Positions 1-64,000 of a DNA stretch of 64,000 nucleotides are shown piece after piece. This DNA comes from Taeniopygia guttata (lineage: Eukaryota > Chordata > Aves > Passeriformes > Estrildidae): the NCBI RefSeq assembly GCF_048771995.1, contig NC_133060.1:2165501-2229500 (forward strand). Direction: 5' to 3'. Numbering within the stretch: the stretch's first letter is position 1; each line of letters starts with the position of its first letter. The position numbers and the translations under genes were made by a program. The notes below the pieces were generated by a model. That model saw only the letters and a program-made list of their open reading frames with translations. It did no database searches and was not told the origin of the DNA.

Positions 1-1737
1 AAATGAGGAAAAATCGGAAAAAAAGTGGGGAAAAAATAGGAGAAAACTGGGACAAAAGTGGGTTAAAAGTGTGGAAATTTGGGAATTCTCATTCCCGGTT
101 TTCCAGGTGTTGCTGTAACTCAGCAGATCCCGGGGGAAAGGGGAAAAATGGGGAAAAATGGGAAAAATATGAGAGGAAATGGGAGAAATATGGGAGAAGT
201 ACGGGAAAAATCGGGATAAAAGTGCAGAAATTGGGGAATTCTCATTCCCGTTGTTCCGGGAAGTGCTGACTCAGCTGATCCCGGGGGAAAGGGGAAAAAA
301 TGGGCAAAAATGAGGTGGAAAAACAGGAAAAAATGGTTAAAAAATGGGAGAAAAGTGGAAGAAAACCGGGAAAAAATTGGGATAAGAGTGTGGAAATTTG
401 GGAATTGTCATTCCTGGTTTTTCAGGCAGTGCTGACTCAGCAGATCCCAGGGGGGGAAAGGGGAAACATGGCAGAAAAATTGGGAGAAAAATAGAGGAAA
501 AAATGGGGGAAAAAACCCAGGAAAAAAAGCTAAAAACCGGGAAAAAAGTGGGATAAAAGTGTGGCAATTTGGGAATTCTCATTCCCGGTTTTCCAGGCAT
601 TGCTGACTCAGCAGATCCTGGGGGGAAATGGGAAGAATGGGGAAAAAATGGGAAAAATATGAGAGGAAATGGGAGAAATATGGGAGAAATACGGGAAAAA
701 TTGGGATAAAAGTGCGGAAATTTGGGAATTCTCATTCCTGGTTTTCCAGGCATCGCTGACTCAGCAGATCCCAGAGGGAAAGGGGAAAAAATGAGGAAAA
801 ATCGGAAAAAAGTGGGAAAAAATGGGAGAAAAAGGGGGGAAAATTGGGATAAAAGTGCAGAAATTTGGGAATTCTCATTCCCGTTGTTCCGGGAAGTGCT
901 GACTCAGCTGATCCTGGGGGAAAGGAGAGAAAATGGGGGAAAAATGAGGGAAAAATGGGTAAAAATGGGGGAAAAACCAGAAAAAATGGTTCAAAAATGG
1001 GAGAAAAGTGGAAGAAAACTGGGAAAAAATTGGGATTAGAGTGTGGGAATTTGGGAATTCCCGTTCCCGGTTTTCCAGGTGGTGCTGACTCAGCAGATCC
1101 CGGGGGGGAAAAGGGAAAACATGGGAGAAAAATTGGGAGAAAAATAGAGGAAAAAATGGGGAAAAAAAACCCAGGAAAAAAAGCTAAAAACCGGGAAAAA
1201 AGTGGGATAAAAGTGTGGAAATTTGGGAATTCTCATTCCTGGTTTTCCAGGCATTGCTGACTCAGCAGATCCTGAGGGGAAAGGGGAAAAAAGGGGAAAA
1301 ATGGGAAAAATATGTGAGGAAATGGTAGAAATATGGGAGAAATACGGGAAAAATTGGGATAAAAGTGCGGAAATTTGGGAATTCTCATTCCCGTTGTTCC
1401 TGGAAATGCTGACTCAGCTGATCCAGGGGGAAAGGAGAGAAAATGGGAGAAAAATGAGGGAAAAAGGGGGGGGGGAACAGAAAAAAAAATGGTTAAAAAA
1501 TGGGAGAAAAGTGGAAGAAAACTGGGAAAAAATCGGGATAAGAGTGTGGAAATTTGGGAATTCTTGTTCCTGGTTTCCAGGCAGTGCTGACTCAGCAGAT
1601 CCCAGGGGGGAAAAGGGAAAACATGGGAGAAAAATAGAAAAAAAATAGGGAAAAAAACCAGGAAAGAATGCTAAAAATTGGGAAAAGAGCGGGATAAGAG
1701 TGTGGGAATTTGGGAATTCCCGTTCCCGGTTTTCCAG
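1..1737 (+). repeat. Exon-edge array before the last VPS52 exon
   Basis: About ten tandem units of roughly 150-175 bp in G/A-rich intron sequence. Each holds a polypyrimidine/AG acceptor-like stretch followed by about 22 bp resembling the start of the last VPS52 exon (GCnnTGCTGACTCAGCnGATC). Units lie near 97, 247, 416, 587, 742, 891, 1070, 1242, 1396 and 1573. Two subtypes are visible: one with TTTTCCAGGC before the exon-like part and CAGCAGATC within it, the other with TTGTTCCGGGAAG and CAGCTGATC. The true exon at 1738 forms the downstream end. Open frames here are by-products of a stop-poor repeat. Confidence 0.85.
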
Positions 1738-1884
1738 GCGGCGCTGACCCAGCTGATCCAGGTGTACCACCGCTTCCAGAAGGTTCTGGAGCAGCCGCCC
1801 CTGCGGGCGCTGCCGGCCCGCGCCGACCTCATCAACATCCACCACCTGATGGTGGAGCTCAAAAAGCACAAACCCAACTTCTAA
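1738..1884 (+). CDS. VPS52: VPS52 last coding exon (partial gene)
   Basis: C-terminal 48 codons of VPS52, a subunit of the GARP/EARP tethering complexes (with VPS51, VPS53 and VPS54 or VPS50) that return endosomal vesicles to the trans-Golgi network. The acceptor TTTTCCAG ends at 1737, the frame is phase 0 and the stop is TAA at 1882-1884. The peptide contains YHRFQKVLEQ and ends LINIHHLMVELKKHKPNF, which I recognise as the conserved VPS52 C-terminus. The rest of the gene lies left of the window. Its human neighbours RING1 and B3GALT4 are also neighbours here. Confidence 0.93.
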   Translation, partial: AALTQLIQVYHRFQKVLEQPPLRALPARADLINIHHLMVELKKHKPNF

Positions 1885-3200
1885 CCGCCCCGAAATCCCG
1901 GGAATTCACCCCGAAATCCCGGGAATTCACCCCAAAATCCCGGGAATTCACCCCCCAGAATCCTGGGAATTCTGCCCAAAAATCCCGGGAATTCACCACA
2001 AAAATCCTGGGATTCCTCCCCTGAAAATCCTGAGAATTCTGCTCAAAAATCCTGGGAATTCATTCCAAAATCCCAAGAATTCTGCCCAAAAATCCTGGGA
2101 ATTCATTGCAAAATCCTGGGAATTCCTCCCCAAAATCCTGGGATTTCACCCCAAAATCACGGGAATTCTGTCCAAAAATCCTGGGAATTCTGCCCAAAAA
2201 GTCCTGGGATTCCTCCCCCAAATCTCGGGAATTCTGCCCAAAAATCCCGGGATTTCTTACCCAAAAATCCTGGGATTCCCCACCCAAAAATCTCGGGAAT
2301 TCACCTCAAAAATTCTGGGATTCCTCCCCCAAAAATCCCGGGAATTCACCCCAAAAATCCCAGGAATTCACCCTAAAAATCCTGGGAATTCACCCCGAAA
2401 TTCCCAGGAATATGCCCCAAAAATCCTGGGAATTCAGCCCAAAAATCCCAGGAATTCTTCCCAAAAAAACCCGGGAATGCACCCTCAAAAATACCGGGAA
2501 TTCCCTCCTAATCCCAGGAATTCTGCCCAAAAATCCTGGGAATTTTCCTCAAAAATCCTGGGAATTCCCTCCTAATCCGAAGAATTCACCCCAAAAATCC
2601 CGGGAATTCACCCCAAAAATTCTGGGAAATCCTTGCCCAAAACTCCCGGGAATTCCCCTGAAAAATCCCACAAATTCGTCTTAAAAATCCCAGAAATTCC
2701 TCCCAAAAATACAGACATTTTCCCCAAAAATCCTGCCCAAAAATCTGGGGAATTTCTCCCCAAAAAATCTTGGGAATTTCCCCTAAAAATCCCAGGATTT
2801 TTTTCCAAAAATCCCAGGAATTTTTTCCAAAACTCCCAGGATTTTTCCCCAGAAGTCCTGGGAATTCACCCCAAAACTCCCAGGAATATGCCCCAAAAAT
2901 CCTGGGAATTCACCCCAAAAATCCTGGAGATTTATGTCTAAAATCCTGGGAATCCTTCTCAAAAATTCCGGGAATTTACCCCAGAAATCCCAGGAATTCC
3001 CCCCCCCCCGCCCAAATCCTGAGAATTCACCTCAAAAATCCCGAGAATTCCCCCCAAAATCCCGGGAAATCACCCCAAATCCCCAATTCCCGATTTTTCC
3101 CCCCGAAATTCCCAATTTTCCCCCCGAAATTCCCGATTTTTCCCCCCGAAATTCCCAATTTTCCCCCTGAAATTCCCGATTTTCCCCCCGAAATTCCCGC
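1885..3200 (+). repeat. VPS52 3' UTR minisatellite
   Basis: The 3' UTR starts directly after the stop and consists of a roughly 25-30 bp unit, approximately CCCAAAAATCCTGGGAATTCA, repeated about 40 times to around 3060. It then changes to a pyrimidine-rich CCCCGAAATTCCCGATTTTT unit up to the poly(A) signal. Many units keep an EcoRI-like GAATTC core. The first units begin within 15 bp of the stop codon. Confidence 0.85.
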
Positions 3201-3204
3201 CGGG

Positions 3205-3210
3205 AATAAA
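3205..3210 (+). terminator. VPS52 poly(A) signal
   Basis: Canonical AATAAA at the end of the 3' UTR array, followed about 20 bp later by a GT-rich stretch (GTGTTGGTTTATTGC) suitable as a downstream element. It is the first non-repetitive sequence after the stop. Confidence 0.75.
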
Positions 3211-3232
3211 ATCCGGAGGCTCCGAGTGTTGG

Positions 3233-3238
3233 TTTATT
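3233..3238 (-). terminator. RING1 poly(A) signal
   Basis: AATAAA on the minus strand (TTTATT on plus) at the end of the RING1 3' UTR. It overlaps the downstream region of the VPS52 poly(A) site, so the convergent genes probably overlap or abut at their 3' ends. Confidence 0.7.
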
Positions 3239-3244
3239 GCTGCT

Positions 3245-4338
3245 GGTGACAGCGAGGGGGGGTGGGGGAGGAAATTTGGGGAATTTTTTAGGAATTTTGG
3301 GGTGTCCGGGTGAGGTTTGGGGTCCCCCACCCCCCCCAGGCTCCAGGGGACCCCGAAATTCCCCAAAATTCCCGAAAATTCCCCCAAATTCCCACCCAAA
3401 TCCCCCCAAATCTGAGCCCCCCCCCCGGGGAGCTGAGGGGGGAGGGGCCCTGAGGGGATTTTGGGGATCCCCGGGGGAATTTTGGGGTTTTTGGGGATCC
3501 CCGGGGGGAATTTTGGGGACCCCAAGGATGGAATTTTGGGGTTCCTGTGGAGATTTTTGGGGTTCCCAAGTGAATTTTGGGGACCCCCCGGGGCAGTTCT
3601 GGGCTCTCCGGGGTGGAATTTTGGGGATCCCCGGGGTGGAATTTTGGGCTTCTCCCGGATTTTGGGGCTCCCCAAGTGAATTTTGGGGCTCCCCAAGTGA
3701 ATTTTGGGGCTCCCCGGGGTGGAATTTCGGGGTTCCCGTGGAGACTTTTGGAATCCTCAGGTGAATTTTGGGGCTCCCCAAGTGAATTTTGGCATCCCTG
3801 GGTTGGGTTTTGGGGTCCCCGGGTTGGATTTTGGGGAATTTCGGGGTCCCCTGTGTGGATTTTGGGGTCCCCGGGTGGATTTTGGGGAATTTCGGGGTCC
3901 CCTGTGTGGATTTTGGGGTCCCCGGGTGGATTTTTGTTCCCCAGATCAATTTTGGGGTGCCCAGGTGGATCTGGGGGTGCCCAGTTGGATTTTTGGGGCG
4001 TTTTGGTGTCCCTGGGTTTGATTTTGGGGTCCCCAGGATGGATTTTGGGGTCCCCGGGTGGATTTGGGGTGCCCAGATGAATTTTTGTGTCCCCAGATGA
4101 ATTTTGGGGTGGCCAGATGGATTTTGGGGTCCCCAGATGGATTTCGGGGTGCCCGGTTGGATTTTGGGGTCCCCAGGTGGATTTTGGAGTCCCCAGATGG
4201 ATTTCGGGGTGCCCGGATGGATTTTGGGGTCCGCAGTTGGGATTTGGTGTCCCCGGTTGGAATTTTGGATCCCCGGATGGATTTTGGGGTCCCCGGTTGG
4301 ATTTCGGGGTGCCCGGTTGGATTTTGGGGCGTTTTTGG
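3245..4338 (-). repeat. RING1 3' UTR minisatellite
   Basis: About 1.1 kb between the RING1 stop and its poly(A) signal. It is built of roughly 20-35 bp units of GATTTTGGGGTCCCC type on the plus strand, so the transcript is C/A-rich. Every frame is fairly open on both strands because the unit has few stops; I do not call these proteins. Confidence 0.75.
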
Positions 4339-4440
4339 CTATTTCTGCTCCTTGCTGGGGGCGTAGAAGAGCTCCAGGGGTTTGCTGAGCTTCCAGAACT
4401 TCTCGTTCACCAACTCCAGCGTCAGCGACCCGTTCAGGGG
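4339..4440 (-). CDS. RING1: RING1 coding exon 6
   Basis: Residues 317-349 and the stop TAG (plus-strand CTA at 4339-4341). It starts after acceptor CTTCTCCCCAG and encodes [16 protein letters not shown] and [11 protein letters not shown], the end of the RAWUL domain. Phase 0 with exon 5. Confidence 0.96.
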
Positions 4441-7400
4441 CTGGGGAGAAACGGGGGGTCAGCACCCCAAAATCACCCCAAAAATATCCCAAAAACACCC
4501 CAAAAATATCCCAAAAACCCCCCCAAAACCACCCCAAAATCACCCCAAAAATATCCCAAAATCACCCGCAAAACCCCCCCAGGACCCGTTCAGCGGCTGG
4601 GGAAAACGGGGGGTCAGCACCCCAAAAATATCCCAAAACACCCCAAAATCACCCCAAAAATATCCCAAAATCACCCCAAAATCACCCCAAAAATATCCCA
4701 AAAACCCCCCCAAAACCACCCCAAAATCACCCCAAAACTACCCCAAAAACACCCCAAAAATATCCCAAAAAACACCCCAAAAAACACCCCAAAAATACCC
4801 AAAATCACCGCAAAAATATCCCAAAAATATCCCAAAATCACCCCAAAACCCCCCCAGGACCCGTTCAGCGGCTGGGGAGAAACGGGGTGTCAGCGCCCCA
4901 AAAATATCCCAAAAACACCCCAAAATCACCCCAAAATCACCCCAAAAACCCCACCAGGACCCGTTCAGCGGCTGGGGGAAAACGGGGGTCAGCACCCCAA
5001 AATCACCCCAAAATCACCCCAAAAATATCCCAAAATCCCCCCCAGGACCCGTTCAGCGGCTGGGGAGAAACGGGGGGTCAGCACCCCAAAATCACCCCAA
5101 AATCACCCCAAAAATATCCCAAAAACCCCCCCAGGACCCGTTCAGCGGCTGGGGAGAAACGAGGGGTCAGCACCCCAAAAATATCCCAAAATCACCCCAA
5201 AAATATCCCAAAATCACCCCAAAAATATCCCAAAATCACCCCAAAAATATCCCAAAATCACCCCAAAATCACCCCAAAACCCCACCAGGACCCGTTCAGT
5301 GGCTGGGGGAAAACGGGGGGTCAGCGCCCCAAAAACACCCCAAAATATCCCAAAATCACCCCAAAAACACCCCCAGGACCCGTTCAGCGGCTGGGGAAAA
5401 ACGGGGGTCAGCACCCCAAAAATATCCCAAATATACCCCAAAAAAAATCACAAAATCAGCCTAAAAATCACCCCAAAAATATCCCCAAACCACCCCAAAA
5501 ACACCCAGAATCACCCCCAAAAAAACCCAGGACCCATTTAGAGGCTGGGGGAAATGGGTAGGTCAGTACCCAAAAATATCCCAAAAATATCCCAAAATCA
5601 CCCCAAAATCACCCCAAAAATATCCCAAAACCACCCCAAAAATATCCCCAAAATTACCCCAAAAATATCCCAAAATCACCCCCAAAAATATCCCAAAATC
5701 ACCCCAAAAATATCCCAAAATCACCCCAAAACCACCCCAAAAATATCCCAAAATCACCCCCAAAAATATCCCAAAATCACCCCAAAAATATCCCAAAAAC
5801 ACCCCAAAAATATCCCAAAATCACCCCAAAAATATCCCAAAATCACCCCAAAAACCCCCCCAGGACCCGTTCAGCGGCTGGGAAAAACGGGGGTCAGAAC
5901 CCCAAAAATATCCCAAAATCACCCCAAAATCACCCCAAAATCACCCCAAAAATATCCCAAAATCACCCCAAAAACCTCCCAGGACCCGTTCAGCGGCTGG
6001 GGAGAAACGAGGGGTCAGCGCCCCAAAAATATCCCAAAAACACCCCAAAATCACCCCAAAAATATCCCAAAATCACCCCAAAAATATCCCAAAATCACCC
6101 CAAAAATATCCCAAAATCACCCCAAAAACCCCCCCAGGACCCGTTCAGCGGCTGGGGAGAAACGGGGGGTCAGCACCCCAAAAATATCCCAAAATCACCC
6201 CAAAATCACCCCAAAAACCCCCCCAGGACCCGTTCAGCGACTGGGGAAAAACGGGGGGTCAGCACCCCAAAAACACCCCAAAAATATCCCAAAATCACCC
6301 CAAAATCACCCCCAAATCACCCCAGGATCTGATCAGTGGCTGGGGAAAATGGGGGGTCAGCACCCCAAAAAACACCCCAAAATCACCCCAAAAACCACCC
6401 CAAAATCACCCCAAAAACACCCCAAAATTACCCCAAAATCACCCCAAAACCCCCCCAGGACCCGTTCAGCGGCTGGGGAAAAACGGGGGGTCAGCACCCC
6501 AAAAACACCCCAAAAACACCCCAAAAATATCCCCAAATCACCCCAAAAATATCCCAAAATCACCCCAAAAATGTCCCAAAATCACCCCAAAAATATCCCA
6601 AAATCACTCCAAAAACCCCCCAGGACCCGTTTAGGGGCTGGGGAAAAACAGGGGGTCAGTGCCCCAAAAATATCCCAAAAATATCCCAAAAATATCCCAA
6701 AATCACCCCAAAAATATCCCCAGGACCCGTTCAGCGGCTGGGGAGAAACGGGGATCAGCACCCCAAAAACACCCAAAAATCACCCCAAAAATATCCCAAA
6801 ATCACCCCAAAACCCCCCCAAGACCCGTTCAGGGGCTGGGGAAAACGGGGGGTCAGCACCCCAAAAATATCCCAAAATCACCCCAAAAATATCCCAAAAT
6901 CAGCCTAAAAATCACCCCAAAAATACCCAAGAAACACCCCAAAAACCACCCCAAAAATACCCAAAAACCACCCCCAAAATACCCAAAAACCACCCCGAAA
7001 ACCACCCCCAAAATACCCAAAATCACCCCAAAATCACCCCCAGGACCCATTTAGAGGCTGGGGGAAACGGGTGGGTCAGCACCCAAAAATATCCCAAAAT
7101 CACCCCAAAATCACCCCAAATACTATCCCAAAAATCCCCCCAAAATACCCCAAAAATATCCCCAAAACCACCCCAAAAATACCCCAAAAGCGCCCCAAAA
7201 ATACCCAAAATCCAGCCCTAAATCATCCCAAAAACCACAAAAATACCCGGAAATCCACCCCAAAAATATCCCAAAACCACCCCAAAAATACCCCAAAATC
7301 ATCCCAAAAACCACCCCAAAAATCCCCCAAAAATACACAAAAATCACCCCAAAATTCACCAAATGCCCGCCCCCAGGAACCCCCAAAATTCCCCCCAAAA

Positions 7401-10400
7401 AACCCCAAAATCCCCCCAAAAAAACCCAAAATCCCCCAAAAACCCCAAAATCCCCCCCCAAAAAACCCCCCCAAAATTCCCCAAAAAAAACACCCTAAAA
7501 AATCCCAAAATCTCCCCAAAATTCACACAAAAATCCCCCCCAAAAAAACAAATTTCCCCCAAAACTCCCCAAATTCTCCCAAAACCCCAAAAATCCCCCC
7601 CAAAAACCAAAAAATCTCCCCAAAAAAACCCCAAAATTCCCCCAAAAACCCCAATTTCTCCCCAAAAAAACCCCAAATTCCCCCAAAAATCCCCCCTAAA
7701 AAAAAAAGAATTCCCCCCAAAAAAATCCCAAAAATGCCCCCAAAAATCCCCCAGGAAACCCCAAAATCACCCCAATTTGCTGCCTCACTTCCGGGTTCAC
7801 TTCCGGGTTTTACCGGAAGTTCCGGTGATGACATCACAGGAAGTGGTGTCGGCCATGTTTGTCAGCCATGTTTGTTTGTCGGCCATGTTTTTGTCAGCCA
7901 TGTTTGTCAGCCATGTTTGTTTGTCAGCCATGTTTGTTTGTCGGCCATGTTTGTTGGCCATGTTTGTTTGTTGGCCATGTTTGTATGTCAGCCATGTTTG
8001 TTTGTCAGCCATGTTTGTCAGCCATGTTTGTCGGCCATGTTTGTCAGCCATGTCTGTCAGCCATGTTTGTTTGTCAGCCATGTTTGTTTGTCAGCCATGT
8101 TTGTCAGCCATGTTTGTCGGCCATGTTCTTTGGCCATATTTGTCAGCCATGGTCATCAGCCATGTTTGTCAGCCATGTTTGTTTGTCAGCCATGTTTGTC
8201 AGCCACGTTTGTCAGCCATGTTTGTTTGTCAGCCATGTTTGTCAGCCATGTTTGTCAGCCATGTTTGTCAGCCAGTCAGCCATGTTTGTTTGTCAGCCAT
8301 GTTTGTCAGCCATGTTTCTCAGCCATGTTGTTTGTCAGCCATGTTTGTCAGCCATGTTTGTTGGCCATGTTTATCGGCCATGTTTGTCAGCCATGTTTGT
8401 CAGCCATGTTTGTCAGCCATGTTTGTCGGCCATGTTTGTCAGCCATGTTTGTCAGCCATGGTCATCAGCCATATTTGTCAGCCATGTTTGTCAGCCATGT
8501 TTGTCAGCCATGTTTGTTTGTCAGCCATGTTTGTTTTTCAGCCATGTTCATCAGCCATGTTTGTCGGCCATGTTTGATTGTCAGCCATGTTTGTCGGCCA
8601 TGTTGTTTGTCAGCCATGTTTGTCGGCCATGTTTGTCAGCCATGTTTGTCAGCCATGTTTGTTTGTCAGCCATGTTTGCCAGTCAGCCATGTTTGTCAGC
8701 CATATTTGTCAGCCATGTTTGTTTGTCAGCCATGTTTTTCAGCCCCGTTCCCCATCCCCGTCCCATCCCCGCTCCCGCCCGCCCCGGGCCGTTACCGTGA
8801 AGGCGCCGCCGTTGGCGCCGCTGTAGATGCCGTACTGCTTCTCGCTGACCTCGCCCAGCGCGGGGGCGGGGTCAGCCCCGGGGGGCGGGGCCTCCTCCAG
8901 CGCGATGCGCAGCGCCAGGTACTTGGACAGGTGATCCACCGTGGCGTTCGACGTGGTTTTCACAAACCTGGCGGGGGGAAATCGGGATAAATCCATGGGA
9001 AAACGGGAATTCCAGCGTGGGAGGGGAGTCTGGGAAAAACTGGGGAAAATCTGGGGAAAAATGGGAAAAAATGGGAAAAAAATGGGAAAAATGGGAGTGG
9101 GAGAGGAGAGCCAGCAGGGGTTTGGAGGTGGTTTTCATAAACCTGGGGAGGGGAAAAGCGGGATAAATCCATGGGAAAATGGGAATTCCAGCGTGGGAGG
9201 GGAGTCTGGAAGAAAACTGGGAAAAATCTGGGGAAAAACGGGAAAAAAACGGGAAAAAATGGGAGTGGGAGAGGGGAGCCACCATGGGTTTGGAGGTGGT
9301 TTTCACAAACCTGGGAAGGGGAAAAACGGGGAAAATTTGGGATAAATCCATGGGAAAATGGGAATTCCAGGATGGGAGGGGAGTCTGGAAAAAAACTGGG
9401 AAAAATCTGGGGAAAAACGGGAAAAGAATGGGAGTGGGACAGGTGATCCACCGTGGCGTTCGACGTGGTTTTCACAAACCTGGCGAGGGGAAAAACGGGA
9501 TAAATCCACGGGAAAATGGGAATTCCAGGGTGGGAGGGGGGTCTGGAAAAAACCTGGGAAAAATCTGGGGAAAAAATGGGGAAAAAATGGGAAAAATGGG
9601 AGTGGGAGAGGTGAGCCACCATGGGTTTGGAGGTGGTTTTCACAAACCTGGCGAGGTGAAAAACGGGGAAAATTTGGGATAAATCCATGGGAAAATGGGA
9701 ATTCCAGGATGGGAGGGGAGTCTGGAAAAAAACTGGGGAAAAATGGGAAAAAAATGGGGGGAAAATGGGGAAAAAATGGTAAAAACCACCAAAAATTCAA
9801 GCAGGAACAGGGCTGGGAGTGAGTGAGATTTTAATGAAACTCTGGGGGGAAAAAGGGAAAAATTGGGGTAAATCCACGGGAAAATTGGAATACTGGGATA
9901 GGAGGAGGGGTCTGGAAAAAATCTGGGGAGAAACAGGGAAAAAATGGGAAAAAATGGGAAAAAAATGGGAAAAATGGAGTGGGAGAGGGGAGCCATCATG
10001 GGTTTGGAGGTGGTTTTCACAAACCTGGGGAGGGGAAAAACGGGGAAAATTGGGATAAATCCATGGGAAAATGGGAATTCCAGCGTGGGAGGGGAGTCTG
10101 GGAAAAACCTGGGAAAAATCTGGGGAAAAACAGGAAAAAAATGGGAAAAAATGGGGAAAAAATGGGAGTGGGAGAGGGGAGCCAAAATGGGTTTGGAGGT
10201 GGTTTTCATAAACCTGGGGAGGGGAAAAACAGGGAAAATTGGGATAAATCCACGGGAAAATGGGAATTCCAGGGTGGGAGGGGAGTCTGGAAAAAATCTG
10301 AAAAAAACTCCAGGAAAAACGGGGAAAAATGGGGGGAAAATGGGGAAAAAAATGGGAGTGGGAGAGGGGAGCCACCATGGGTTTGGAGGTGGTTTTCACA

Positions 10401-13400
10401 AACCTGGGGAGGGGAAAATCGGGGAAAATTTGGGATAAATCCACGGGAAAACGGGAATTCCAGCATGGGAGGGGAGTCTGGAAAAATCCTGGGAAAAATC
10501 TGGGGAAAAACGGGAAAAAAATGGGGGGAAATGGGGAAAAAAATGGGAAAAACCACCAAAAATTCCAGCAGGAAAGGGGGTGGGAGTGAGTGAGATTTTA
10601 ATGAAACTATGGAGGGGAAAAAAGGGGAATATTGTGATAAATCCCTGGGAAAACGGGAATTCCAGCGTGGGAGGGGGGTCTGGAAAAAATCTGGGAAAAA
10701 TCTGGGGAAAAATGGGAAAAAAATGGGGGGAAAATGGGGAAAAAATGGGAAAAACCACCAAAAATTCCAGCAGGAACGGAGGTGGGAGTGAGTGAGATTT
10801 TAATGAAACTATGGAGGGGAAAAAAGGGGAATATTGTGATAAATCCATGGGAAAATGGGAATTCCAGCGTGGGAGGGGAGTCTGGAAAAAGCCTGGGGAA
10901 AATGGGAAAAAAATGTGGGGAAAATGGGGAAAAAATGGGAGTGGGAGAGGGGAGCCAGCAGGGGTTTGGAGGTGGTTTTCACAAACCTGGGGAGGGGAAA
11001 AACAGGGAAAATTTGGGATAAATCCATGGGAAAACGGGAATTCCAGCGTGGGAGGGGAGTCTGGAAAAAACCTGGGAAAAATCTGGGGAAAAACGGGAAA
11101 AAAGTGGGGGGAAAATGGGGAAAAAATGGGAAAAGTCACCAAAAATTCCAGCAGGAATGGGGCTGGAAGTAAGTGAGATTTTAATGAAACTAGGGGGGAA
11201 AAAAGGGAAAAAATTGGGATAAATCCACGGGAAAATGGGAATTCCAGGGTGGGAGGGAGGTCTGGAAAAAATCTGGGGAAAAACAGGGAAAAAATGGGGA
11301 AAAATGGAAAAAATGGGAGTGGGAGAGGGGAGCCACCATGGGTTTGGAGGTGGTTTTCACAAACCTGGGGAGGGGAAAAATGGGGAAAATTGGGATAAAT
11401 CCATGGGAAAATGGGAATTCCAGGATGGGAGGGGGGTCTGGAAAAAATCTGGGAAAAAATGGGAAAAAAATGTGGGGAAAATGGGGAAAAAATGGGAGTG
11501 GGAGAGGAGAGCTACCAGGGATTTGGAGGTGGTTTTCACAAACCTGGGGAGGTGAAAAACGGGGAAAATTGGGATAAATCAATGGGAAAATTGGAATTCC
11601 AGCGTGGGAGGGGAGTCTGGAAAAAACCTGGGAAAAACTCCAGGAAAAATGGGGAAAATGGGGGGGAAATGGGGAAAAAAATGGGAAAAACCACCAAAAA
11701 TTCCAGCAGGAACGGGGGTGGGAGTGAGCGAGATTTTAATGAAACTATGGGGGGGAAAAAGGGAAAAATTGGGATAAATCCCCGGGAAAATGGGAATTCC
11801 AGGGTGGGAGGGAGGTCTGGAAAAAATCTGAGAAAAACTCCAGGAAAAACGGGAAAAAACTGGGGGGGAAAATGGGGAAAAAATGGGAGTGGGAGAGGAG
11901 AGCCACCAGGGGTTTGGAGGTGGTTTTCACAAACCTGGGGAGGGGAAAAACAGGGAAAATTTGGGATAAATCCATGGGAAAATGGGAATTCCAGGGTGGG
12001 AGGGAGGTCTGGAAAAAATCTGGGGAAAAACGGGAAAAAAATGGGAAAAATGGGAGTGGGAGAGGGGAGCCAGCAGGGGTTTGGAGGTGGTTTTCACAAA
12101 CCTGGGGAGGGGAAAAACAGGGAAAATTGGGATAAATCCATGGGAAAATGGGAATTCCAGCGTGGGAGGGGAGTCTGGAAAAAATCTGGGGAAAAATGGG
12201 AAAAAAATGGGGGGAAATGGGGAAAAAAATGGGAAAACCCACCAAAAATTCCAGCAGGAACAGGGGTGGGAGTGAGTGAGATTTTAATGAAACTCTGGGG
12301 GGAAAAAGGGAAAAATTGTGATAAATCTATGGGAAAATGGGAATTCCAGGATGGGATGGGGGGTCTGGAAAAAATCTGGGAAAAATCTGGGAAAAAATTG
12401 GGGAAAAATGGGAGTGGGAGAGGAGAGCCACCAGGGATTTGGAGGTGGTTTTCACAAACCTGGGGAGGGGAAAAACGGGGAAAATTGGGATAAATCCACG
12501 GGAAAATGGAAATTCTGGGGTTTGGAAAAAATCTGGGGGAAAATGGGAAAAAATCTGGCAAAAAATGGGGAAAAATCTGGGAAAAAATGGGGAAAATGAG
12601 GAAAAATGGGTGTGGGAGAGGGGAGGGACCATGGTGTTGGAGATGGTTTTCACAAACCTGGGAAGGTGAAAATCATGGAAAACTTGGGATAAATCCATTG
12701 GAAAGTGGGAATTCTGGAGTTTGAAAAACTCCAGGGGAAAAAAATCTGGGGAAAAACAGGAAAAAATGGGGGAAAAATGGGAAAAGACGCCCAAAATTCC
12801 AGCAGGAATGGGGCTGGGAGTGAGTGAGAGTTTTAGGGAACTGTGGGAAAAAAAACAGGGAAAATTGGGGTAAATCCATGGGAAAATGGGAATTCTGGGG
12901 TCTGGAAAAAATCTGGGGGAAAATCCGTGGAAAAAATCCGGGACAAAAATGGGAAAAAATGGGGAAAATGAGGAAAAATGGGAGTGGGAGAGGAGAGCCA
13001 CTGTGGTGATTTGAACTTACCTGGGGGAAAAAATCAGGGAAAAATTTGGATAAATCCAGGGAAAAATGGGAATTTGGGGCTGGGAGGGGCAGCTGGAAAA
13101 ATCTGGGGGAAATGGGGAAAAAACAGGGAAGAAATGGGGGAAAATGGGAAAAAATGAGGGGGAAATGGGGAAAAAAGGGAAAAATGGGGAAAATGGGAAA
13201 AACAGAGGAAAATGGAGAAAAAATGGGGGAAAAAGGGGTAAACTGGAAAATGGGGGGAAAATTGGGGGGAAAATTGGGGGGAAAATGGGAAAAAATGGGG
13301 AAAAGTGGGGGGGAGGGAATGGGGAAAAAATGGGGGAAAATGGGGGGAAATGGGGAAAAATGGGGGAAATAGAGAAAAAAATGGGGAAAATGGGAGAAAT

Positions 13401-16400
13401 GGGTGGAAATGGGGAAAACAAGGGGGGAAATGAGAAAAAAGAGGGTAAAAACAAGGGGAAATGGGGAAAAAATGGGAAAAATGGGAAAAAATGGGAAAAG
13501 CTGAGGAAAAAATGGGGGAAAATGGGGATAAATGGGGAAAATGGGGAAAATGGGAGAAATTTGGGGAAAAATGGGGAAAATGGGGATAAATGGGGAAAAT
13601 AGGGGGAAAATGGGAAAAAATAGGGGAAAATTGGGAAAAATGGGGGGAAATAGTGAAAAAATAGGGAAAATGGGAGAAACAGGGAAAAAATGGGGAAAAT
13701 GGGAGAAATGGGAGGAAATAGGGAAAACAAGGAGGGAAATGAGAAAAAAGGGGGTAAAAACAAGGGGAAATGGGGAAAAAATGGGAAAAATGGGAAAAAA
13801 TGGGAAAAGCTGAGGAAAAAATGGGGGGAAAATGGGTAAAAAACGGGGGGAAATGGGGGAAAATGGGGATAAATGGGGAAAATGGGAAAAAATGGGGGGA
13901 AATGAGGAAAAACCAGGGAAAATGGGAGTGGAGTGAGCGCCGGAAGTGGAAAAATCTGGGAGGAATCCCTGGAAAATGCAGAGAGGAGGAAGAGGAGGGA
14001 GAGGGGAGGAAGGGCAGGGAGGGAGAGGAACAGGAAGAGGAAGAGGGAATGGAACAGGAAGTGGAACAGGAAGCGGAAGATGAAGATAAGGATGAAGATG
14101 AAGATGAGGATGATGATGATGATGAAGGCCACTCACCGTGTCTGGCAGCACTCGCCCTTCTCCACCAGCAGCGGGTGTGGCCGGGAGGGGAACAGGAAGT
14201 GGAAATGGAGCAGGAAGTGGAACAGGAAGTGGAACAGGAAGTGGAACAGGAAGATGAAGATGGGGATGAAGATGACAATGAAGAGGAAGATGATGAAGAT
14301 GAAGGGCACTCACCGTGTCTGGCAGCACTCGCCCTTCTCCACCAGCAGGGGGTGTGGCCGGAAGGGGAACAGGAAGTGGAAACGGAACAGGAAGTGGAAC
14401 AGGAAGTGGAACAGGAAGATGAACATGACGATGAAGAGGAAGATGATGAAGATGAAGGGCACTCACCATGTCTGGCAGTACTCGCCCTTCTCCACCAGCA
14501 GGGGGCGTGGCCGGAAGGGGAACAGGAAGTGGAAATGGAACAGGAAGTGGGACAGGAAGTGGAACAGGAAGTGGAACAGGAAGTGGAAATGGAACAGGAA
14601 GTGGAACAGGAAGGGGAACAGGAAGTGGAAATGGAACATGAAGACAGGGATGAAGACAGGGATGAAGATGAAGATGAGGATGATGATGATGAAGATGATG
14701 AAGGCCACTCACCGTGTCTGGCAGTACTCGCCCTTCTCCACCAGCAGCGGGCGTGGCCGGGAGGGGAACAGGAAGTGGAAATGGAACAGGAAGTGGAACA
14801 GGAAGTGGAACAGGAAGATGAAGATGGGGATGAAGATGAAGATGATGATGATGAAGGGCACTCACCGTGTCTGGCAGCACTCGCCCTTCTCCACCAGCAG
14901 CGGGTGTGGCCGGAAGGGGGACAGGAAGTGGAAATGGAACAGGAAGTGGAACAGGAAGTGGAAGTGGAACAGGAAGTGGAACAGGAAGTGGAACAGGAAG
15001 TGGAACAGGACAATGAAGATGGGGATGACGATGAAGATGACGATGACGATGATGATGATGAAGGGCACTCACCGTGTCTGACAGTACTCGCCCTTCTCCA
15101 CCAGCAGCGGGTGTGGCCGGAACACCAGCTCGATCTCGCTGCTCCCGGCCTCGGCCTCGGCCTCGGGGCTGCCCCGCCCCCCGGGCCCGGCCCCGCCCCC
15201 GGCCCCGCCCGGCCCCGCCCCCTCGGCGGCGGGCTCGGCCTCGGGGTCGGGCCCGGAGTCGTCGGAGGCGCGGGAGCGTTTCCGGCTGGGCCCCGGCGGC
15301 TCCGGCGCCGCCCCCAGCGCCTCCAGCCCCTCCTCGCCCCCCGAGAACCCCGCGGGGTCCGACTCGGCCGCCAGCTTCCGCACCCGCTGCGCCCTGCGGG
15401 AAATCATGGGGTTTTAGGGGGAAATAATGGGATTTTAGGGGGAAAATAACGGGATTTTAGGGGGAAAGTAATGGGGAAAAATAATGGGATATTAGGGGGA
15501 AATAATGGGGAAAAATAATGGGGTTTTAGGGGGAAAATAATGGGATTTTTGGGGGAAATCATGGGGAAAAATAATGGGATATTAGGGGAAAATAATGGGG
15601 AAAATCATGGGGTTTTAGGGGAAAATAATGGGGAAAATAATGGGGTTTTAGGGGGAAAATAATGGGATATTAGGGGGAAAATAATGGGATATTAGTGGGA
15701 AAATAATGGGGAAAATAATGGGATTGTAGGGGGAAAATCATGGGGGAAAAATGGGATTTTAGGGGGAAAATAATGGGATTTTTGGGGGAAATAATGGGGA
15801 AAAATCATGGGATTTTAGGGGGGAAATAATGGGGAAAATAATGGGGTTTTAGGGGGAAAATAATGGGGAAAAATAATGGGATTTTAGGGGGGAAATAATG
15901 GGGAAAAATGGGGTTGTAGAGAAAAAAACATGATATTTTAGAGAAAAAAATAATGGGGAAAAATAATGGGATTTTAGGGGAAAATAATGGGATTTTAGGG
16001 GGAAATAATGGGGTTTTAGGGGGAAAATAATGGGGAAAAATGGGGTTTTACGGAAAAAAATAATGGGATATTAGGGGGAAAATAATGGGGAAAATAATGG
16101 GATTTTAGGGGAAAAATAATAATGGGATTTTAGGGGGAAAATAATGGGGAAAATAATGGGATTTTAGGGGAAAAATAATAATGGGATTTTAGGGGGAAAA
16201 TAATGGGGAAAATAATGGGATATTAGGGGGAAAATAATGGGATTTTAGGGGGAAAATAATGGGGAAAAAAATGGGATATTAGGGGGAAAATAATGGGGAA
16301 AAATAATGGGATTTTAGGGGGAAATAATGGGGAAAAAATGGGATTTTAGGGGAAAATAATGGGGGAAAATAATGGGGTTTTAGGGGGAAAATAATGGGGG

Positions 16401-19400
16401 GAAAAAGGGGATTTTAGGGGGAAAATAAACTAATTTTGGGAATTTCCCCGGACCTGTGCATGGCCTGCAGCTGAACAGGAATTTCAGGAATTCTTGTGGA
16501 TTTGGGTGAATTGGTGCCCATTTCTCAGCAATTTTTGCCCCATTTTAAGCCATTTTTCCCCCGTTTTTCGCCCCGTTTCCACCCCCAACCCCCCAAAATC
16601 CCGGGAAAACTCAGGAATTTCAGGAATTTCCCCGGACCTGTGCATGGCCAGAAACCCAAACAGGAATTTTGGGAATTTCAGGAATTTTCATGGATTTGGT
16701 TGAATTGGTGGCCATTTCTGAGCAATTTTTGTCCCCTTTTAAGCCATTTTTTCCCCATTTTTACCCCAAACCCCCCAAAATCCCGGAAAAATTTGGGAAT
16801 TTTGGGAATTTTCTCCAGAATTTTGCCTGGCCTGCATCTGAACAGGAATTTCAGGAATTTTCATGGATTTGGTTGAATTTGTGGCCATTCCTGAGCCATT
16901 TCTGAGCCATTTCTACCCCGTTTTTCGCCCCGTTTCCACCCCAACCCCCCCAAAATCCCGGAAAAAATTTGGGAATTTCAGGAATTCTCCCTGGACCTGT
17001 GCCTGGCCTGCAGCTGAACAGGAATTTCAGGAATTTCAGGAATTTTCATGGATTTGGTTGATTTGGTGGCCATTTCTCAGATATTTTTGCCCCGTTTAAA
17101 GTCATTTTTTTCCCCATTTTTTGCCCCGTTTTTACCCCAAAACCCCCAAAATCCCGGAAAAACTCGGGAATTTCGGGAATTTCCCCGGACCTGTGCATGG
17201 CCTGCATCTGAACAGGAATTTCAGGAATTTTTGTGTATTTGGGTGAATTTGGTGCAATTTCTGAGCCATTCCTGAGCCATTTTTTCCCCGTTTTTCGCCC
17301 CGTTTCCACCCAAAACCCCCCAAAATCTCGGGAAAACTCGGGAATTTCGGGAATTTTTCCTGGACCTGTGCATGGCCTGAAACCCGAACAGGAATTTTGG
17401 GAATTTCAGGAATTTTCATAGATTTGGTTGAATTGGTGGCCATTTCTGAGCAATTTTTGTCCCGTTTTAAGCCATTTTTTTCCCCATTTTTACCCCAAAC
17501 CTCCCAAAATCCCGGAAAAACTTGGGACTTTTGGGAATTTTCTCCAGACTTTTGCCTGGCCTGCATCTGAACAGGAATTTCAGGAATTTTCGTGGATTTG
17601 GTTGAATTTGTGGCCATTCCTGAGTCATTCCTGAGCCATTTTTTCCCCGTTTTTTGTCCCATTTTCACCCCAAACCCCCCAAAATCCTGGAAAAACTCGG
17701 GAATTTTGGGAATTTCCCCAGACCTGTGCATGGCCTGCAGCTGAACAGAAATTTCAGGAATTTTCATGGATTTGTGTGAATTTGTGGCCATTCCTGAGCC
17801 ATTTTTTCCCCGTTTTTTGTCCCGTTTTCACCCCAAACCCCCCAAAATCTTGGGAAAACTCAGGAATTTCGGGAATTTTTCCTGGACCTGTGCATGGCCT
17901 GAAACCTGAACAGGAATTTCAGGAATTTTTGTGTATTTGGGTGAATTTGTGGCCATTCCTGAGCCATTCTTTCCCCGTTTTTTGCCCGGTTTTCACCCCA
18001 AACCCCCAAAATCCCGGGAAAACTCGGGAATTTTGGGAATTTCCCCGGACCTGTGCCTGGCCTGCATCTGAACAGGAATTTCAGGAATTTTCATGGATTT
18101 GGTTGATTTGGTGGCATTTCTGAGCAATTTTTGCCCCATTTCTGAGCAATTTTTGCCCCATTTTAAGCCATTTTTACCCCGTTTTTCGCCCCGTTTCCAC
18201 CCCAAACCCCCCAAAATCCCGGGAAAACTCGGGAATTTGGGAATTTCCCCGGACCTGTGCATGGCCTGCATCTTGAGCCCCTCCTCGATGCTGGAGCTGA
18301 GCGCCTGCTGGTTGTGCAGGCGGCTGAGCTTGGCCAGCACCCGGTCCTGGTGCGCCTCGTACTCGTCCCGGCTCGGGTAAATCTTGGAGATGAGCGCGTC
18401 GAAGTTGGGGTCCGGCCGCAGCGAGCGCTTGGACACCAGCTTCTTCCGGCACGTGGGACACTCCTTGTTCCTGGGGGAAACAGGGAAAAAATATGGGGAA
18501 AATTATGGGGGAAAAATGGGGGAAATTTGAGGGAAAAATTGGGGAAAAAACGGGGAAAAAATGGGGGGGAAATGGGGGGGAAACGGGCAAAGAACGGGTG
18601 AAAAACAGGGAAAAATGGGCAATGGGCAATGGGCAGCTTCTTCCTGCAGGTGGGACACTCCTTGTTCCTGGGGGGGAAAACAGGGAAAATTATGGAAAAA
18701 TTATGGGGAAAAAATGAGGAAAATCGGGGGAAAAAATTGGGGGAAAAATGGGGGAAAATTGGGAAAAAAATGGGGGAAAATTGGGGAAAAAACGGGGAAA
18801 AAATGGGTGAAAAAATGGAGGAAAAATGGGGGGGAAATGGGCAATGGGCAATGGGCAGCTTCTTCCTGCACGTGGGACACTCCTTGTTCCTGGGGAAAAA
18901 AAGGAAAATTATGGGGAAAAAATGGGAAAAAATCGGGGAAAAATCGGGGGAAAATCAGGGGGAAAAATGGGGGGGAAACGGGCAAAGAACGGGCAAAAAA
19001 CACGGAAAAATGGGCAATGGGCAATGGGCAATGGGCAGCTTCTTCCTGCAGGTGGGACACTCCTTGTTCCTGGGAAAAAACAGGGAAAATTATGGGGGAA
19101 AAATGGGAAAAATTGGGGAAAAAATGGGGAAAATTTGGGGAAAAATTGGGGGGGAAACGGGCAAAGAACAGGCAAAAAACAGGGAAAAATGGGCAATGGG
19201 CAATGGGCAATGGCAGCTTCTTCCTGCACGTGGGACACTCCTTGTTCCTGGGGAAAACAGGGAAAATTATGGGGAAAAAATGGGGAAAAATGGGAAAAAA
19301 ATTGGGGAAAAAATGGGGAAAAAATGGGGGGGAAATGGGGGGAAAATTGGGGAAAAAATAGGGAAAAAATGGGGAAAAAATGGGAGAAAATGGGGAAAAA

Positions 19401-22400
19401 TGAGGAAAAAAATGGGGAAAAAATGGGGGGAAAATATGTGGAAAAATCAGGGGAAAATTAGGAAAGAAACAGGGAATTATTGAGGGGAAAAATGGGGGAA
19501 GAATGGGGAAAAAAAATGGGGGAAAATGGGTAAGAAATGGGCAATGGGCAATGGGCAGCTTCTTCCTGCAGGTGGGACACTCCTTGTTCCTGGGGAAAAA
19601 TATGGAAAATTATGGGGAAAATCGGGGAAAAATTTGGGGAAAAATTGGGGAAAATTGGGGGAAAAAATGGGGGAGAAATGGGCAAAGAACGGGGAAAAAA
19701 CAGGGAAAAATGGGCAATGGGCAATGGGCAGCTTCTTCCTGCAGGTGGGACACTCCTTGTTCCTGGGGAAAAATATGGAAATTCATGGGGAGAAATTGGG
19801 GAAAAAATGGGAAAAATTGGGGGAAAAATGGAGGAAAAAACAGGGAAAAATTGGGGGGGAAACGGGCAAAGAATGGGCAAAAAAACAGGGAAAAATGGGC
19901 AATAGGCAGCTTCTTCCTGCATGTGGGACACTCCTTGTTCCTGGGGAAAAAATATGGAAATTCATGGGGAGAAATTGGGGAAAAAATGGGAAAAATTGGG
20001 GAAAAATTGGGGAAAAAACAGGGAAAAAATGGGTGAAAAAATGGAGGAAAAATGGGGGGGAAATGGGGAAAAATGGGGAAAAAATGGGGAAAAAATGGGG
20101 GGAAAATGGGGAAAAAATCAGAGGGAAAATGGGGAAAATCAGGGAAAATGGGGGAAAATTGGGGGAAAATTAGGAAAGAAACAGGGAAATATTGAGGGGA
20201 AAAACAGGGGAAAGAATGGGGGAAAATAAGGAAGAAATGGGCAATGGGAAACGGGCAATGGCAGCGTCTTCCTGCAGGTGGGACACTCCTTGTTCCTGGG
20301 GGGGAAAAACAGGGAAAATTATGGGGAAAAAATGGGAAAAAATGGGGAAAAAATTGGGGGAAAAAACAGGGAAAAAATGGAGGAGAAACGGGCAAAGAAC
20401 GGGCAAAAAACAGGGAAAAATGGGGGGAAATGGGCAATGGGCAGCTTCTTCCTGCACGTGGGACACTCCTTGTTCCTGGGAAAAAATATAGAAATTCATG
20501 GGGAAAAAATGGGAAAAATTTGGGGGAAAACTGGGGAAAAAACGGGGAAAAAATGGGGGAAAAAACAGGGTAAAAATATGGGAAAAAAGGGGGGGAAAAT
20601 AAGGAGGAAATGGGCAATGGGCAATGGGCAATGGCAGCTTCTTCCTGCAGGTGGGACACTCCTTGTTCCTGGGGAAAAAATATGGAAATTCATGGGGAGA
20701 AATTGGGGAAAAAACGGGAAAAAAATTGGGGAAAAAACGGGGGAAAAATGGGGAAAAAATGGGGGAAAAAATGGCGGAAAATGGGGAAGAAATGGGCAAA
20801 GGGCAATGGGCAATGGGCAATGGGCAATGGGCAATGGGCAGCTTCTTCCTGCAGGTGGGACACTCCTTGTTCCTGGGGGGGAAAATATGGAAAATTATGG
20901 GGAAAAAATGGGAAAAATTTGGGGAAAAATTGGGGGAAAAACAGGGAAAAAATGGGTGAAAAAATGGAGGAAAAATGGGGGGGAAATGGGGAAAAATGGG
21001 GAAAAATCAGGGGGAAAATGGGGGAAAGTCAGGGCAGGGAAAAAGTGAAAAATCCGGGGAAAATTGGGAAAAAAACAGGGAAAAAAATGGGGAAAAAATG
21101 GGGGGAAATGGGGAAAAAATGGGGGGAAATGGGGAAGAAATGGGCAATGGGCAATGGGCAGCTTCTTCCTGCACGTGGGACACTCCTTGTTCCTGGGAAA
21201 AACAGGGAAAATTATGGGGAAAAATGGGAAAAATTGGGGGAAAATTGGGGAAAAAACAGGGGAAAAATTGGGGAAAAAACGGGGAAAAAATGGGGGGGAA
21301 ACAGGCAAAGAACAGGAAAAAAACAGGGAAAAATGGGCAATGGGCAATGGGCAGCTTCTTCCTGCACGTGGGACACTCCTTGTTCTTGGGGAAAACAGGG
21401 GAAAATATGGGAAATTATGGGGAAAAATTGGGGGGAAAATTGGGGAAAAACAGGGAAAAAATTGGGGAAAAATTGGGGAAAAAACAGGTGAAAAAATTGG
21501 GGAAAAAATGGGGGAAAATGGGGAAGAAATGGGCAATGGGCAATGGACAATGGGCAATGGGCAGCTTCTTCCTGCAGGTGGGACACTCCTTGTTCCTGGG
21601 GAAAAAATATGGAAAAGTTATGGGGAAAATTTGGGGAAAAAATTGGAAAAATTGGGGGAAAATTGGGGAAAAAACGGGGAAAAAATGGGGGAAAAAATGG
21701 GGTAAAAATAAGGGAAAAAAGGGGGGAAAATAAGGAGGAAATGGGCAATGGGCAATGGGCAATGGGCAATGGGCAATGGGCAGCTTCTTCCTGCAGGTGG
21801 GACACTCCTTGTTCCTGGGGGGAAAAATATGGAAATTCATGGGGAGAAATTGGGGAAAAAATGGGGAAAAATTGGGGAAAAACAGGGAAAAAATGGGGAA
21901 AAAATGGGGAAAAAATGGGGGGAAAATGGGGGGAAATGGGTAAGAAATGGGCAATGGGTAATGGGCAATGGGCAGCTTCTTCCTGCAGGTGGGACACTCC
22001 TTGTTCCTGGGGAAAACAGGGAAAATTATGGGGAAAATCGGGGAAAAATGGGGAAAATCGGGGAAAAAATTCGGGAAAAAATAGGGAAGAAATAAGGGAA
22101 AAAATAAGGGGAAAATGGGGGGAAATGGGCAATGGGCAGCTTCTTCCTGCACGTGGGACACTCCTTGTTCCTGGGAAAAACCGGGAAAAATTATGGGAAA
22201 ATTGGGGGAAAAATGGGAAAAAATCAAGAAAAAAATGGGCAAAGAACAGGGGAAAATGGGGGAAGTCAGAGAAAACAGGGGAAAATCGGGAAAAAATCAG
22301 GGGGAAAACAGGGAGAAATCAGAGAAAAAACGAGGGGGAAATGTGCACAAATCAGGAAAAAAACCGGGGAAATATCAGGGAAAAATGGGGAAAATCAGGA

Positions 22401-25400
22401 GAAAACGGGGGAAAATGGGGAAAAATGGGGGAAAATCAGGGAAAAATCGGGGGGAAACGGGAAAATCAGGGAAAGATCACAGAAAAACGGGGGAAAATCA
22501 GGGGAAAATCAGGGGGGAAATGGGGACAGAACAGGGCTAAAATCTGGGAAAAATCAGGGGGAAAACAGGGAAAAATTAGAGAAAAATCAGGGTAAAATGG
22601 GGGGGGGGAAGGGAAAAATCAGTGGAAAAATCAGGGAAAAATCAGGGGGAAATGGGGAAAAATCAGGGAAGAATGGGGAAAAATTGGGGGGAAAAACAGG
22701 GAAAAATCAAGGGGAAAATGGGTAAAAATCAGGGGAAAATCAGGGGGAAATGGGGAAAAATCAGGGAAGAATGGGGGAAATGAGGAAAAATTGGGGGGAA
22801 GAAACAGGAAATAAACAGGGGGAAATGGGGAAAAATTGGGGAAAAATCAGGGGAAAATGGGGAAAAATTGGGGGAAAATTGGGGGAAAATCGGGGAAAAA
22901 TCGGGGAAAAATGGGGAAAAATTGGGGGGAAATTTGGGGAAAATCAGGGGGAAAATTTGGGGGTAAATGTGGGGAAATTGGCGAAGGGGATTTGGGCCTC
23001 GGGCTCCTCCTGCTCCGGCCGGGCCCGGGGAAACGGGAGAAAAACGGGAAAAATGGGAAAAAGGGACCTGGGAGTGACAGTGGGACAGGGACACCGTGAC
23101 ACTGACACACAGGTGACACTGACAGGTGACAATGACACGGGTGGCACTGGTGACACTGGGACAGTGACACAGGTGACAATGACATGGGTGGCACTGGTGA
23201 CAATGGGACAATGACACAGGTGACACACGCAGGTGACAGTGACACAGGTGTGACAGTGACACAGGTGACACTGACACAGGTGACAATGACACACAGGTGT
23301 GACAATGACACAGGTCACATACAGGTGACACACACAGGTGTGACAGTGACACAGGTGACAACGGGACAATGACAGGTGACACAGGTGACAATGGCACACG
23401 TGACAGTGACACAGGGGTGACAGTGGCACAGGTGACACAGGTGACACGGGTGACACAGACAGGTGGCAATGGCACAGGTGACACAGGTGACACTGACCCG
23501 CTCCTGAGGGCGGTGACGATACAGTCGGAGCAGAAGCGGTGCAGACACAGGGGTGACAGTGACACAGGTGACACACACAGGTGACAATGACACAGGTGAC
23601 ACAGGTGACACAGGTGACACAGGTGACACACAGGTGACACAGAGGTGACAGAGGTGACACAGGTGACAATGACATACCCACTGCGCAGCGCGGTGACGAT
23701 ACAGTCGGAGCAGAAGCGGTGCAGACACAGGGGTGACACTGACACAGGTGACACACACAGGTGACAATGACACACAGGTGACACACACAGGTGACACAGA
23801 CAGGTGACACAGGTGACACTGACCCGCTCCTGAGCGCGGTGACGATACAGTCGGAGCAGAAGCGGTGCAGACACAGGTGTGACAATGACACAGGTGTGAC
23901 AGTGACACAGGTGACAATGACACAGGTGACAATGACACTGACCCACTCCTGAGCGCGGTGACGATACAGTCGGAGCAGAAGCGGTGCAGACACAGGGGTG
24001 ACACAGACACAGGGGTGACAGTGACACAGGTGTGACAGTGACACAGGTGACACACACAGGTGACAGTGACACAGGTGACAGTGACACAGGTGACACAGAG
24101 GTGACAATGACACTGACCCGCTGCGCAGCGCGGTGACGATACAGTCAGAGCAGAAGCGGTGCAGACACAGGGGTGACAGTGACACAGGTGTGACAGTGAC
24201 ACAGACAGGTGACAATGACACAGATGACAATAACACAGGTGACACACACAGGTGACACAGAGGTGACAATGACACTGACCCGCTCCTGAGGGCGGTGACG
24301 ATACAGTCGGAGCAGAAGCGGTGCAGACACAGGTGTGACAGTGACACAGGTGTGACAATGACAGTGACACAGGTGACACACACAGGTGACACACACAGGT
24401 GACACACACAGGTGACATACCCGCTGCGCAGCGCGGTGACGATACAGTCGGAGCAGAAGTGGTGCAGACACAGGGGTGACAGTGACACAGATGTGACAGT
24501 GACACACACAGGTGTGACAGTGACACAGGTGACAATGACACAGGTGACACACAGGTGACATACCCACTCCTGAGGGCGGTGACGATACAGTCGGAGCAGA
24601 AGCGGTGCAGACACAGGGGTGACAGTGACACAGGTGAGACACACAGGTGACACACACAGGTGACAATGACACAGGTGTGACAGTGACACACACAGGTGAC
24701 AATGGGACAATGACACAGGTGACACACAGGTGACACACACAGGTGACATACCCACTCCTGAGCGCGGTGACGATACAGTCGGAGCAGAAGCGGTGCAGAC
24801 ACAGGGGTGACAGTGACACAGATGTGACAATGACACAGGTGACACAGGTGACACACACAGGTGACAATGACACAGGTGACAATGACACAGAGGTGACACT
24901 GACCCGCTGCGCAGCGCGGTGACGATACAGTCGGAGCAGAAGCGGTGCAGACACAGGTGTGACAGTGACACAGGTGTGACAGTGACACAGGTGACAATGG
25001 CACACACAGGTGACACAGGTGACACAGGTGACATACCCACTCCTGAGCGCAGTGACGATACAGTCGGAGCAGAAGCGGTGCAGACACTCTTTGGTGGTCA
25101 TGGTGTTCTTCAGCATGTCCAGGCAGATGGGGCACATCAGCTCCGAGTGCAGCGAGCGCGGGGACACGGCGATCTCCGTGCCGTCCATGATGGCCTCCTG
25201 GGGACAGTGGGGACATTGGGGACATTGGGGACATTGGGGACATCAGTGTGACATCAGGGACAGCCCTGTGACAGTGACACCGCTGTGACAGTGACATCAG
25301 CTCCGAGTGCAGCGAGCGCGGGGACACCGCGATCTCTGTGCCGTCCATGATGGCCTCCTGGGGACATTGGGGACATCAGTGACACCCTGACACAGCCTGG

Positions 25401-28400
25401 GGACAGGGACATCAGTGACACCACAGTGACAGGGACACCCCTGTGACAGTGACACCCTGTAACAGTGACATCAGCTCCGAGTGCAGGGACCGAGGGGACA
25501 CCGCGATCTCTGTGCCGTCCATGATGGCCTCCTGGGGACAGGGACAGGGACATCAGTGTGACATCAGTGTGACATCAGGGACACCCCTGTGACACCCACA
25601 GGGACACCCCTGGGACAGTGACATCAGCTCCGAGTGCAGGGACCGAGGGGACACTGCGATCTCCGTGCCGTCCATGATGGCCTCCTGGGGACAGGGACAT
25701 TGGGGACATCAGTGTGACACCCTTAGACATCAGTGACATCCCTGTGACAGCCACAGTGACACCGCTGTGACAGTGACACCCTGTGTCACTGCCATCAGCT
25801 CCGAGTGTAGTGACCGAGGGGACACAGCGATCTCCGTCCCGTCTATGATGGTCTCCTGGGGACAGGGACACTGGGGACAGCAGTGACACCCTGAGACATC
25901 GGTGACACCCTGAGACATCGGTGACACCCTGAGACATCGGTGACACCCACAGGGACACCCCTGTGTCACTGCCATCAGCTCCGAGTGCAGGGACCGAGGG
26001 GACACGGCGATCTCCGTCCCGTCCATGATGGCCTCCTGGGGACAGGGACAGTGACATTGGGGACATCAGTGACACCCTGAGACATCAGTGACACCCCTGT
26101 GACAGTGACATCAGCTCCAAGTGTAGGGACCGCGGGGACACCACGATCTCCGTGCCATCCACGATGGCCTCCTGGGGGGACATTGGGGACATCAGTGACA
26201 GCTCTGGGGACACCCTGGGGACATCGGGGACACCCTGGGGACACCACAGTGACATGGCTGTGACACGGCGATCTCTGTGCCGTCCATGATGGCCTCCTGG
26301 GGACATTGGGGACATCAGTGACACCCTGAGACATCAGTGACAGCCACAGGGACACCCCTGTGACACCCACAGGGACACCGCTGTGACAGTGACATCAGTG
26401 ACAGCCACAGGGACACCCATGTGACAGTGACACTGCTGTGACAGTGACATCAGGGACACCCTGACACAGCCTGGGGACAGTGACAGCCCTGGTGACACTG
26501 AGGGGACACCACAATCTCTGTGCCGTCCATGATGGCCTCCTGGGGACATTGGGGACATTGGGGACATCAGTGTGACATCAGTGACACCCTGAGACATTGG
26601 TGACAGCCCTGGGGACACCCTGGCACAGCCTGGGGACAGTGACAGCCCTGGGGACACTGCAGGGACACCACGATCTCCGTGCCACCCACAATGGCCTCCT
26701 GGGGACAGTGGGGACATTGGGGACATTGGGGACATCAGTGTGACATCGGTGACACCCTGAGACATCACTGACACCCCTGGGGACAGTGACACCACTGTGA
26801 CACCCCTGAGAGCCACGGGGACACCACAATCTACGTGCCACCCATGATGGCCTCCTGGGAGGACACTGGGGACAGTGAGGACATTGGTGACACCCCTGGG
26901 GACACCACAGTGACACCACTGTGACACGGTGATCTCCGTGCCACCCACAACGGCCTCCTGGGGACACTGGGGACATCAGTGACATCAGTGACAGCCCTGT
27001 GACATCAGTGATACCCCTGGGGACACTGCAGGGACACCACGATCTCTGTGCCACCCACAATGGCCTCCTGGGGGGACATTGGGGACATCAGTGACATCAG
27101 TGTGACATCAGTGACACCCTGAGACATCAGTGACAGCCCTGGGGACATCCTGGGGACTCTGGGGTCAGTGACACCCCTGGGGACACCCTGGGGACATCGG
27201 TGACAGCCCTGGGGACACCACAGTGACACTCTGGGGACACCACGATCTCCGTGCCACCCACGATGGCCTCCTGAGGGGACATTAGGGACATCCCTGTGAC
27301 AATGACACCCATGGGGACATTGGGGACATCCATGGGGACATCAGGGCCACCCTGAGACATCGGTGACAGCTCTGGGGACACCCTGGGGACATCAGTGACA
27401 CCCTGGGGACATCCCTGTGACACCACAATCTCCGTGTCACCCACGATGGCCTCCTGGGGGGACATTGGGGGACTGGGGACACCCCTGTGACACTGACACC
27501 CATGGGGACATTGGGGACGTCCTGGGGTCACCCTGGGGACAGTGACACCCATGGGACACCCTGGGGACATCCCGGGGACAGCTCCGAGCCCCCAAATTTC
27601 AGAGTTTTCCCCCAAATCTGGGGTTTCTCCCCATTTTTGGGGTTTCCTCATAAATTTTGGGGTTTTCCCCCAATCCCGACCCCGAAATTTTTGGGGTTCT
27701 CACCCAATTTTGGCACTTTTCTCCACAAATTTTGGGGTTTTCACCAAATTTTGGCATTTTCCTTCCCAAATTTTGGGCGCTTCTCCCAAATTCGGGCGTT
27801 TCCCCCCAATTTTGGGTTTTCCTCCCCAAATTCTGGGGTTTTCCCCCAATTTTGGGGTTTCCCTCCCCAAATTTTGGGCTTTTTCCCCCCAGTTTTGGGT
27901 TTTCCTCCACAAATTTTCGGGTTTCCCCCCCAAATTTCTCATTCCCCAAATTTCGGGTTCCCCTCCAATTTTGACTCCCCAATTTTGGGGTTTTCCCCCA
28001 ATTCCGACCCCCCAAATTTCGGTTTTTCCCCAAAATTTGAGTTTTCCCCCCAACTTTGGGTTTTACCCCCCAAATTCAGGTTTAACCCCCCAAAATTTGG
28101 GGTTTTCCCCCAAAATTTCCGTTTTCCCCCCTAAACTTGGGGATTTCCCCCAAATTTCAGCTTTTCCCCCAATTCCGACGCCCAAAATTTGGAGTTTCCC
28201 CCCAAATTTGACTTTTCCCCAAATTTCGGATTCTCCCCAATTCTGACCCCGCAGATTTCGGCGTTTTCCCCCCAAAATTTAAATTTTTCCCCCCCAAATT
28301 CCGATTTCTCCGCTGAAATTTGAGGGTTCCCCCCCAATTTGTCTTTTTCTCTCCAAATTTCGCTTTCCCCCCCAGTTCCGACTCCCCAAATTTGGGTTTT

Positions 28401-28680
28401 TCCCCCAAAATTCCGTTTTCCCCCCAAATTCCGCTTTTCCCCCGGAAATTTCGTGTTCCCCCCAAGTTCCGACTCCCCAATTCGGGGGTTTCCGCCATTT
28501 CCGACCCCGCAGATTTCGCTGTTTCCCCCCAAATTTCGCTGTTTCCCCCCAAATTCGGGTTTTTCCCCCAAATTCGGGTTTTTGCCCCAAACTCCCCGTT
28601 ACCTGCGGGGTGCGGTGCAGCTCGTACAGACTCAGCTCCCACGTCTTGCTGGCGCTCTGCGCGCTGGCGGGGGCGGCCAT
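4339..28680 (-). CDS. RING1: RING1 (RING1A), complete coding region, six exons
   Basis: E3 ubiquitin ligase subunit of Polycomb repressive complex 1, which monoubiquitinates histone H2A in the nucleus together with a PCGF partner. Coding exons: 28603-28680, 25037-25197, 18255-18470, 15073-15393, 8796-8967 and 4339-4440. They total 1050 nt (349 residues plus stop), with all splice sites GT-AG and all phases joining exactly. The N-terminus carries [15 protein letters not shown]. The C3HC4 RING ligands are C48, C51, C64, H66, C69, C72, C84 and C87, followed by the conserved segment to about residue 152. A low-complexity linker (153-240) has a basic RKRSR stretch, and a C-terminal RAWUL/ubiquitin-like domain (about 240-349) binds CBX and RYBP proteins. 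Human RING1 is 406 residues; the difference is a shorter Gly-rich linker. RNF2 is unlikely given the linker and the neighbours. Confidence 0.97.
4441..7090 (-). repeat. Exon-edge array: RING1 exon 6 acceptor
   Basis: In intron 5, about 18 units of roughly 90-170 bp contain a copy of the exon 6 acceptor plus its first 18-20 coding bases, on plus as GGACCCGTTCAGCGGCTGGG (AG then Pro-Leu-Asn-Gly-Ser on minus). Copies are near 4581, 4856, 4960, 5045, 5133, 5287, 5377, 5535, 5860, 5985, 6135, 6225, 6330, 6456, 6625, 6720, 6825 and 7042. Between them is a CCCCAAAA / CCCCAAAAATATCC filler, which makes the RING1 pre-mRNA G4U4-rich. Confidence 0.88.
7091..7780. repeat. CCCCAAAA/CCCAAAAATC low-complexity tract
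   Basis: Continuation of the intron 5 filler without recognisable exon copies. It is almost pure C and A on plus with short runs of C and A, and no gene is seen. Confidence 0.75.
7785..7846. promoter_or_regulatory. ETS/CRE site cluster in RING1 intron 5
   Basis: Non-repetitive island with two direct ACTTCCGG motifs (7787-7794, 7799-7806), an inverted ACCGGAAGT (7812-7820), another TCCGG, TGACATCA (7829-7836) and AGGAAGTG (7838-7845). This density of GABP/ELF-type ETS sites beside a CRE-like site is typical of TATA-less housekeeping promoters. No known gene starts here, so the function is inferred from motifs only. Confidence 0.5.
7850..8745. repeat. TTGTCAGCCATG minisatellite
   Basis: About 60 copies of a 15-bp unit GTCAGCCATGTTTGT, with 19-bp variants carrying an extra TTTG and some GTCGGCCATG or TTGGCCATG variants. 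Each plus-strand unit holds an ATG in a fair Kozak setting (GCCATG). Long open frames result on plus but have no family resemblance. Confidence 0.9.
8796..8967 (-). CDS. RING1: RING1 coding exon 5
   Basis: Residues 260-316 plus the last base of codon 259. Acceptor CCGCCAG and donor GTAACG. It encodes [20 protein letters not shown] and [10 protein letters not shown], the first half of the RAWUL domain. The Ala/Pro-rich loop [16 protein letters not shown] is shorter than the human Gly-rich loop. Confidence 0.96.
8968..12680 (-). repeat. Exon-edge array: RING1 exon 5 acceptor
   Basis: Intron 4 side of exon 5. At least 14 units, mostly 150-200 bp, contain the acceptor and the first 20-40 coding bases of exon 5, on plus as GGTGGTTTTCACAAACCTGG (AG then Val-Lys-Thr-Thr on minus). 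Copies are near 9125, 9290, 9460, 9630, 10007, 10190, 10387, 10970, 11345, 11530, 11918, 12085, 12440 and 12640. The copy at 9440-9485 keeps about 40 exonic bases unchanged. A second subunit (TGAGTGAGATTTTAATGAAACT) alternates near 9825, 10585, 10790, 11172, 11725 and 12275. Confidence 0.88.
12681..13925. repeat. Polypurine GGGGAAAATGGGG tract
   Basis: Nearly all G and A on plus, with G3-G5 runs every 6-10 bases for over 1 kb (densest 13050-13925). One more exon-5-like acceptor remnant (AACTTACCTGGGGG) lies near 13015. No gene. The tract has strong G-quadruplex and triplex potential on the non-template strand of RING1. Confidence 0.8.
13935..15072 (-). repeat. Exon-edge array: RING1 exon 4 donor
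   Basis: Five units of roughly 150-250 bp, each with about 50 bases of the 3' end of exon 4 plus its GTGAGTGCC donor. On plus they start at about 14127, 14308, 14458, 14706 and 14860; the true exon end is 15073. The copies encode [16 protein letters not shown] or close variants (Y to C, H to R). Between them lie GGAACAGGAAGT repeats and GATGAAGAT trinucleotide runs. Confidence 0.9.
15073..15393 (-). CDS. RING1: RING1 coding exon 4
   Basis: Part of R152, residues 153-258 and part of R259. Acceptor TTTCCCGCAG, donor GTGAGT. It encodes [10 protein letters not shown], an acidic/Pro/Gly linker with the basic stretch RKRSR (about 189-193), then [20 protein letters not shown], the beginning of the C-terminal domain. 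GC content is very high, which explains the low-complexity linker. Confidence 0.96.
15394..16435. repeat. GGGATTTTAGGGGGAAAATAAT minisatellite
   Basis: About 1 kb of intron 3 made of roughly 22-45 bp units (AATAATGGGGAAAATAATGGGATTTTAGGGGG, in pieces). No exon copy is seen. The TTTTAGGGGG core resembles telomere repeats only superficially. Confidence 0.85.
16440..18254 (-). repeat. Exon-edge array: RING1 exon 3 donor
   Basis: Ten units of about 160-190 bp carry the last 15-25 bases of exon 3 with its donor, on plus as CCGGACCTGTGCATGGCCTG (Met-Gln-Ala-Met-His-Arg then GT on minus). Copies are near 16450, 16631, 16815, 16990, 17188, 17362, 17544, 17718, 17885 and 18050; the real exon end is 18255. 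Copies show coding changes (Met to Leu, frame-neutral indels), so they are less constrained than the RING-finger copies. Confidence 0.9.
18255..18470 (-). CDS. RING1: RING1 coding exon 3
   Basis: Residues 80-152 (both ends split codons). Acceptor CCCCCAG, donor GTCCGG. It encodes the last two zinc ligands in [11 protein letters not shown], then [20 protein letters not shown] and [20 protein letters not shown], regions that contact the PCGF partner and nucleosomes in the family. Confidence 0.97.
18471..22190 (-). repeat. Exon-edge array: RING1 exon 3 acceptor
   Basis: About 17 units of roughly 150-350 bp, each with the exon 3 acceptor and its first 35-38 coding bases ([12 protein letters not shown] on minus). 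Plus-strand starts are near 18637, 18857, 19036, 19215, 19557, 19731, 19908, 20264, 20446, 20637, 20842, 21161, 21353, 21565, 21783, 21976 and 22139. The exonic segments are nearly invariant. They differ from the true exon at CGG/AGG (Arg) and ACG/ACC/ACA (Thr), all synonymous; one copy (20264) has a Lys to Thr change. A GGGCAAT repeat precedes many copies. Confidence 0.92.
22191..23045. repeat. GGGAAAAATCAGG purine array
   Basis: Intron 2 filler of GGGGAAAATCAGGGAAAAATGG units. It ends in a short non-repetitive GC-rich island (22976-23045) for which I have no assignment. Confidence 0.7.
23046..25036 (-). repeat. Exon-edge array: RING1 exon 2 donor
   Basis: Ten copies of the last 51 coding bases of exon 2 with the splice donor ([17 protein letters not shown] then GT on minus), embedded in an (AC)AGGTGACA array. 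Copies start on plus near 23500, 23690, 23823, 23942, 24117, 24279, 24420, 24564, 24752 and 24902; the true exon end is 25037. Donors are GTATGT or GTCAGT, both plausible. The variable exonic positions are Ala GCG/GCC, Leu-Arg CTCAGG/CTGCGC, Ser AGC/AGT, Thr ACC versus ACT and one Ser TCC/TCT, all synonymous; a single copy (24420) has Arg to His. Confidence 0.93.
25037..25197 (-). CDS. RING1: RING1 coding exon 2
   Basis: Residues 27-79 and two bases of G80. Acceptor CCCCAG, donor GTATGT. It encodes [20 protein letters not shown] and the first six zinc ligands of the RING finger ([13 protein letters not shown]). Confidence 0.97.
25198..27590 (-). repeat. Exon-edge array: RING1 exon 2 acceptor
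   Basis: About 14 units of 110-190 bp, each with acceptor CCCCAG and up to 60 coding bases of the start of exon 2 ([20 protein letters not shown] in the nearest copies). Copies are near 25300, 25475, 25628, 25798, 25978, 26105, 26270, 26510, 26665, 26822, 26928, 27035, 27240 and 27425. Those closest to the exon are almost perfect; the farther ones are shorter and more diverged (MDGTEI to VGGTEI and similar). The filler is a GTGACACCCTGGGGACAT minisatellite. Confidence 0.92.
27591..28600. repeat. CCAAATTTTGGGGTTTTCCCC minisatellite
   Basis: RING1 intron 1 next to exon 1, about 1 kb of 20-25 bp units of CCCCCAAATTTTGGGGTTTTCC type with local dyads (CCAAAATTTTGG-like). It reaches within a few bases of the exon 1 donor but contains no exon copies. 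Confidence 0.8.
28603..28680 (-). CDS. RING1: RING1 coding exon 1
   Basis: Residues 1-26, [20 protein letters not shown] continuing LHRTPQ; donor GTAACG. The start ATG (28678-28680) lies in GGCCATGGCC (GCCATGG, good Kozak). The human protein begins [20 protein letters not shown], so the start is well supported. Confidence 0.96.
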
Positions 28681-28789
28681 GGCCCCCCAAAACCCCCCCG
28701 GGACCCCCAAAATGCCCCAAAATCCCCAAAAATCCCCCAAAAAATCCCCAAAATCCCGCCCGAGCCGCGCGACGCCGCCGCCGCTTCCG

Positions 28790-28832
28790 GGTGGCGCCGC
28801 CGGATGACGTCACGGGGAGCGGCGGCCAATGG
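28790..28832 (-). promoter_or_regulatory. RING1 core promoter motifs
   Basis: Within 115-150 bp upstream of the ATG lie an ETS site (CTTCCGG, 28794-28800), a perfect CRE TGACGTCA (28805-28812) and a CCAAT box (28826-28830) in CpG-rich sequence without a TATA box. This is a typical housekeeping arrangement. The transcription start is not visible from sequence alone. Confidence 0.65.
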
Positions 28833-28864
28833 GAGGCGCCGCTGGGCTCGGCCGGGGCGCGCGG

Positions 28865-29455
28865 GAGGGGGCGTGGCTATGGGGGCGTGGCGTCACCTTC
28901 ATTTGTATCTATGAGGGGCGTGGTTATGTAGATGAAGGGGCGGGGCTTACGCCGCGTTCGCGCGCGCTTTGTGGGCGCGGTTATGTAAATTAAGGCGCTG
29001 GGGGCGGGGCTTAAACGAAATTCTGGCTCTGCTGAGGGCGTGGTTATGTAAATTAGGTCACTGGGGGCGGGGTTTAAACGCGATTCTTGTTCTGTAGGGG
29101 GCGCGGTTATGTAAATTAGGACTAGGGGCGTGGTTTAGGCGCGTTTCGGGCGCGATTTGTGGGCGCGGTTATGTAAATTAAGCCGGAAAGGAGGCGTGGT
29201 TAAAGCGCGGTTCGATCGCAGTTTGTGGGCGGGGCTATGTAAATTAAGCCGGAAAGGGGGCGTGGTTTAAGCGCGTTTCCACCCTTTGTTTGCGGGCGCG
29301 GTTATGCAAATTAAGAGGAGAAAGGGGCGTGGTTCAAACGCGATTCGGATGCCCGGTTGGGGCGTGGTTATGCAAATTAACAAGGTAAGGATCGTGGTTT
29401 AAACGCCATTCGGGCGCCGGGTTGGGGGCGTGGCTATGCAGATGAGGGGGCGTGG
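28865..29455. promoter_or_regulatory. Octamer/GC-box tandem array upstream of RING1
   Basis: About ten units of 60-68 bp, each pairing a GGGCGTGG or GGGCGCGG box (KLF/Sp type) with ATGTAAAT or ATGCAAAT. Perfect octamers ATGCAAAT occur at 29304-29311 and 29370-29377; ATGTAAAT occurs at 28983, 29046, 29109, 29171 and 29237. The array starts about 190 bp upstream of the RING1 ATG. POU-factor binding is an inference. Confidence 0.7.
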
Positions 29456-29489
29456 CGGTGTGTGGTGGGCGTGGTTTCGTGCGGTGTGG

Positions 29490-29945
29490 GTTCAATCCCA
29501 GTTCAAACCCAGTTTGGTTCCAGTTCATTCCCAGTTTATCCCAGTCAATCCCAGTTCAATCCCAGTTTGGTTCCAGTTCGTTCCCAGTTCAATCCCAGTC
29601 AATCCCAGTTCAATCCCAGTTTGGTTCCAGTTCATTCCCAGTTTATCCCAGTTTGTCCCAGTTCAATCCCAGTTTGGTTCCAGTTCATTCCCAGTTTATG
29701 CCAGTTCAATCCCAGTTTGGTTCCAGTTCATTCCCAGTTTGTCCCAGTTCAATCCCAGTTTGGTTCCAGTTCATTCCCAGTTTGTCCCAGTTCAATCCCA
29801 GTTTGGTTCCAGTTCATTCCCAGTTTATCCCAGTCAATCCCAGTTTGGTTCCAGTTCGTTCCCAGTTTATCCCAGTTCAATCCCAGTTCAATCCCAGTTT
29901 ATCCCAGTTCCCTCCCAGTCCCTCCCAGTCCCTCCCAGTTCCCTG
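29490..29945. repeat. CCCAGTTCAATCCCAGTTTGG minisatellite
   Basis: A basic 10-11 bp CCCAGTTyAnT unit arranged in higher-order blocks of about 65 bp (CAATCCCAGTTTGGTTCCAG, then TTCATTCCCAGTTTAT and similar), about seven blocks. No stops in some frames; no protein is inferred. Confidence 0.9.
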
Positions 29946-29974
29946 TTACCAATGAAACTGGCCCGGCCCCATTA

Positions 29975-31105
29975 AAACCCAATCAATCAATCAATCAATC
30001 AATGGGTGATCAATAATTTCAATCGATCACTCCGGGCCCGGCCCCTCGGGCCCAAACGGAATTTGGGAATTTCCCGCCCAGGTTGGGGCTTCAGCTGCTC
30101 TTGGACCCCGCGGATGGACGGGAATAACCAACACACACAGAAAGAACTAACTAAATAACTAACTAATTAATTAATTAATTAATTAAGTAAGTAAGTAAAT
30201 AAATAAATAGATAAATAAATAAATAAAAAACCCCCTAACTAACTAACTAACTAAATAAACCCTAAATAAATAAATAAATAAATGAATGAATAAAAACCTA
30301 GCTAACTAAATTAATTAATTTTAAAAATTAACTAAATAACTAACTAACTAAATAAAAACTGACTAAGTACATAAATAAAAAACTAATTAAATAAATAAAT
30401 AAAAAACTAACTAACTAACAACCTAACTAACTAACTAAATAAAAAACTAACTAACTAAAAACCTAACTAAATAAAAAAAACCTAACTAAAAACCTAACTA
30501 ACTAAATAAAAAAAACCTAACTAAATAACTAACTAAATAAATAAATAATTGACTAAGTAAATAACTAACAAACTAACTAACTAACTAACTAAATAAATAA
30601 ACTAAATAAATAAATAAATAAAAGTGAACTAACTAAACTAACTACCTACCTACGTACCTAAATAACTAACAAACTAACTAAATAAATACATAAATAAACT
30701 AACTAAACTAACTAACTAAATAAAAACTAACTAACTAAACTACCTACCTACCTACCTACCTACCTAACTAACTAACTAACTAAAAAACTAAGTAATAAAT
30801 AAATATATAAAAAATTAACTAACTAAACAAGCTAACTAACGAAATAAATAAAAACTAACTAACTAAACTACCTACCTACCTAACTAAATAACTAACTAAC
30901 TAATAAAGACATAAATACCTAACTAACTAAACTATCTAAACTAAGTTACTAACTAACTGAATAACCAACTAAATAATTACATAACTAACTAAACAAATGA
31001 CTAAATAAACAACCAAACAAACAATTACATAACAAACTAATTAACTAAATCACTAAATTAATAACTAAATAATTAGATAACTAACTAACTAACCAACTAA
31101 TTAAC
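29975..31105. repeat. CTAA/AAAT tetranucleotide satellite
   Basis: A short (AATC)n run at 29977-30002, about 130 bp of unassigned single-copy sequence (30003-30133), then about 970 bp of interspersed CTAA and AAAT tetranucleotides with patches of CCTA and TTAA. It is AT-rich against a GC-rich background, with abrupt edges. Confidence 0.92.
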
Positions 31106-31165
31106 TCCCGCGCCAGCTCAGCTGTTTTTAATTTCACAGAACATTTCATTGGCACAGATCAGCAT
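31106..31165 (-). other. Non-repetitive island, possible 3' end of B3GALT4 transcript
   Basis: The only non-repetitive stretch between 30.1 and 31.2 kb. On minus it reads as GAAATGTTCTGTGAAATTAA and continues with an ATTAAA hexamer (31127-31132), which could serve as a poly(A) signal for the minus-strand gene upstream. The 3' UTR would then exceed 4 kb and consist of satellite. Weakly supported. Confidence 0.25.
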
Positions 31166-31880
31166 CGGGTGTGACACCGGTGACATCGGGTGACAACAGT
31201 GACAACAGTGACACTGGGGCACAGCAGCTCCGGGTGACATCCCTGTCACTGTGCAGGTCCGGGTGACTTCAGACGACATCCAGGTGACATTGGGATACCA
31301 AGCCAGGTCCAGGTGACATTGGGTGACATCGGGGCACAGCAGCTCCAGGTGACATCAGGTCCCTGTCCCAGTTCCCTGTCCCTGTGTCACACCCGTGTCA
31401 CCGTGCCAGCTGTGTGTGACACTTCCAGGTGACATCAGGTGACATCCGTGTCCTTGTGGCACATCCAGGTGACATCCGTGTCCTTGTGCCAGCTCTGTGT
31501 CCTTGTGCCACATCCAGGTGACATCCAGGTGACATCGGTGTCACTGTCCTAGTGTCACAGCTGTGTCCTTGTGCCAGCTCCGGGTGACAGCTCCAGGTGA
31601 CGTCGGGTCACTGTCCCAGCTCCATGTCCCTGTGTCACACCCATGTCACCGTGCCAGCTGTGTGTGACATCCATGTCCTTGTGTGACACCCAGGTGACAG
31701 CCGTGTCACTGTGTGACATCCAGGTGACATCAGTGTCACCGTGCCAGCTCTAGGTGACACCTCCAGGTGACACCAGGTGACATCTGCGTCCTTGTGCCAC
31801 CCCCAGGTGACATCCATGTCCCTGTCCCACGTCCCCAAGTCCCCCCCAGGTGACACCCGTGTCCCCCCATGTCCCCCCCC
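31166..31880. repeat. AGGTGACATC minisatellite
   Basis: Units of about 20-35 bp of CCAGGTGACATCCGTGTCCTTG type, the same GTGACA family as in RING1 introns 1 and 2. No gene seen. Confidence 0.85.
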
Positions 31881-32375
31881 CGTGTCCCTCAGCGCTGACG
31901 GAATTTTGGGGGAAATTCAGGAATTTTGGGGGAAATTTGGGACTTTGGGGCCATTTCCGGTGGATTTTTGGGGGTTCCGGGCAGGTTTTGGGGGTCGGGC
32001 TTGGGCAGCACCTGGTGCTGGGGGGGATCCCGGGGATTCGGGGAAAATTTGGGAATTTTGGGAGAATTTGGGAATTTTAGGGGAAAATCTGGGAATTTTG
32101 GGAAAAATTTGGGAATTTTAGGGGAAAATTTGGGAATTTTGGGAGAAAATTTGAGAATTTTGGGAAAATTTGGGAATTTTAGGGGAGAATTTGGGAGTTT
32201 TAGGTGAAAATTTGGGAATTTTGGGAAAATTGGGGAATTTCAGGTGAAAATTTGGGAATTTTGGGGGAAAATTTGGGAATTGTGGGGGTTTCCCGATGGA
32301 TTTTTTGGGGGGTTTCGGGTGGGTTGGGGGGGGCAGAGCTTCAGCAGCGTCCTCGTGCCCGGGGGGGGGTCCCCA
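31881..32375. repeat. GGGAATTTTGGGG minisatellite
   Basis: Units of 15-25 bp (GGAAAATTTGGGAATTTTGG). Two small non-repetitive patches (about 31995-32030 and 32333-32362) interrupt it; neither gives a recognisable peptide with proper splice sites. Confidence 0.75.
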
Positions 32376-35245
32376 TCTGTGACGTCATCACCCGGCGACG
32401 TCACTCTCACACCCGTGACGTCATCCCCAGTCACCGCCCCCATTTTTGGGGGGTGTCCCTGACCCATTGGGGGGGGGTGGGGGTTTCCCCATTTGTGACG
32501 TCATCTCTCCATGACTCCCTTCCCCACGGGGATGGTTGGGGGAGTTTCCCCTCATGACGTCACACCCCCATGACGTCACTGCCATATGATGTCACACCCC
32601 AACCACCGTGTCGTCGTCCGTCCCCCCCTCCCCCCCCAGTTAGGGGTGGGGGAGGGGCAGCATCATTTCTCCATAAGTGACTGGGGGAGGGGGTCAGAGG
32701 GGGGGGGGTTTCCCCTTCATGACGTCACTCCCCCTCATTGATGATGTCACTCCACCGTCGTTGATGACATCACTCCCCATGACCTCTGTATACCCCTGGG
32801 CATAGGGTGGGGGATGGGCGGCCCTGTCCCCATAAGTGACCGGAATGGGGAGGGGGTGTCAGAGGGGGTGTCCCCCTTCATGACGTCACTCCCCCCATTA
32901 ATGACATCACTCCCCTCATGGATGACGTCACTCCCCATGACCTCTGTATCCCCCTGGGCACGGGATGGGGGATGGGCGCCCTGTCTCCATAAGTGACCGG
33001 AATGGGGAGGGGGGGTGCCAGAGTGGGGGTCCCCCCCTTATGACGTCACCCCCTACCCATGACGTCACTCCCCCATGACGTCACTCCCCACGACCTCTGC
33101 ATCCCCCCGGGACACGAGGTTGGGGGAGGGGCAACATCCTGTCCCCCCTCAAGCGACTGGAGATGGGGGGGGTGGGGGTGGTCAGAGGGGGGGTGTGTCC
33201 CCCCTTATGACGTCACTCCCCCTCATTGATGACATCACTCCTCATGATGTCATTCCCCATGATGTCACTCCCCATGACCTCTGTATCTTCCTGGGCACGG
33301 GATGGGGGTGGTCACGCTGTCCCCATAAGTGACCGGAATGGGGAGGGGGGTGCCAGAGTGGGGGGGTCCCCATTCATGACGTCACTCCCCATTGATGACG
33401 TCACTCCCCACGACCTCTCTATGCCCCCAGGCACGGGGTGGGGGAGGGGCAGCATCCTTCCCCCATAAGTGACTGCGGGGGGGGTTTGTGTGTGTGTGTG
33501 TGCCCCCTTTCATGACGTCACTCCCCCTCATTGATGACGTCACTCCCCCTCATTGATGACGTCACTCCCCACTACCTCTGTATCCCCCCGGGCACGGGAT
33601 GGGGGTGGGTGCCGTGTCCCCATAAGTGACTGGAATGGGGAGGGGGATGTCAGAGGTCCCCCCCTTCATGACGTCACTCCCCTACCCATGACATCACTCC
33701 CCATGACGTCACTCCCCATGACCTCTCTATCCCCCCGGGACACGAGGCTGGGGGAGGGGCAGCATCCTGTGCCCCCACAAGTGACTGGAGATGGGGGGAG
33801 GGGGGTCAGAGGGGGGATTCCTCTTCATGACGTCACTCCCCTCATTGATGACGTCACTCCAAATGACGTCACTCCCCATGACCTCTCTATCCCCCCAGGC
33901 ACTGGGTGGGGGGGAGGGGCAGCACCCTTTCCCCATAAGTGACTGCGGGGGGTGTGTGTGTGTGTCCCCCTTCATGACGTCACTCCCCTCATTAATGACA
34001 TCACTCCCCTCATGGATGACGTCACTCCCCATGACCTCTGTATAGGTGGGGGAGTGGCATCCTGTCCTCCCATAAGTGACCGGAATGGGGAGGGGGGTGC
34101 CAGAGTGGGGGGGGTCCCCATTGATGACGTCACTCCCCTACCCATGACGTCACTCCCAATGACATCACTCTCCATGACCTCTGTATCCCCCCGGGAAACG
34201 AGGTTGGGGGAGGGGCAGCATCCTGTCCCCCCTCAAGCGACTGGAGATGGGGGGGGGGTGGGGGTGGTCAGAGGGTGGGTGGTGTCCCCCCTTAATGACG
34301 TCACTCCCTCATTGATGACATCACTCCCCATTGATGACGTCACTCCCCATGATCTCTCTATCCCCCCGGGACACGAGGTTGGGGGAGGGGCAGCACCCTT
34401 TCCCCATAAGTGACTGCGGGGGGAGGGTGGTGGGTGTGTGTTCCCCTTCATGACGTCACTCCCCCATTCATGACATCACTCCCCTCATGGATGACGTCAC
34501 TCCCCATGACCTCTGTATGGGTGGGGGAGTGGCATCCTGTCCTCCCATAAGTGACCGGAGTGGGGAGGGGGGTGCCAGAATGGGGGTCCCCCCTCATGAC
34601 GTCACTCCCCTACCCATGACATCACTCCCAATGACATCACTCCCCATGACCTGTCTGTCCCCCCGGGAAACGAGGTTGGGGGAGGGGCAGCACCCTTTCC
34701 CCATAAGTGACTGCGGGGGGGGGGGGGGGGTCCCCCCTTTCATGACGTCACTCCCCCATCGATGACGTCACTCCCGTCATTGATGATGTCACTCTCCATG
34801 ACCTCTGTAACCCCCGGTCACGGTGTGGGTGCCCTGTCCCCATAAGTGACCGGAGTGGGGAGGAGGGGGGTCCCCCCCTTCATGACGTCACTCCCCTACC
34901 CATGACGTCACTCCCCATTGGTGACGTCACTCCCCATGATGTCACTCCTTATGACCTCTGTATCCCCCCGAGCACGGGGGGGGGGTGGGGTGGGCGCCCT
35001 GTCCCCATAAGTGACCGGAGTGGGGAGGGGGATGTCAGAGTGGGGGTCCCGCTTTCATGATGTCACTCCCCTCATTGATGACATCACTCCCCCCACTGAT
35101 GACATCACTCCCCATGACCTCTCTATCCCCCCAGGGACAGGGTGGGGGTGGGCGCCCTGTCCCTATAAGTGACCGGAATGGGGAGGGGGGTGTCAGAGGG
35201 GGGGGTGTGTCCCCCCTTCATGACGTCACTCCCCCCTTCATGACG
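32376..35245. repeat. CRE-bearing satellite downstream of B3GALT4
   Basis: Higher-order units of roughly 150-280 bp combine two to three TGACGTCACTCCCC blocks with a CCCATGACCTCTGTATCCCC block and a GGGGAGGGGCAGCATCCTGTCCCCATAAGTGAC-type block, here given in parts. I count close to forty perfect TGACGTCA palindromes plus many TGACATCA/TGATGTCA variants. The last TGACGTCA (35244-35251 region) supplies the TGA stop of B3GALT4, so the array abuts the coding end. A (TG)n run lies at about 33487-33502. Confidence 0.9.
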
Positions 35246-37807
35246 TCACTCCCCCTCCTGGACGCCCTCCCCGCCCCCTCCCCATCCCCACCCCCATGCC
35301 CGCAGCGCCCCCCCGAGGCGGCAGCGCAGCAGTCCCGGTGCGGCGGCGCAGCCCGAGCCCAGCTCGGCCCAGAGGCTGCGCAGCCCCTCCGGTGCGAGGC
35401 GGTGCGCGCTGAACAGCGCCCCCCGCAGGCAGCACCGCTCCGCCGGCGGCCCCGCCGCTCCGCCGAACCGCGCCGAGTGCCGCGCCGCCACCCCCGCCGC
35501 CGCCGCCGCCGCCCCGACCCACACATCCTCCGGTAACACCACCGGGAGCCGCCGCCCCGCCGCCAGCACCGCGCCCGCCGCCCGCCCCGACAGCACGTAC
35601 GCCGTGCCGCTGCAGTACCGCGGGAAGCGCCGCGCCCCGAACAGCCCCACCGGGACGTGGTGCCGGCTCCGCGGGTCCCGGTTCGGCCGCACCGCCCAGT
35701 GCACCCGACCCACGTACAGCGGCGGCACCGGCGGCGGCCACGCCGCCAGGAAGGCGGAGAGCGCGGGGGTGTTGATAAAAACATCATCGTCCGCCTTGAG
35801 GATGAACGGAACCGCCCCGCAGCAGGCGCGGGCCCAGCGCAGCAGCAGAACCGTTTTGCGCGTTAAATTCCCGTAGGTGTCGGTAAAATCGCCCTGAAGG
35901 ACATCCCCGTGTCGCCGCCACTCCGCCAGCACCTCCCGCTGCCCGCGGGGATCCTCCGGGCGGCCCAGCACGAACACGGTGCGGGCGGGCAGAGCCCCGG
36001 TGCCGCCCCGGTTGGAGCCCCACGGGCCGCCCCACGTGTCGCGCACGGCGCGGCGGCGCTGCCGGTGCGAGGGGGCGCTGGGCACCAGCGTCAGCAGGAA
36101 CGGGGCCGGGGACGGGCACGGGGCCGGGGCCAGCAGCACTTTGGGGGTCCGCGGGGAGCCCCACGGAGCGGCGGGGAGGATGCCGGAGCCCCCCGAGAGG
36201 AGCCCGGTGCAACCGGGGGGGGCGTGGGGAGACCCGGTTTTAACAGCGGGACCCCCAGTTTCAACACCGGGATCCCGAATTTCACCACCGGGACCTCCAA
36301 TTCCAACCCCGGGATCTCGAATTCCACCCCCGTGATCTCCATTTCCAACCCCGGGACCCCCAATTCCAACCCCAGGATCCCGAATTTCACCACCGAGACC
36401 CCCAATTCTACCCCCGGGACCCCCAATTCCAACCCCGGGACTTCCAATTCCACCCCCGGGATCCCGAATTTCACCACCGGGACCCCCAATTCCAACCCCG
36501 GGACCCCCAATTCCAACCCCAGGATATCGAATTCCAGCCCCGGGATGTCCAATTCCACCACCGGGATCTCCAATTCCGCCCCCGGGATCCCGAATTTCAC
36601 CACCGGGACCCCCAATTCCACCCCCGGGATCTCCAATTCCAACCCCGGGACCCCCAATTCCAACCCCGGGACCCCCAATTCCAACCCCGGGACCCCCAAT
36701 TCCAACCCCGGGACTTCCAATTCCACCACCGGGACCCCCAATTCCAACCCCGGGACCCCCAATTCCAACCCCAGGACCCCCAATTCCACCCCCGGGACTT
36801 CCAATTCCACCCCCGGGACCCCCAATTCCAGCCCCGGGACCTCCAATTCCAACCCCGGGATCTCCAAATCCATCCCCGGGACCCCCAAATCCAACACCGG
36901 GACCCCCAATTCCATCCCCGGGACCCCCAATTCCACCCCCGGGACCCCCAATTCCATCCCCGGGACCCCCAATTCCACCCCCGGGATCCGCAATTCCACC
37001 CCCGGGATCTCCAATTCCAACCCCGGGACCCCCAATTCCACCCCCGGGATCTCCAACTCCACCCCCGGAATCTCGAATTCCAACCCCGGGACCCCCAATT
37101 CCAACCCCGGGACCCCCAATTCCAACCCCGGGACCCCCAATTCCAACCCCGGGACCCCCAAATCCATCACCGGGACCTCCAATTCCACCACCGGGATATC
37201 GAATTTCACCACCGGTACCCCCAATTCCAACCCCGGGATCCCCAATTCCACCACCGGGACCCCCAAATCCATCCCCGGGACCCCCAATTCCACCCCCGGG
37301 ATGTCCAATTCCAACCCCAGGACCCCCAATTCCACCTCCGGGATCTCCAATTCCAACCCCGGGACCCCCAATTCCAGCCCAATTCGTGACCCCCGAGCTC
37401 CCATTCAGGACCCCCGACCCCCATTTCCCTCCTCGCCCCCCCTCATTCATAAACCCCGCGCCCCCATTCATAAACCCCGCGCCCCCAAGCCACGCCCCCT
37501 CATCCCCAAGCCACGCCCCCTCACTCCCAAGCCACGCCCCCCGCCCGCCGCCGTTCCCACGCTCCCCATTCACAAACTCGCCCCCCCAACTCCCCTCCCC
37601 CGCCTCCCCCGCGCCCCCCACGCCCATCCCCCACCCTTCCCCCTCCCCCCACGCCCCCCACGCCCCCCGCCCCTCCCCCCAGGCCAGGGCCGCCGCCAGC
37701 AGCTCCTCGCCCGCGCCGCTGCCCTGCAGCCACAGCAGCGCCAGCGCCAGCGCCGCCAGCGCCGCCTTCGCCGCCCTCCGCCGCCATTTCCGCCGCCTCG
37801 GGCCCAT
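35246..37807 (-). CDS. B3GALT4: B3GALT4, beta-1,3-galactosyltransferase 4
   Basis: Golgi type II enzyme that adds beta-1,3-galactose to GalNAc on gangliosides (GM2 to GM1). One open frame of 853 codons. A cytoplasmic basic start (MGPRRRKWRRRA), a signal anchor at about 13-31 and GEELL match the family N-terminus. The GT31 domain (about 568-840) has the acceptor/donor-site acidic motif D673-D675 in KADDDVFIN, YVGRVHW, CSGTAYVLS, LPEDVWVG and a C-terminal LLRCRL segment. Human B3GALT4 has 378 residues and an intronless coding region. The excess is a Gly-rich stem insert (about 45-530) dominated by a 21-bp minisatellite. Either the stem is enormously expanded or part of it is a spliced or misread intron; I cannot decide from sequence. 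Confidence 0.85.
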   Translation of the reverse strand: MGPRRRKWRRRAAKAALAALALALLWLQGSGAGEELLAAALAWGEGRGAWGAWGEGEGWGMGVGGAGEAGEGSWGGEFVNGERGNGGGRGAWLGSEGAWLGDEGAWLGGAGFMNGGAGFMNEGGRGGKWGSGVLNGSSGVTNWAGIGGPGVGIGDPGGGIGGPGVGIGHPGGGIGGPGDGFGGPGGGIGDPGVGIGGTGGEIRYPGGGIGGPGDGFGGPGVGIGGPGVGIGGPGVGIGGPGVGIRDSGGGVGDPGGGIGGPGVGIGDPGGGIADPGGGIGGPGDGIGGPGGGIGGPGDGIGGPGVGFGGPGDGFGDPGVGIGGPGAGIGGPGGGIGSPGGGIGGPGVGIGGPGVGIGGPGGGIGSPGVGIGGPGVGIGGPGVGIGGPGVGIGDPGGGIGGPGGEIRDPGGGIGDPGGGIGHPGAGIRYPGVGIGGPGVGIGGPGGEIRDPGGGIGSPGVGIGGPGGRIGGLGGEIRDPGVGIGGPGVGNGDHGGGIRDPGVGIGGPGGEIRDPGVETGGPAVKTGSPHAPPGCTGLLSGGSGILPAAPWGSPRTPKVLLAPAPCPSPAPFLLTLVPSAPSHRQRRRAVRDTWGGPWGSNRGGTGALPARTVFVLGRPEDPRGQREVLAEWRRHGDVLQGDFTDTYGNLTRKTVLLLRWARACCGAVPFILKADDDVFINTPALSAFLAAWPPPVPPLYVGRVHWAVRPNRDPRSRHHVPVGLFGARRFPRYCSGTAYVLSGRAAGAVLAAGRRLPVVLPEDVWVGAAAAAAGVAARHSARFGGAAGPPAERCCLRGALFSAHRLAPEGLRSLWAELGSGCAAAPGLLRCRLGGALRAWGWGWGGGGEGVQEGE
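36235..37385 (-). repeat. 21-bp minisatellite inside B3GALT4 frame
   Basis: About 54 tandem units of 21 bp read as the heptapeptide GVGIGGP and variants (GGGIGDP, GVGIRDP) in the B3GALT4 frame, residues about 141-524. All three minus frames and at least one plus frame are open, because the unit length is a multiple of three and contains no stops; openness is therefore no proof of translation. Confidence 0.92.
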
Positions 37808-37919
37808 CCCGGAGCCCTCCCCGCGCTCCTCTCACCTCCGCGAGCCCCAAAAACCCCAAAATCCGCCCCAAAATCCCCCCCGGGGGAGGGGGGGGGGGCG
37901 CTCGGGCCGCGTCCGGCGC

Positions 37920-38130
37920 GCGCGGGGGCGTGGCCAAAGCCGGGGGCGTGGCCAAAGCCGGGGGCGTGGCCAAAGCCGGGGGCGTGGCCAGACAAGAGGG
38001 GCGTGGCCAAAGGCGAGGGACGATTTCCATATATGGAAATAATAGGCGTGGCTTAGCGCTGGGGGCGTGGTTTGGGGGCGCGGCGCATGCGCAGAGCGCA
38101 GTGGGCGTGGCCCGGAGCGTTGGAGCCGCG
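37920..38130. promoter_or_regulatory. Candidate bidirectional promoter B3GALT4/PFDN6
   Basis: Between the two divergent genes. Four GGGGGCGTGGCCAAAGCC repeats lie at 37924-37995, an 18-bp perfect palindrome ATTTCCATATATGGAAAT (38023-38040) contains the SRF CArG box CCATATATGG, and a perfect NRF1 site GCGCATGCGC sits at 38083-38092. CpG-rich with no TATA box. Bidirectionality is inferred from gene orientation. Confidence 0.6.
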
Positions 38131-38149
38131 CGCGGAGCGGAGGGTGAAG

Positions 38150-38890
38150 GGGGGGGGAGGGGAGGGGAAATTTTGGGGGATTTTGGGGTTTTTGGGGATT
38201 TTGGGGGATTTGGGGGCTCCGGGATCGTCTTGGGGTCCGCCTGGGAACATCGAGGGGGTCCTGGAGGGGTTTTGGGGGGTTTTGGGGGGGCAGGTGGAGA
38301 TTTGGGGGGGCGCGAGGGAATTTGGGGGTCCCGGGGGGATTTTGGGGGTCCTGAGAGGATTTTGGGGGTCCCGAGGGGAATTTGGAGGGTTATGAGGGGA
38401 ATTTGGGGGTCCCCAGAGGAATTTGGGGATCCTGAGGGGATTTTGGGGGTCCTGAGGGGAATTTGGGGGGTCCCGAGGGGATTTTGGGGGTCCTGAGAGG
38501 ATTTTGGGGGGTCCCCAGTGGAATTTGAGGGTCCCGAGGGGATTTTGGGGGCCCCAGAGGATTTTGAGGGTCCCGAGGATATTTTGGGGGGTGCCCAGAG
38601 GAATTTGGGGGTCCCGAGGGGATTTGGGGGTCCTGAGGGGATTTTGGGGGTCCGGAGGGGATTTTGGGGGGTCCTGAGAGGATTTTGGGGATCCTGAGTG
38701 GATTTTGGGGGGTCCTGAGGGGAATTTGGGGATCCTGAAGGGATTTTGGGGGTCCCGCGGGGATTTTGGGGGGTCCTGGGTGGATTTGGGATTTTTGCGG
38801 GTTTGGATTTTTTGGGGCTCCTGGAGTTTTTTTTTTTTTTTTTTTGGGGGGGGGGTCTCTGAGGGGTCAATGGGGATTTTGGGGGTGCGG
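38150..38890. repeat. GGATTTTGGGGGTCCTGAGG minisatellite
   Basis: About 25 units of 28-32 bp between the promoter and PFDN6 exon 1, probably 5' UTR or a 5' intron. It ends with a T(21)G(9) run at about 38827-38855. Confidence 0.85.
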
Positions 38891-38962
38891 GGGGTGACCC
38901 CAATCCCCCTCAGCCCCCCAAAACCGCCCCCAAACCCCCCCAGCCCCCCAAACCCGCCCCCC

Positions 38963-39026
38963 ATGGCGGAGCCGCTGCAGAAGAAGCTCCAGGCGGAGCT
39001 GGAGAAGTACCAGCAGCTCCAGAAAG
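38963..39026 (+). CDS. PFDN6: PFDN6 coding exon 1
   Basis: Residues 1-21 and the first base of E22; donor GTGAGT at 39027. Encodes MAEPLQKKLQAELEKYQQLQ. Confidence 0.96.
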
Positions 39027-42000
39027 GTGAGTGCCAAAAAAGCCCAAAATCACCCCAAAAAATCCTCCTGGGAACCCCAAAATCACCCCAAAAAATCCTC
39101 CTGGGAACACCCAAAATCCTCCCAAAAATCTGCCCGGGAACCCCCAAAATTTCCCCTGGGAACCCCCCAAAATCCCCCCAAAAATCCCCCCTGGGGACCC
39201 CCAAAAATCCCTCCTGGGAATCCCCAAAATCCCCCCAAAAAATCCTCCTGGGAACCCCCAAAATCACCCCAAATATCCTCCTGGGAACCCCCGAAATCCC
39301 CCAAAAAATCTGCCCGGGAACCCTCAAAAATCCCCCCAAAAATACCTCAAAATCCCCAAAAATCCCCCTTGGGAATCCCCAAAAATTCCCCCTGGGAGCC
39401 CCCCAAAATCCCTCCAAAAATCTGCCCGGGAGCCGTCAAAAATCCCCAAAATCCCCCCAAAAATCCCCACTGGAACTCCCCAAAATCCCCCCAAAATCCC
39501 CCCCGGGAAACGCCAAAATCCCCCCTGAGATCCCCCCAAAATGCCCACAAAATATCCGCCCAGGAACCCCAAAAATCCCCCCAAAAATCCAACTGGGAAC
39601 CCCCTGAGATCCCCCAAAATCCCCCAAAAAATCCCCGCAAAAATCCCCCCTGGGAACCCCCCAAAAATCGCCCCAAAAATCTGCCCGGGAACCCTCAAAA
39701 ATCCCCCCAAAAATACCCCAAAATCCCCCCAAAAATACCCCCCGGGAAACCCCAAAAATCCCCTAAAAATCTCCCCAAATCCCCCCCAAAATCCCCCCTA
39801 AAATCCCCACAGGAACTCCCCAAAATCCCCCCAAAAATCCTCCTGGGAACCCCCAAAAAACCCCAAAAATCCCCCAAAAAATCTCCCCAAAAATCCCCCC
39901 TGGGACCCTCCAAAATCCCCCCAAAAATTTCCCCAAACCTCCCCAAAATCCCCCAAAAATCCCCACAGGAACTCCCCCAAATCCCCCTAAAAATCCCCCC
40001 TGGGAAACCCCAAAAATCCCCTAAAAATCTCCCCAAGTCCCCCCCAAAATCCCCCCTTAAATCCCCACAGGAACTCCCCAAAATCCCCCCAAAAATCCAC
40101 CCTGGGAACCCCTCAAAATCCCCCCAAAAATCTGCCCAGGTAGCCTCAAAAATCCCCAAAATTCCCCCAAAAACTCCCCTAGGAACCCCCCAAAATCCCC
40201 CCTGGGAAACCCCAAAAATCCCCCCTGGAAACCCCCCAAAAAACCCCAAAAATCTCCCCAAAAATCCCCCCTGGGACCCCGCAAAATCCCCCCAGGGAAC
40301 CCCCCCAAATCCCCCCAAAAAGCCTCCCTGGGGACCCCCAAATTCCTCCAAAAATCCCTCCGAAAATTCCCCCAGGAACCCCCAAAAAAACCCAAAAATC
40401 CCCCCTGGGAAACCCCAAAAATCCCCTAAAAATCTCTCTAAATCCCCCCTAAAATCCCCCCTAAAATCCCCACAGGAAGTCTCCAAAATCCCCCCAAAAA
40501 TCCAACTGGGAACCCCCCAAAATCCCCCCTGAGATCCCCCCAAGATCCCCACAAAAAATCTGCCCAGGAACCCCAAAAATCCCCCCTGGGAGCCCGCAAA
40601 ATCCCCCCTGGGTACCCCCAAATATCTTCCTGGGAACCCCAAAAATCCCCCCTGGGAAACCCCAAAAATCCCCTAAATGCCCCCAAAAATCCCCCTGGGA
40701 ACCCTCAAAAATCCTCCTGGGAACCCCCCAAAATCCCCCCAAAAATCCCCCCTGGGACCCGCAAAAATCCCTCCTGGGAACCCCAAAAATCCCCCCTGGG
40801 AACCCCCCCAAATTCCCCCAGAAAGCCCCCCTAGAACCCCAAAATCCCCCCAGAAATCCCCCCTGGGAACCCCCAAAAATCCCCTAAAAATCTCCCCAAA
40901 TCCCCCCCAAAATCCCCCCAAAAATCCACCTGGGAACCCCCCAAAATCCCTCCAAAATCTGCCCAGGTACCCTCAAAAATCCCCAAAATTCCCCCCAAAA
41001 TTCCCCCTGGGAACCCCCCAAAATCCCCCTGGGAACCCCCAAAAAACCCCCAAAATGCCCCAAAAAATCCCCCCTGGGAACCCCCAAAAATCCCCCCTGG
41101 GAAACCCCAAAAATCCCCCCTGGGAAACCCCAAAAATCCCCCCCAAAATTCCCCCTGGGAACCTCCAAAAATCCCCCAAAATCCCCCCAAAAATCCCCCC
41201 TGGGACCCCCAAAAATTCCCCCCAAAATCCCCCCTGGGGACCCGCAAAAATCTCCCCTGGGGACCCCCAAAAATCCTTCTGGGAACCCCAAAAATCCCCG
41301 CGTGAACCCCCCCCCCCAAAATCCCCAAAAATCCCCCCTGGGAAACCCCAAAAATCCCCCCAAAAAGCCTCCCTAGAACCCCAAAATTCCTCCAAAAATC
41401 CCCCCGGGAACCCCCAAAGAACCCCAAAAATGCCCCAAAAAAATCTCCCCAAAAATCCCCCTGATCCTATTTTTGGGATCCCCTTGAACCCCGATTTTGG
41501 GGTGCCCCATAACCCAAATTTTGGGGTCTCCCTAAACCCCATTTTTGGGGTGCCCCGAACCCCGATTTGTGTCCCCAGAGCTGGGCCGGGCGGTGGCGGC
41601 GCGGCAGAAGTTGGAGACGCAGCTGACAGAGAACAACATCGTGCAGGAGGTGGGAGCCAAAACACCTCAAAAGTGCCCAAAAATACCCCAAAACTGCCCC
41701 AAAAATAACCCCAAAACTGCCCCAAAAATACCCCAAAACTGCCCCAAAAATAACCCCAAAACTGCCCAAAAATACCCTAAAAATAACCTCAAAACTGCCC
41801 CAAAATACCCCCAAAAATCCCCCAAAACTGCCCCAAAAATCCCCCAAAACTGCCCCAAAAATACCCCAAAACTGCCCCAAGCATACCCCAAAAGTGCCCC
41901 AATAAAACCCCCAAAATAACCCCAAAAATACCCTAAAACTGCCCCAAAAATACCCCAAAACTGCCCCAAACATAACCCCAAAAATTCCCTAAAAATAACC

Positions 42001-45000
42001 CCAAAGCTGCCCCAAAAATACCCTAAAAAAAACCCAAAACTGCCCAAAAATAACCCCAAAACTGCCCAAAAAGTAACACCAAAAGTGCCTCAAAAAGTAC
42101 CCCCAAAACTGCCCAAAAATAACCCCAAAACTGCCCCAAAAATAACCCCAAACATAACCCCAAAACCAGGACCCCAAAATAGCCCTAAAACAGCCCAACA
42201 CTGCCCCAAAAATACCCTAAAAATAACCCCAACACTGCCCAAAAATACCCAAAAAATCCCCTAAAACTGCCCCAAAAATTTCCAAAAAATACTCCAAGAA
42301 TTTCCAAAAAGTACCCCGAAACTGCTCCAAAAATTCCCCCAAAATACCCTGAAACTGCCCCAAAAATTCCCCAAAACTGCCACAAAAATCCCTCAAAACT
42401 GCCCAAAAAATACCCCAAAACTGCCCCAGAAATTCCCTAAAAATACCCTGAAACTGTCCCCAAAATACACCAAAAATTCCCAAAAAAATACTCCAAGAAT
42501 TTCCAAAAAATCCCCTGAAACTGCTCCAAAAATCCCCCAAAATATACCCCAAAAATTACCCAAAAATCCCTAAAAACTGCCCCAAAAATTCCCTAAAGAT
42601 ACCCTGAAACTGCCCCCAAATTAGACCAAAAATTCCAAAAAATGACCCCAAAATGTCCCAAAAATACCCAAAAGTTCCCAAAAACTCCCCTAAATCTGCC
42701 CCAATTAACCCCCCAAAACTGCCCCAAAAATTCCCCAAAACTGCCCAAAAGTTTCCAAAAAATACCCCAAAGCTGCCCCAAAAATCTCCCCAAAAATCCC
42801 AAAAACTGCCCCAAAAATCCCCCAAACTGCCCCAAAAATCCCCTTTATCCCCCAATTCCTCTTTTTTTCCTAATTCCCCCTTTTACCCTCCAAAATTCCA
42901 TTTTTTTCCCCCAAATTCCCTTTTCCCACCAAATCCCATTTTTCTCCCCAAATTTTCCCCCCAAAAAATCAGTTTTTCCAAAAAAAAATTCCCAATTTTT
43001 CCCAAAACATTCTTTTTCCCCCAAAAAATTCTCATTTTTCACCCTAAAAATCCCATTTTTTACCCCTTTCCTCCCCAAAAATGCCAATTTCCCCCCAAAA
43101 TACTCTTTTTCTCCTCAAAAAAAATCCCCTTTTTTATCCCCTTTTTTCCCAAAAAATCCCAAAAATTTTTCCAAATAAATTCTCTTTTTTCCCCCCCCAA
43201 AATCCCATTTTTTTACCTGCTTTCCCCCCCAAAAATCCCAAATTTTCCCATTTCCCCCCCTTTTTTCCCCAAAAAAATTCTCATTTTTCCCCCAAAAAAA
43301 TTCTTTTATCCCCAAAAAATCCCTTTTTATCCCCTTTTTTTCCCCAAAAATCCCAAAAATTTTTCCCAAAAATTTCTCATTTCCCCCCCCAAAAATCCCA
43401 TTTTTACCCCTTTTTCCCCCAAAAAATCCCAGTTTTGCCCCTTTTTTCCCATTTTCCCCCAAAAAATCCCATTTTTTACCCCTTTCCCCAAAAAAAATCC
43501 CAAAAATTTTTCCCAAAAAATTACCTTTTTTCCTCCCAAAAAAATCCCCTTTTCCCACCAAAAATCCCAATTTTTTACCCCTTTTCTCCCCCCAAAAATG
43601 AGAATTTTTACCCCTTTTTACCCCCCAAAATCCTATTTTTTACCCCTTTTCCCCCCAAAAAAAATCCCAATTTCCCCCTTTTCCCCCTTTTCCCCCAAAA
43701 ATCCCATTTTTTACTCCCCAAAATCCCATTTTCTATTCCCCAAAATCCCATTTTTACCCCTTTTTCCCCAAAAAAATCCCAGTTTTTCCCCTTTTTCCCC
43801 CTTTTTCCCCCCAAAAATCCCAAAAATTTTTCCCAAAAAATTCTTTTTTCCTCCCAAAAAATCCCCTTTTCCCACCAAAAATCCCAATTTTTTACAACTT
43901 TTCTCCCTCAAAAAAAGAGAATTTTTACCCTCAAAAATCCTATTTTTTACCCCTTTTTCTCCCAAAAAATCCCAATTTCTCCCCCATTTTTCCCCCTTTT
44001 TTGCCCCTTTTTTCCCCAAAATCCCATTTCCTATTCTCCAAAATCCCATTTTTTCCCCCCAAAATCCCATTTTCTATTCCCCAAAATCCCATTTTTACCC
44101 CCCAAAAATCCCATTTTTACCCCTTTTTCCCCCAAAAATTCCCAGTTTTTCCCCCTTTTTTTCCCCTTTTCCTGCAAAAAAATCCCATTTCTTACCTATT
44201 TTCCCCAAAAAAACCCCAAAATTTTTCCCAAAAAATTACTTTTTCCCCCCAAAAAAATCCCCTTTTCCCACCAAAAATCCCAATTTTTTACCCCTTTTCT
44301 CCCCCCAAAAATGAGAATTTTTACCCCTTTTTACCCCCAAAATCCTATTTTTTACCCCTTTTCCCCCCAAAAAAAATCCTAATTTTCCCCCCTTTTTCCC
44401 CCTTTTTCCCCCAAAATCCCATTTTCTATCCCCCAAAATCCCATTTTCTATTCCCCAAAATCCTGTTTTTTACTCCCCAAAATCCCATTTTCTATTCCCC
44501 AAAATCCCAGTTTTTACCCCTTTCCCGAAAAAAATCCCAAAAATTTTTCCCAAAAAATTCTGGTTTTTCCTCCCAAAAAAATCGCCTATTCCCCACCAAA
44601 AATTCAATTTTTTTACCCCATTTTCTCCCTGAAAAAATGAGAATTTTTACCCATAAAAATCCTGTTTTTTACCCCTTTTTCCCTCCCAAAAAATCCCAAT
44701 TTCTCCCCCATTTTTCCCCTTTTTTTCCCCCTTTTCCCCCCAAAATCCCATTTTTTATTCCCCAAAATCCCATTTTTACCCCTTTTTCCCCCCAAAAATC
44801 CCAGTTTTTCCCCTTTTTTCCCCTTTTCCCCCCAAAAAATTATCTTTTTTCCTCCCAAAAAAATCCCCTTTTCCCCACCAAAAATTCCAATTTTTTACAT
44901 CTTTTCTCCCCCAAAATCCCTTTTTTTACTCCCCAAAATCCCATTTTTTCCCCCCAAAATCATATTTTTATGTCCCAAAATCCCATTTTTTATTCCCCAA

Positions 45001-48000
45001 AAATCCCATTTTCCATTCCCCAAAATCCCATTTTTTACTCCCCAAATTCCCATTTTCCCCCCAAATTCCCATTTTCCCCCCCAAATTCCCATTTTCCTCC
45101 CCAAAATCCCATTTTCTACTCCCCAAAATCCCATTTTCTATACCCCAAATTCCCATTTTTTACTCCCCAAAATCCCATTTTTTTCACCCCAAATTCCCAT
45201 TTCTATTCCCCAAATTCCCATTTTTCCCCCCAAAATCTCATTTTTTTCCCCCCAAATTCCCATTTTTTTCCCCTCAAAATCCCATTTTCCCTTCCCCAAA
45301 TTCCCATTTCCCCCCCCAATCCCATTTTTCCCAATTTTTGGCTTTTTCTCCCCAAAAGGAGCTGCAGCTGCTGGACGAGTCCAACTGCATCTTCCGGCTG
45401 CTGGGGCCGGTGCTGCTGCGGCAGGAGCTGCGCCAGGCGCGGGAGCACGTGGGGAAACGGCTGCAGTACATCGGGGGCGAGCTGTGAGTTTGGGGTGAAA
45501 ACACGGGATTTTGGGCAAAATGCAGAAAAAGTGAAAAAATGGGGAAAAACTGAGAAAAAATGAGGAAAAAACCCACAAAAAATTGGGAAAAATAGGGGCA
45601 AAAAGGGGGGAAATGGAGGGGAAACGGCTGCAGTACATCGGGGGCGAGCTGTGAGTTTGGGGTGAAAAACCGGGATTTTGGGCAAAATGCAGAAAAAGTG
45701 AAAAAATGGGGAAAAAATGGGGGAAAATGGGGAAAAAATGGGGGAAAACGGGGAAAAAATGGGGCAAAATGGGGGGAAATTGAGGGGAAGCGGCTGCAGT
45801 ACATCGGGGGGGAGCTGTGAGTTTGGGGTGAAAAACCGGGATTTTGGGCAAAATGCAGAAAAAGTGAAAAAATGGGGGAAAAGGGGGAAAAAACCACAAA
45901 AAATTGGCAAAAAATGGGAAAAATAGGGGCAAAAAGGGGGGAAATGGAGGGGAAACGGCTGCAGTGCATCGGGGGCGAGCTGTGAGTTTGGGGTGAAAAA
46001 CCGGGATTTTGGGCAAAATGCAGAAAAAGTGAAAAAATGGGGAAAAAAGGGGGAAAACGGGGAAAAACGGGGAAAAAAAACAGGAAAAATTGGCAAAAAA
46101 ATGGGAAAAATGGGGGGAAATTGAGGGGAAGCGGCTGCAGTACATCGGGGGGAGCTGTGAGTTTGGGGTGAAAAACCGGGATTTTGGGCAAAATGGGGAA
46201 AAGTGAAAAAATGGGGAAAAACTGAGAAAAAATGGGGAAAAAAACACAAAAAATGAGCAAAAAATGGGAAAAATAGGGGCAAAAAGGGGGGAAATGGAGG
46301 GGAAACAGCTGCAGTACATCGGGGGCGAGCTGTGAGTTTGGGGGGAAAAAACAGGATTTTGGGCAAAAATGGGAAAAAGTGAAAAAACAGGGAAAAACTG
46401 AGAAAAAATGGGGAAAAAATGGGGGAAAATTGGGAAAAAACGGGGGGAAAATGGGGGGAAATGGGGGGAGATGGAGGGAAACAGCTGGAGTGCATCAGAA
46501 GGGAGATGTGGGTTTGGGGTGAAAAACCGGGATTTTGGGCAAAAACGGGGAAATGGGGAAAAATGGGGGGAAAAGGGAAAAAAACGGGGAAAAAATGGGG
46601 GAAAACGGGGAAAAAATGGGGAATAAATGGGGGGAAATGGAGGGGAAACGGCTGCAGTACATCGGGGGCGAGCTGTGAGTTTGGGGTGAAAACACGGGAT
46701 TTTGGGCAAAATGCAGAAAAAGTGAAAAAATGGGGAAAAAAAGGGGAAAAAATGGGGGAAAATGGGGGGAAAATTGGGAAAAAAATGGGGGAAATGGGGG
46801 GAAATGGAGGGGAAATGGCTGCAGTGCATCAGAAGGGAGATGTGGGTTTGGGGTGAAAACACGGGATTTTGGGCAAAATGCAGAAAAAGTGAAAAAATGG
46901 GGGGAAAATGGGGAAAAACGGGGAAAAAAACCCAGGAAAAATTGGCAAGAAAATGGGAAAAGTGGGGAGAAATGGAGGAAAAAAGGGGAAAATGGCTGGA
47001 GTACATTGGGGGGAAATGTGGGTTTGGGGGGAAAAATGGGGATTTTGGGCAAAATGGGGAAAATTTGTGGGAAAATGGGGAAAACCCCCATATTCCCCCC
47101 AAAATCCCCATTTTCCCCCCAAAATCCCCATTTTTTCTCCAAAAATTCCCTTTTTTCCCCCATAATTCAATTTTTTTTCCCAAAATCCCATTTTTTCCCA
47201 TGCAAAATTCCCATTTTCCCCAAAAAATCCCCATTTTTCCCCCCTAAAATCAATATTTTCCCTCAAAATTCCCCTTTTTTTCCCGTCCAAAATTCCCTTT
47301 TTCCCCCAAAATTCAAAATATTTTCCCCCCAAAAAATCCCCATTTTTCCCAAAAAAATTCCCCATTTTCCCCCCCAAATCCCCATTTTTCCACCCCAGAA
47401 ATCCCATTTCCCTCCGAAAATCCCCATTTCCCCTCCAAAATCTCCATTTTCCCCAAAAAAATCCCCATTTTCCCCCCAAAATTCCCATTTTTCCCCAAAA
47501 ATTCAAAATTTCCCCCCAAATCCCCATTTTTCCTGCCCAAAATCCCCATTTTCCCCAAAAATCTCATTTTTTTCCCAAAACTCCCATTTCCCCCCCAAAA
47601 ATCCCCATTTTCCCCCCAAAAAATCAATTTTCACCCCAAAAAATCATTTTCCCCCCCTATAATCAATATTTTCCCCCAAATTCCCATTTTTTCCCTCCCA
47701 AAAATTCGCTTTTTCCCCCATAATTCAAATTTTTTTCCCAAAACCCCCATTTCCCCCCCAAATCCCCATTTTCCCCAAAATCCCCATTTTTCCCCCAAAT
47801 CCCCATTTTCCCCAAAAAAATTCAATTTTTTTTCCCAAAAATCCCAATTTTTCCCCCAAAAAAATCCCCATTTTTCCCCAAAAAATCCCTATTTTCCCAA
47901 AAAAACCCCAATTTTTTTCCCAAAATCCCCATTTTCCCCCCAAAATTCAAAATTTTTCCCCCAAAATCCTCGTTTCCCTCCCAAATCCCCTTTTTACCCC

Positions 48001-49004
48001 CCAAAATCCCCATTTTCCCCAAAAAAATCAAATTTTTCCCCCCAAAAATCCCCATTTTTCCCCCATAAAACCAATCTTTTCCCTCAAAATTCCCCTTTTC
48101 CCCACCCAAAATTCCCCTTTTCCCCCCCAAAACTCAGAATTATTTTCCGAAATTCCCCTTTTTGCCCCAAATCCCCATTTTACCCCAAAAAAATTCCATT
48201 TTCCCTCCAGAAATCCCTGTTTTTTCCCTAAATTCAATATTTTCTCCCTAAATTCCAATTTTTCCCCCCCAAAATTCCTGTTTTCCCCCCAAAATTTAAA
48301 ATTTTTTCCCAAAACTCCCATTTCCCCCCAAAATCCCCATTTTCCCCAAAAAATTCAAATTTTTTTCCCAAAATCCCCATTTTCCCCAAAAATCCCCATT
48401 TTCCCCCCAAATCCCCATTTTTCCCCCCCAAAATCCCCATTTTCTCCAAAAAAATCAAATTTTTTTCCCAAAACTCCCCTTTTCCCCCCAAAAATCCCCA
48501 TTTTTCCACAAAATCCCCATTTTCCCCCTAAAATTCCAAATTTTCCTCCCCAGATCCTCATTTTCCCTTCCAAAATTCACATTTTCCCCGCAAAATTCCA
48601 TTTTTTCCCCCAAAATCCTCGTTTCCCCCCCAAATCCCCATTTCCCCCCCCAAAATCCCCATTTTCCCAAAAAAATCAAAATTTTCCCCAAAAAAATCAA
48701 ATTTTTCCCCAAAAAAATCAAATTTTTTCCCCAAAAATCCCCATTTTCCCCAAAAAATCCCCATTTTTCCCCCATAAACCCAATCTTTTCCCTCAAAATT
48801 CCCCTTTTTCCCGCCCAAAATTCCCCTTTTCCCCCCCTGAACTCACAATTATTTCCCGTCATTCCCTTTTTGCCCAAAATCTCTGTTTTTTGCCCCATTT
48901 TCAGGAAGCGCTACGAGCAGCAGATGCAGGAGCTGGAGCGGCGCTCGGAGCAGCAGCGGGAGCTGCTGGGGCGGCTCCAGCAGGAGCTGCAGGCCCGGCC
49001 CTGA
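38963..49004 (+). CDS. PFDN6: PFDN6, prefoldin subunit 6, complete coding region
   Basis: Beta-type subunit of the hexameric prefoldin chaperone that delivers nascent actin and tubulin to the CCT/TRiC chaperonin in the cytosol. Coding exons: 38963-39026, 41579-41649, 45359-45483 and 48905-49004; 360 nt, 119 residues plus TGA (human 129). All introns are GT-AG with matching phases. The protein has the family layout: N-terminal coiled coil (EPLQKKLQAELEKYQQLQK), the hairpin region with RQKLETQLTENNIVQEEL and FRLLGPVLLRQEL, and a C-terminal coiled coil (KRYEQQMQELERRSEQQREL). The Kozak context CCCCCCATGGCGG supports the start. The exons are normal while all introns are arrays. Confidence 0.96.
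39027..41470. repeat. PFDN6 intron 1 array
   Basis: About 2.4 kb of 25-35 bp units (CCCCAAAATCCCCCCTGGGAA) directly after the donor. No exon copy is visible. Base content is C/A-rich, so both strands show long spurious open frames. Confidence 0.85.
41579..41649 (+). CDS. PFDN6: PFDN6 coding exon 2
   Basis: Residues 22-45; acceptor GTGTCCCCAG, donor GTGGGA. Encodes LGRAVAARQKLETQLTENNI and VQE. Confidence 0.96.
41650..42845. repeat. PFDN6 intron 2 array, CCCCAAAACTGCCCCAAAAATA
   Basis: Starts at the donor. Units of about 22 bp (AACTGCCCCAAAAATACC), about 50 copies; no exon copy. Confidence 0.85.
42846..45358. repeat. PFDN6 intron 2 array, CCCCAAAATCCCATTTTT
   Basis: Pyrimidine- and A-rich units of 18-25 bp with weak higher-order periods of several hundred bp (AAAAAATCCCAAAAATTTTTCC blocks recur), running into the exon 3 acceptor TTTTCTCCCCAAAAG. 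Confidence 0.8.
45359..45483 (+). CDS. PFDN6: PFDN6 coding exon 3
   Basis: Residues 46-86 plus two bases of L87; acceptor CCCCAAAAG (weak pyrimidine context near AG), donor GTGAGT. Encodes ELQLLDESNCIFRLLGPVLL and AREHVGKRLQYIGGE. Confidence 0.95.
45484..47075 (+). repeat. Exon-edge array: PFDN6 exon 3 donor
   Basis: Nine units of 160-180 bp carry about 35 bases of the end of exon 3 with its GTGAGT donor (GKRLQYIGGEL). Copies are near 45622, 45785, 45950, 46125, 46300, 46475, 46645, 46815 and 46990. Most are near-identical; 46475, 46815 and 46990 are diverged (GTGGGT instead of GTGAGT). Flanking text GTTTGGGGTGAAAAACCGGG is copied too. Confidence 0.92.
47076..48890. repeat. PFDN6 intron 3 array, CCCCATTTTCCCCCCAAAATC
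   Basis: About 1.8 kb of 18-25 bp C/T/A-rich units up to the exon 4 acceptor. No exon copies. Confidence 0.85.
48905..49004 (+). CDS. PFDN6: PFDN6 coding exon 4
   Basis: Last base of L87 to residue 119 and TGA (49002-49004); acceptor GCCCCATTTTCAG. Encodes KRYEQQMQELERRSEQQREL and LGRLQQELQARP. The C-terminal tail is about ten residues shorter than in human. Confidence 0.96.
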
Positions 49005-49100
49005 CACCCCAAATTTGGGATCCCCAAAACCCCCAAATTTCGGGGAAACACCCCAAAAAATCCCAAAATCCCCCCGGACCCAAAAACCCCAAAAATCGCC

Positions 49101-49106
49101 AATAAA
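49101..49106 (+). terminator. PFDN6 first poly(A) signal
   Basis: AATAAA 97 bp after the stop, followed by a T-rich element (TTTTTGTCTTATTTTG) about 30 bp later. It is the founder-like member of the downstream array. Confidence 0.75.
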
Positions 49107-52100
49107 TTCTGAGAAAAACAGCCCAAAATCTGAATTTTTGTCTTATTTTGATGATTAATTCCCAAATTTTGGGGGGACCCTGAGCACCCCAAAATTTTTG
49201 GGAACCCCCCAAAAAATCCCGTACCCCCCAATCCCAAAAATCCCAAAAATTCCCATTAAATTCCAAGAGAAACACCCCAAAATACAGATTTTTGTCTTAT
49301 TTTGATGATTAATTCCCAAATTTTGGGGGGGGGTCCTGAGCACCCCAAAATTTTTGGGAACCACCCCAAAAAAATCCCGAAATCCCCCCGGACCCAAAAA
49401 TCCCAAAAATCCCCATTAAATTCCAAGAAAAACACCCCAAAATACAGATTTTTGTCTTCTATTGTCATTAAATTCCCAAATTTTTAGGGGAATTTGGGGC
49501 CGTCCTGAGCACCCCAAAATTTTGGGAACCCCCCCAAAAAAATGCCAAAATCCCCCCGGACCCAAAAATCCCAAAAATCCCCATTAAATTCCAATAAAAT
49601 CACCCCAAAATACAGATTTTTGTCTTATTTTGGTGATTATTTCCCAAATTTTGGGAGGACCCTGAGAACCTCAAAATTTTTGGGAACCCCGAAAAATCCC
49701 AAAATCCCCCTGGACCCAAAAATCCCAAAAATCCCCATTAAATTCCAATAAAATCACCCCAAAATACAGATTTTTGTCTTTTATTGTCATTAAATTCCCA
49801 AATTTTTAGGGGAATTTTGGGGCTCCTCAGCACCCCAAAATTTTGGGGAACCCACCGAAAAATCCCAAAATCCCCCTGGAGCCAAAAACCCCAAAAATCC
49901 CCATTAAATTCCGAGAAAAACGCCCCAAAATACAGATTTTTGTCCTATTTTGATGATTAATTCCTAAATTTTGGGGGTGTCCTGAGTACCCCAAAATTTT
50001 GGGACCCCCAAAAAATCCCAAACCCCAAAATCCCCAAAAATCCCCATTAAATTCCAAGAAAATCACCCCAAATTCTGAATTTTTGTCTGCTATTGTCATA
50101 AAATTCCCAATTTTTTTGAGAATTTTGGGGCTCCTCAGCACCCCAAAATTTTGGGGACCCCCCAAAAAATCCCGGACCCCCCAATCCCAAAAATCCCAAA
50201 AATCCCCATTAAATTCCAAGAAAAACACCCCATAATACAGATTTTTGTCTTATTTTGATGATTAATTCCCAAATTTTGGGGGGACCCTGAGAACCCCAAA
50301 ATTTTGGGGACCCCCCAAAAATCCCGGACCCCAAAAATCCCCAAAATCCCCATTAAATTCCAAGAAAATTACCCCAAAATCTGAATTTTTGTCTGCTATT
50401 GTCATTAAATTCCCAAATTTTTAGGGGAATTTGGGGCTGTCCTGAGCACCCCAAAATTTTGGGGACCCCCCAAAAAATCCCCAAATCCCCCCGGACCCAA
50501 AAATCCCAAAAATCCCCATTCAATTCCAAGAAAATATATTTTTTTTTATAATTTATAATCAGATTTTTGTCTGATTTTGATTATTAATTCCCAAATTTCG
50601 GGGGGGACCCTGAACACCCAAAAATTTTGGGGACCCCCCAAAAATCCTGGACCCAAAAATCCCAAAAATCCCCTTTAAATTCCGAGAAAATCACCCCAAA
50701 ATTTGAATTTTTGTCCCATTTTGATGTTCAGTTCCCAAATTTTGGGGGAATTTTGGGGGACCCTGAGCCCCCCAAAATTTTGGGGATCCCCCAAAAATCC
50801 CAGACCCCAAAAATCCCCATTAAATTCCAAGACAAACACCCCAAAATACAGATTTTTGTCTTATTTTGATGATTAATTCCCAAATTTTGGGGGACCCTGA
50901 GAACCCCAAAATTTTGGGACCCCCAAAAAATCCCGGACTCAAAAATCCCCATTAAATTCCAGGGAAAACACCCCAAAATCTGAATTTTTGTCTGCTATTT
51001 TCATTAAATTCCCAAATTTTTAGGGGAATTTGGGAGGACCCTGAGCACCCCAAAATTTTGGGGACCCCCCAAAAATCTTGGATCCCACAATGCCAAAAAT
51101 TCCAAAAATCCCCATTAAATTCCAGGAAAAACACCACAAAATGCAGATTTTTGCCTTATTTTGATGGTTAATTCCCAAATTTTGGGGGGGATCCTCAGCA
51201 CACCAAAATTTTGGGAACCCCCCAAAAAAGTCCCAAAATCCCAAAAATCTCCATTGAATTCGAGGAAAATCACTCCAAAATTGGGATTTTTGTCTTCTAT
51301 TGTCATTAAATTCCCAAATTTTTAGGGGAATTTTGGGGTTCCTCAGCGCCCCAAAATTTGGGGATCCCCCAAAAATCCCGGACCCAAAAATCCCAAAAAT
51401 CCCCATTAAATTCCAGGAAAACGCCCCAAAATTGGGATTTTTGTCTCATTTTGATGTTCAGTTCCCGGATTTTGGGGGAATTTTGGGGGTCCTGAGCACC
51501 CCAAAATTTTGGGACCCCCCAAAAATCCCGGACCCAACAATCCCCATTAAATTCCAGGAAAACGCCCCAAAATTGTGATTTTTGTCTCGTTTTGATGTTC
51601 AGTTCCCAGATTTTCGGGGAATTTTGGGGGTCCTGAGCACCCCAAAATTTGGGAACCCCCCAAAAATCCCAGACCCCAAAAATCCCCATTAAATTCCAGG
51701 AAAAACACCACAAAATGCAGATTTTTGTCTTATTTTGATGATTAATTCCCAAATTTTGGGGGTCCTGAGCACCCCAAAATTTTGGGGACCCCCCCAAAAA
51801 TCCCGGACCCAAAAATCCCAAAAATCCCCATTAAATTCCGAGAAAATCACCTCAAAATTGAATTTTTGTCTTCTGCTGTCATTAAATTCCCAAATTTTTA
51901 GGGGAATTTTGGGGGGTCCTCAGCACCCCAAAATTTCGGGGAAACACCCAAAAAATCCCAAAATATCCCCGGACCCAAAATCCCAAAAATCCCCATTAAA
52001 TTCCGAGAAAAACACCCCAAAATACAGATTTTTGTCTTCTATTGTCATTAAATTCCCAAATTTTTAGGGGAATTTTGGGGGGGTCCTGAGCACCCCAAAA

Positions 52101-55100
52101 TTTGGGGAACCCCCCCAAAAATCCCAGACCCCAAAAATCCCCATTAAATTCCGGGAAAACACCCCAAAATACAGATTTTGGTCTTATTTTGATGATTAAT
52201 TCCCAAATTTGGGGGGGAACCTGAGCACCCCAAAATTTTGGGACCCCCCAAAAATCCCGGACCCAAAAATCCCAAAAATCCCCATTAAATCCAAGAAAAT
52301 CACCCCAAAATCTGAATTTTTGTCTTCTATTGTCATTAAATTCCCAAATTTTTTGAGCACCCCAAAATTTGGGGACCCCCCAAAAATCCCGGACCCAAAA
52401 ATCCCCATTAAATTCCAGAAAACGCCCCAAAATTGGGATTTTTGTCTCATTTTGATGTTCAGTTCCCAAATTTTTTGGGAATTTTGAGTGGTTCTGAGCA
52501 CCCCAAAATTTTGGGGACCCCCCAATCCAAAAATCCCAAAAATCCCCATTAAATTCCAGGAAAAACGCCCCAAAATACAGATTTTTGTCTTATTTTGATG
52601 ATTAATTCCCAAATTTTGGGGACCCTGAGCACCCCAAAATTTTGGGGACCCCCAAAAATCCCGCACCCAAAAATCCCAAAAATCCCCATTAAATTCCAAT
52701 AAAATCACCCCAAAATACAGATTTTTGTCTTATTTTGATGATTAATTCCCAAATTTTGGGGACCCTGAGAACCCCAAAATTTTGGGGACCCCCCAAAAAA
52801 TCCCAGACCCCAAAAATCCCCATTAAATTCCAGGAAAACGCCCCAAAATTGGGATTTTTGTCTCATTTTGATGTTCAGTTCCCAAATTTTTTGGGAATTT
52901 TGAGTGGTTCTGAGCACCCCAAAATTTTGGGGAACCCCCCAAAAATCCCGGACCCAAAAATCCCCATTAAATCTCAAGAAAAACACCCCAAAATACAGAT
53001 TTTTGTCTTATTTTGATGATTAATTCCCAAATTTTGGGGGGGGTCCTGAGCACCCCAAAATTTTGGGGAACCCCCCAAAAATCCCAGACCCAAAAATCCC
53101 CATTAAATTCCAAGGAAATCACCCCAAAATCTGAATTTTTGTCTGCTATTGTCATTAAATTCCCAAATTTTTTGAGCACCCCAAAATTTTGGGACCCCCC
53201 CAAAAATCCCGGACCCAAAACTCCCCATTAAATTCCAGGAAAAACACCCCAAAATACAGATTTTGGTCTTATTTTGATGTTCAATTCCCAAACTTTTTGG
53301 GGAAATTTTAGGGATCCTCAGCACCCCAAAATTTTGGGGAACCCCCCCAAAAAATCCCAAAATCCCCCCGGACCCAAAAATCCCAAAAATCCGCATTCAA
53401 TTCCAAGAAAATAATTTTTTATTTATAATTTATAATCAGATTTTTGTCTTATTTTGATGATTAATTCCCAAATTTTGGGGGGAACCTGAGCACCCCAAAA
53501 TTTTGGGGACCCCCCCAAAAAAATCTTGGAGCCCCCAATCCCCAAAATCCCAAAAATCTCCATTGAATTCCGAGAAAAACACCCCAAAATCTGAATTTTT
53601 GTCTGCTATTGTCATTACATTCCCAAATTTTTAGGGGAATTTTGGGGATCCTGAGCACCCCAAAATTTTGGGGACCCCCCAAAAATCCCGGAACCAAAAA
53701 TCCCCATTAAATTCCAGGAAAACGCCCCAAAATTGGGATTTTTGTCTTATATTGATGATCAGTTCCCAAATTTTTTTAGAATTTTGGGGGTCCTGAGCAC
53801 CCCAAAATTTTGGGGACCCCCCAAAAAATCCCGGACCCAAAAATCCCCATTAAATTCCAGGAAAAACACCCCAAAATGCAGATTTTTGTCTTATTTTGAT
53901 GATTAATTCCCGAATTTTGGGGGGACCCTGAGCAACCCAAAATTTTGGGGACCCCCCAAAAATCCCGGACCCAAAAATCCTAAAAATCCCCATTAAATTC
54001 AGAGAAAAACACCCCAAAATCTGAATTTTTGTCTGCTATTGTCATTAAATTCCCAAATTTTTTGAGCACCCCAAAATTTTGGGACCGCCCCAAAAATCCC
54101 GGACCCAAAAATCCCCATTAAATTCCAAGAAAATCACCCCAAAATCTGAATTTTTGTCTGCTATTTTCATTAAATTCCCAAATTTTTAGGGGAATTTGGG
54201 GTGTCCTGAGCCCCCAAAATTTTGGGGAACCCCCCAAAAATCCCCGACCCCAAAATCCCAAAAATCCCCATTAAATTCCAAGAAAATCCCCCCAAAATCT
54301 GAATTTTTGTCTTCTATTGTCATTAAATTCCCAAATTTTTAGGGGAATTTGGGAGGACCCTGAGCCCCCCAAAATTTGGGGACCCCCCAAAAAATCCCGG
54401 ACCCAAAATCCCAAAAATCCCCATTAAATTCCAGGAAAACGACCAAAAATTGGGATTTTTGTCTCATTTTGATGTTCAGTTCCCGGATTTTGGGGGAATT
54501 TTGGGGGTCCTGAGCACCCCAAAATTTGGGGACCCCCCAAAAAAATCCCGGACCCCAAAATCCCAAAAATCCCCATTAAATTCCCAGAAAATCACCCCAA
54601 AATCTGAATTTTTGTCTTCTATTGTCATTAAATTCCCAAATTTTTGGAGCACCCCAAAATTTTGGGACCCCCCCAAAAATCCCGGACCCAAAAATCCCCA
54701 TTAAATTCCAGGAAAACACCCCAAAATTGGGATTTTTGTCTGATTTTGATGTTCAGTTCCAAATTTTTTTTGGAATTTTGGGGGTCCTGAGCACCCCAAA
54801 ATTTTGGGGACCCCCCAAAAATCCCGGACCCAAAAATCCCCATTAAATCCCAGGAAAAACACCCCAAAATGCAGATTTTTGTCTTATTTTGATGATTAAT
54901 TCCCAAATTTCGGGGGGGGGGCCCTGAGCACCCCAAAATTTTGGGGAACCCCCACAAAAAATCCCAAAATCCCTCTGGACCCAAAAACCCCAAAATCCCC
55001 ATTAAATTCCAAGAAAACGCCCCAAATTTGGGATTTTTGTCTCATTTTGATCTTCAGTTCCCAAATTTTTGGGGAATTTTGGGGACCCTGAGCACCGCAA

Positions 55101-55892
55101 AATTTTGGGGAACCCCCCCAAAAAATCCCGGACCCAAAAATCCCAAAAATCCCCATTAAATTCCGAGAAAAACACCCCAAAATACAGGTTTTTGTCTTAT
55201 TTTGATGATTATTTCCCGAATTTCGGGGGGACCCTGAGCACCCCAAAATTTGGGGCCCCCCAAAAATCCCAGACGCCAAAATCCCAAAAATCTCCATTGA
55301 ATTCTGAGAAAACGCCCCAAAATCTGAATTTTTGTCTGCTATTGTCATTAAATTCCCAAATTTTTTGAGCACCCCAAAATTTTGGGGATCCCCCAAAAAA
55401 TCCCGCACCCAAAAATCCCCATTAAATTCCAGAAAACACCCCAAAATTGGGATTTTTGTCTTATTTTGATGATTAATTCACATATTTTAGGGGGACCCTG
55501 AGCACCCCAAAATTTTGGGGACCCCCCGAAAATCCCAGACCCAAAAATCCCAAAAATCCCCATTAAATTCCGAGAAAAACACCCCAAAATTTGCATTTTT
55601 TGTTTCATTTTGATGTTCAATTCCCAAATTTTTAGGGGAATTTGGGGGTCCTGAGCACCCCAAAATTTTGGGGATCCCCCAAAAATCCCAGACCCAAAAA
55701 TCCCCATTAAATTCCGGGAAAACGCTCTAATATTGGGATTTTTGTCTTATATAGATGATCAGTTCCCACGTTTTTGGGGAATTTTGGGGACCCTGAGCAC
55801 CCAAAAATTTTGGGAACCCCCCAAAAAAACCTGGACCCCCCAAAATCCCAAAAATCCCCATTAAATTCCAGGAAAATCACCCCAAAATCTGA
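49107..55892 (+). repeat. Tandem array of PFDN6 3'-end cassettes
   Basis: About 45 units of roughly 120-165 bp. Each repeats a poly(A) hexamer (mostly ATTAAA in CCCATTAAATTCC, sometimes AATAAA as near 49589 and 49746), then a T-rich downstream element TTTTTGTCTTATTTTGATGA. The spacer is AATTCCCAAATTTTGGGG, CCTGAGCACCCCAAAATTTT and CCCGGACCCAAAAATCC. Two subtypes alternate (GATGATTAATTCCC, CTATTGTCATTAAATTCCC) plus a GATGTTCAGTTCCC form. Each unit could direct cleavage and polyadenylation. Confidence 0.92.
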
Positions 55893-55936
55893 ATTTTTGT
55901 CAGCGGCGCGAGGCGAGGGGGACCCGGCCCCGGGAG

Positions 55937-55994
55937 GGACTCTTTGATCTGCCCAGCGACCGATGACATCACCGGAGCCTCGAGCTGCCATTGG
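55937..55994 (+). promoter_or_regulatory. MHC class I S-X-Y promoter module
   Basis: An S-box-like GGACTCTTTG (55937-55946), an X1/X2 box CCCAGCGACCGATGACATCA (55952-55971) and a Y box with inverted CCAAT (ATTGG, 55990-55994) appear in the order and spacing of the RFX/CREB/NF-Y enhanceosome recruited by NLRC5/CIITA. A further CCAAT is at about 56014-56018. About 75 bp upstream of the MHC class I leader start. Confidence 0.75.
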
Positions 55995-56067
55995 CGGGCC
56001 GCAAAGAGCGGAGCCAATGGCGGGGCCGGAGGCGGCTCTGGGGGCGGGGCCGCAGCGGAGCGGCGCC

Positions 56068-56122
56068 ATGGCTCCCGCGCTGGGGCTGGGGGCGCTCCTG
56101 GGCCCCGGGGCGGCGGCGAGAG
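56068..56122 (+). pseudogene. MHC class I leader exon (relic)
   Basis: MAPALGLGALLGPGAAAR plus one base: the start typical of songbird class I leaders but shortened in its hydrophobic core. The exon would end at G122 before GCGAGG, that is a GC in place of the GT donor. Phase 1 fits the exon 2 relic. About 45 bp after it (56120-56165) the S-box flank of the promoter is repeated, so promoter and leader were tandemly duplicated with a period of about 218 bp and the second copy is truncated. Confidence 0.65.
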
Positions 56123-56651
56123 GCGAGGGGGACCCCGGCACCGGGAGGGACTCTTTGATCGCCCATTCCGGAGCACCGAGGGGCCTGAACCCCCATTCCC
56201 GGTCGCCGCCATCCCCCCGCACCCCATTCCCGGCATGGGTTCTACCCTGCACCCCCTTATCCGGCACCAGCAACCCCCGCCCCCCTTTCCCGGCCATCCC
56301 GCCTCTCCCAGCCCCCAGAGCCCCCTTTTCCTTCCCCCAGAGATCCCCTGGAGCCCTATTCCTGCCTTTCCCAGCGCCCAGCTCCTCCTTTCCTCAACGC
56401 CGAGGACACCCGGGACCCCTATTCCCAGCCAGCCCGGGTTTTCCCACCTTTTCGGGGAATGGGGACACCGGGGAGCCGTGGAGCTCCATTTCCTGGATAC
56501 AGGAACCCCCTTAACCCCGCCCATCCCACCTCTACCCACCCCAGCCTTCCCCTTTCTTAATCCTGGAACCCCCAAACCCCGTTCCCAGCTCTCCCGTGCC
56601 CCCTTTCCTTCCCCCGTGCCCCCCCAGCCCCAAATCTCCGTGTCCCCCCAG
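56123..56651. other. MHC class I relic intron 1
   Basis: C-rich sequence with loose CCCATTCCC and CCCCCTTTTC repeats, between the leader and alpha-1 relics. No other gene seen. Confidence 0.5.
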
Positions 56652-56775
56652 TTCTCCTGTCCCTGCGTTCCCTGCCCGTGGCGCTGTCGGGGCCCGGCCC
56701 GGGGTTCCCGCAGTTCGTGTCCATGGGGTCCCTGGATGGGATCCCCTTCCAGCGGAGCCGCAGCCGAGCCGGGAT
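56652..56775 (+). pseudogene. MHC class I alpha-1 exon fragment
   Basis: After acceptor CCCCCCAG the frame reads (V)LLSLRSLPVALSGPGPGFPQ then FVSMGSLDGIPFQRSRSRAG, a clear match to the start of the class I alpha-1 domain (family: LHSLRYLxVAVSEPxPGxPQFV, xVGYVDGIPF). Similarity stops after about 40 residues. No alpha-1 helix, alpha-2, alpha-3 or membrane exon follows, so it is a 3'-truncated gene relic. The reading frame stays open afterwards into unrelated sequence. Confidence 0.75.
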
Positions 56776-57279
56776 CTCGGCACAGCCAGAGCCGGCACAA
56801 GGAGCGGAGGACTTCTCCTCCCCCTGCCTGCTGGCTGTGGGCGAATCTCAGCAGAGGCAGAGCCTTGGCTGGGCTGGCCCGGCCCGGGGCTGCTCCTGGG
56901 GCCTGGCGGCTCCTGGCTCGGCCTGGGCGAGCAGCAGGGTGGGCCTTAGCAGCGGCCAGATGTTGGCAGCTGCAGCCGCCAGAGCTCGGCCCCGCGGCCT
57001 CTCCTCCCGCTGCAGCTGCTGGGCTCCCCAGGAAGGGGATTTTTCCTTTTTTACCTGCATCTTCATAGAGACATATCAGCTTTCTCAGCGCTTTAACAGA
57101 CTGTCATTGTCAAAGCTAATTACTGATTGCGTTTGTGTCAGACACGGAGGAAACTGCTCGGAGCTTCTCTGTGCATTTCTTCCATAAGCACCTCCCATGC
57201 AAAACCAGCCCAGGACAGCAACAGGGGGCTGGGGATGGAAACTGAGCACAGCAACAGGGGCTGGTGATGTTTGCCTGTG

Positions 57280-57595
57280 AAGGAACCGAGTTGCCACAGG
57301 CACTCAGAGAGGTTCCATGGGCACTTCCCAAGTCTCCAGGCTCTTCAAGAGCTGGAATGTCACACACAGAGAGACAGGGGCTCCGTGGAGACCTGCCAGG
57401 GCTTTCTGGGGATGGTAAGGAGCCGAGTGGTCAGAGGCAGTCACAGCCATTCCATGGTGACATCCCAGCGCACCTTGTGCTGCAAAGGCACCGGTCTGTC
57501 ACGGGCACTCACAGGGGCTCCACGGTGACATCCCAGGAGTGCCCAGGCTGCCAAAGAGGCGGGAGGTCCCAGACACTCACAGGAGTTCCTGTCTA
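57280..57595. repeat. Degenerate ~65-bp tandem repeat
   Basis: About four to five units with GGGCACTCACAGGGGCTCCACGG-type cores (in parts: CACAGGCACTCAGAG, CACGGTGACATCCCAGG). Preceded at 56800-57280 by unassigned sequence with no gene I recognise. Confidence 0.6.
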
Positions 57596-57634
57596 TTGCA
57601 AATGCAGGCAAACCCAATGGGAAGAAATGATGAT

Positions 57635-57999
57635 GTCTGACTCACTTCAGAAAGCTGAATGATTTCTTTATTATAATTATGGCTAAAATACATTAATATA
57701 CTATATGAAAAGGAAGAGACTAAAACTACATACTGCTTTCTCTAATTCTATCTCTAACTATAACACGACTCGTGACCCTCTCTCCAGAGTCCAGACAAGG
57801 TGGGTTGGATTGGCCATCAGGCTCAAAGAATCCTCACCAGAATCCAATCAAGCACTCACTCCACGTAAACAATTCTCCAAACACATTCCACATAGGAAAA
57901 ACAAGGAGCGGAAATAGAAGTTGTTTTCTCTTTCATTTCTCTCTGTGCACCTCTATGAAAAATCCTGAGAGGGAGAGAAATGTGCTGCCACACCTGTCA
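57635..57999 (-). mobile_element. Putative solo LTR (endogenous retrovirus kin)
   Basis: A TG...CA-bounded stretch of about 365 bp that on minus contains a TAATAAAG poly(A)-type hexamer near its 3' end and has the composition of bird retroviral LTRs. No internal region adjoins it. Family not assigned; probably moderately old. Confidence 0.4.
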
Positions 58000-58135
58000 T
58001 GGGCAGAGTGGGAGCTTCAGGCAAAAGTTTAGTTTCTTTATTGGAGAAATTCCTGCTGAGTCATGAGGTGGAAAAATGGCTTGGGCTTTGGTTACAGGTA
58101 CCTCTTCTAACTCTTCACTGTCTTTTTCCATCGTG

Positions 58136-58699
58136 TGCTATGACCGCTACCTGTCCATCTGCAAAGCCCTGCACTACGGGACCCTCCTGGGCAGCAGAGC
58201 TTGTGCCCACACGGCAGCAGCTGCCCGGGCCAGTGGATTTCTCTTTTCACTGCTGCACCCGGCCAAAACATTTTCCCTGCCCCTGTGCCAGGGAAATGCA
58301 TTGGGCCAGTTCTTCTGTGAAATGCCCCAGATCCTCAAGCTCTCCTGCTCCAAATCCTATCTCAGAGAACATGGGTTCATTGCCCTTAGTGCCTGTTTAG
58401 CATTTGGGTGTTTTGTGTTCATTGTTTTCTCCTATGTGCAGATCCTCAGGGCTGTGCTGAGGATCCCCTCTGAGCAGGGACGGCACAAAGCCTTTTCCAC
58501 CTCCCTCCCTCACATGGCCATGCTCTCCCTGTTTGTCAGCACTGGCACATACTTGATGCCCCTTTCCATCTCCTCCCCATCCCTGCATCTGGCCCTGTCA
58601 GTTCTGTACTCGGTGGTGCCTCCAGCCCTGCACCCCCTCATCCACAGCCTGAGGAACCAGGAGCTCAAGGCTGCAGTGTGGACACTGATGACTGGATGA
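58136..58699 (+). pseudogene. Olfactory receptor family 14 fragment, 5'-truncated
   Basis: About 187 codons of an OR14-type receptor from the end of TM3 onward: CYDRYLSICKALHYGTLLGS, GNALGQFFCEMPQILKLSCS, SYVQILRAVLRIPSEQGRHK and KAFSTSLPH, then SLRNQELKAA and stop TGA at 58697-58699. TM1, TM2 and most of TM3 are absent; the open frame continues upstream to 58076 but the extra residues do not resemble a receptor. Compared with the family, STGTFAYLKP is shortened to STGTYLMP and NPLIYS is HPLIHS. Most likely a pseudogene fragment of the avian-expanded OR14 group. Confidence 0.85.
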
Positions 58700-59815
58700 T
58701 TTCAGGAACACTAAACAGCTGGCCAATTTTTGCAAATCGCTTGTAAGAAAAGTCATCTTTGATACTTCTTTTTGGTTTCATTTTGGAGGTTCTTTTTATT
58801 TGTAATACACATTTAACATTGTCCTCAAAAAATGTCATTGCTTGTGCCATTTCTCACTTTGTTTCACTCCACCTTCTCTGCGGCTACAGACTGTGTCAAT
58901 GAGGGGCTGCGCTCTCAGTGACTTTAAAGGAACTAAAGGCTGTCCCAGCACAGTTTTCTGCAGAGATGCCCTTTTGTTGCCTTCTCTGGAGCTGCAGCAG
59001 CAATGTCCCAGAGCGTCCTCATGGAGCTGCCAACAACCTCCCCCCTCTGCAGCCCTGGCCTCTCCCCCAGCTCACAGAGGTGCCGCATCCTTGCAGGCAC
59101 AGACACGGCAGCACTGGCTCAGCAGCCCCTGTTTGCACTGCACACAGCAGGCGGGAGCACCCCATGGTGTTGGTGTGGGGACATGGACCTGAGGCAGCAC
59201 AAATGCCATCAGCCCCTGGGGCCAGGAAGGGCTGGGGGATGCCAGGGAAACCACTCAGCTTTGTCCTGGCCTCTGCAGTCAGCTAGAAAGTTTGTTCCCA
59301 TCAGCTGGGAGTTTCCTGTCCCAGTGCAGATGCTGCTGCTCAGAGCCAGGGCTGCCTGGCAGCCACCCCCAAACTGCCCTGAGCATTTCCTTGGCTTCAC
59401 TTTTTCTTTCTTTATTCCCCCTGCTACAGATTTCTTCCTGCTGCCCACCCCTTTTCCCTCTCCTGCAAGCTGCCCATCCCTGTTTGCTCTTTCCTCTCTG
59501 GCCTCCAGTCCCCAAATTGGCACCAGAACCTCTCTTAGGGAGCAGGATCATCCTACAAGTGCTTCAGGAATTGTCTACAGGCTCCTGCAGTTCTCCCTGC
59601 TGCTCCCTTGCCAGAGGCACCCCAGGCCAGCGGGGCACATCTGGGCTGCTGTGTCTGGCTGTGGGGCTCCCTGTTCTGGGCAAGGAGCTGCAGAGGCTCT
59701 GCAGGACTGACAGGATGGGCTTTGGGGCTGTGAGGAGAAGCTGAGGGACCTGGGTCGATGCATCTTCTGAGGAGGAGGCCCAGGGCTCATCCTGCAACTG
59801 CTCCAAGGGTGGTTT
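58700..59815. other. Intergenic, no gene recognised
   Basis: Includes the T-rich flank after the OR14 stop and about 1 kb of mixed sequence with open frames up to 235 codons that show no domain or family resemblance. Confidence 0.5.
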
Positions 59816-60405
59816 CAGAGAATCACACAATCAGCAAGGTTGGAAAAGACCTTGGAGATCATCAAGTCCAACCTGTGTCCTGACACTGCCTTGTCTCCCC
59901 TGAACCTTCTCTTCTCCTGGATAAACAACCCCAGCTCCTTCAGCTGCTCCTCACAGGAATTGTGCTCCACACACCTCACCAGCCTTGTTGCCCTTCTCTG
60001 GACATGCTCCACCCCTCCATGTCCTTCCTAAATTGGTGGCCAAGAACTGGACACAGCACTCGAGGTGCTGCCCAACCAGTGCTGAACACACAGGAAGAAT
60101 CACTGCCCTGCTGCTGCTGGCCACACCATTCCTGATCCAGCCCTGATCCATTGGCCTTCTTGGCCACCTGGGCACACTCTGGCTCATGTCCAGCCTGCTG
60201 TCCATCAGTCCCTCCTGGCCCCTTTCTGCCTGGCTGCTGTCCAGCCCCTCTGTCCCCAGCCTGTAGCACTGCAGGGGTTGTTGTGGCCAAAGTGCAGGAC
60301 CCGGCACTTGGACTTGTTAAACCTCACATTGCTGGATTTGGGACCTCTGCAGAGTCCTCCTACCCTCCAGCAGATCAACATTCCCAGCCAGCTTGGTGTC
60401 ACCAG
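59816..60405 (-). mobile_element. CR1 LINE, 5'-truncated
   Basis: The minus-strand 3' end begins at the AGAATCACACAATCAGCAAG / GGTTGGAAAAGACCTTGGAG region on plus, the hallmark of bird CR1 3' ends. Minus-frame fragments of the reverse transcriptase C-terminus follow: EHVQRRATRLVR, ELGLFIQEKRRFRGD, LPVCSALVGQHLECC and FNKSKCRVLHFGHNNP with LAGNVDLLEGRR at the distal end. It is interrupted by several frame changes and stops, so inactive. About 590 bp remain of a roughly 4.5-kb element. Confidence 0.88.
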
Positions 60406-60417
60406 GCACAGCCTGTC

Positions 60418-60600
60418 CCCATGGCCCAGCAGCAGGGACAGGGGGCACGGCCTGTCCCCCTGGCCCAGCAGCAGGGGACGGGGGGCACGGCCTGTCCCCC
60501 TGGCCCAGCAGCAGGGGACAGGGGGCACGGCCTGTCCCCCATACCCAGCAGCAGGGACAGGGGGCACGGCCTGTCCCCCTGGCCCAGCAGCAGCCCCGTG
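60418..60600. repeat. 39-bp GC-rich minisatellite
   Basis: Five units of GGGGGCACGGCCTGTCCCCC plus TGGCCCAGCAGCAGGGGAC, immediately beyond the CR1 end. Confidence 0.9.
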
Positions 60601-61060
60601 CCCTGCCCAAGGCGCTCCCAGCAGGGGCTGGGCCCCAGAGGCAGGGGGTGACCCCAGTCCCGGGGCAGCGTTTCTGCCCCGTCCCCTTTCCAGCCCAGCC
60701 TGCCCCGTGTGCGCAGTGACCGCTGGCACGGGCTGCACGGGACACTGTGACCTGCTGGGGACACTGAGAGCTGCCCCGCTGTGACACTGCCGATAAACAT
60801 GTTGAGCTAAGACAAGGATGGGGACATGGGGGGGATCTTGTAGGGGATGTGGGGGATGCTGGGTTTGAGGGACTTGAGGGTTCCTGGGAGGGACCTGGGA
60901 GTTGCTCAGGGCTTTGGGCACCCCAGGCTGAGCGGCTCCAGTTGCACTGGGAGACCCTGGTGGAGGTTCTGGGCAGTTGGTCAAGGACCCCCTGCCCTGG
61001 AACTGTCCCCATGTGCCCCCATCCCAACACCTCGTCCCCCTGCAGTGGCTGCCCCATTCC
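60601..61060. other. Intergenic, no gene recognised
   Basis: GC-rich single-copy DNA with open frames on both strands but no family resemblance. Confidence 0.4.
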
Positions 61061-61323
61061 TTACTCCCCTTCCATACTCCCCTTGCCCCTGCCTGTTCCC
61101 ATGTCCCCCCATCCCGTTCCCGTCCTGTTCCCATCCCAATCCGGACCCCATTCTTGATCCCTGTTCAGTATTCCCTGTCCCTGTCCCCATTCCCAGTCCT
61201 ATTTCCTGTCCCCATTCCTGGTCCCTGTCCCCATTCCCTGTCTCTGTCACCACTCCCAGTCCCTGTCTCCATTCCCATTCCCCATTCCCTGTCCCCATTC
61301 CCATTCCCTGTCCCCATTCCCGG
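61061..61323. repeat. CCCTGTCCCCATTCC minisatellite
   Basis: Units of 12-18 bp (CCCCATTCCCAGTCCCTGT), about 17 copies. Confidence 0.85.
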
Positions 61324-61969
61324 TGAGACATTAATTTGGAAGAATTAAGAATTTTAGGAAGTTAAGATGATAGTTAAATTAGATGTTGCTGACTCAGCGG
61401 AAGTAGATAAATAGGCTTTGTTCATAGTTAACAGTAGCTGGATCTTAGATAAGATATCCAGGATCTATTAACTCATTGCTTCTCAGCTTTATGTTTGGGT
61501 AGCTGTGCTTATCATGAGAAACAGAATGTGACAAACAGATTTCAGGGACACAAAAACAGTTGCAGACTTCCCCTACTTTAGGAATCCATTAAGCACAGGG
61601 AAATGACAAGGATTCATTTGTCACGTGTGCATGGGAAAGGCAGAAAGGTCAGAACGAGGAAGACTTATTTTACTTCTTCATTTTGGAGACCCCTCCCCAA
61701 AATGGACCCCCGACTCATTTCAGGGAGCAGAACTACACATGCTTAATAGCCTTTCTGCCAATTAGCATATGAAGCGGAGCAGAGGAAGTGACAGGGATAT
61801 GAATATGCATTCATATTTTGTGTATTCAAGACTTCTGTCAATAAAAAAGCTTTGTAACACCTGTGATTTTTGCAATGTGAATTAGGGAATTTTCCCAGGT
61901 ACTGCCCGGCTGTCTCAATAAACATACACTTTCTAACTTTAAACTCTTAGAGAGTTTTTGTCCGTCTCA
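61324..61969 (+). mobile_element. Solo LTR of an endogenous retrovirus
   Basis: 646 bp bounded by perfect short inverted ends TGAGAC and GTCTCA, with an AATAAA poly(A) signal at 61917-61922 about 50 bp before the end. AT-richer than its surroundings. No internal region adjoins it. Family not determined; no clear target-site duplication is visible, so it may be fairly old. Confidence 0.6.
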
Positions 61970-62780
61970 GTTGGATATCGATATTAGATCGATATTCATA
62001 TTTTAGTAAATCATTGTCTTAAAGAAGTCCTAGTATGTGTATATGTCTTTTCTTAATATTCTAGTAATTCTTCTTGCATTGCTTCAAGATACACTGGTAT
62101 GATTCAAAGAATATCCACTGAGGTACACATAGAACATGGATTTATCATAAGCAAATTGCAGTTGCAAAGTTTTTTCACTGAAATTCTGCCACTTGTCATC
62201 TATTTAAAAGTTAAAGGTCAGCTATTGAAGTCAATAACAAAATTTCTAACTTCTAACAAAGGGAAAAGAATATATGGTTTGCACTAGATAAAATAGAAAT
62301 ACAGAAAATATCTCCCAAACAAGTTCCTTGCTCTGATCAAAACATCTCCCAATCAAATTCTTCGCCCTGAACCTGGCTGGTAAAGAAAAATATTATCAAT
62401 AAACCTGGATGAAAGTTTGCATAAGTTGATAGTATTCAAAATCCATGTTCTCTTCCTATTATTATTTATTATACAAAGAAAAAAGGGGAAAGGGGTTGGA
62501 TTGAGGGTACACCCTCCTCCCCTCTGAGTCTGTTCTCATGTTTTACAATAAATCCTACAACAGTACAATACAGCTGCCTAAAATATGGACACTGGAAACC
62601 ACAGACAGCATTACAAATGATCACCTGCCTCATGGACAGTTCATAGAAGGACTTGATTTGTTTACAAAATATTTCTCATGTTTACAAACAGTTTTTCTGT
62701 TTACAGACTGTTTTCTGGGAGTTTGGTCTTTCTCCAAGGGATCAAGTGCTTAAAGATTGTTTTTTAAAATTGTGTTTTTC
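61970..62780. other. AT-rich intergenic sequence
   Basis: No gene, RNA or repeat family that I recognise. Could include decayed retroelement sequence. Confidence 0.35.
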
Positions 62781-63310
62781 TCTAAGGGCTAAATGGGCTC
62801 AGGGTTAAAAAGCTTTCTGCTTTTAGAGATAAGTTCAATTTGTAACCAAGAAGCATTATGCCTGTGGCCTGAGTTCTCCCCTAACAGTTCCTGGAGGGGA
62901 ATGCTGCAGCTCCAGTGTAAATTAGATGCACGCTGTCCTCTGTCACCATGTTTGCAAAGGGCCCTTGCAGATGGGTGACAGAGAACAATACACAGAATTT
63001 TATAAAGAAAAGAAGGGTGAGATGTTACCATGATTGACAGGGCTCTTGACCAATCAAATATCTCCCAAAACTGCAGGCATCTCATGGGCCAGAACCTGAA
63101 GGGGCGTGGAGCTCAAAGCAATGAGAGCTTCCAGGCCTGGTCTTTCAAATGCCCTGTGTAAGGGGGGCATGGGAAATAAAATCTCTCTGTTGCCCCATGA
63201 ACTCGGGAGGAGCAGTCTTTGTCTCCTGTGCCCTCGCTGCCCCACCAGACCAAAGAGATGTTCACCAGGGCCCTCCCTGTTTGTGGCCGTCCAGTGCCGA
63301 GCTGAGCAGG
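62781..63310 (+). mobile_element. Possible LTR-type retroelement remnant
   Basis: Contains a CCAATCAAAT promoter-like motif (63050-63059), then about 120 bp later GGGAAATAAAATCTCTCTG with a poly(A) hexamer near 63174 and a U5-like CTCGGGAGGAGCAGTC, an order seen in bird LTRs. Boundaries uncertain. Family not assigned. Confidence 0.3.
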
Positions 63311-63698
63311 CAGCCAGTTGTGTTTGCACGTGAGCTGCCACAGGAAGACACACAGCAGCTGGAGATTTGGATAGCAGGGCTTGGGCCAATTCTTTTTCTT
63401 TTAGAGTGCAAGAAAGACGCAAAAGCACAAGGAAACATGACAGTATTTCGGTAGATTCTCTTTGTCCTGTGAAGTTGAGTAGCTGTTGGTGTTTCTGTGC
63501 TGCTGCTAATCGCTTCCATGAAAAAATCATTCCGGGAAGGAGCAACAACATCTGACAAGCACCAAGTGTTGCCACCAGTTGCTCCAGGTGCTGCTACCAA
63601 CAGCCCCTGTAGGACGGAGCACAGCCCCCAGTGCACACCAAAAGCCAGGGAATCTCAGGAAAATGGGAAACTGGACAAGACAAACACAGATCTGAACC
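63311..63698. other. Intergenic, no gene recognised
   Basis: Single-copy sequence without convincing coding potential. Confidence 0.35.
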
Positions 63699-63699
63699 A

Positions 63700-64000
63700 A
63701 TGTGGTTAATCAAACATTCTCCGTTTATTCGAGATAAGATGGTAGTTTATATAAGCTTCTACATAGTTTACAGAAACAAAGGCACTCTGATTGCTAGGCT
63801 AACAATGTTTACCTTTTCCTTAAAGTGGCTTGAGCCTTACACTATAAACGTATACTAATTCACACCCAGACAGCCCAGTGGTCCCCGTCACACCTTAATA
63901 CTATTTCTATCTGCGCCACAAGCTCTGAATTTTTAACTGCGTCAGAGGCTTGAAGGCCTCACAAGGCCCAAATCTGAGGCCTAGACTGGAGTAGCTCAAA
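63700..64000 (-). mobile_element. Possible LTR, continuing past the window
   Basis: Starts TGTGGTTAATC; on minus a GAATAAACGG poly(A)-type motif lies 20-25 bp from that edge, which suits an LTR in reverse orientation. The other end is outside the window, so this is tentative. Confidence 0.25.

Follow-up and report, generated by a model that had tools for sequence, protein, structure and literature searches.

Tandem arrays straddling exon edges in the RING1-PFDN6 gene cluster of Taeniopygia guttata, a dense case of exon stuttering

The non-coding DNA of a vertebrate gene cluster (RING1, PFDN6 and a VPS52-like gene) in the window, the whole 64,000-nucleotide stretch of Taeniopygia guttata contig NC_133060.1 that was analysed, consists mostly of tandem arrays. 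At nine exon edges the repeat unit spans the boundary between exon and intron, with the complete exon preserved at the end of the array. The cluster is a real, very clear and dense new case of exon stuttering, with possibly new mechanistic clues. We consider it probable that these arrays reflect general tandem duplication and purifying selection, with continued exchange between exon and array at the exons of the RING domain.

As shown in Table 1, exons were placed by translation together with GT/AG sites. The top PDB match of the RING1 product is the paralogue RING2; we take the gene to be RING1 on the basis of diagnostic residues and gene neighbourhood. The last exon at 1738-1884 presumably belongs to VPS52, and its 48 residues gave no match in protein searches. 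The RING1 and PFDN6 exons beside the arrays are themselves unaltered, and the two ORFs splice intact.

Table 1. Genes and tandem arrays in the window. Copies at splice sites (ss) were counted with the joint probe; lengths in nt are the exonic part of the unit.
Feature	Position	Strand	Composition	Basis or remark
RING1 gene	4339..28680	-	6 coding exons c1-c6, complete 349-aa ORF	Translation and GT/AG; PDB/Pfam support
RING1 exons	c1 28603-28680, c2 25037-25197, c3 18255-18470, c4 15073-15393, c5 8796-8967, c6 4339-4440	-		
PFDN6 gene	38963..49004	+	4 exons, complete 119-aa ORF	Translation and GT/AG; PDB/Pfam support
PFDN6 exons	38963-39026, 41579-41649, 45359-45483, 48905-49004	+		
VPS52-like last exon	1738..1884	+		Translation and splice site; gene only partly inside window
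VPS52-like last exon 3'ss array	260..1737	+	10 copies, <=25 nt	Window begins within this intron
RING1 c6 3'ss array	4441..7057	-	18 copies, 14 nt	
RING1 c5 3'ss array	8968..12657	-	14 copies, 43 nt	
RING1 c4 5'ss array	14137..15072	-	5 copies, 50 nt	
RING1 c3 5'ss array	16454..18254	-	10 copies, <=22 nt	
RING1 c3 3'ss array	18471..22170	-	17 copies, 34 nt	
RING1 c2 5'ss array	23498..25036	-	10 copies, 51 nt	
RING1 c2 3'ss array	25198..27453	-	14 copies: 6 proximal with 64 nt, 8 distal with ~39 nt	
PFDN6 exon 3 5'ss array	45484..47018	+	9 copies, 33 nt	
PFDN6 3' flank array	49007..55901	+	44 full or partial matches to 49005-49140	Just past stop codon; no coding sequence
In-frame coding array	36240..37390	-	~54 copies of 7 aa	In B3GALT4-like ORF 35249-37807

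Copies were sought by Smith-Waterman alignment of the 17 intron-facing exon edges, one by one, with the intron next to each, the cut-off being the best score of 100 first-order Markov shuffles plus 1; those spanning the splice site were counted with a joint probe of 20 nt of intron and 30 nt of exon. Tandem copies of the edge were found in the adjacent intron at 9/17 edges. These edges belong to seven exons of all three genes on both strands and lie in seven of the nine introns. The joint probe detected 107 splice-site-spanning copies over the nine edges, 5-18 per edge, and none in the own introns of the other eight edges; PFDN6 introns 1 and 2 contained no edge copies. In RING1, c2 and c3 are flanked by arrays on both sides. 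The c6 copies, with 14 nt of exon, were detectable only with the joint probe. No Smith-Waterman match was obtained at any of the 17 edges in the reverse-complement control. When the eight other introns were searched, eight of the nine positive edges had no match and the c3 3'ss had one. Four of the eight negative edges, all from PFDN6, gave 9, 2, 4 and 11 matches in other introns; these are weak matches in low-complexity sequence that exceed a low cut-off. The preliminary description had reported such arrays at seven exons of these three genes, on both strands and in about 5 to 18 copies, and both statements are borne out by the probe counts and controls.

The exonic part of the unit starts at the splice site and reaches a maximum of 14-64 nt by edge (mean 37 nt), although single copies may be shorter (7 nt of exon in one c6 copy, 12 nt in one c3 5'ss copy). 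The splice site is part of the unit as previously described, but the range of 18-60 exon bases given there needs correction. The genuine exon was seen at one end of the array, again as described; this follows from the boundary-straddling geometry and is not independent evidence. AG or GT was kept in 82/88 copies at eight edges, and also in the 17 c6 copies listed. Constraint on these dinucleotides is not claimed, the copies being related to each other. Conservation was higher in the exonic than in the intronic part of the unit in six of eight arrays (c3 3'ss, 0.98 vs 0.74) and slightly lower in VPS52 and PFDN6; a general statement to this effect was dropped, since the difference could be due to slippage and misalignment in DNA of low complexity.

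Tandem repeats detected by TRF cover 65-99% of each of the nine introns. Edge arrays account for 19,552 of 34,711 intron bases, and of the 15,159 bases outside them 13,912 are TRF-covered, mostly by short-period arrays. The claim that exon-edge arrays fill the introns of the whole cluster needs correction: seven of nine introns contain them, PFDN6 introns 1 and 2 do not, and they make up only part of the intron bases. Intronic arrays with periods of 80-260 bp are concentrated inside the nine edge arrays (13,790/15,085 bases), the remaining 1,295 bases lying in three small places. The copy spacing was 173 +/- 25 bp for 80/88 spacings in eight arrays, with the eight spacings above 260 bp taken as multiples and excluded from the mean; the RING1 c6 array differs, its spacings being 88-333 bp. 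The value of 173 bp is close to the nucleosome-repeat length. We do not build on this likeness because long non-exonic arrays with periods of 141-158 bp are also near that length. G4-type motifs occupy 0-64% of an intron per strand and show no consistent side with respect to transcription, so a strand-linked G-quadruplex cause or a transcription-strand mechanism is not favoured. A 13-bp array at 7847-8744 in RING1 intron 5 (TGTCAGCCATGTT, ~64 copies by TRF) is unlike the adjoining repeats.

In the true frame the RING1 c2 copies differ from the exon by 26 silent and 15 non-silent changes, against 12.7 silent changes expected (p 0.0002). The two alternative forward frames gave ratios of 7:31 and 8:31, with no silent excess. 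Measured against their own consensus the same copies gave 24:16 with 12.0 silent changes expected, so the excess is not merely due to change in the exon lineage after one founding. Without RING1 c2 the ratio was 26:46 with 21.9 silent expected, which is not significant (p 0.15); the pooled excess of 52:61 (34.7 expected, p 0.0002) is carried by RING1 c2, and a silent excess as a general feature of the arrays was rejected. In this test the c2 3'ss copies were divided into 6 proximal and 8 distal ones after the data had been seen, one of nine PFDN6 copies was dropped because of an indel, and 17/18 c6 and 9/10 VPS52 copies were used. Adjoining changes with the same carriers, taken as one event, gave 39:57 in all. 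The reverse-complement frames gave totals of 40:80, 27:87 and 30:76; in two c2 sets silent changes were in excess in a single reverse frame (5:3 and 10:6), the one whose third positions coincide with the true third positions.

The exon peptide was kept in 9/10 copies at the RING1 c2 5'ss and in 16/17 copies at the c3 3'ss, none of them DNA-identical to the exon, and in 0, 4, 0, 0, 1 and 3 copies in the other six arrays tested. At the c2 3'ss the copy nearest to the exon has two silent differences, and four of the next five copies have the silent variants CCT CGG with TCC or TCA in place of the CCG CGC TCG of the exon. Far copies are decayed: they show amino-acid replacements and, within the shared part, one stop; stops are present in 2/14 fragments of this array. 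Identity drops with distance from the exon (rho -0.90, or -0.81 on the 28 nt common to the 14 copies). A general rule that new units are always added at the exon was rejected, with p >=0.29 in the seven other arrays. The c2 3'ss array was founded at least twice, with exonic breakpoints at ~39 and ~64 nt, the eight distal copies with the shorter exon piece representing a separate founding. At the c5 3'ss one of 14 copies is identical to the exon (43/43) and the 13 others match at 32-36 of 43 positions. The identical copy is best read as the result of conversion from the exon; it could be a slowly changed relic instead.

At some exons the silent-site evidence favours a role for conversion or for repeated re-copying, and the frame-specific silent variation points to continued exchange between exon and array. 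Since c2 is the only place where the silent excess reaches significance, we infer ongoing exchange for the RING-domain exons alone. It is possible, though somewhat short of probable, that exon and decoy copies form one recombining family, in which exon edges repeatedly give rise to new units and overwrite older ones by conversion, and the intron archives earlier silent states. If so, the prediction concerns RING1 of related birds: ancestral or sister-species c2 exons should carry silent states of the copies, for example CCT CGG TCC, GCG or GCA, and CTG CGC AGC. In clusters of this kind, part of the evolution of exon edges would then come from exchange with the introns beside them.

A coding array in the same cluster serves as a built-in control for a filter on reading frame. 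The ORF at 35249-37807 on the minus strand, which we take to be B3GALT4, encodes 853 amino acids with a Pfam Galactosyl_T domain, and a 7-aa repeat (consensus GPGVGIG) is present in ~54 in-frame copies between the N-terminus and this domain. In the coding array the DNA spacings of all 646 repeat pairs are multiples of 21, and hence of 3, compared with 24-51% multiples of 3 in the nine introns. The coding array is in frame and the introns are not, which indicates that tandem duplication is general here and that selection decides what stays. The preliminary description had suggested that only duplications leaving one intact splice site are retained, and the multiples-of-3 pattern next door fits that proposal.

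Under the explanation by general duplication and purifying selection, duplication would act throughout the cluster by slippage or template switching, followed by unequal exchange at a unit of ~170 bp, and purifying selection would keep those duplications that leave the coding sequence readable. Four classes would be tolerated: duplications wholly within an intron, those after the stop codon, those in frame within an exon, and those straddling a splice site in which the outermost copy is the whole exon. By exon definition the spliceosome would then pick the one copy backed by a complete exon. At the RING-domain exons the genuine exon may keep exchanging with nearby copies through new foundings and conversion, and the arrays would thereby preserve silent states that the exon once had. 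A parallel is intron gain by tandem genomic duplication, in which a duplication spanning splice-site sequence is tolerated because the message is restored by splicing. There the duplication makes a new intron, whereas here introns appear to lengthen, with one splice site per unit.

Several results weigh against this explanation. The silent excess is confined to RING1 c2 as a significant result, and the distance gradient is significant in one of eight arrays. Long intergenic arrays of similar unit show that a long unit does not require a piece of exon. The exonic part of the unit is shorter than under uniform breakpoints (mean 37 vs 81 nt, p 0.0002 by simulation, with bounds of 14 nt to about the unit or exon length that were our choice), which plain random straddling does not predict. 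Breakpoints may favour the edge, or selection may act against long exon pieces. An alternative that we regard as unlikely is that exon edges are themselves initiation sites, through phasing of chromatin at exons, breaks coupled to transcription, or microhomology that an exon shares with the intron repeat, and that long-unit arrays would begin at these sites instead of at random ones. The near coincidence of the intronic long-period TRF arrays with the nine edge arrays (apart from three small others) and the double founding of one edge, the c2 3'ss, are in its favour, as are the breakpoints closer to the edge than uniform; at some of these, a few bases common to exon and intron repeat were noted by eye. 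On the other hand, eight of 17 edges have no copies despite array-filled introns, and unique exon sequence may merely make long units detectable in low-complexity introns. Short ancestral introns would yield the same pattern without targeting: if they were 100-200 bp long, boundary-seeking is not required, because a unit of ~170 bp would hardly avoid an edge. Straddling at nine edges and two foundings at one of them uphold the earlier view that duplication started across exon-intron boundaries; it may or may not have targeted them. A comparison with random placement of arrays in the present introns (8 observed, 0.13 expected) was discarded as circular, the arrays having been picked for holding exon edges.

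An assembly artefact, in which repeats were inflated or scrambled in difficult GC-rich DNA, is very improbable. Such regions are indeed hard to sequence (PMC6792250), but the copies carry substitutions, relative both to one another and to the exon, that are silent-biased in the true frame at c2, the reading frames across the introns are intact, and the same kind of structure has raw nanopore support in chicken PHF8 (PMC12954441). We give equally little credence to a function of the decoy fragments, for example as alternative splice sites or as coding pieces under their own selection. The retained AG/GT dinucleotides and the peptide kept in 25/27 copies at two edges would agree with function. 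However, each unit contains a single splice site, its exon fragment continues into intron repeats, the peptide is poorly kept in the six other arrays, stop codons interrupt two c2 3'ss fragments, and templating from the exon accounts for the silent variation without function. General duplication with purifying selection remains our preferred reading.

The preliminary description knew no named class for such arrays; the name 'sequence stuttering' or 'exon stuttering' was given to them in chicken dot-chromosome genes by Hron et al. 2026 (PMC12954441), and our literature search on stuttering found no paper beyond it. According to its accessible text, that study reports 236 introns in 115 genes, 190 of these introns being on dot chromosomes, with a unit that combines a lateral part of the exon and the splice donor or acceptor, lies in the adjacent intron and leaves the exon unaltered. 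Exon stuttering as described there is found mainly on avian dot chromosomes, and the intron lengths vary among individuals. The present cluster is alike in its introns rich in tandem repeats, in the composition of the block, in the confinement of copies to the adjacent intron and in the unaltered exon. The exonic part is 20-187 nt (median 36) in Hron et al. and 14-64 nt (mean 37) here, and the copy number is 1-44 (median 4) and 5-18, respectively. In density, seven of nine introns here compare with 190 of 5,572 annotated dot-chromosome introns, the latter by the authors' own stricter screen. As to the mechanism, its authors put forward replication stress involving G4 DNA, and gene conversion in meiosis, as admitted speculation. 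The words 'synonymous' and 'nucleosome' are absent from the main text of Hron et al. The silent bias at c2, the double founding, the 173-bp spacing, the coding array and the 3'-flank array are not described in its accessible text and are possibly new. Beauclair et al. 2019 (PMC6792250) described GC-rich 'missing' avian genes with tandem-repeat introns; the introns of tandem motifs with G4-type runs are alike, but exon edges are not mentioned as part of the unit in the accessible text of that paper.

At this dense locus two exons have arrays on either side, the arrays share a unit length, and a coding control is built in. It is also a natural splicing experiment, in which up to 18 similar splice sites are present and one is genuine.

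Outside the introns, the PFDN6 3' flank continues as ~7 kb of array with a period of 141-154 bp (49029-55901), which covers the region of the AATAAA-type signal of PFDN6. The intergenic array at 32703-35254 has a TRF period of 158 bp and 16 copies, and no exon piece was found in it, so long units can arise without one. The lowest-GC kilobase of the window, 30001-31000, has 25% GC and TAAC/TAAA-type short repeats, the other kilobases ranging from 36 to 73%. From 56000 onward there is little tandem repeat (6% by TRF). An olfactory-receptor-like ORF at 58076-58699 on the plus strand matches Pfam 7tm_4 profile positions 86-277 of 280, its N-terminal part being missing in this frame.
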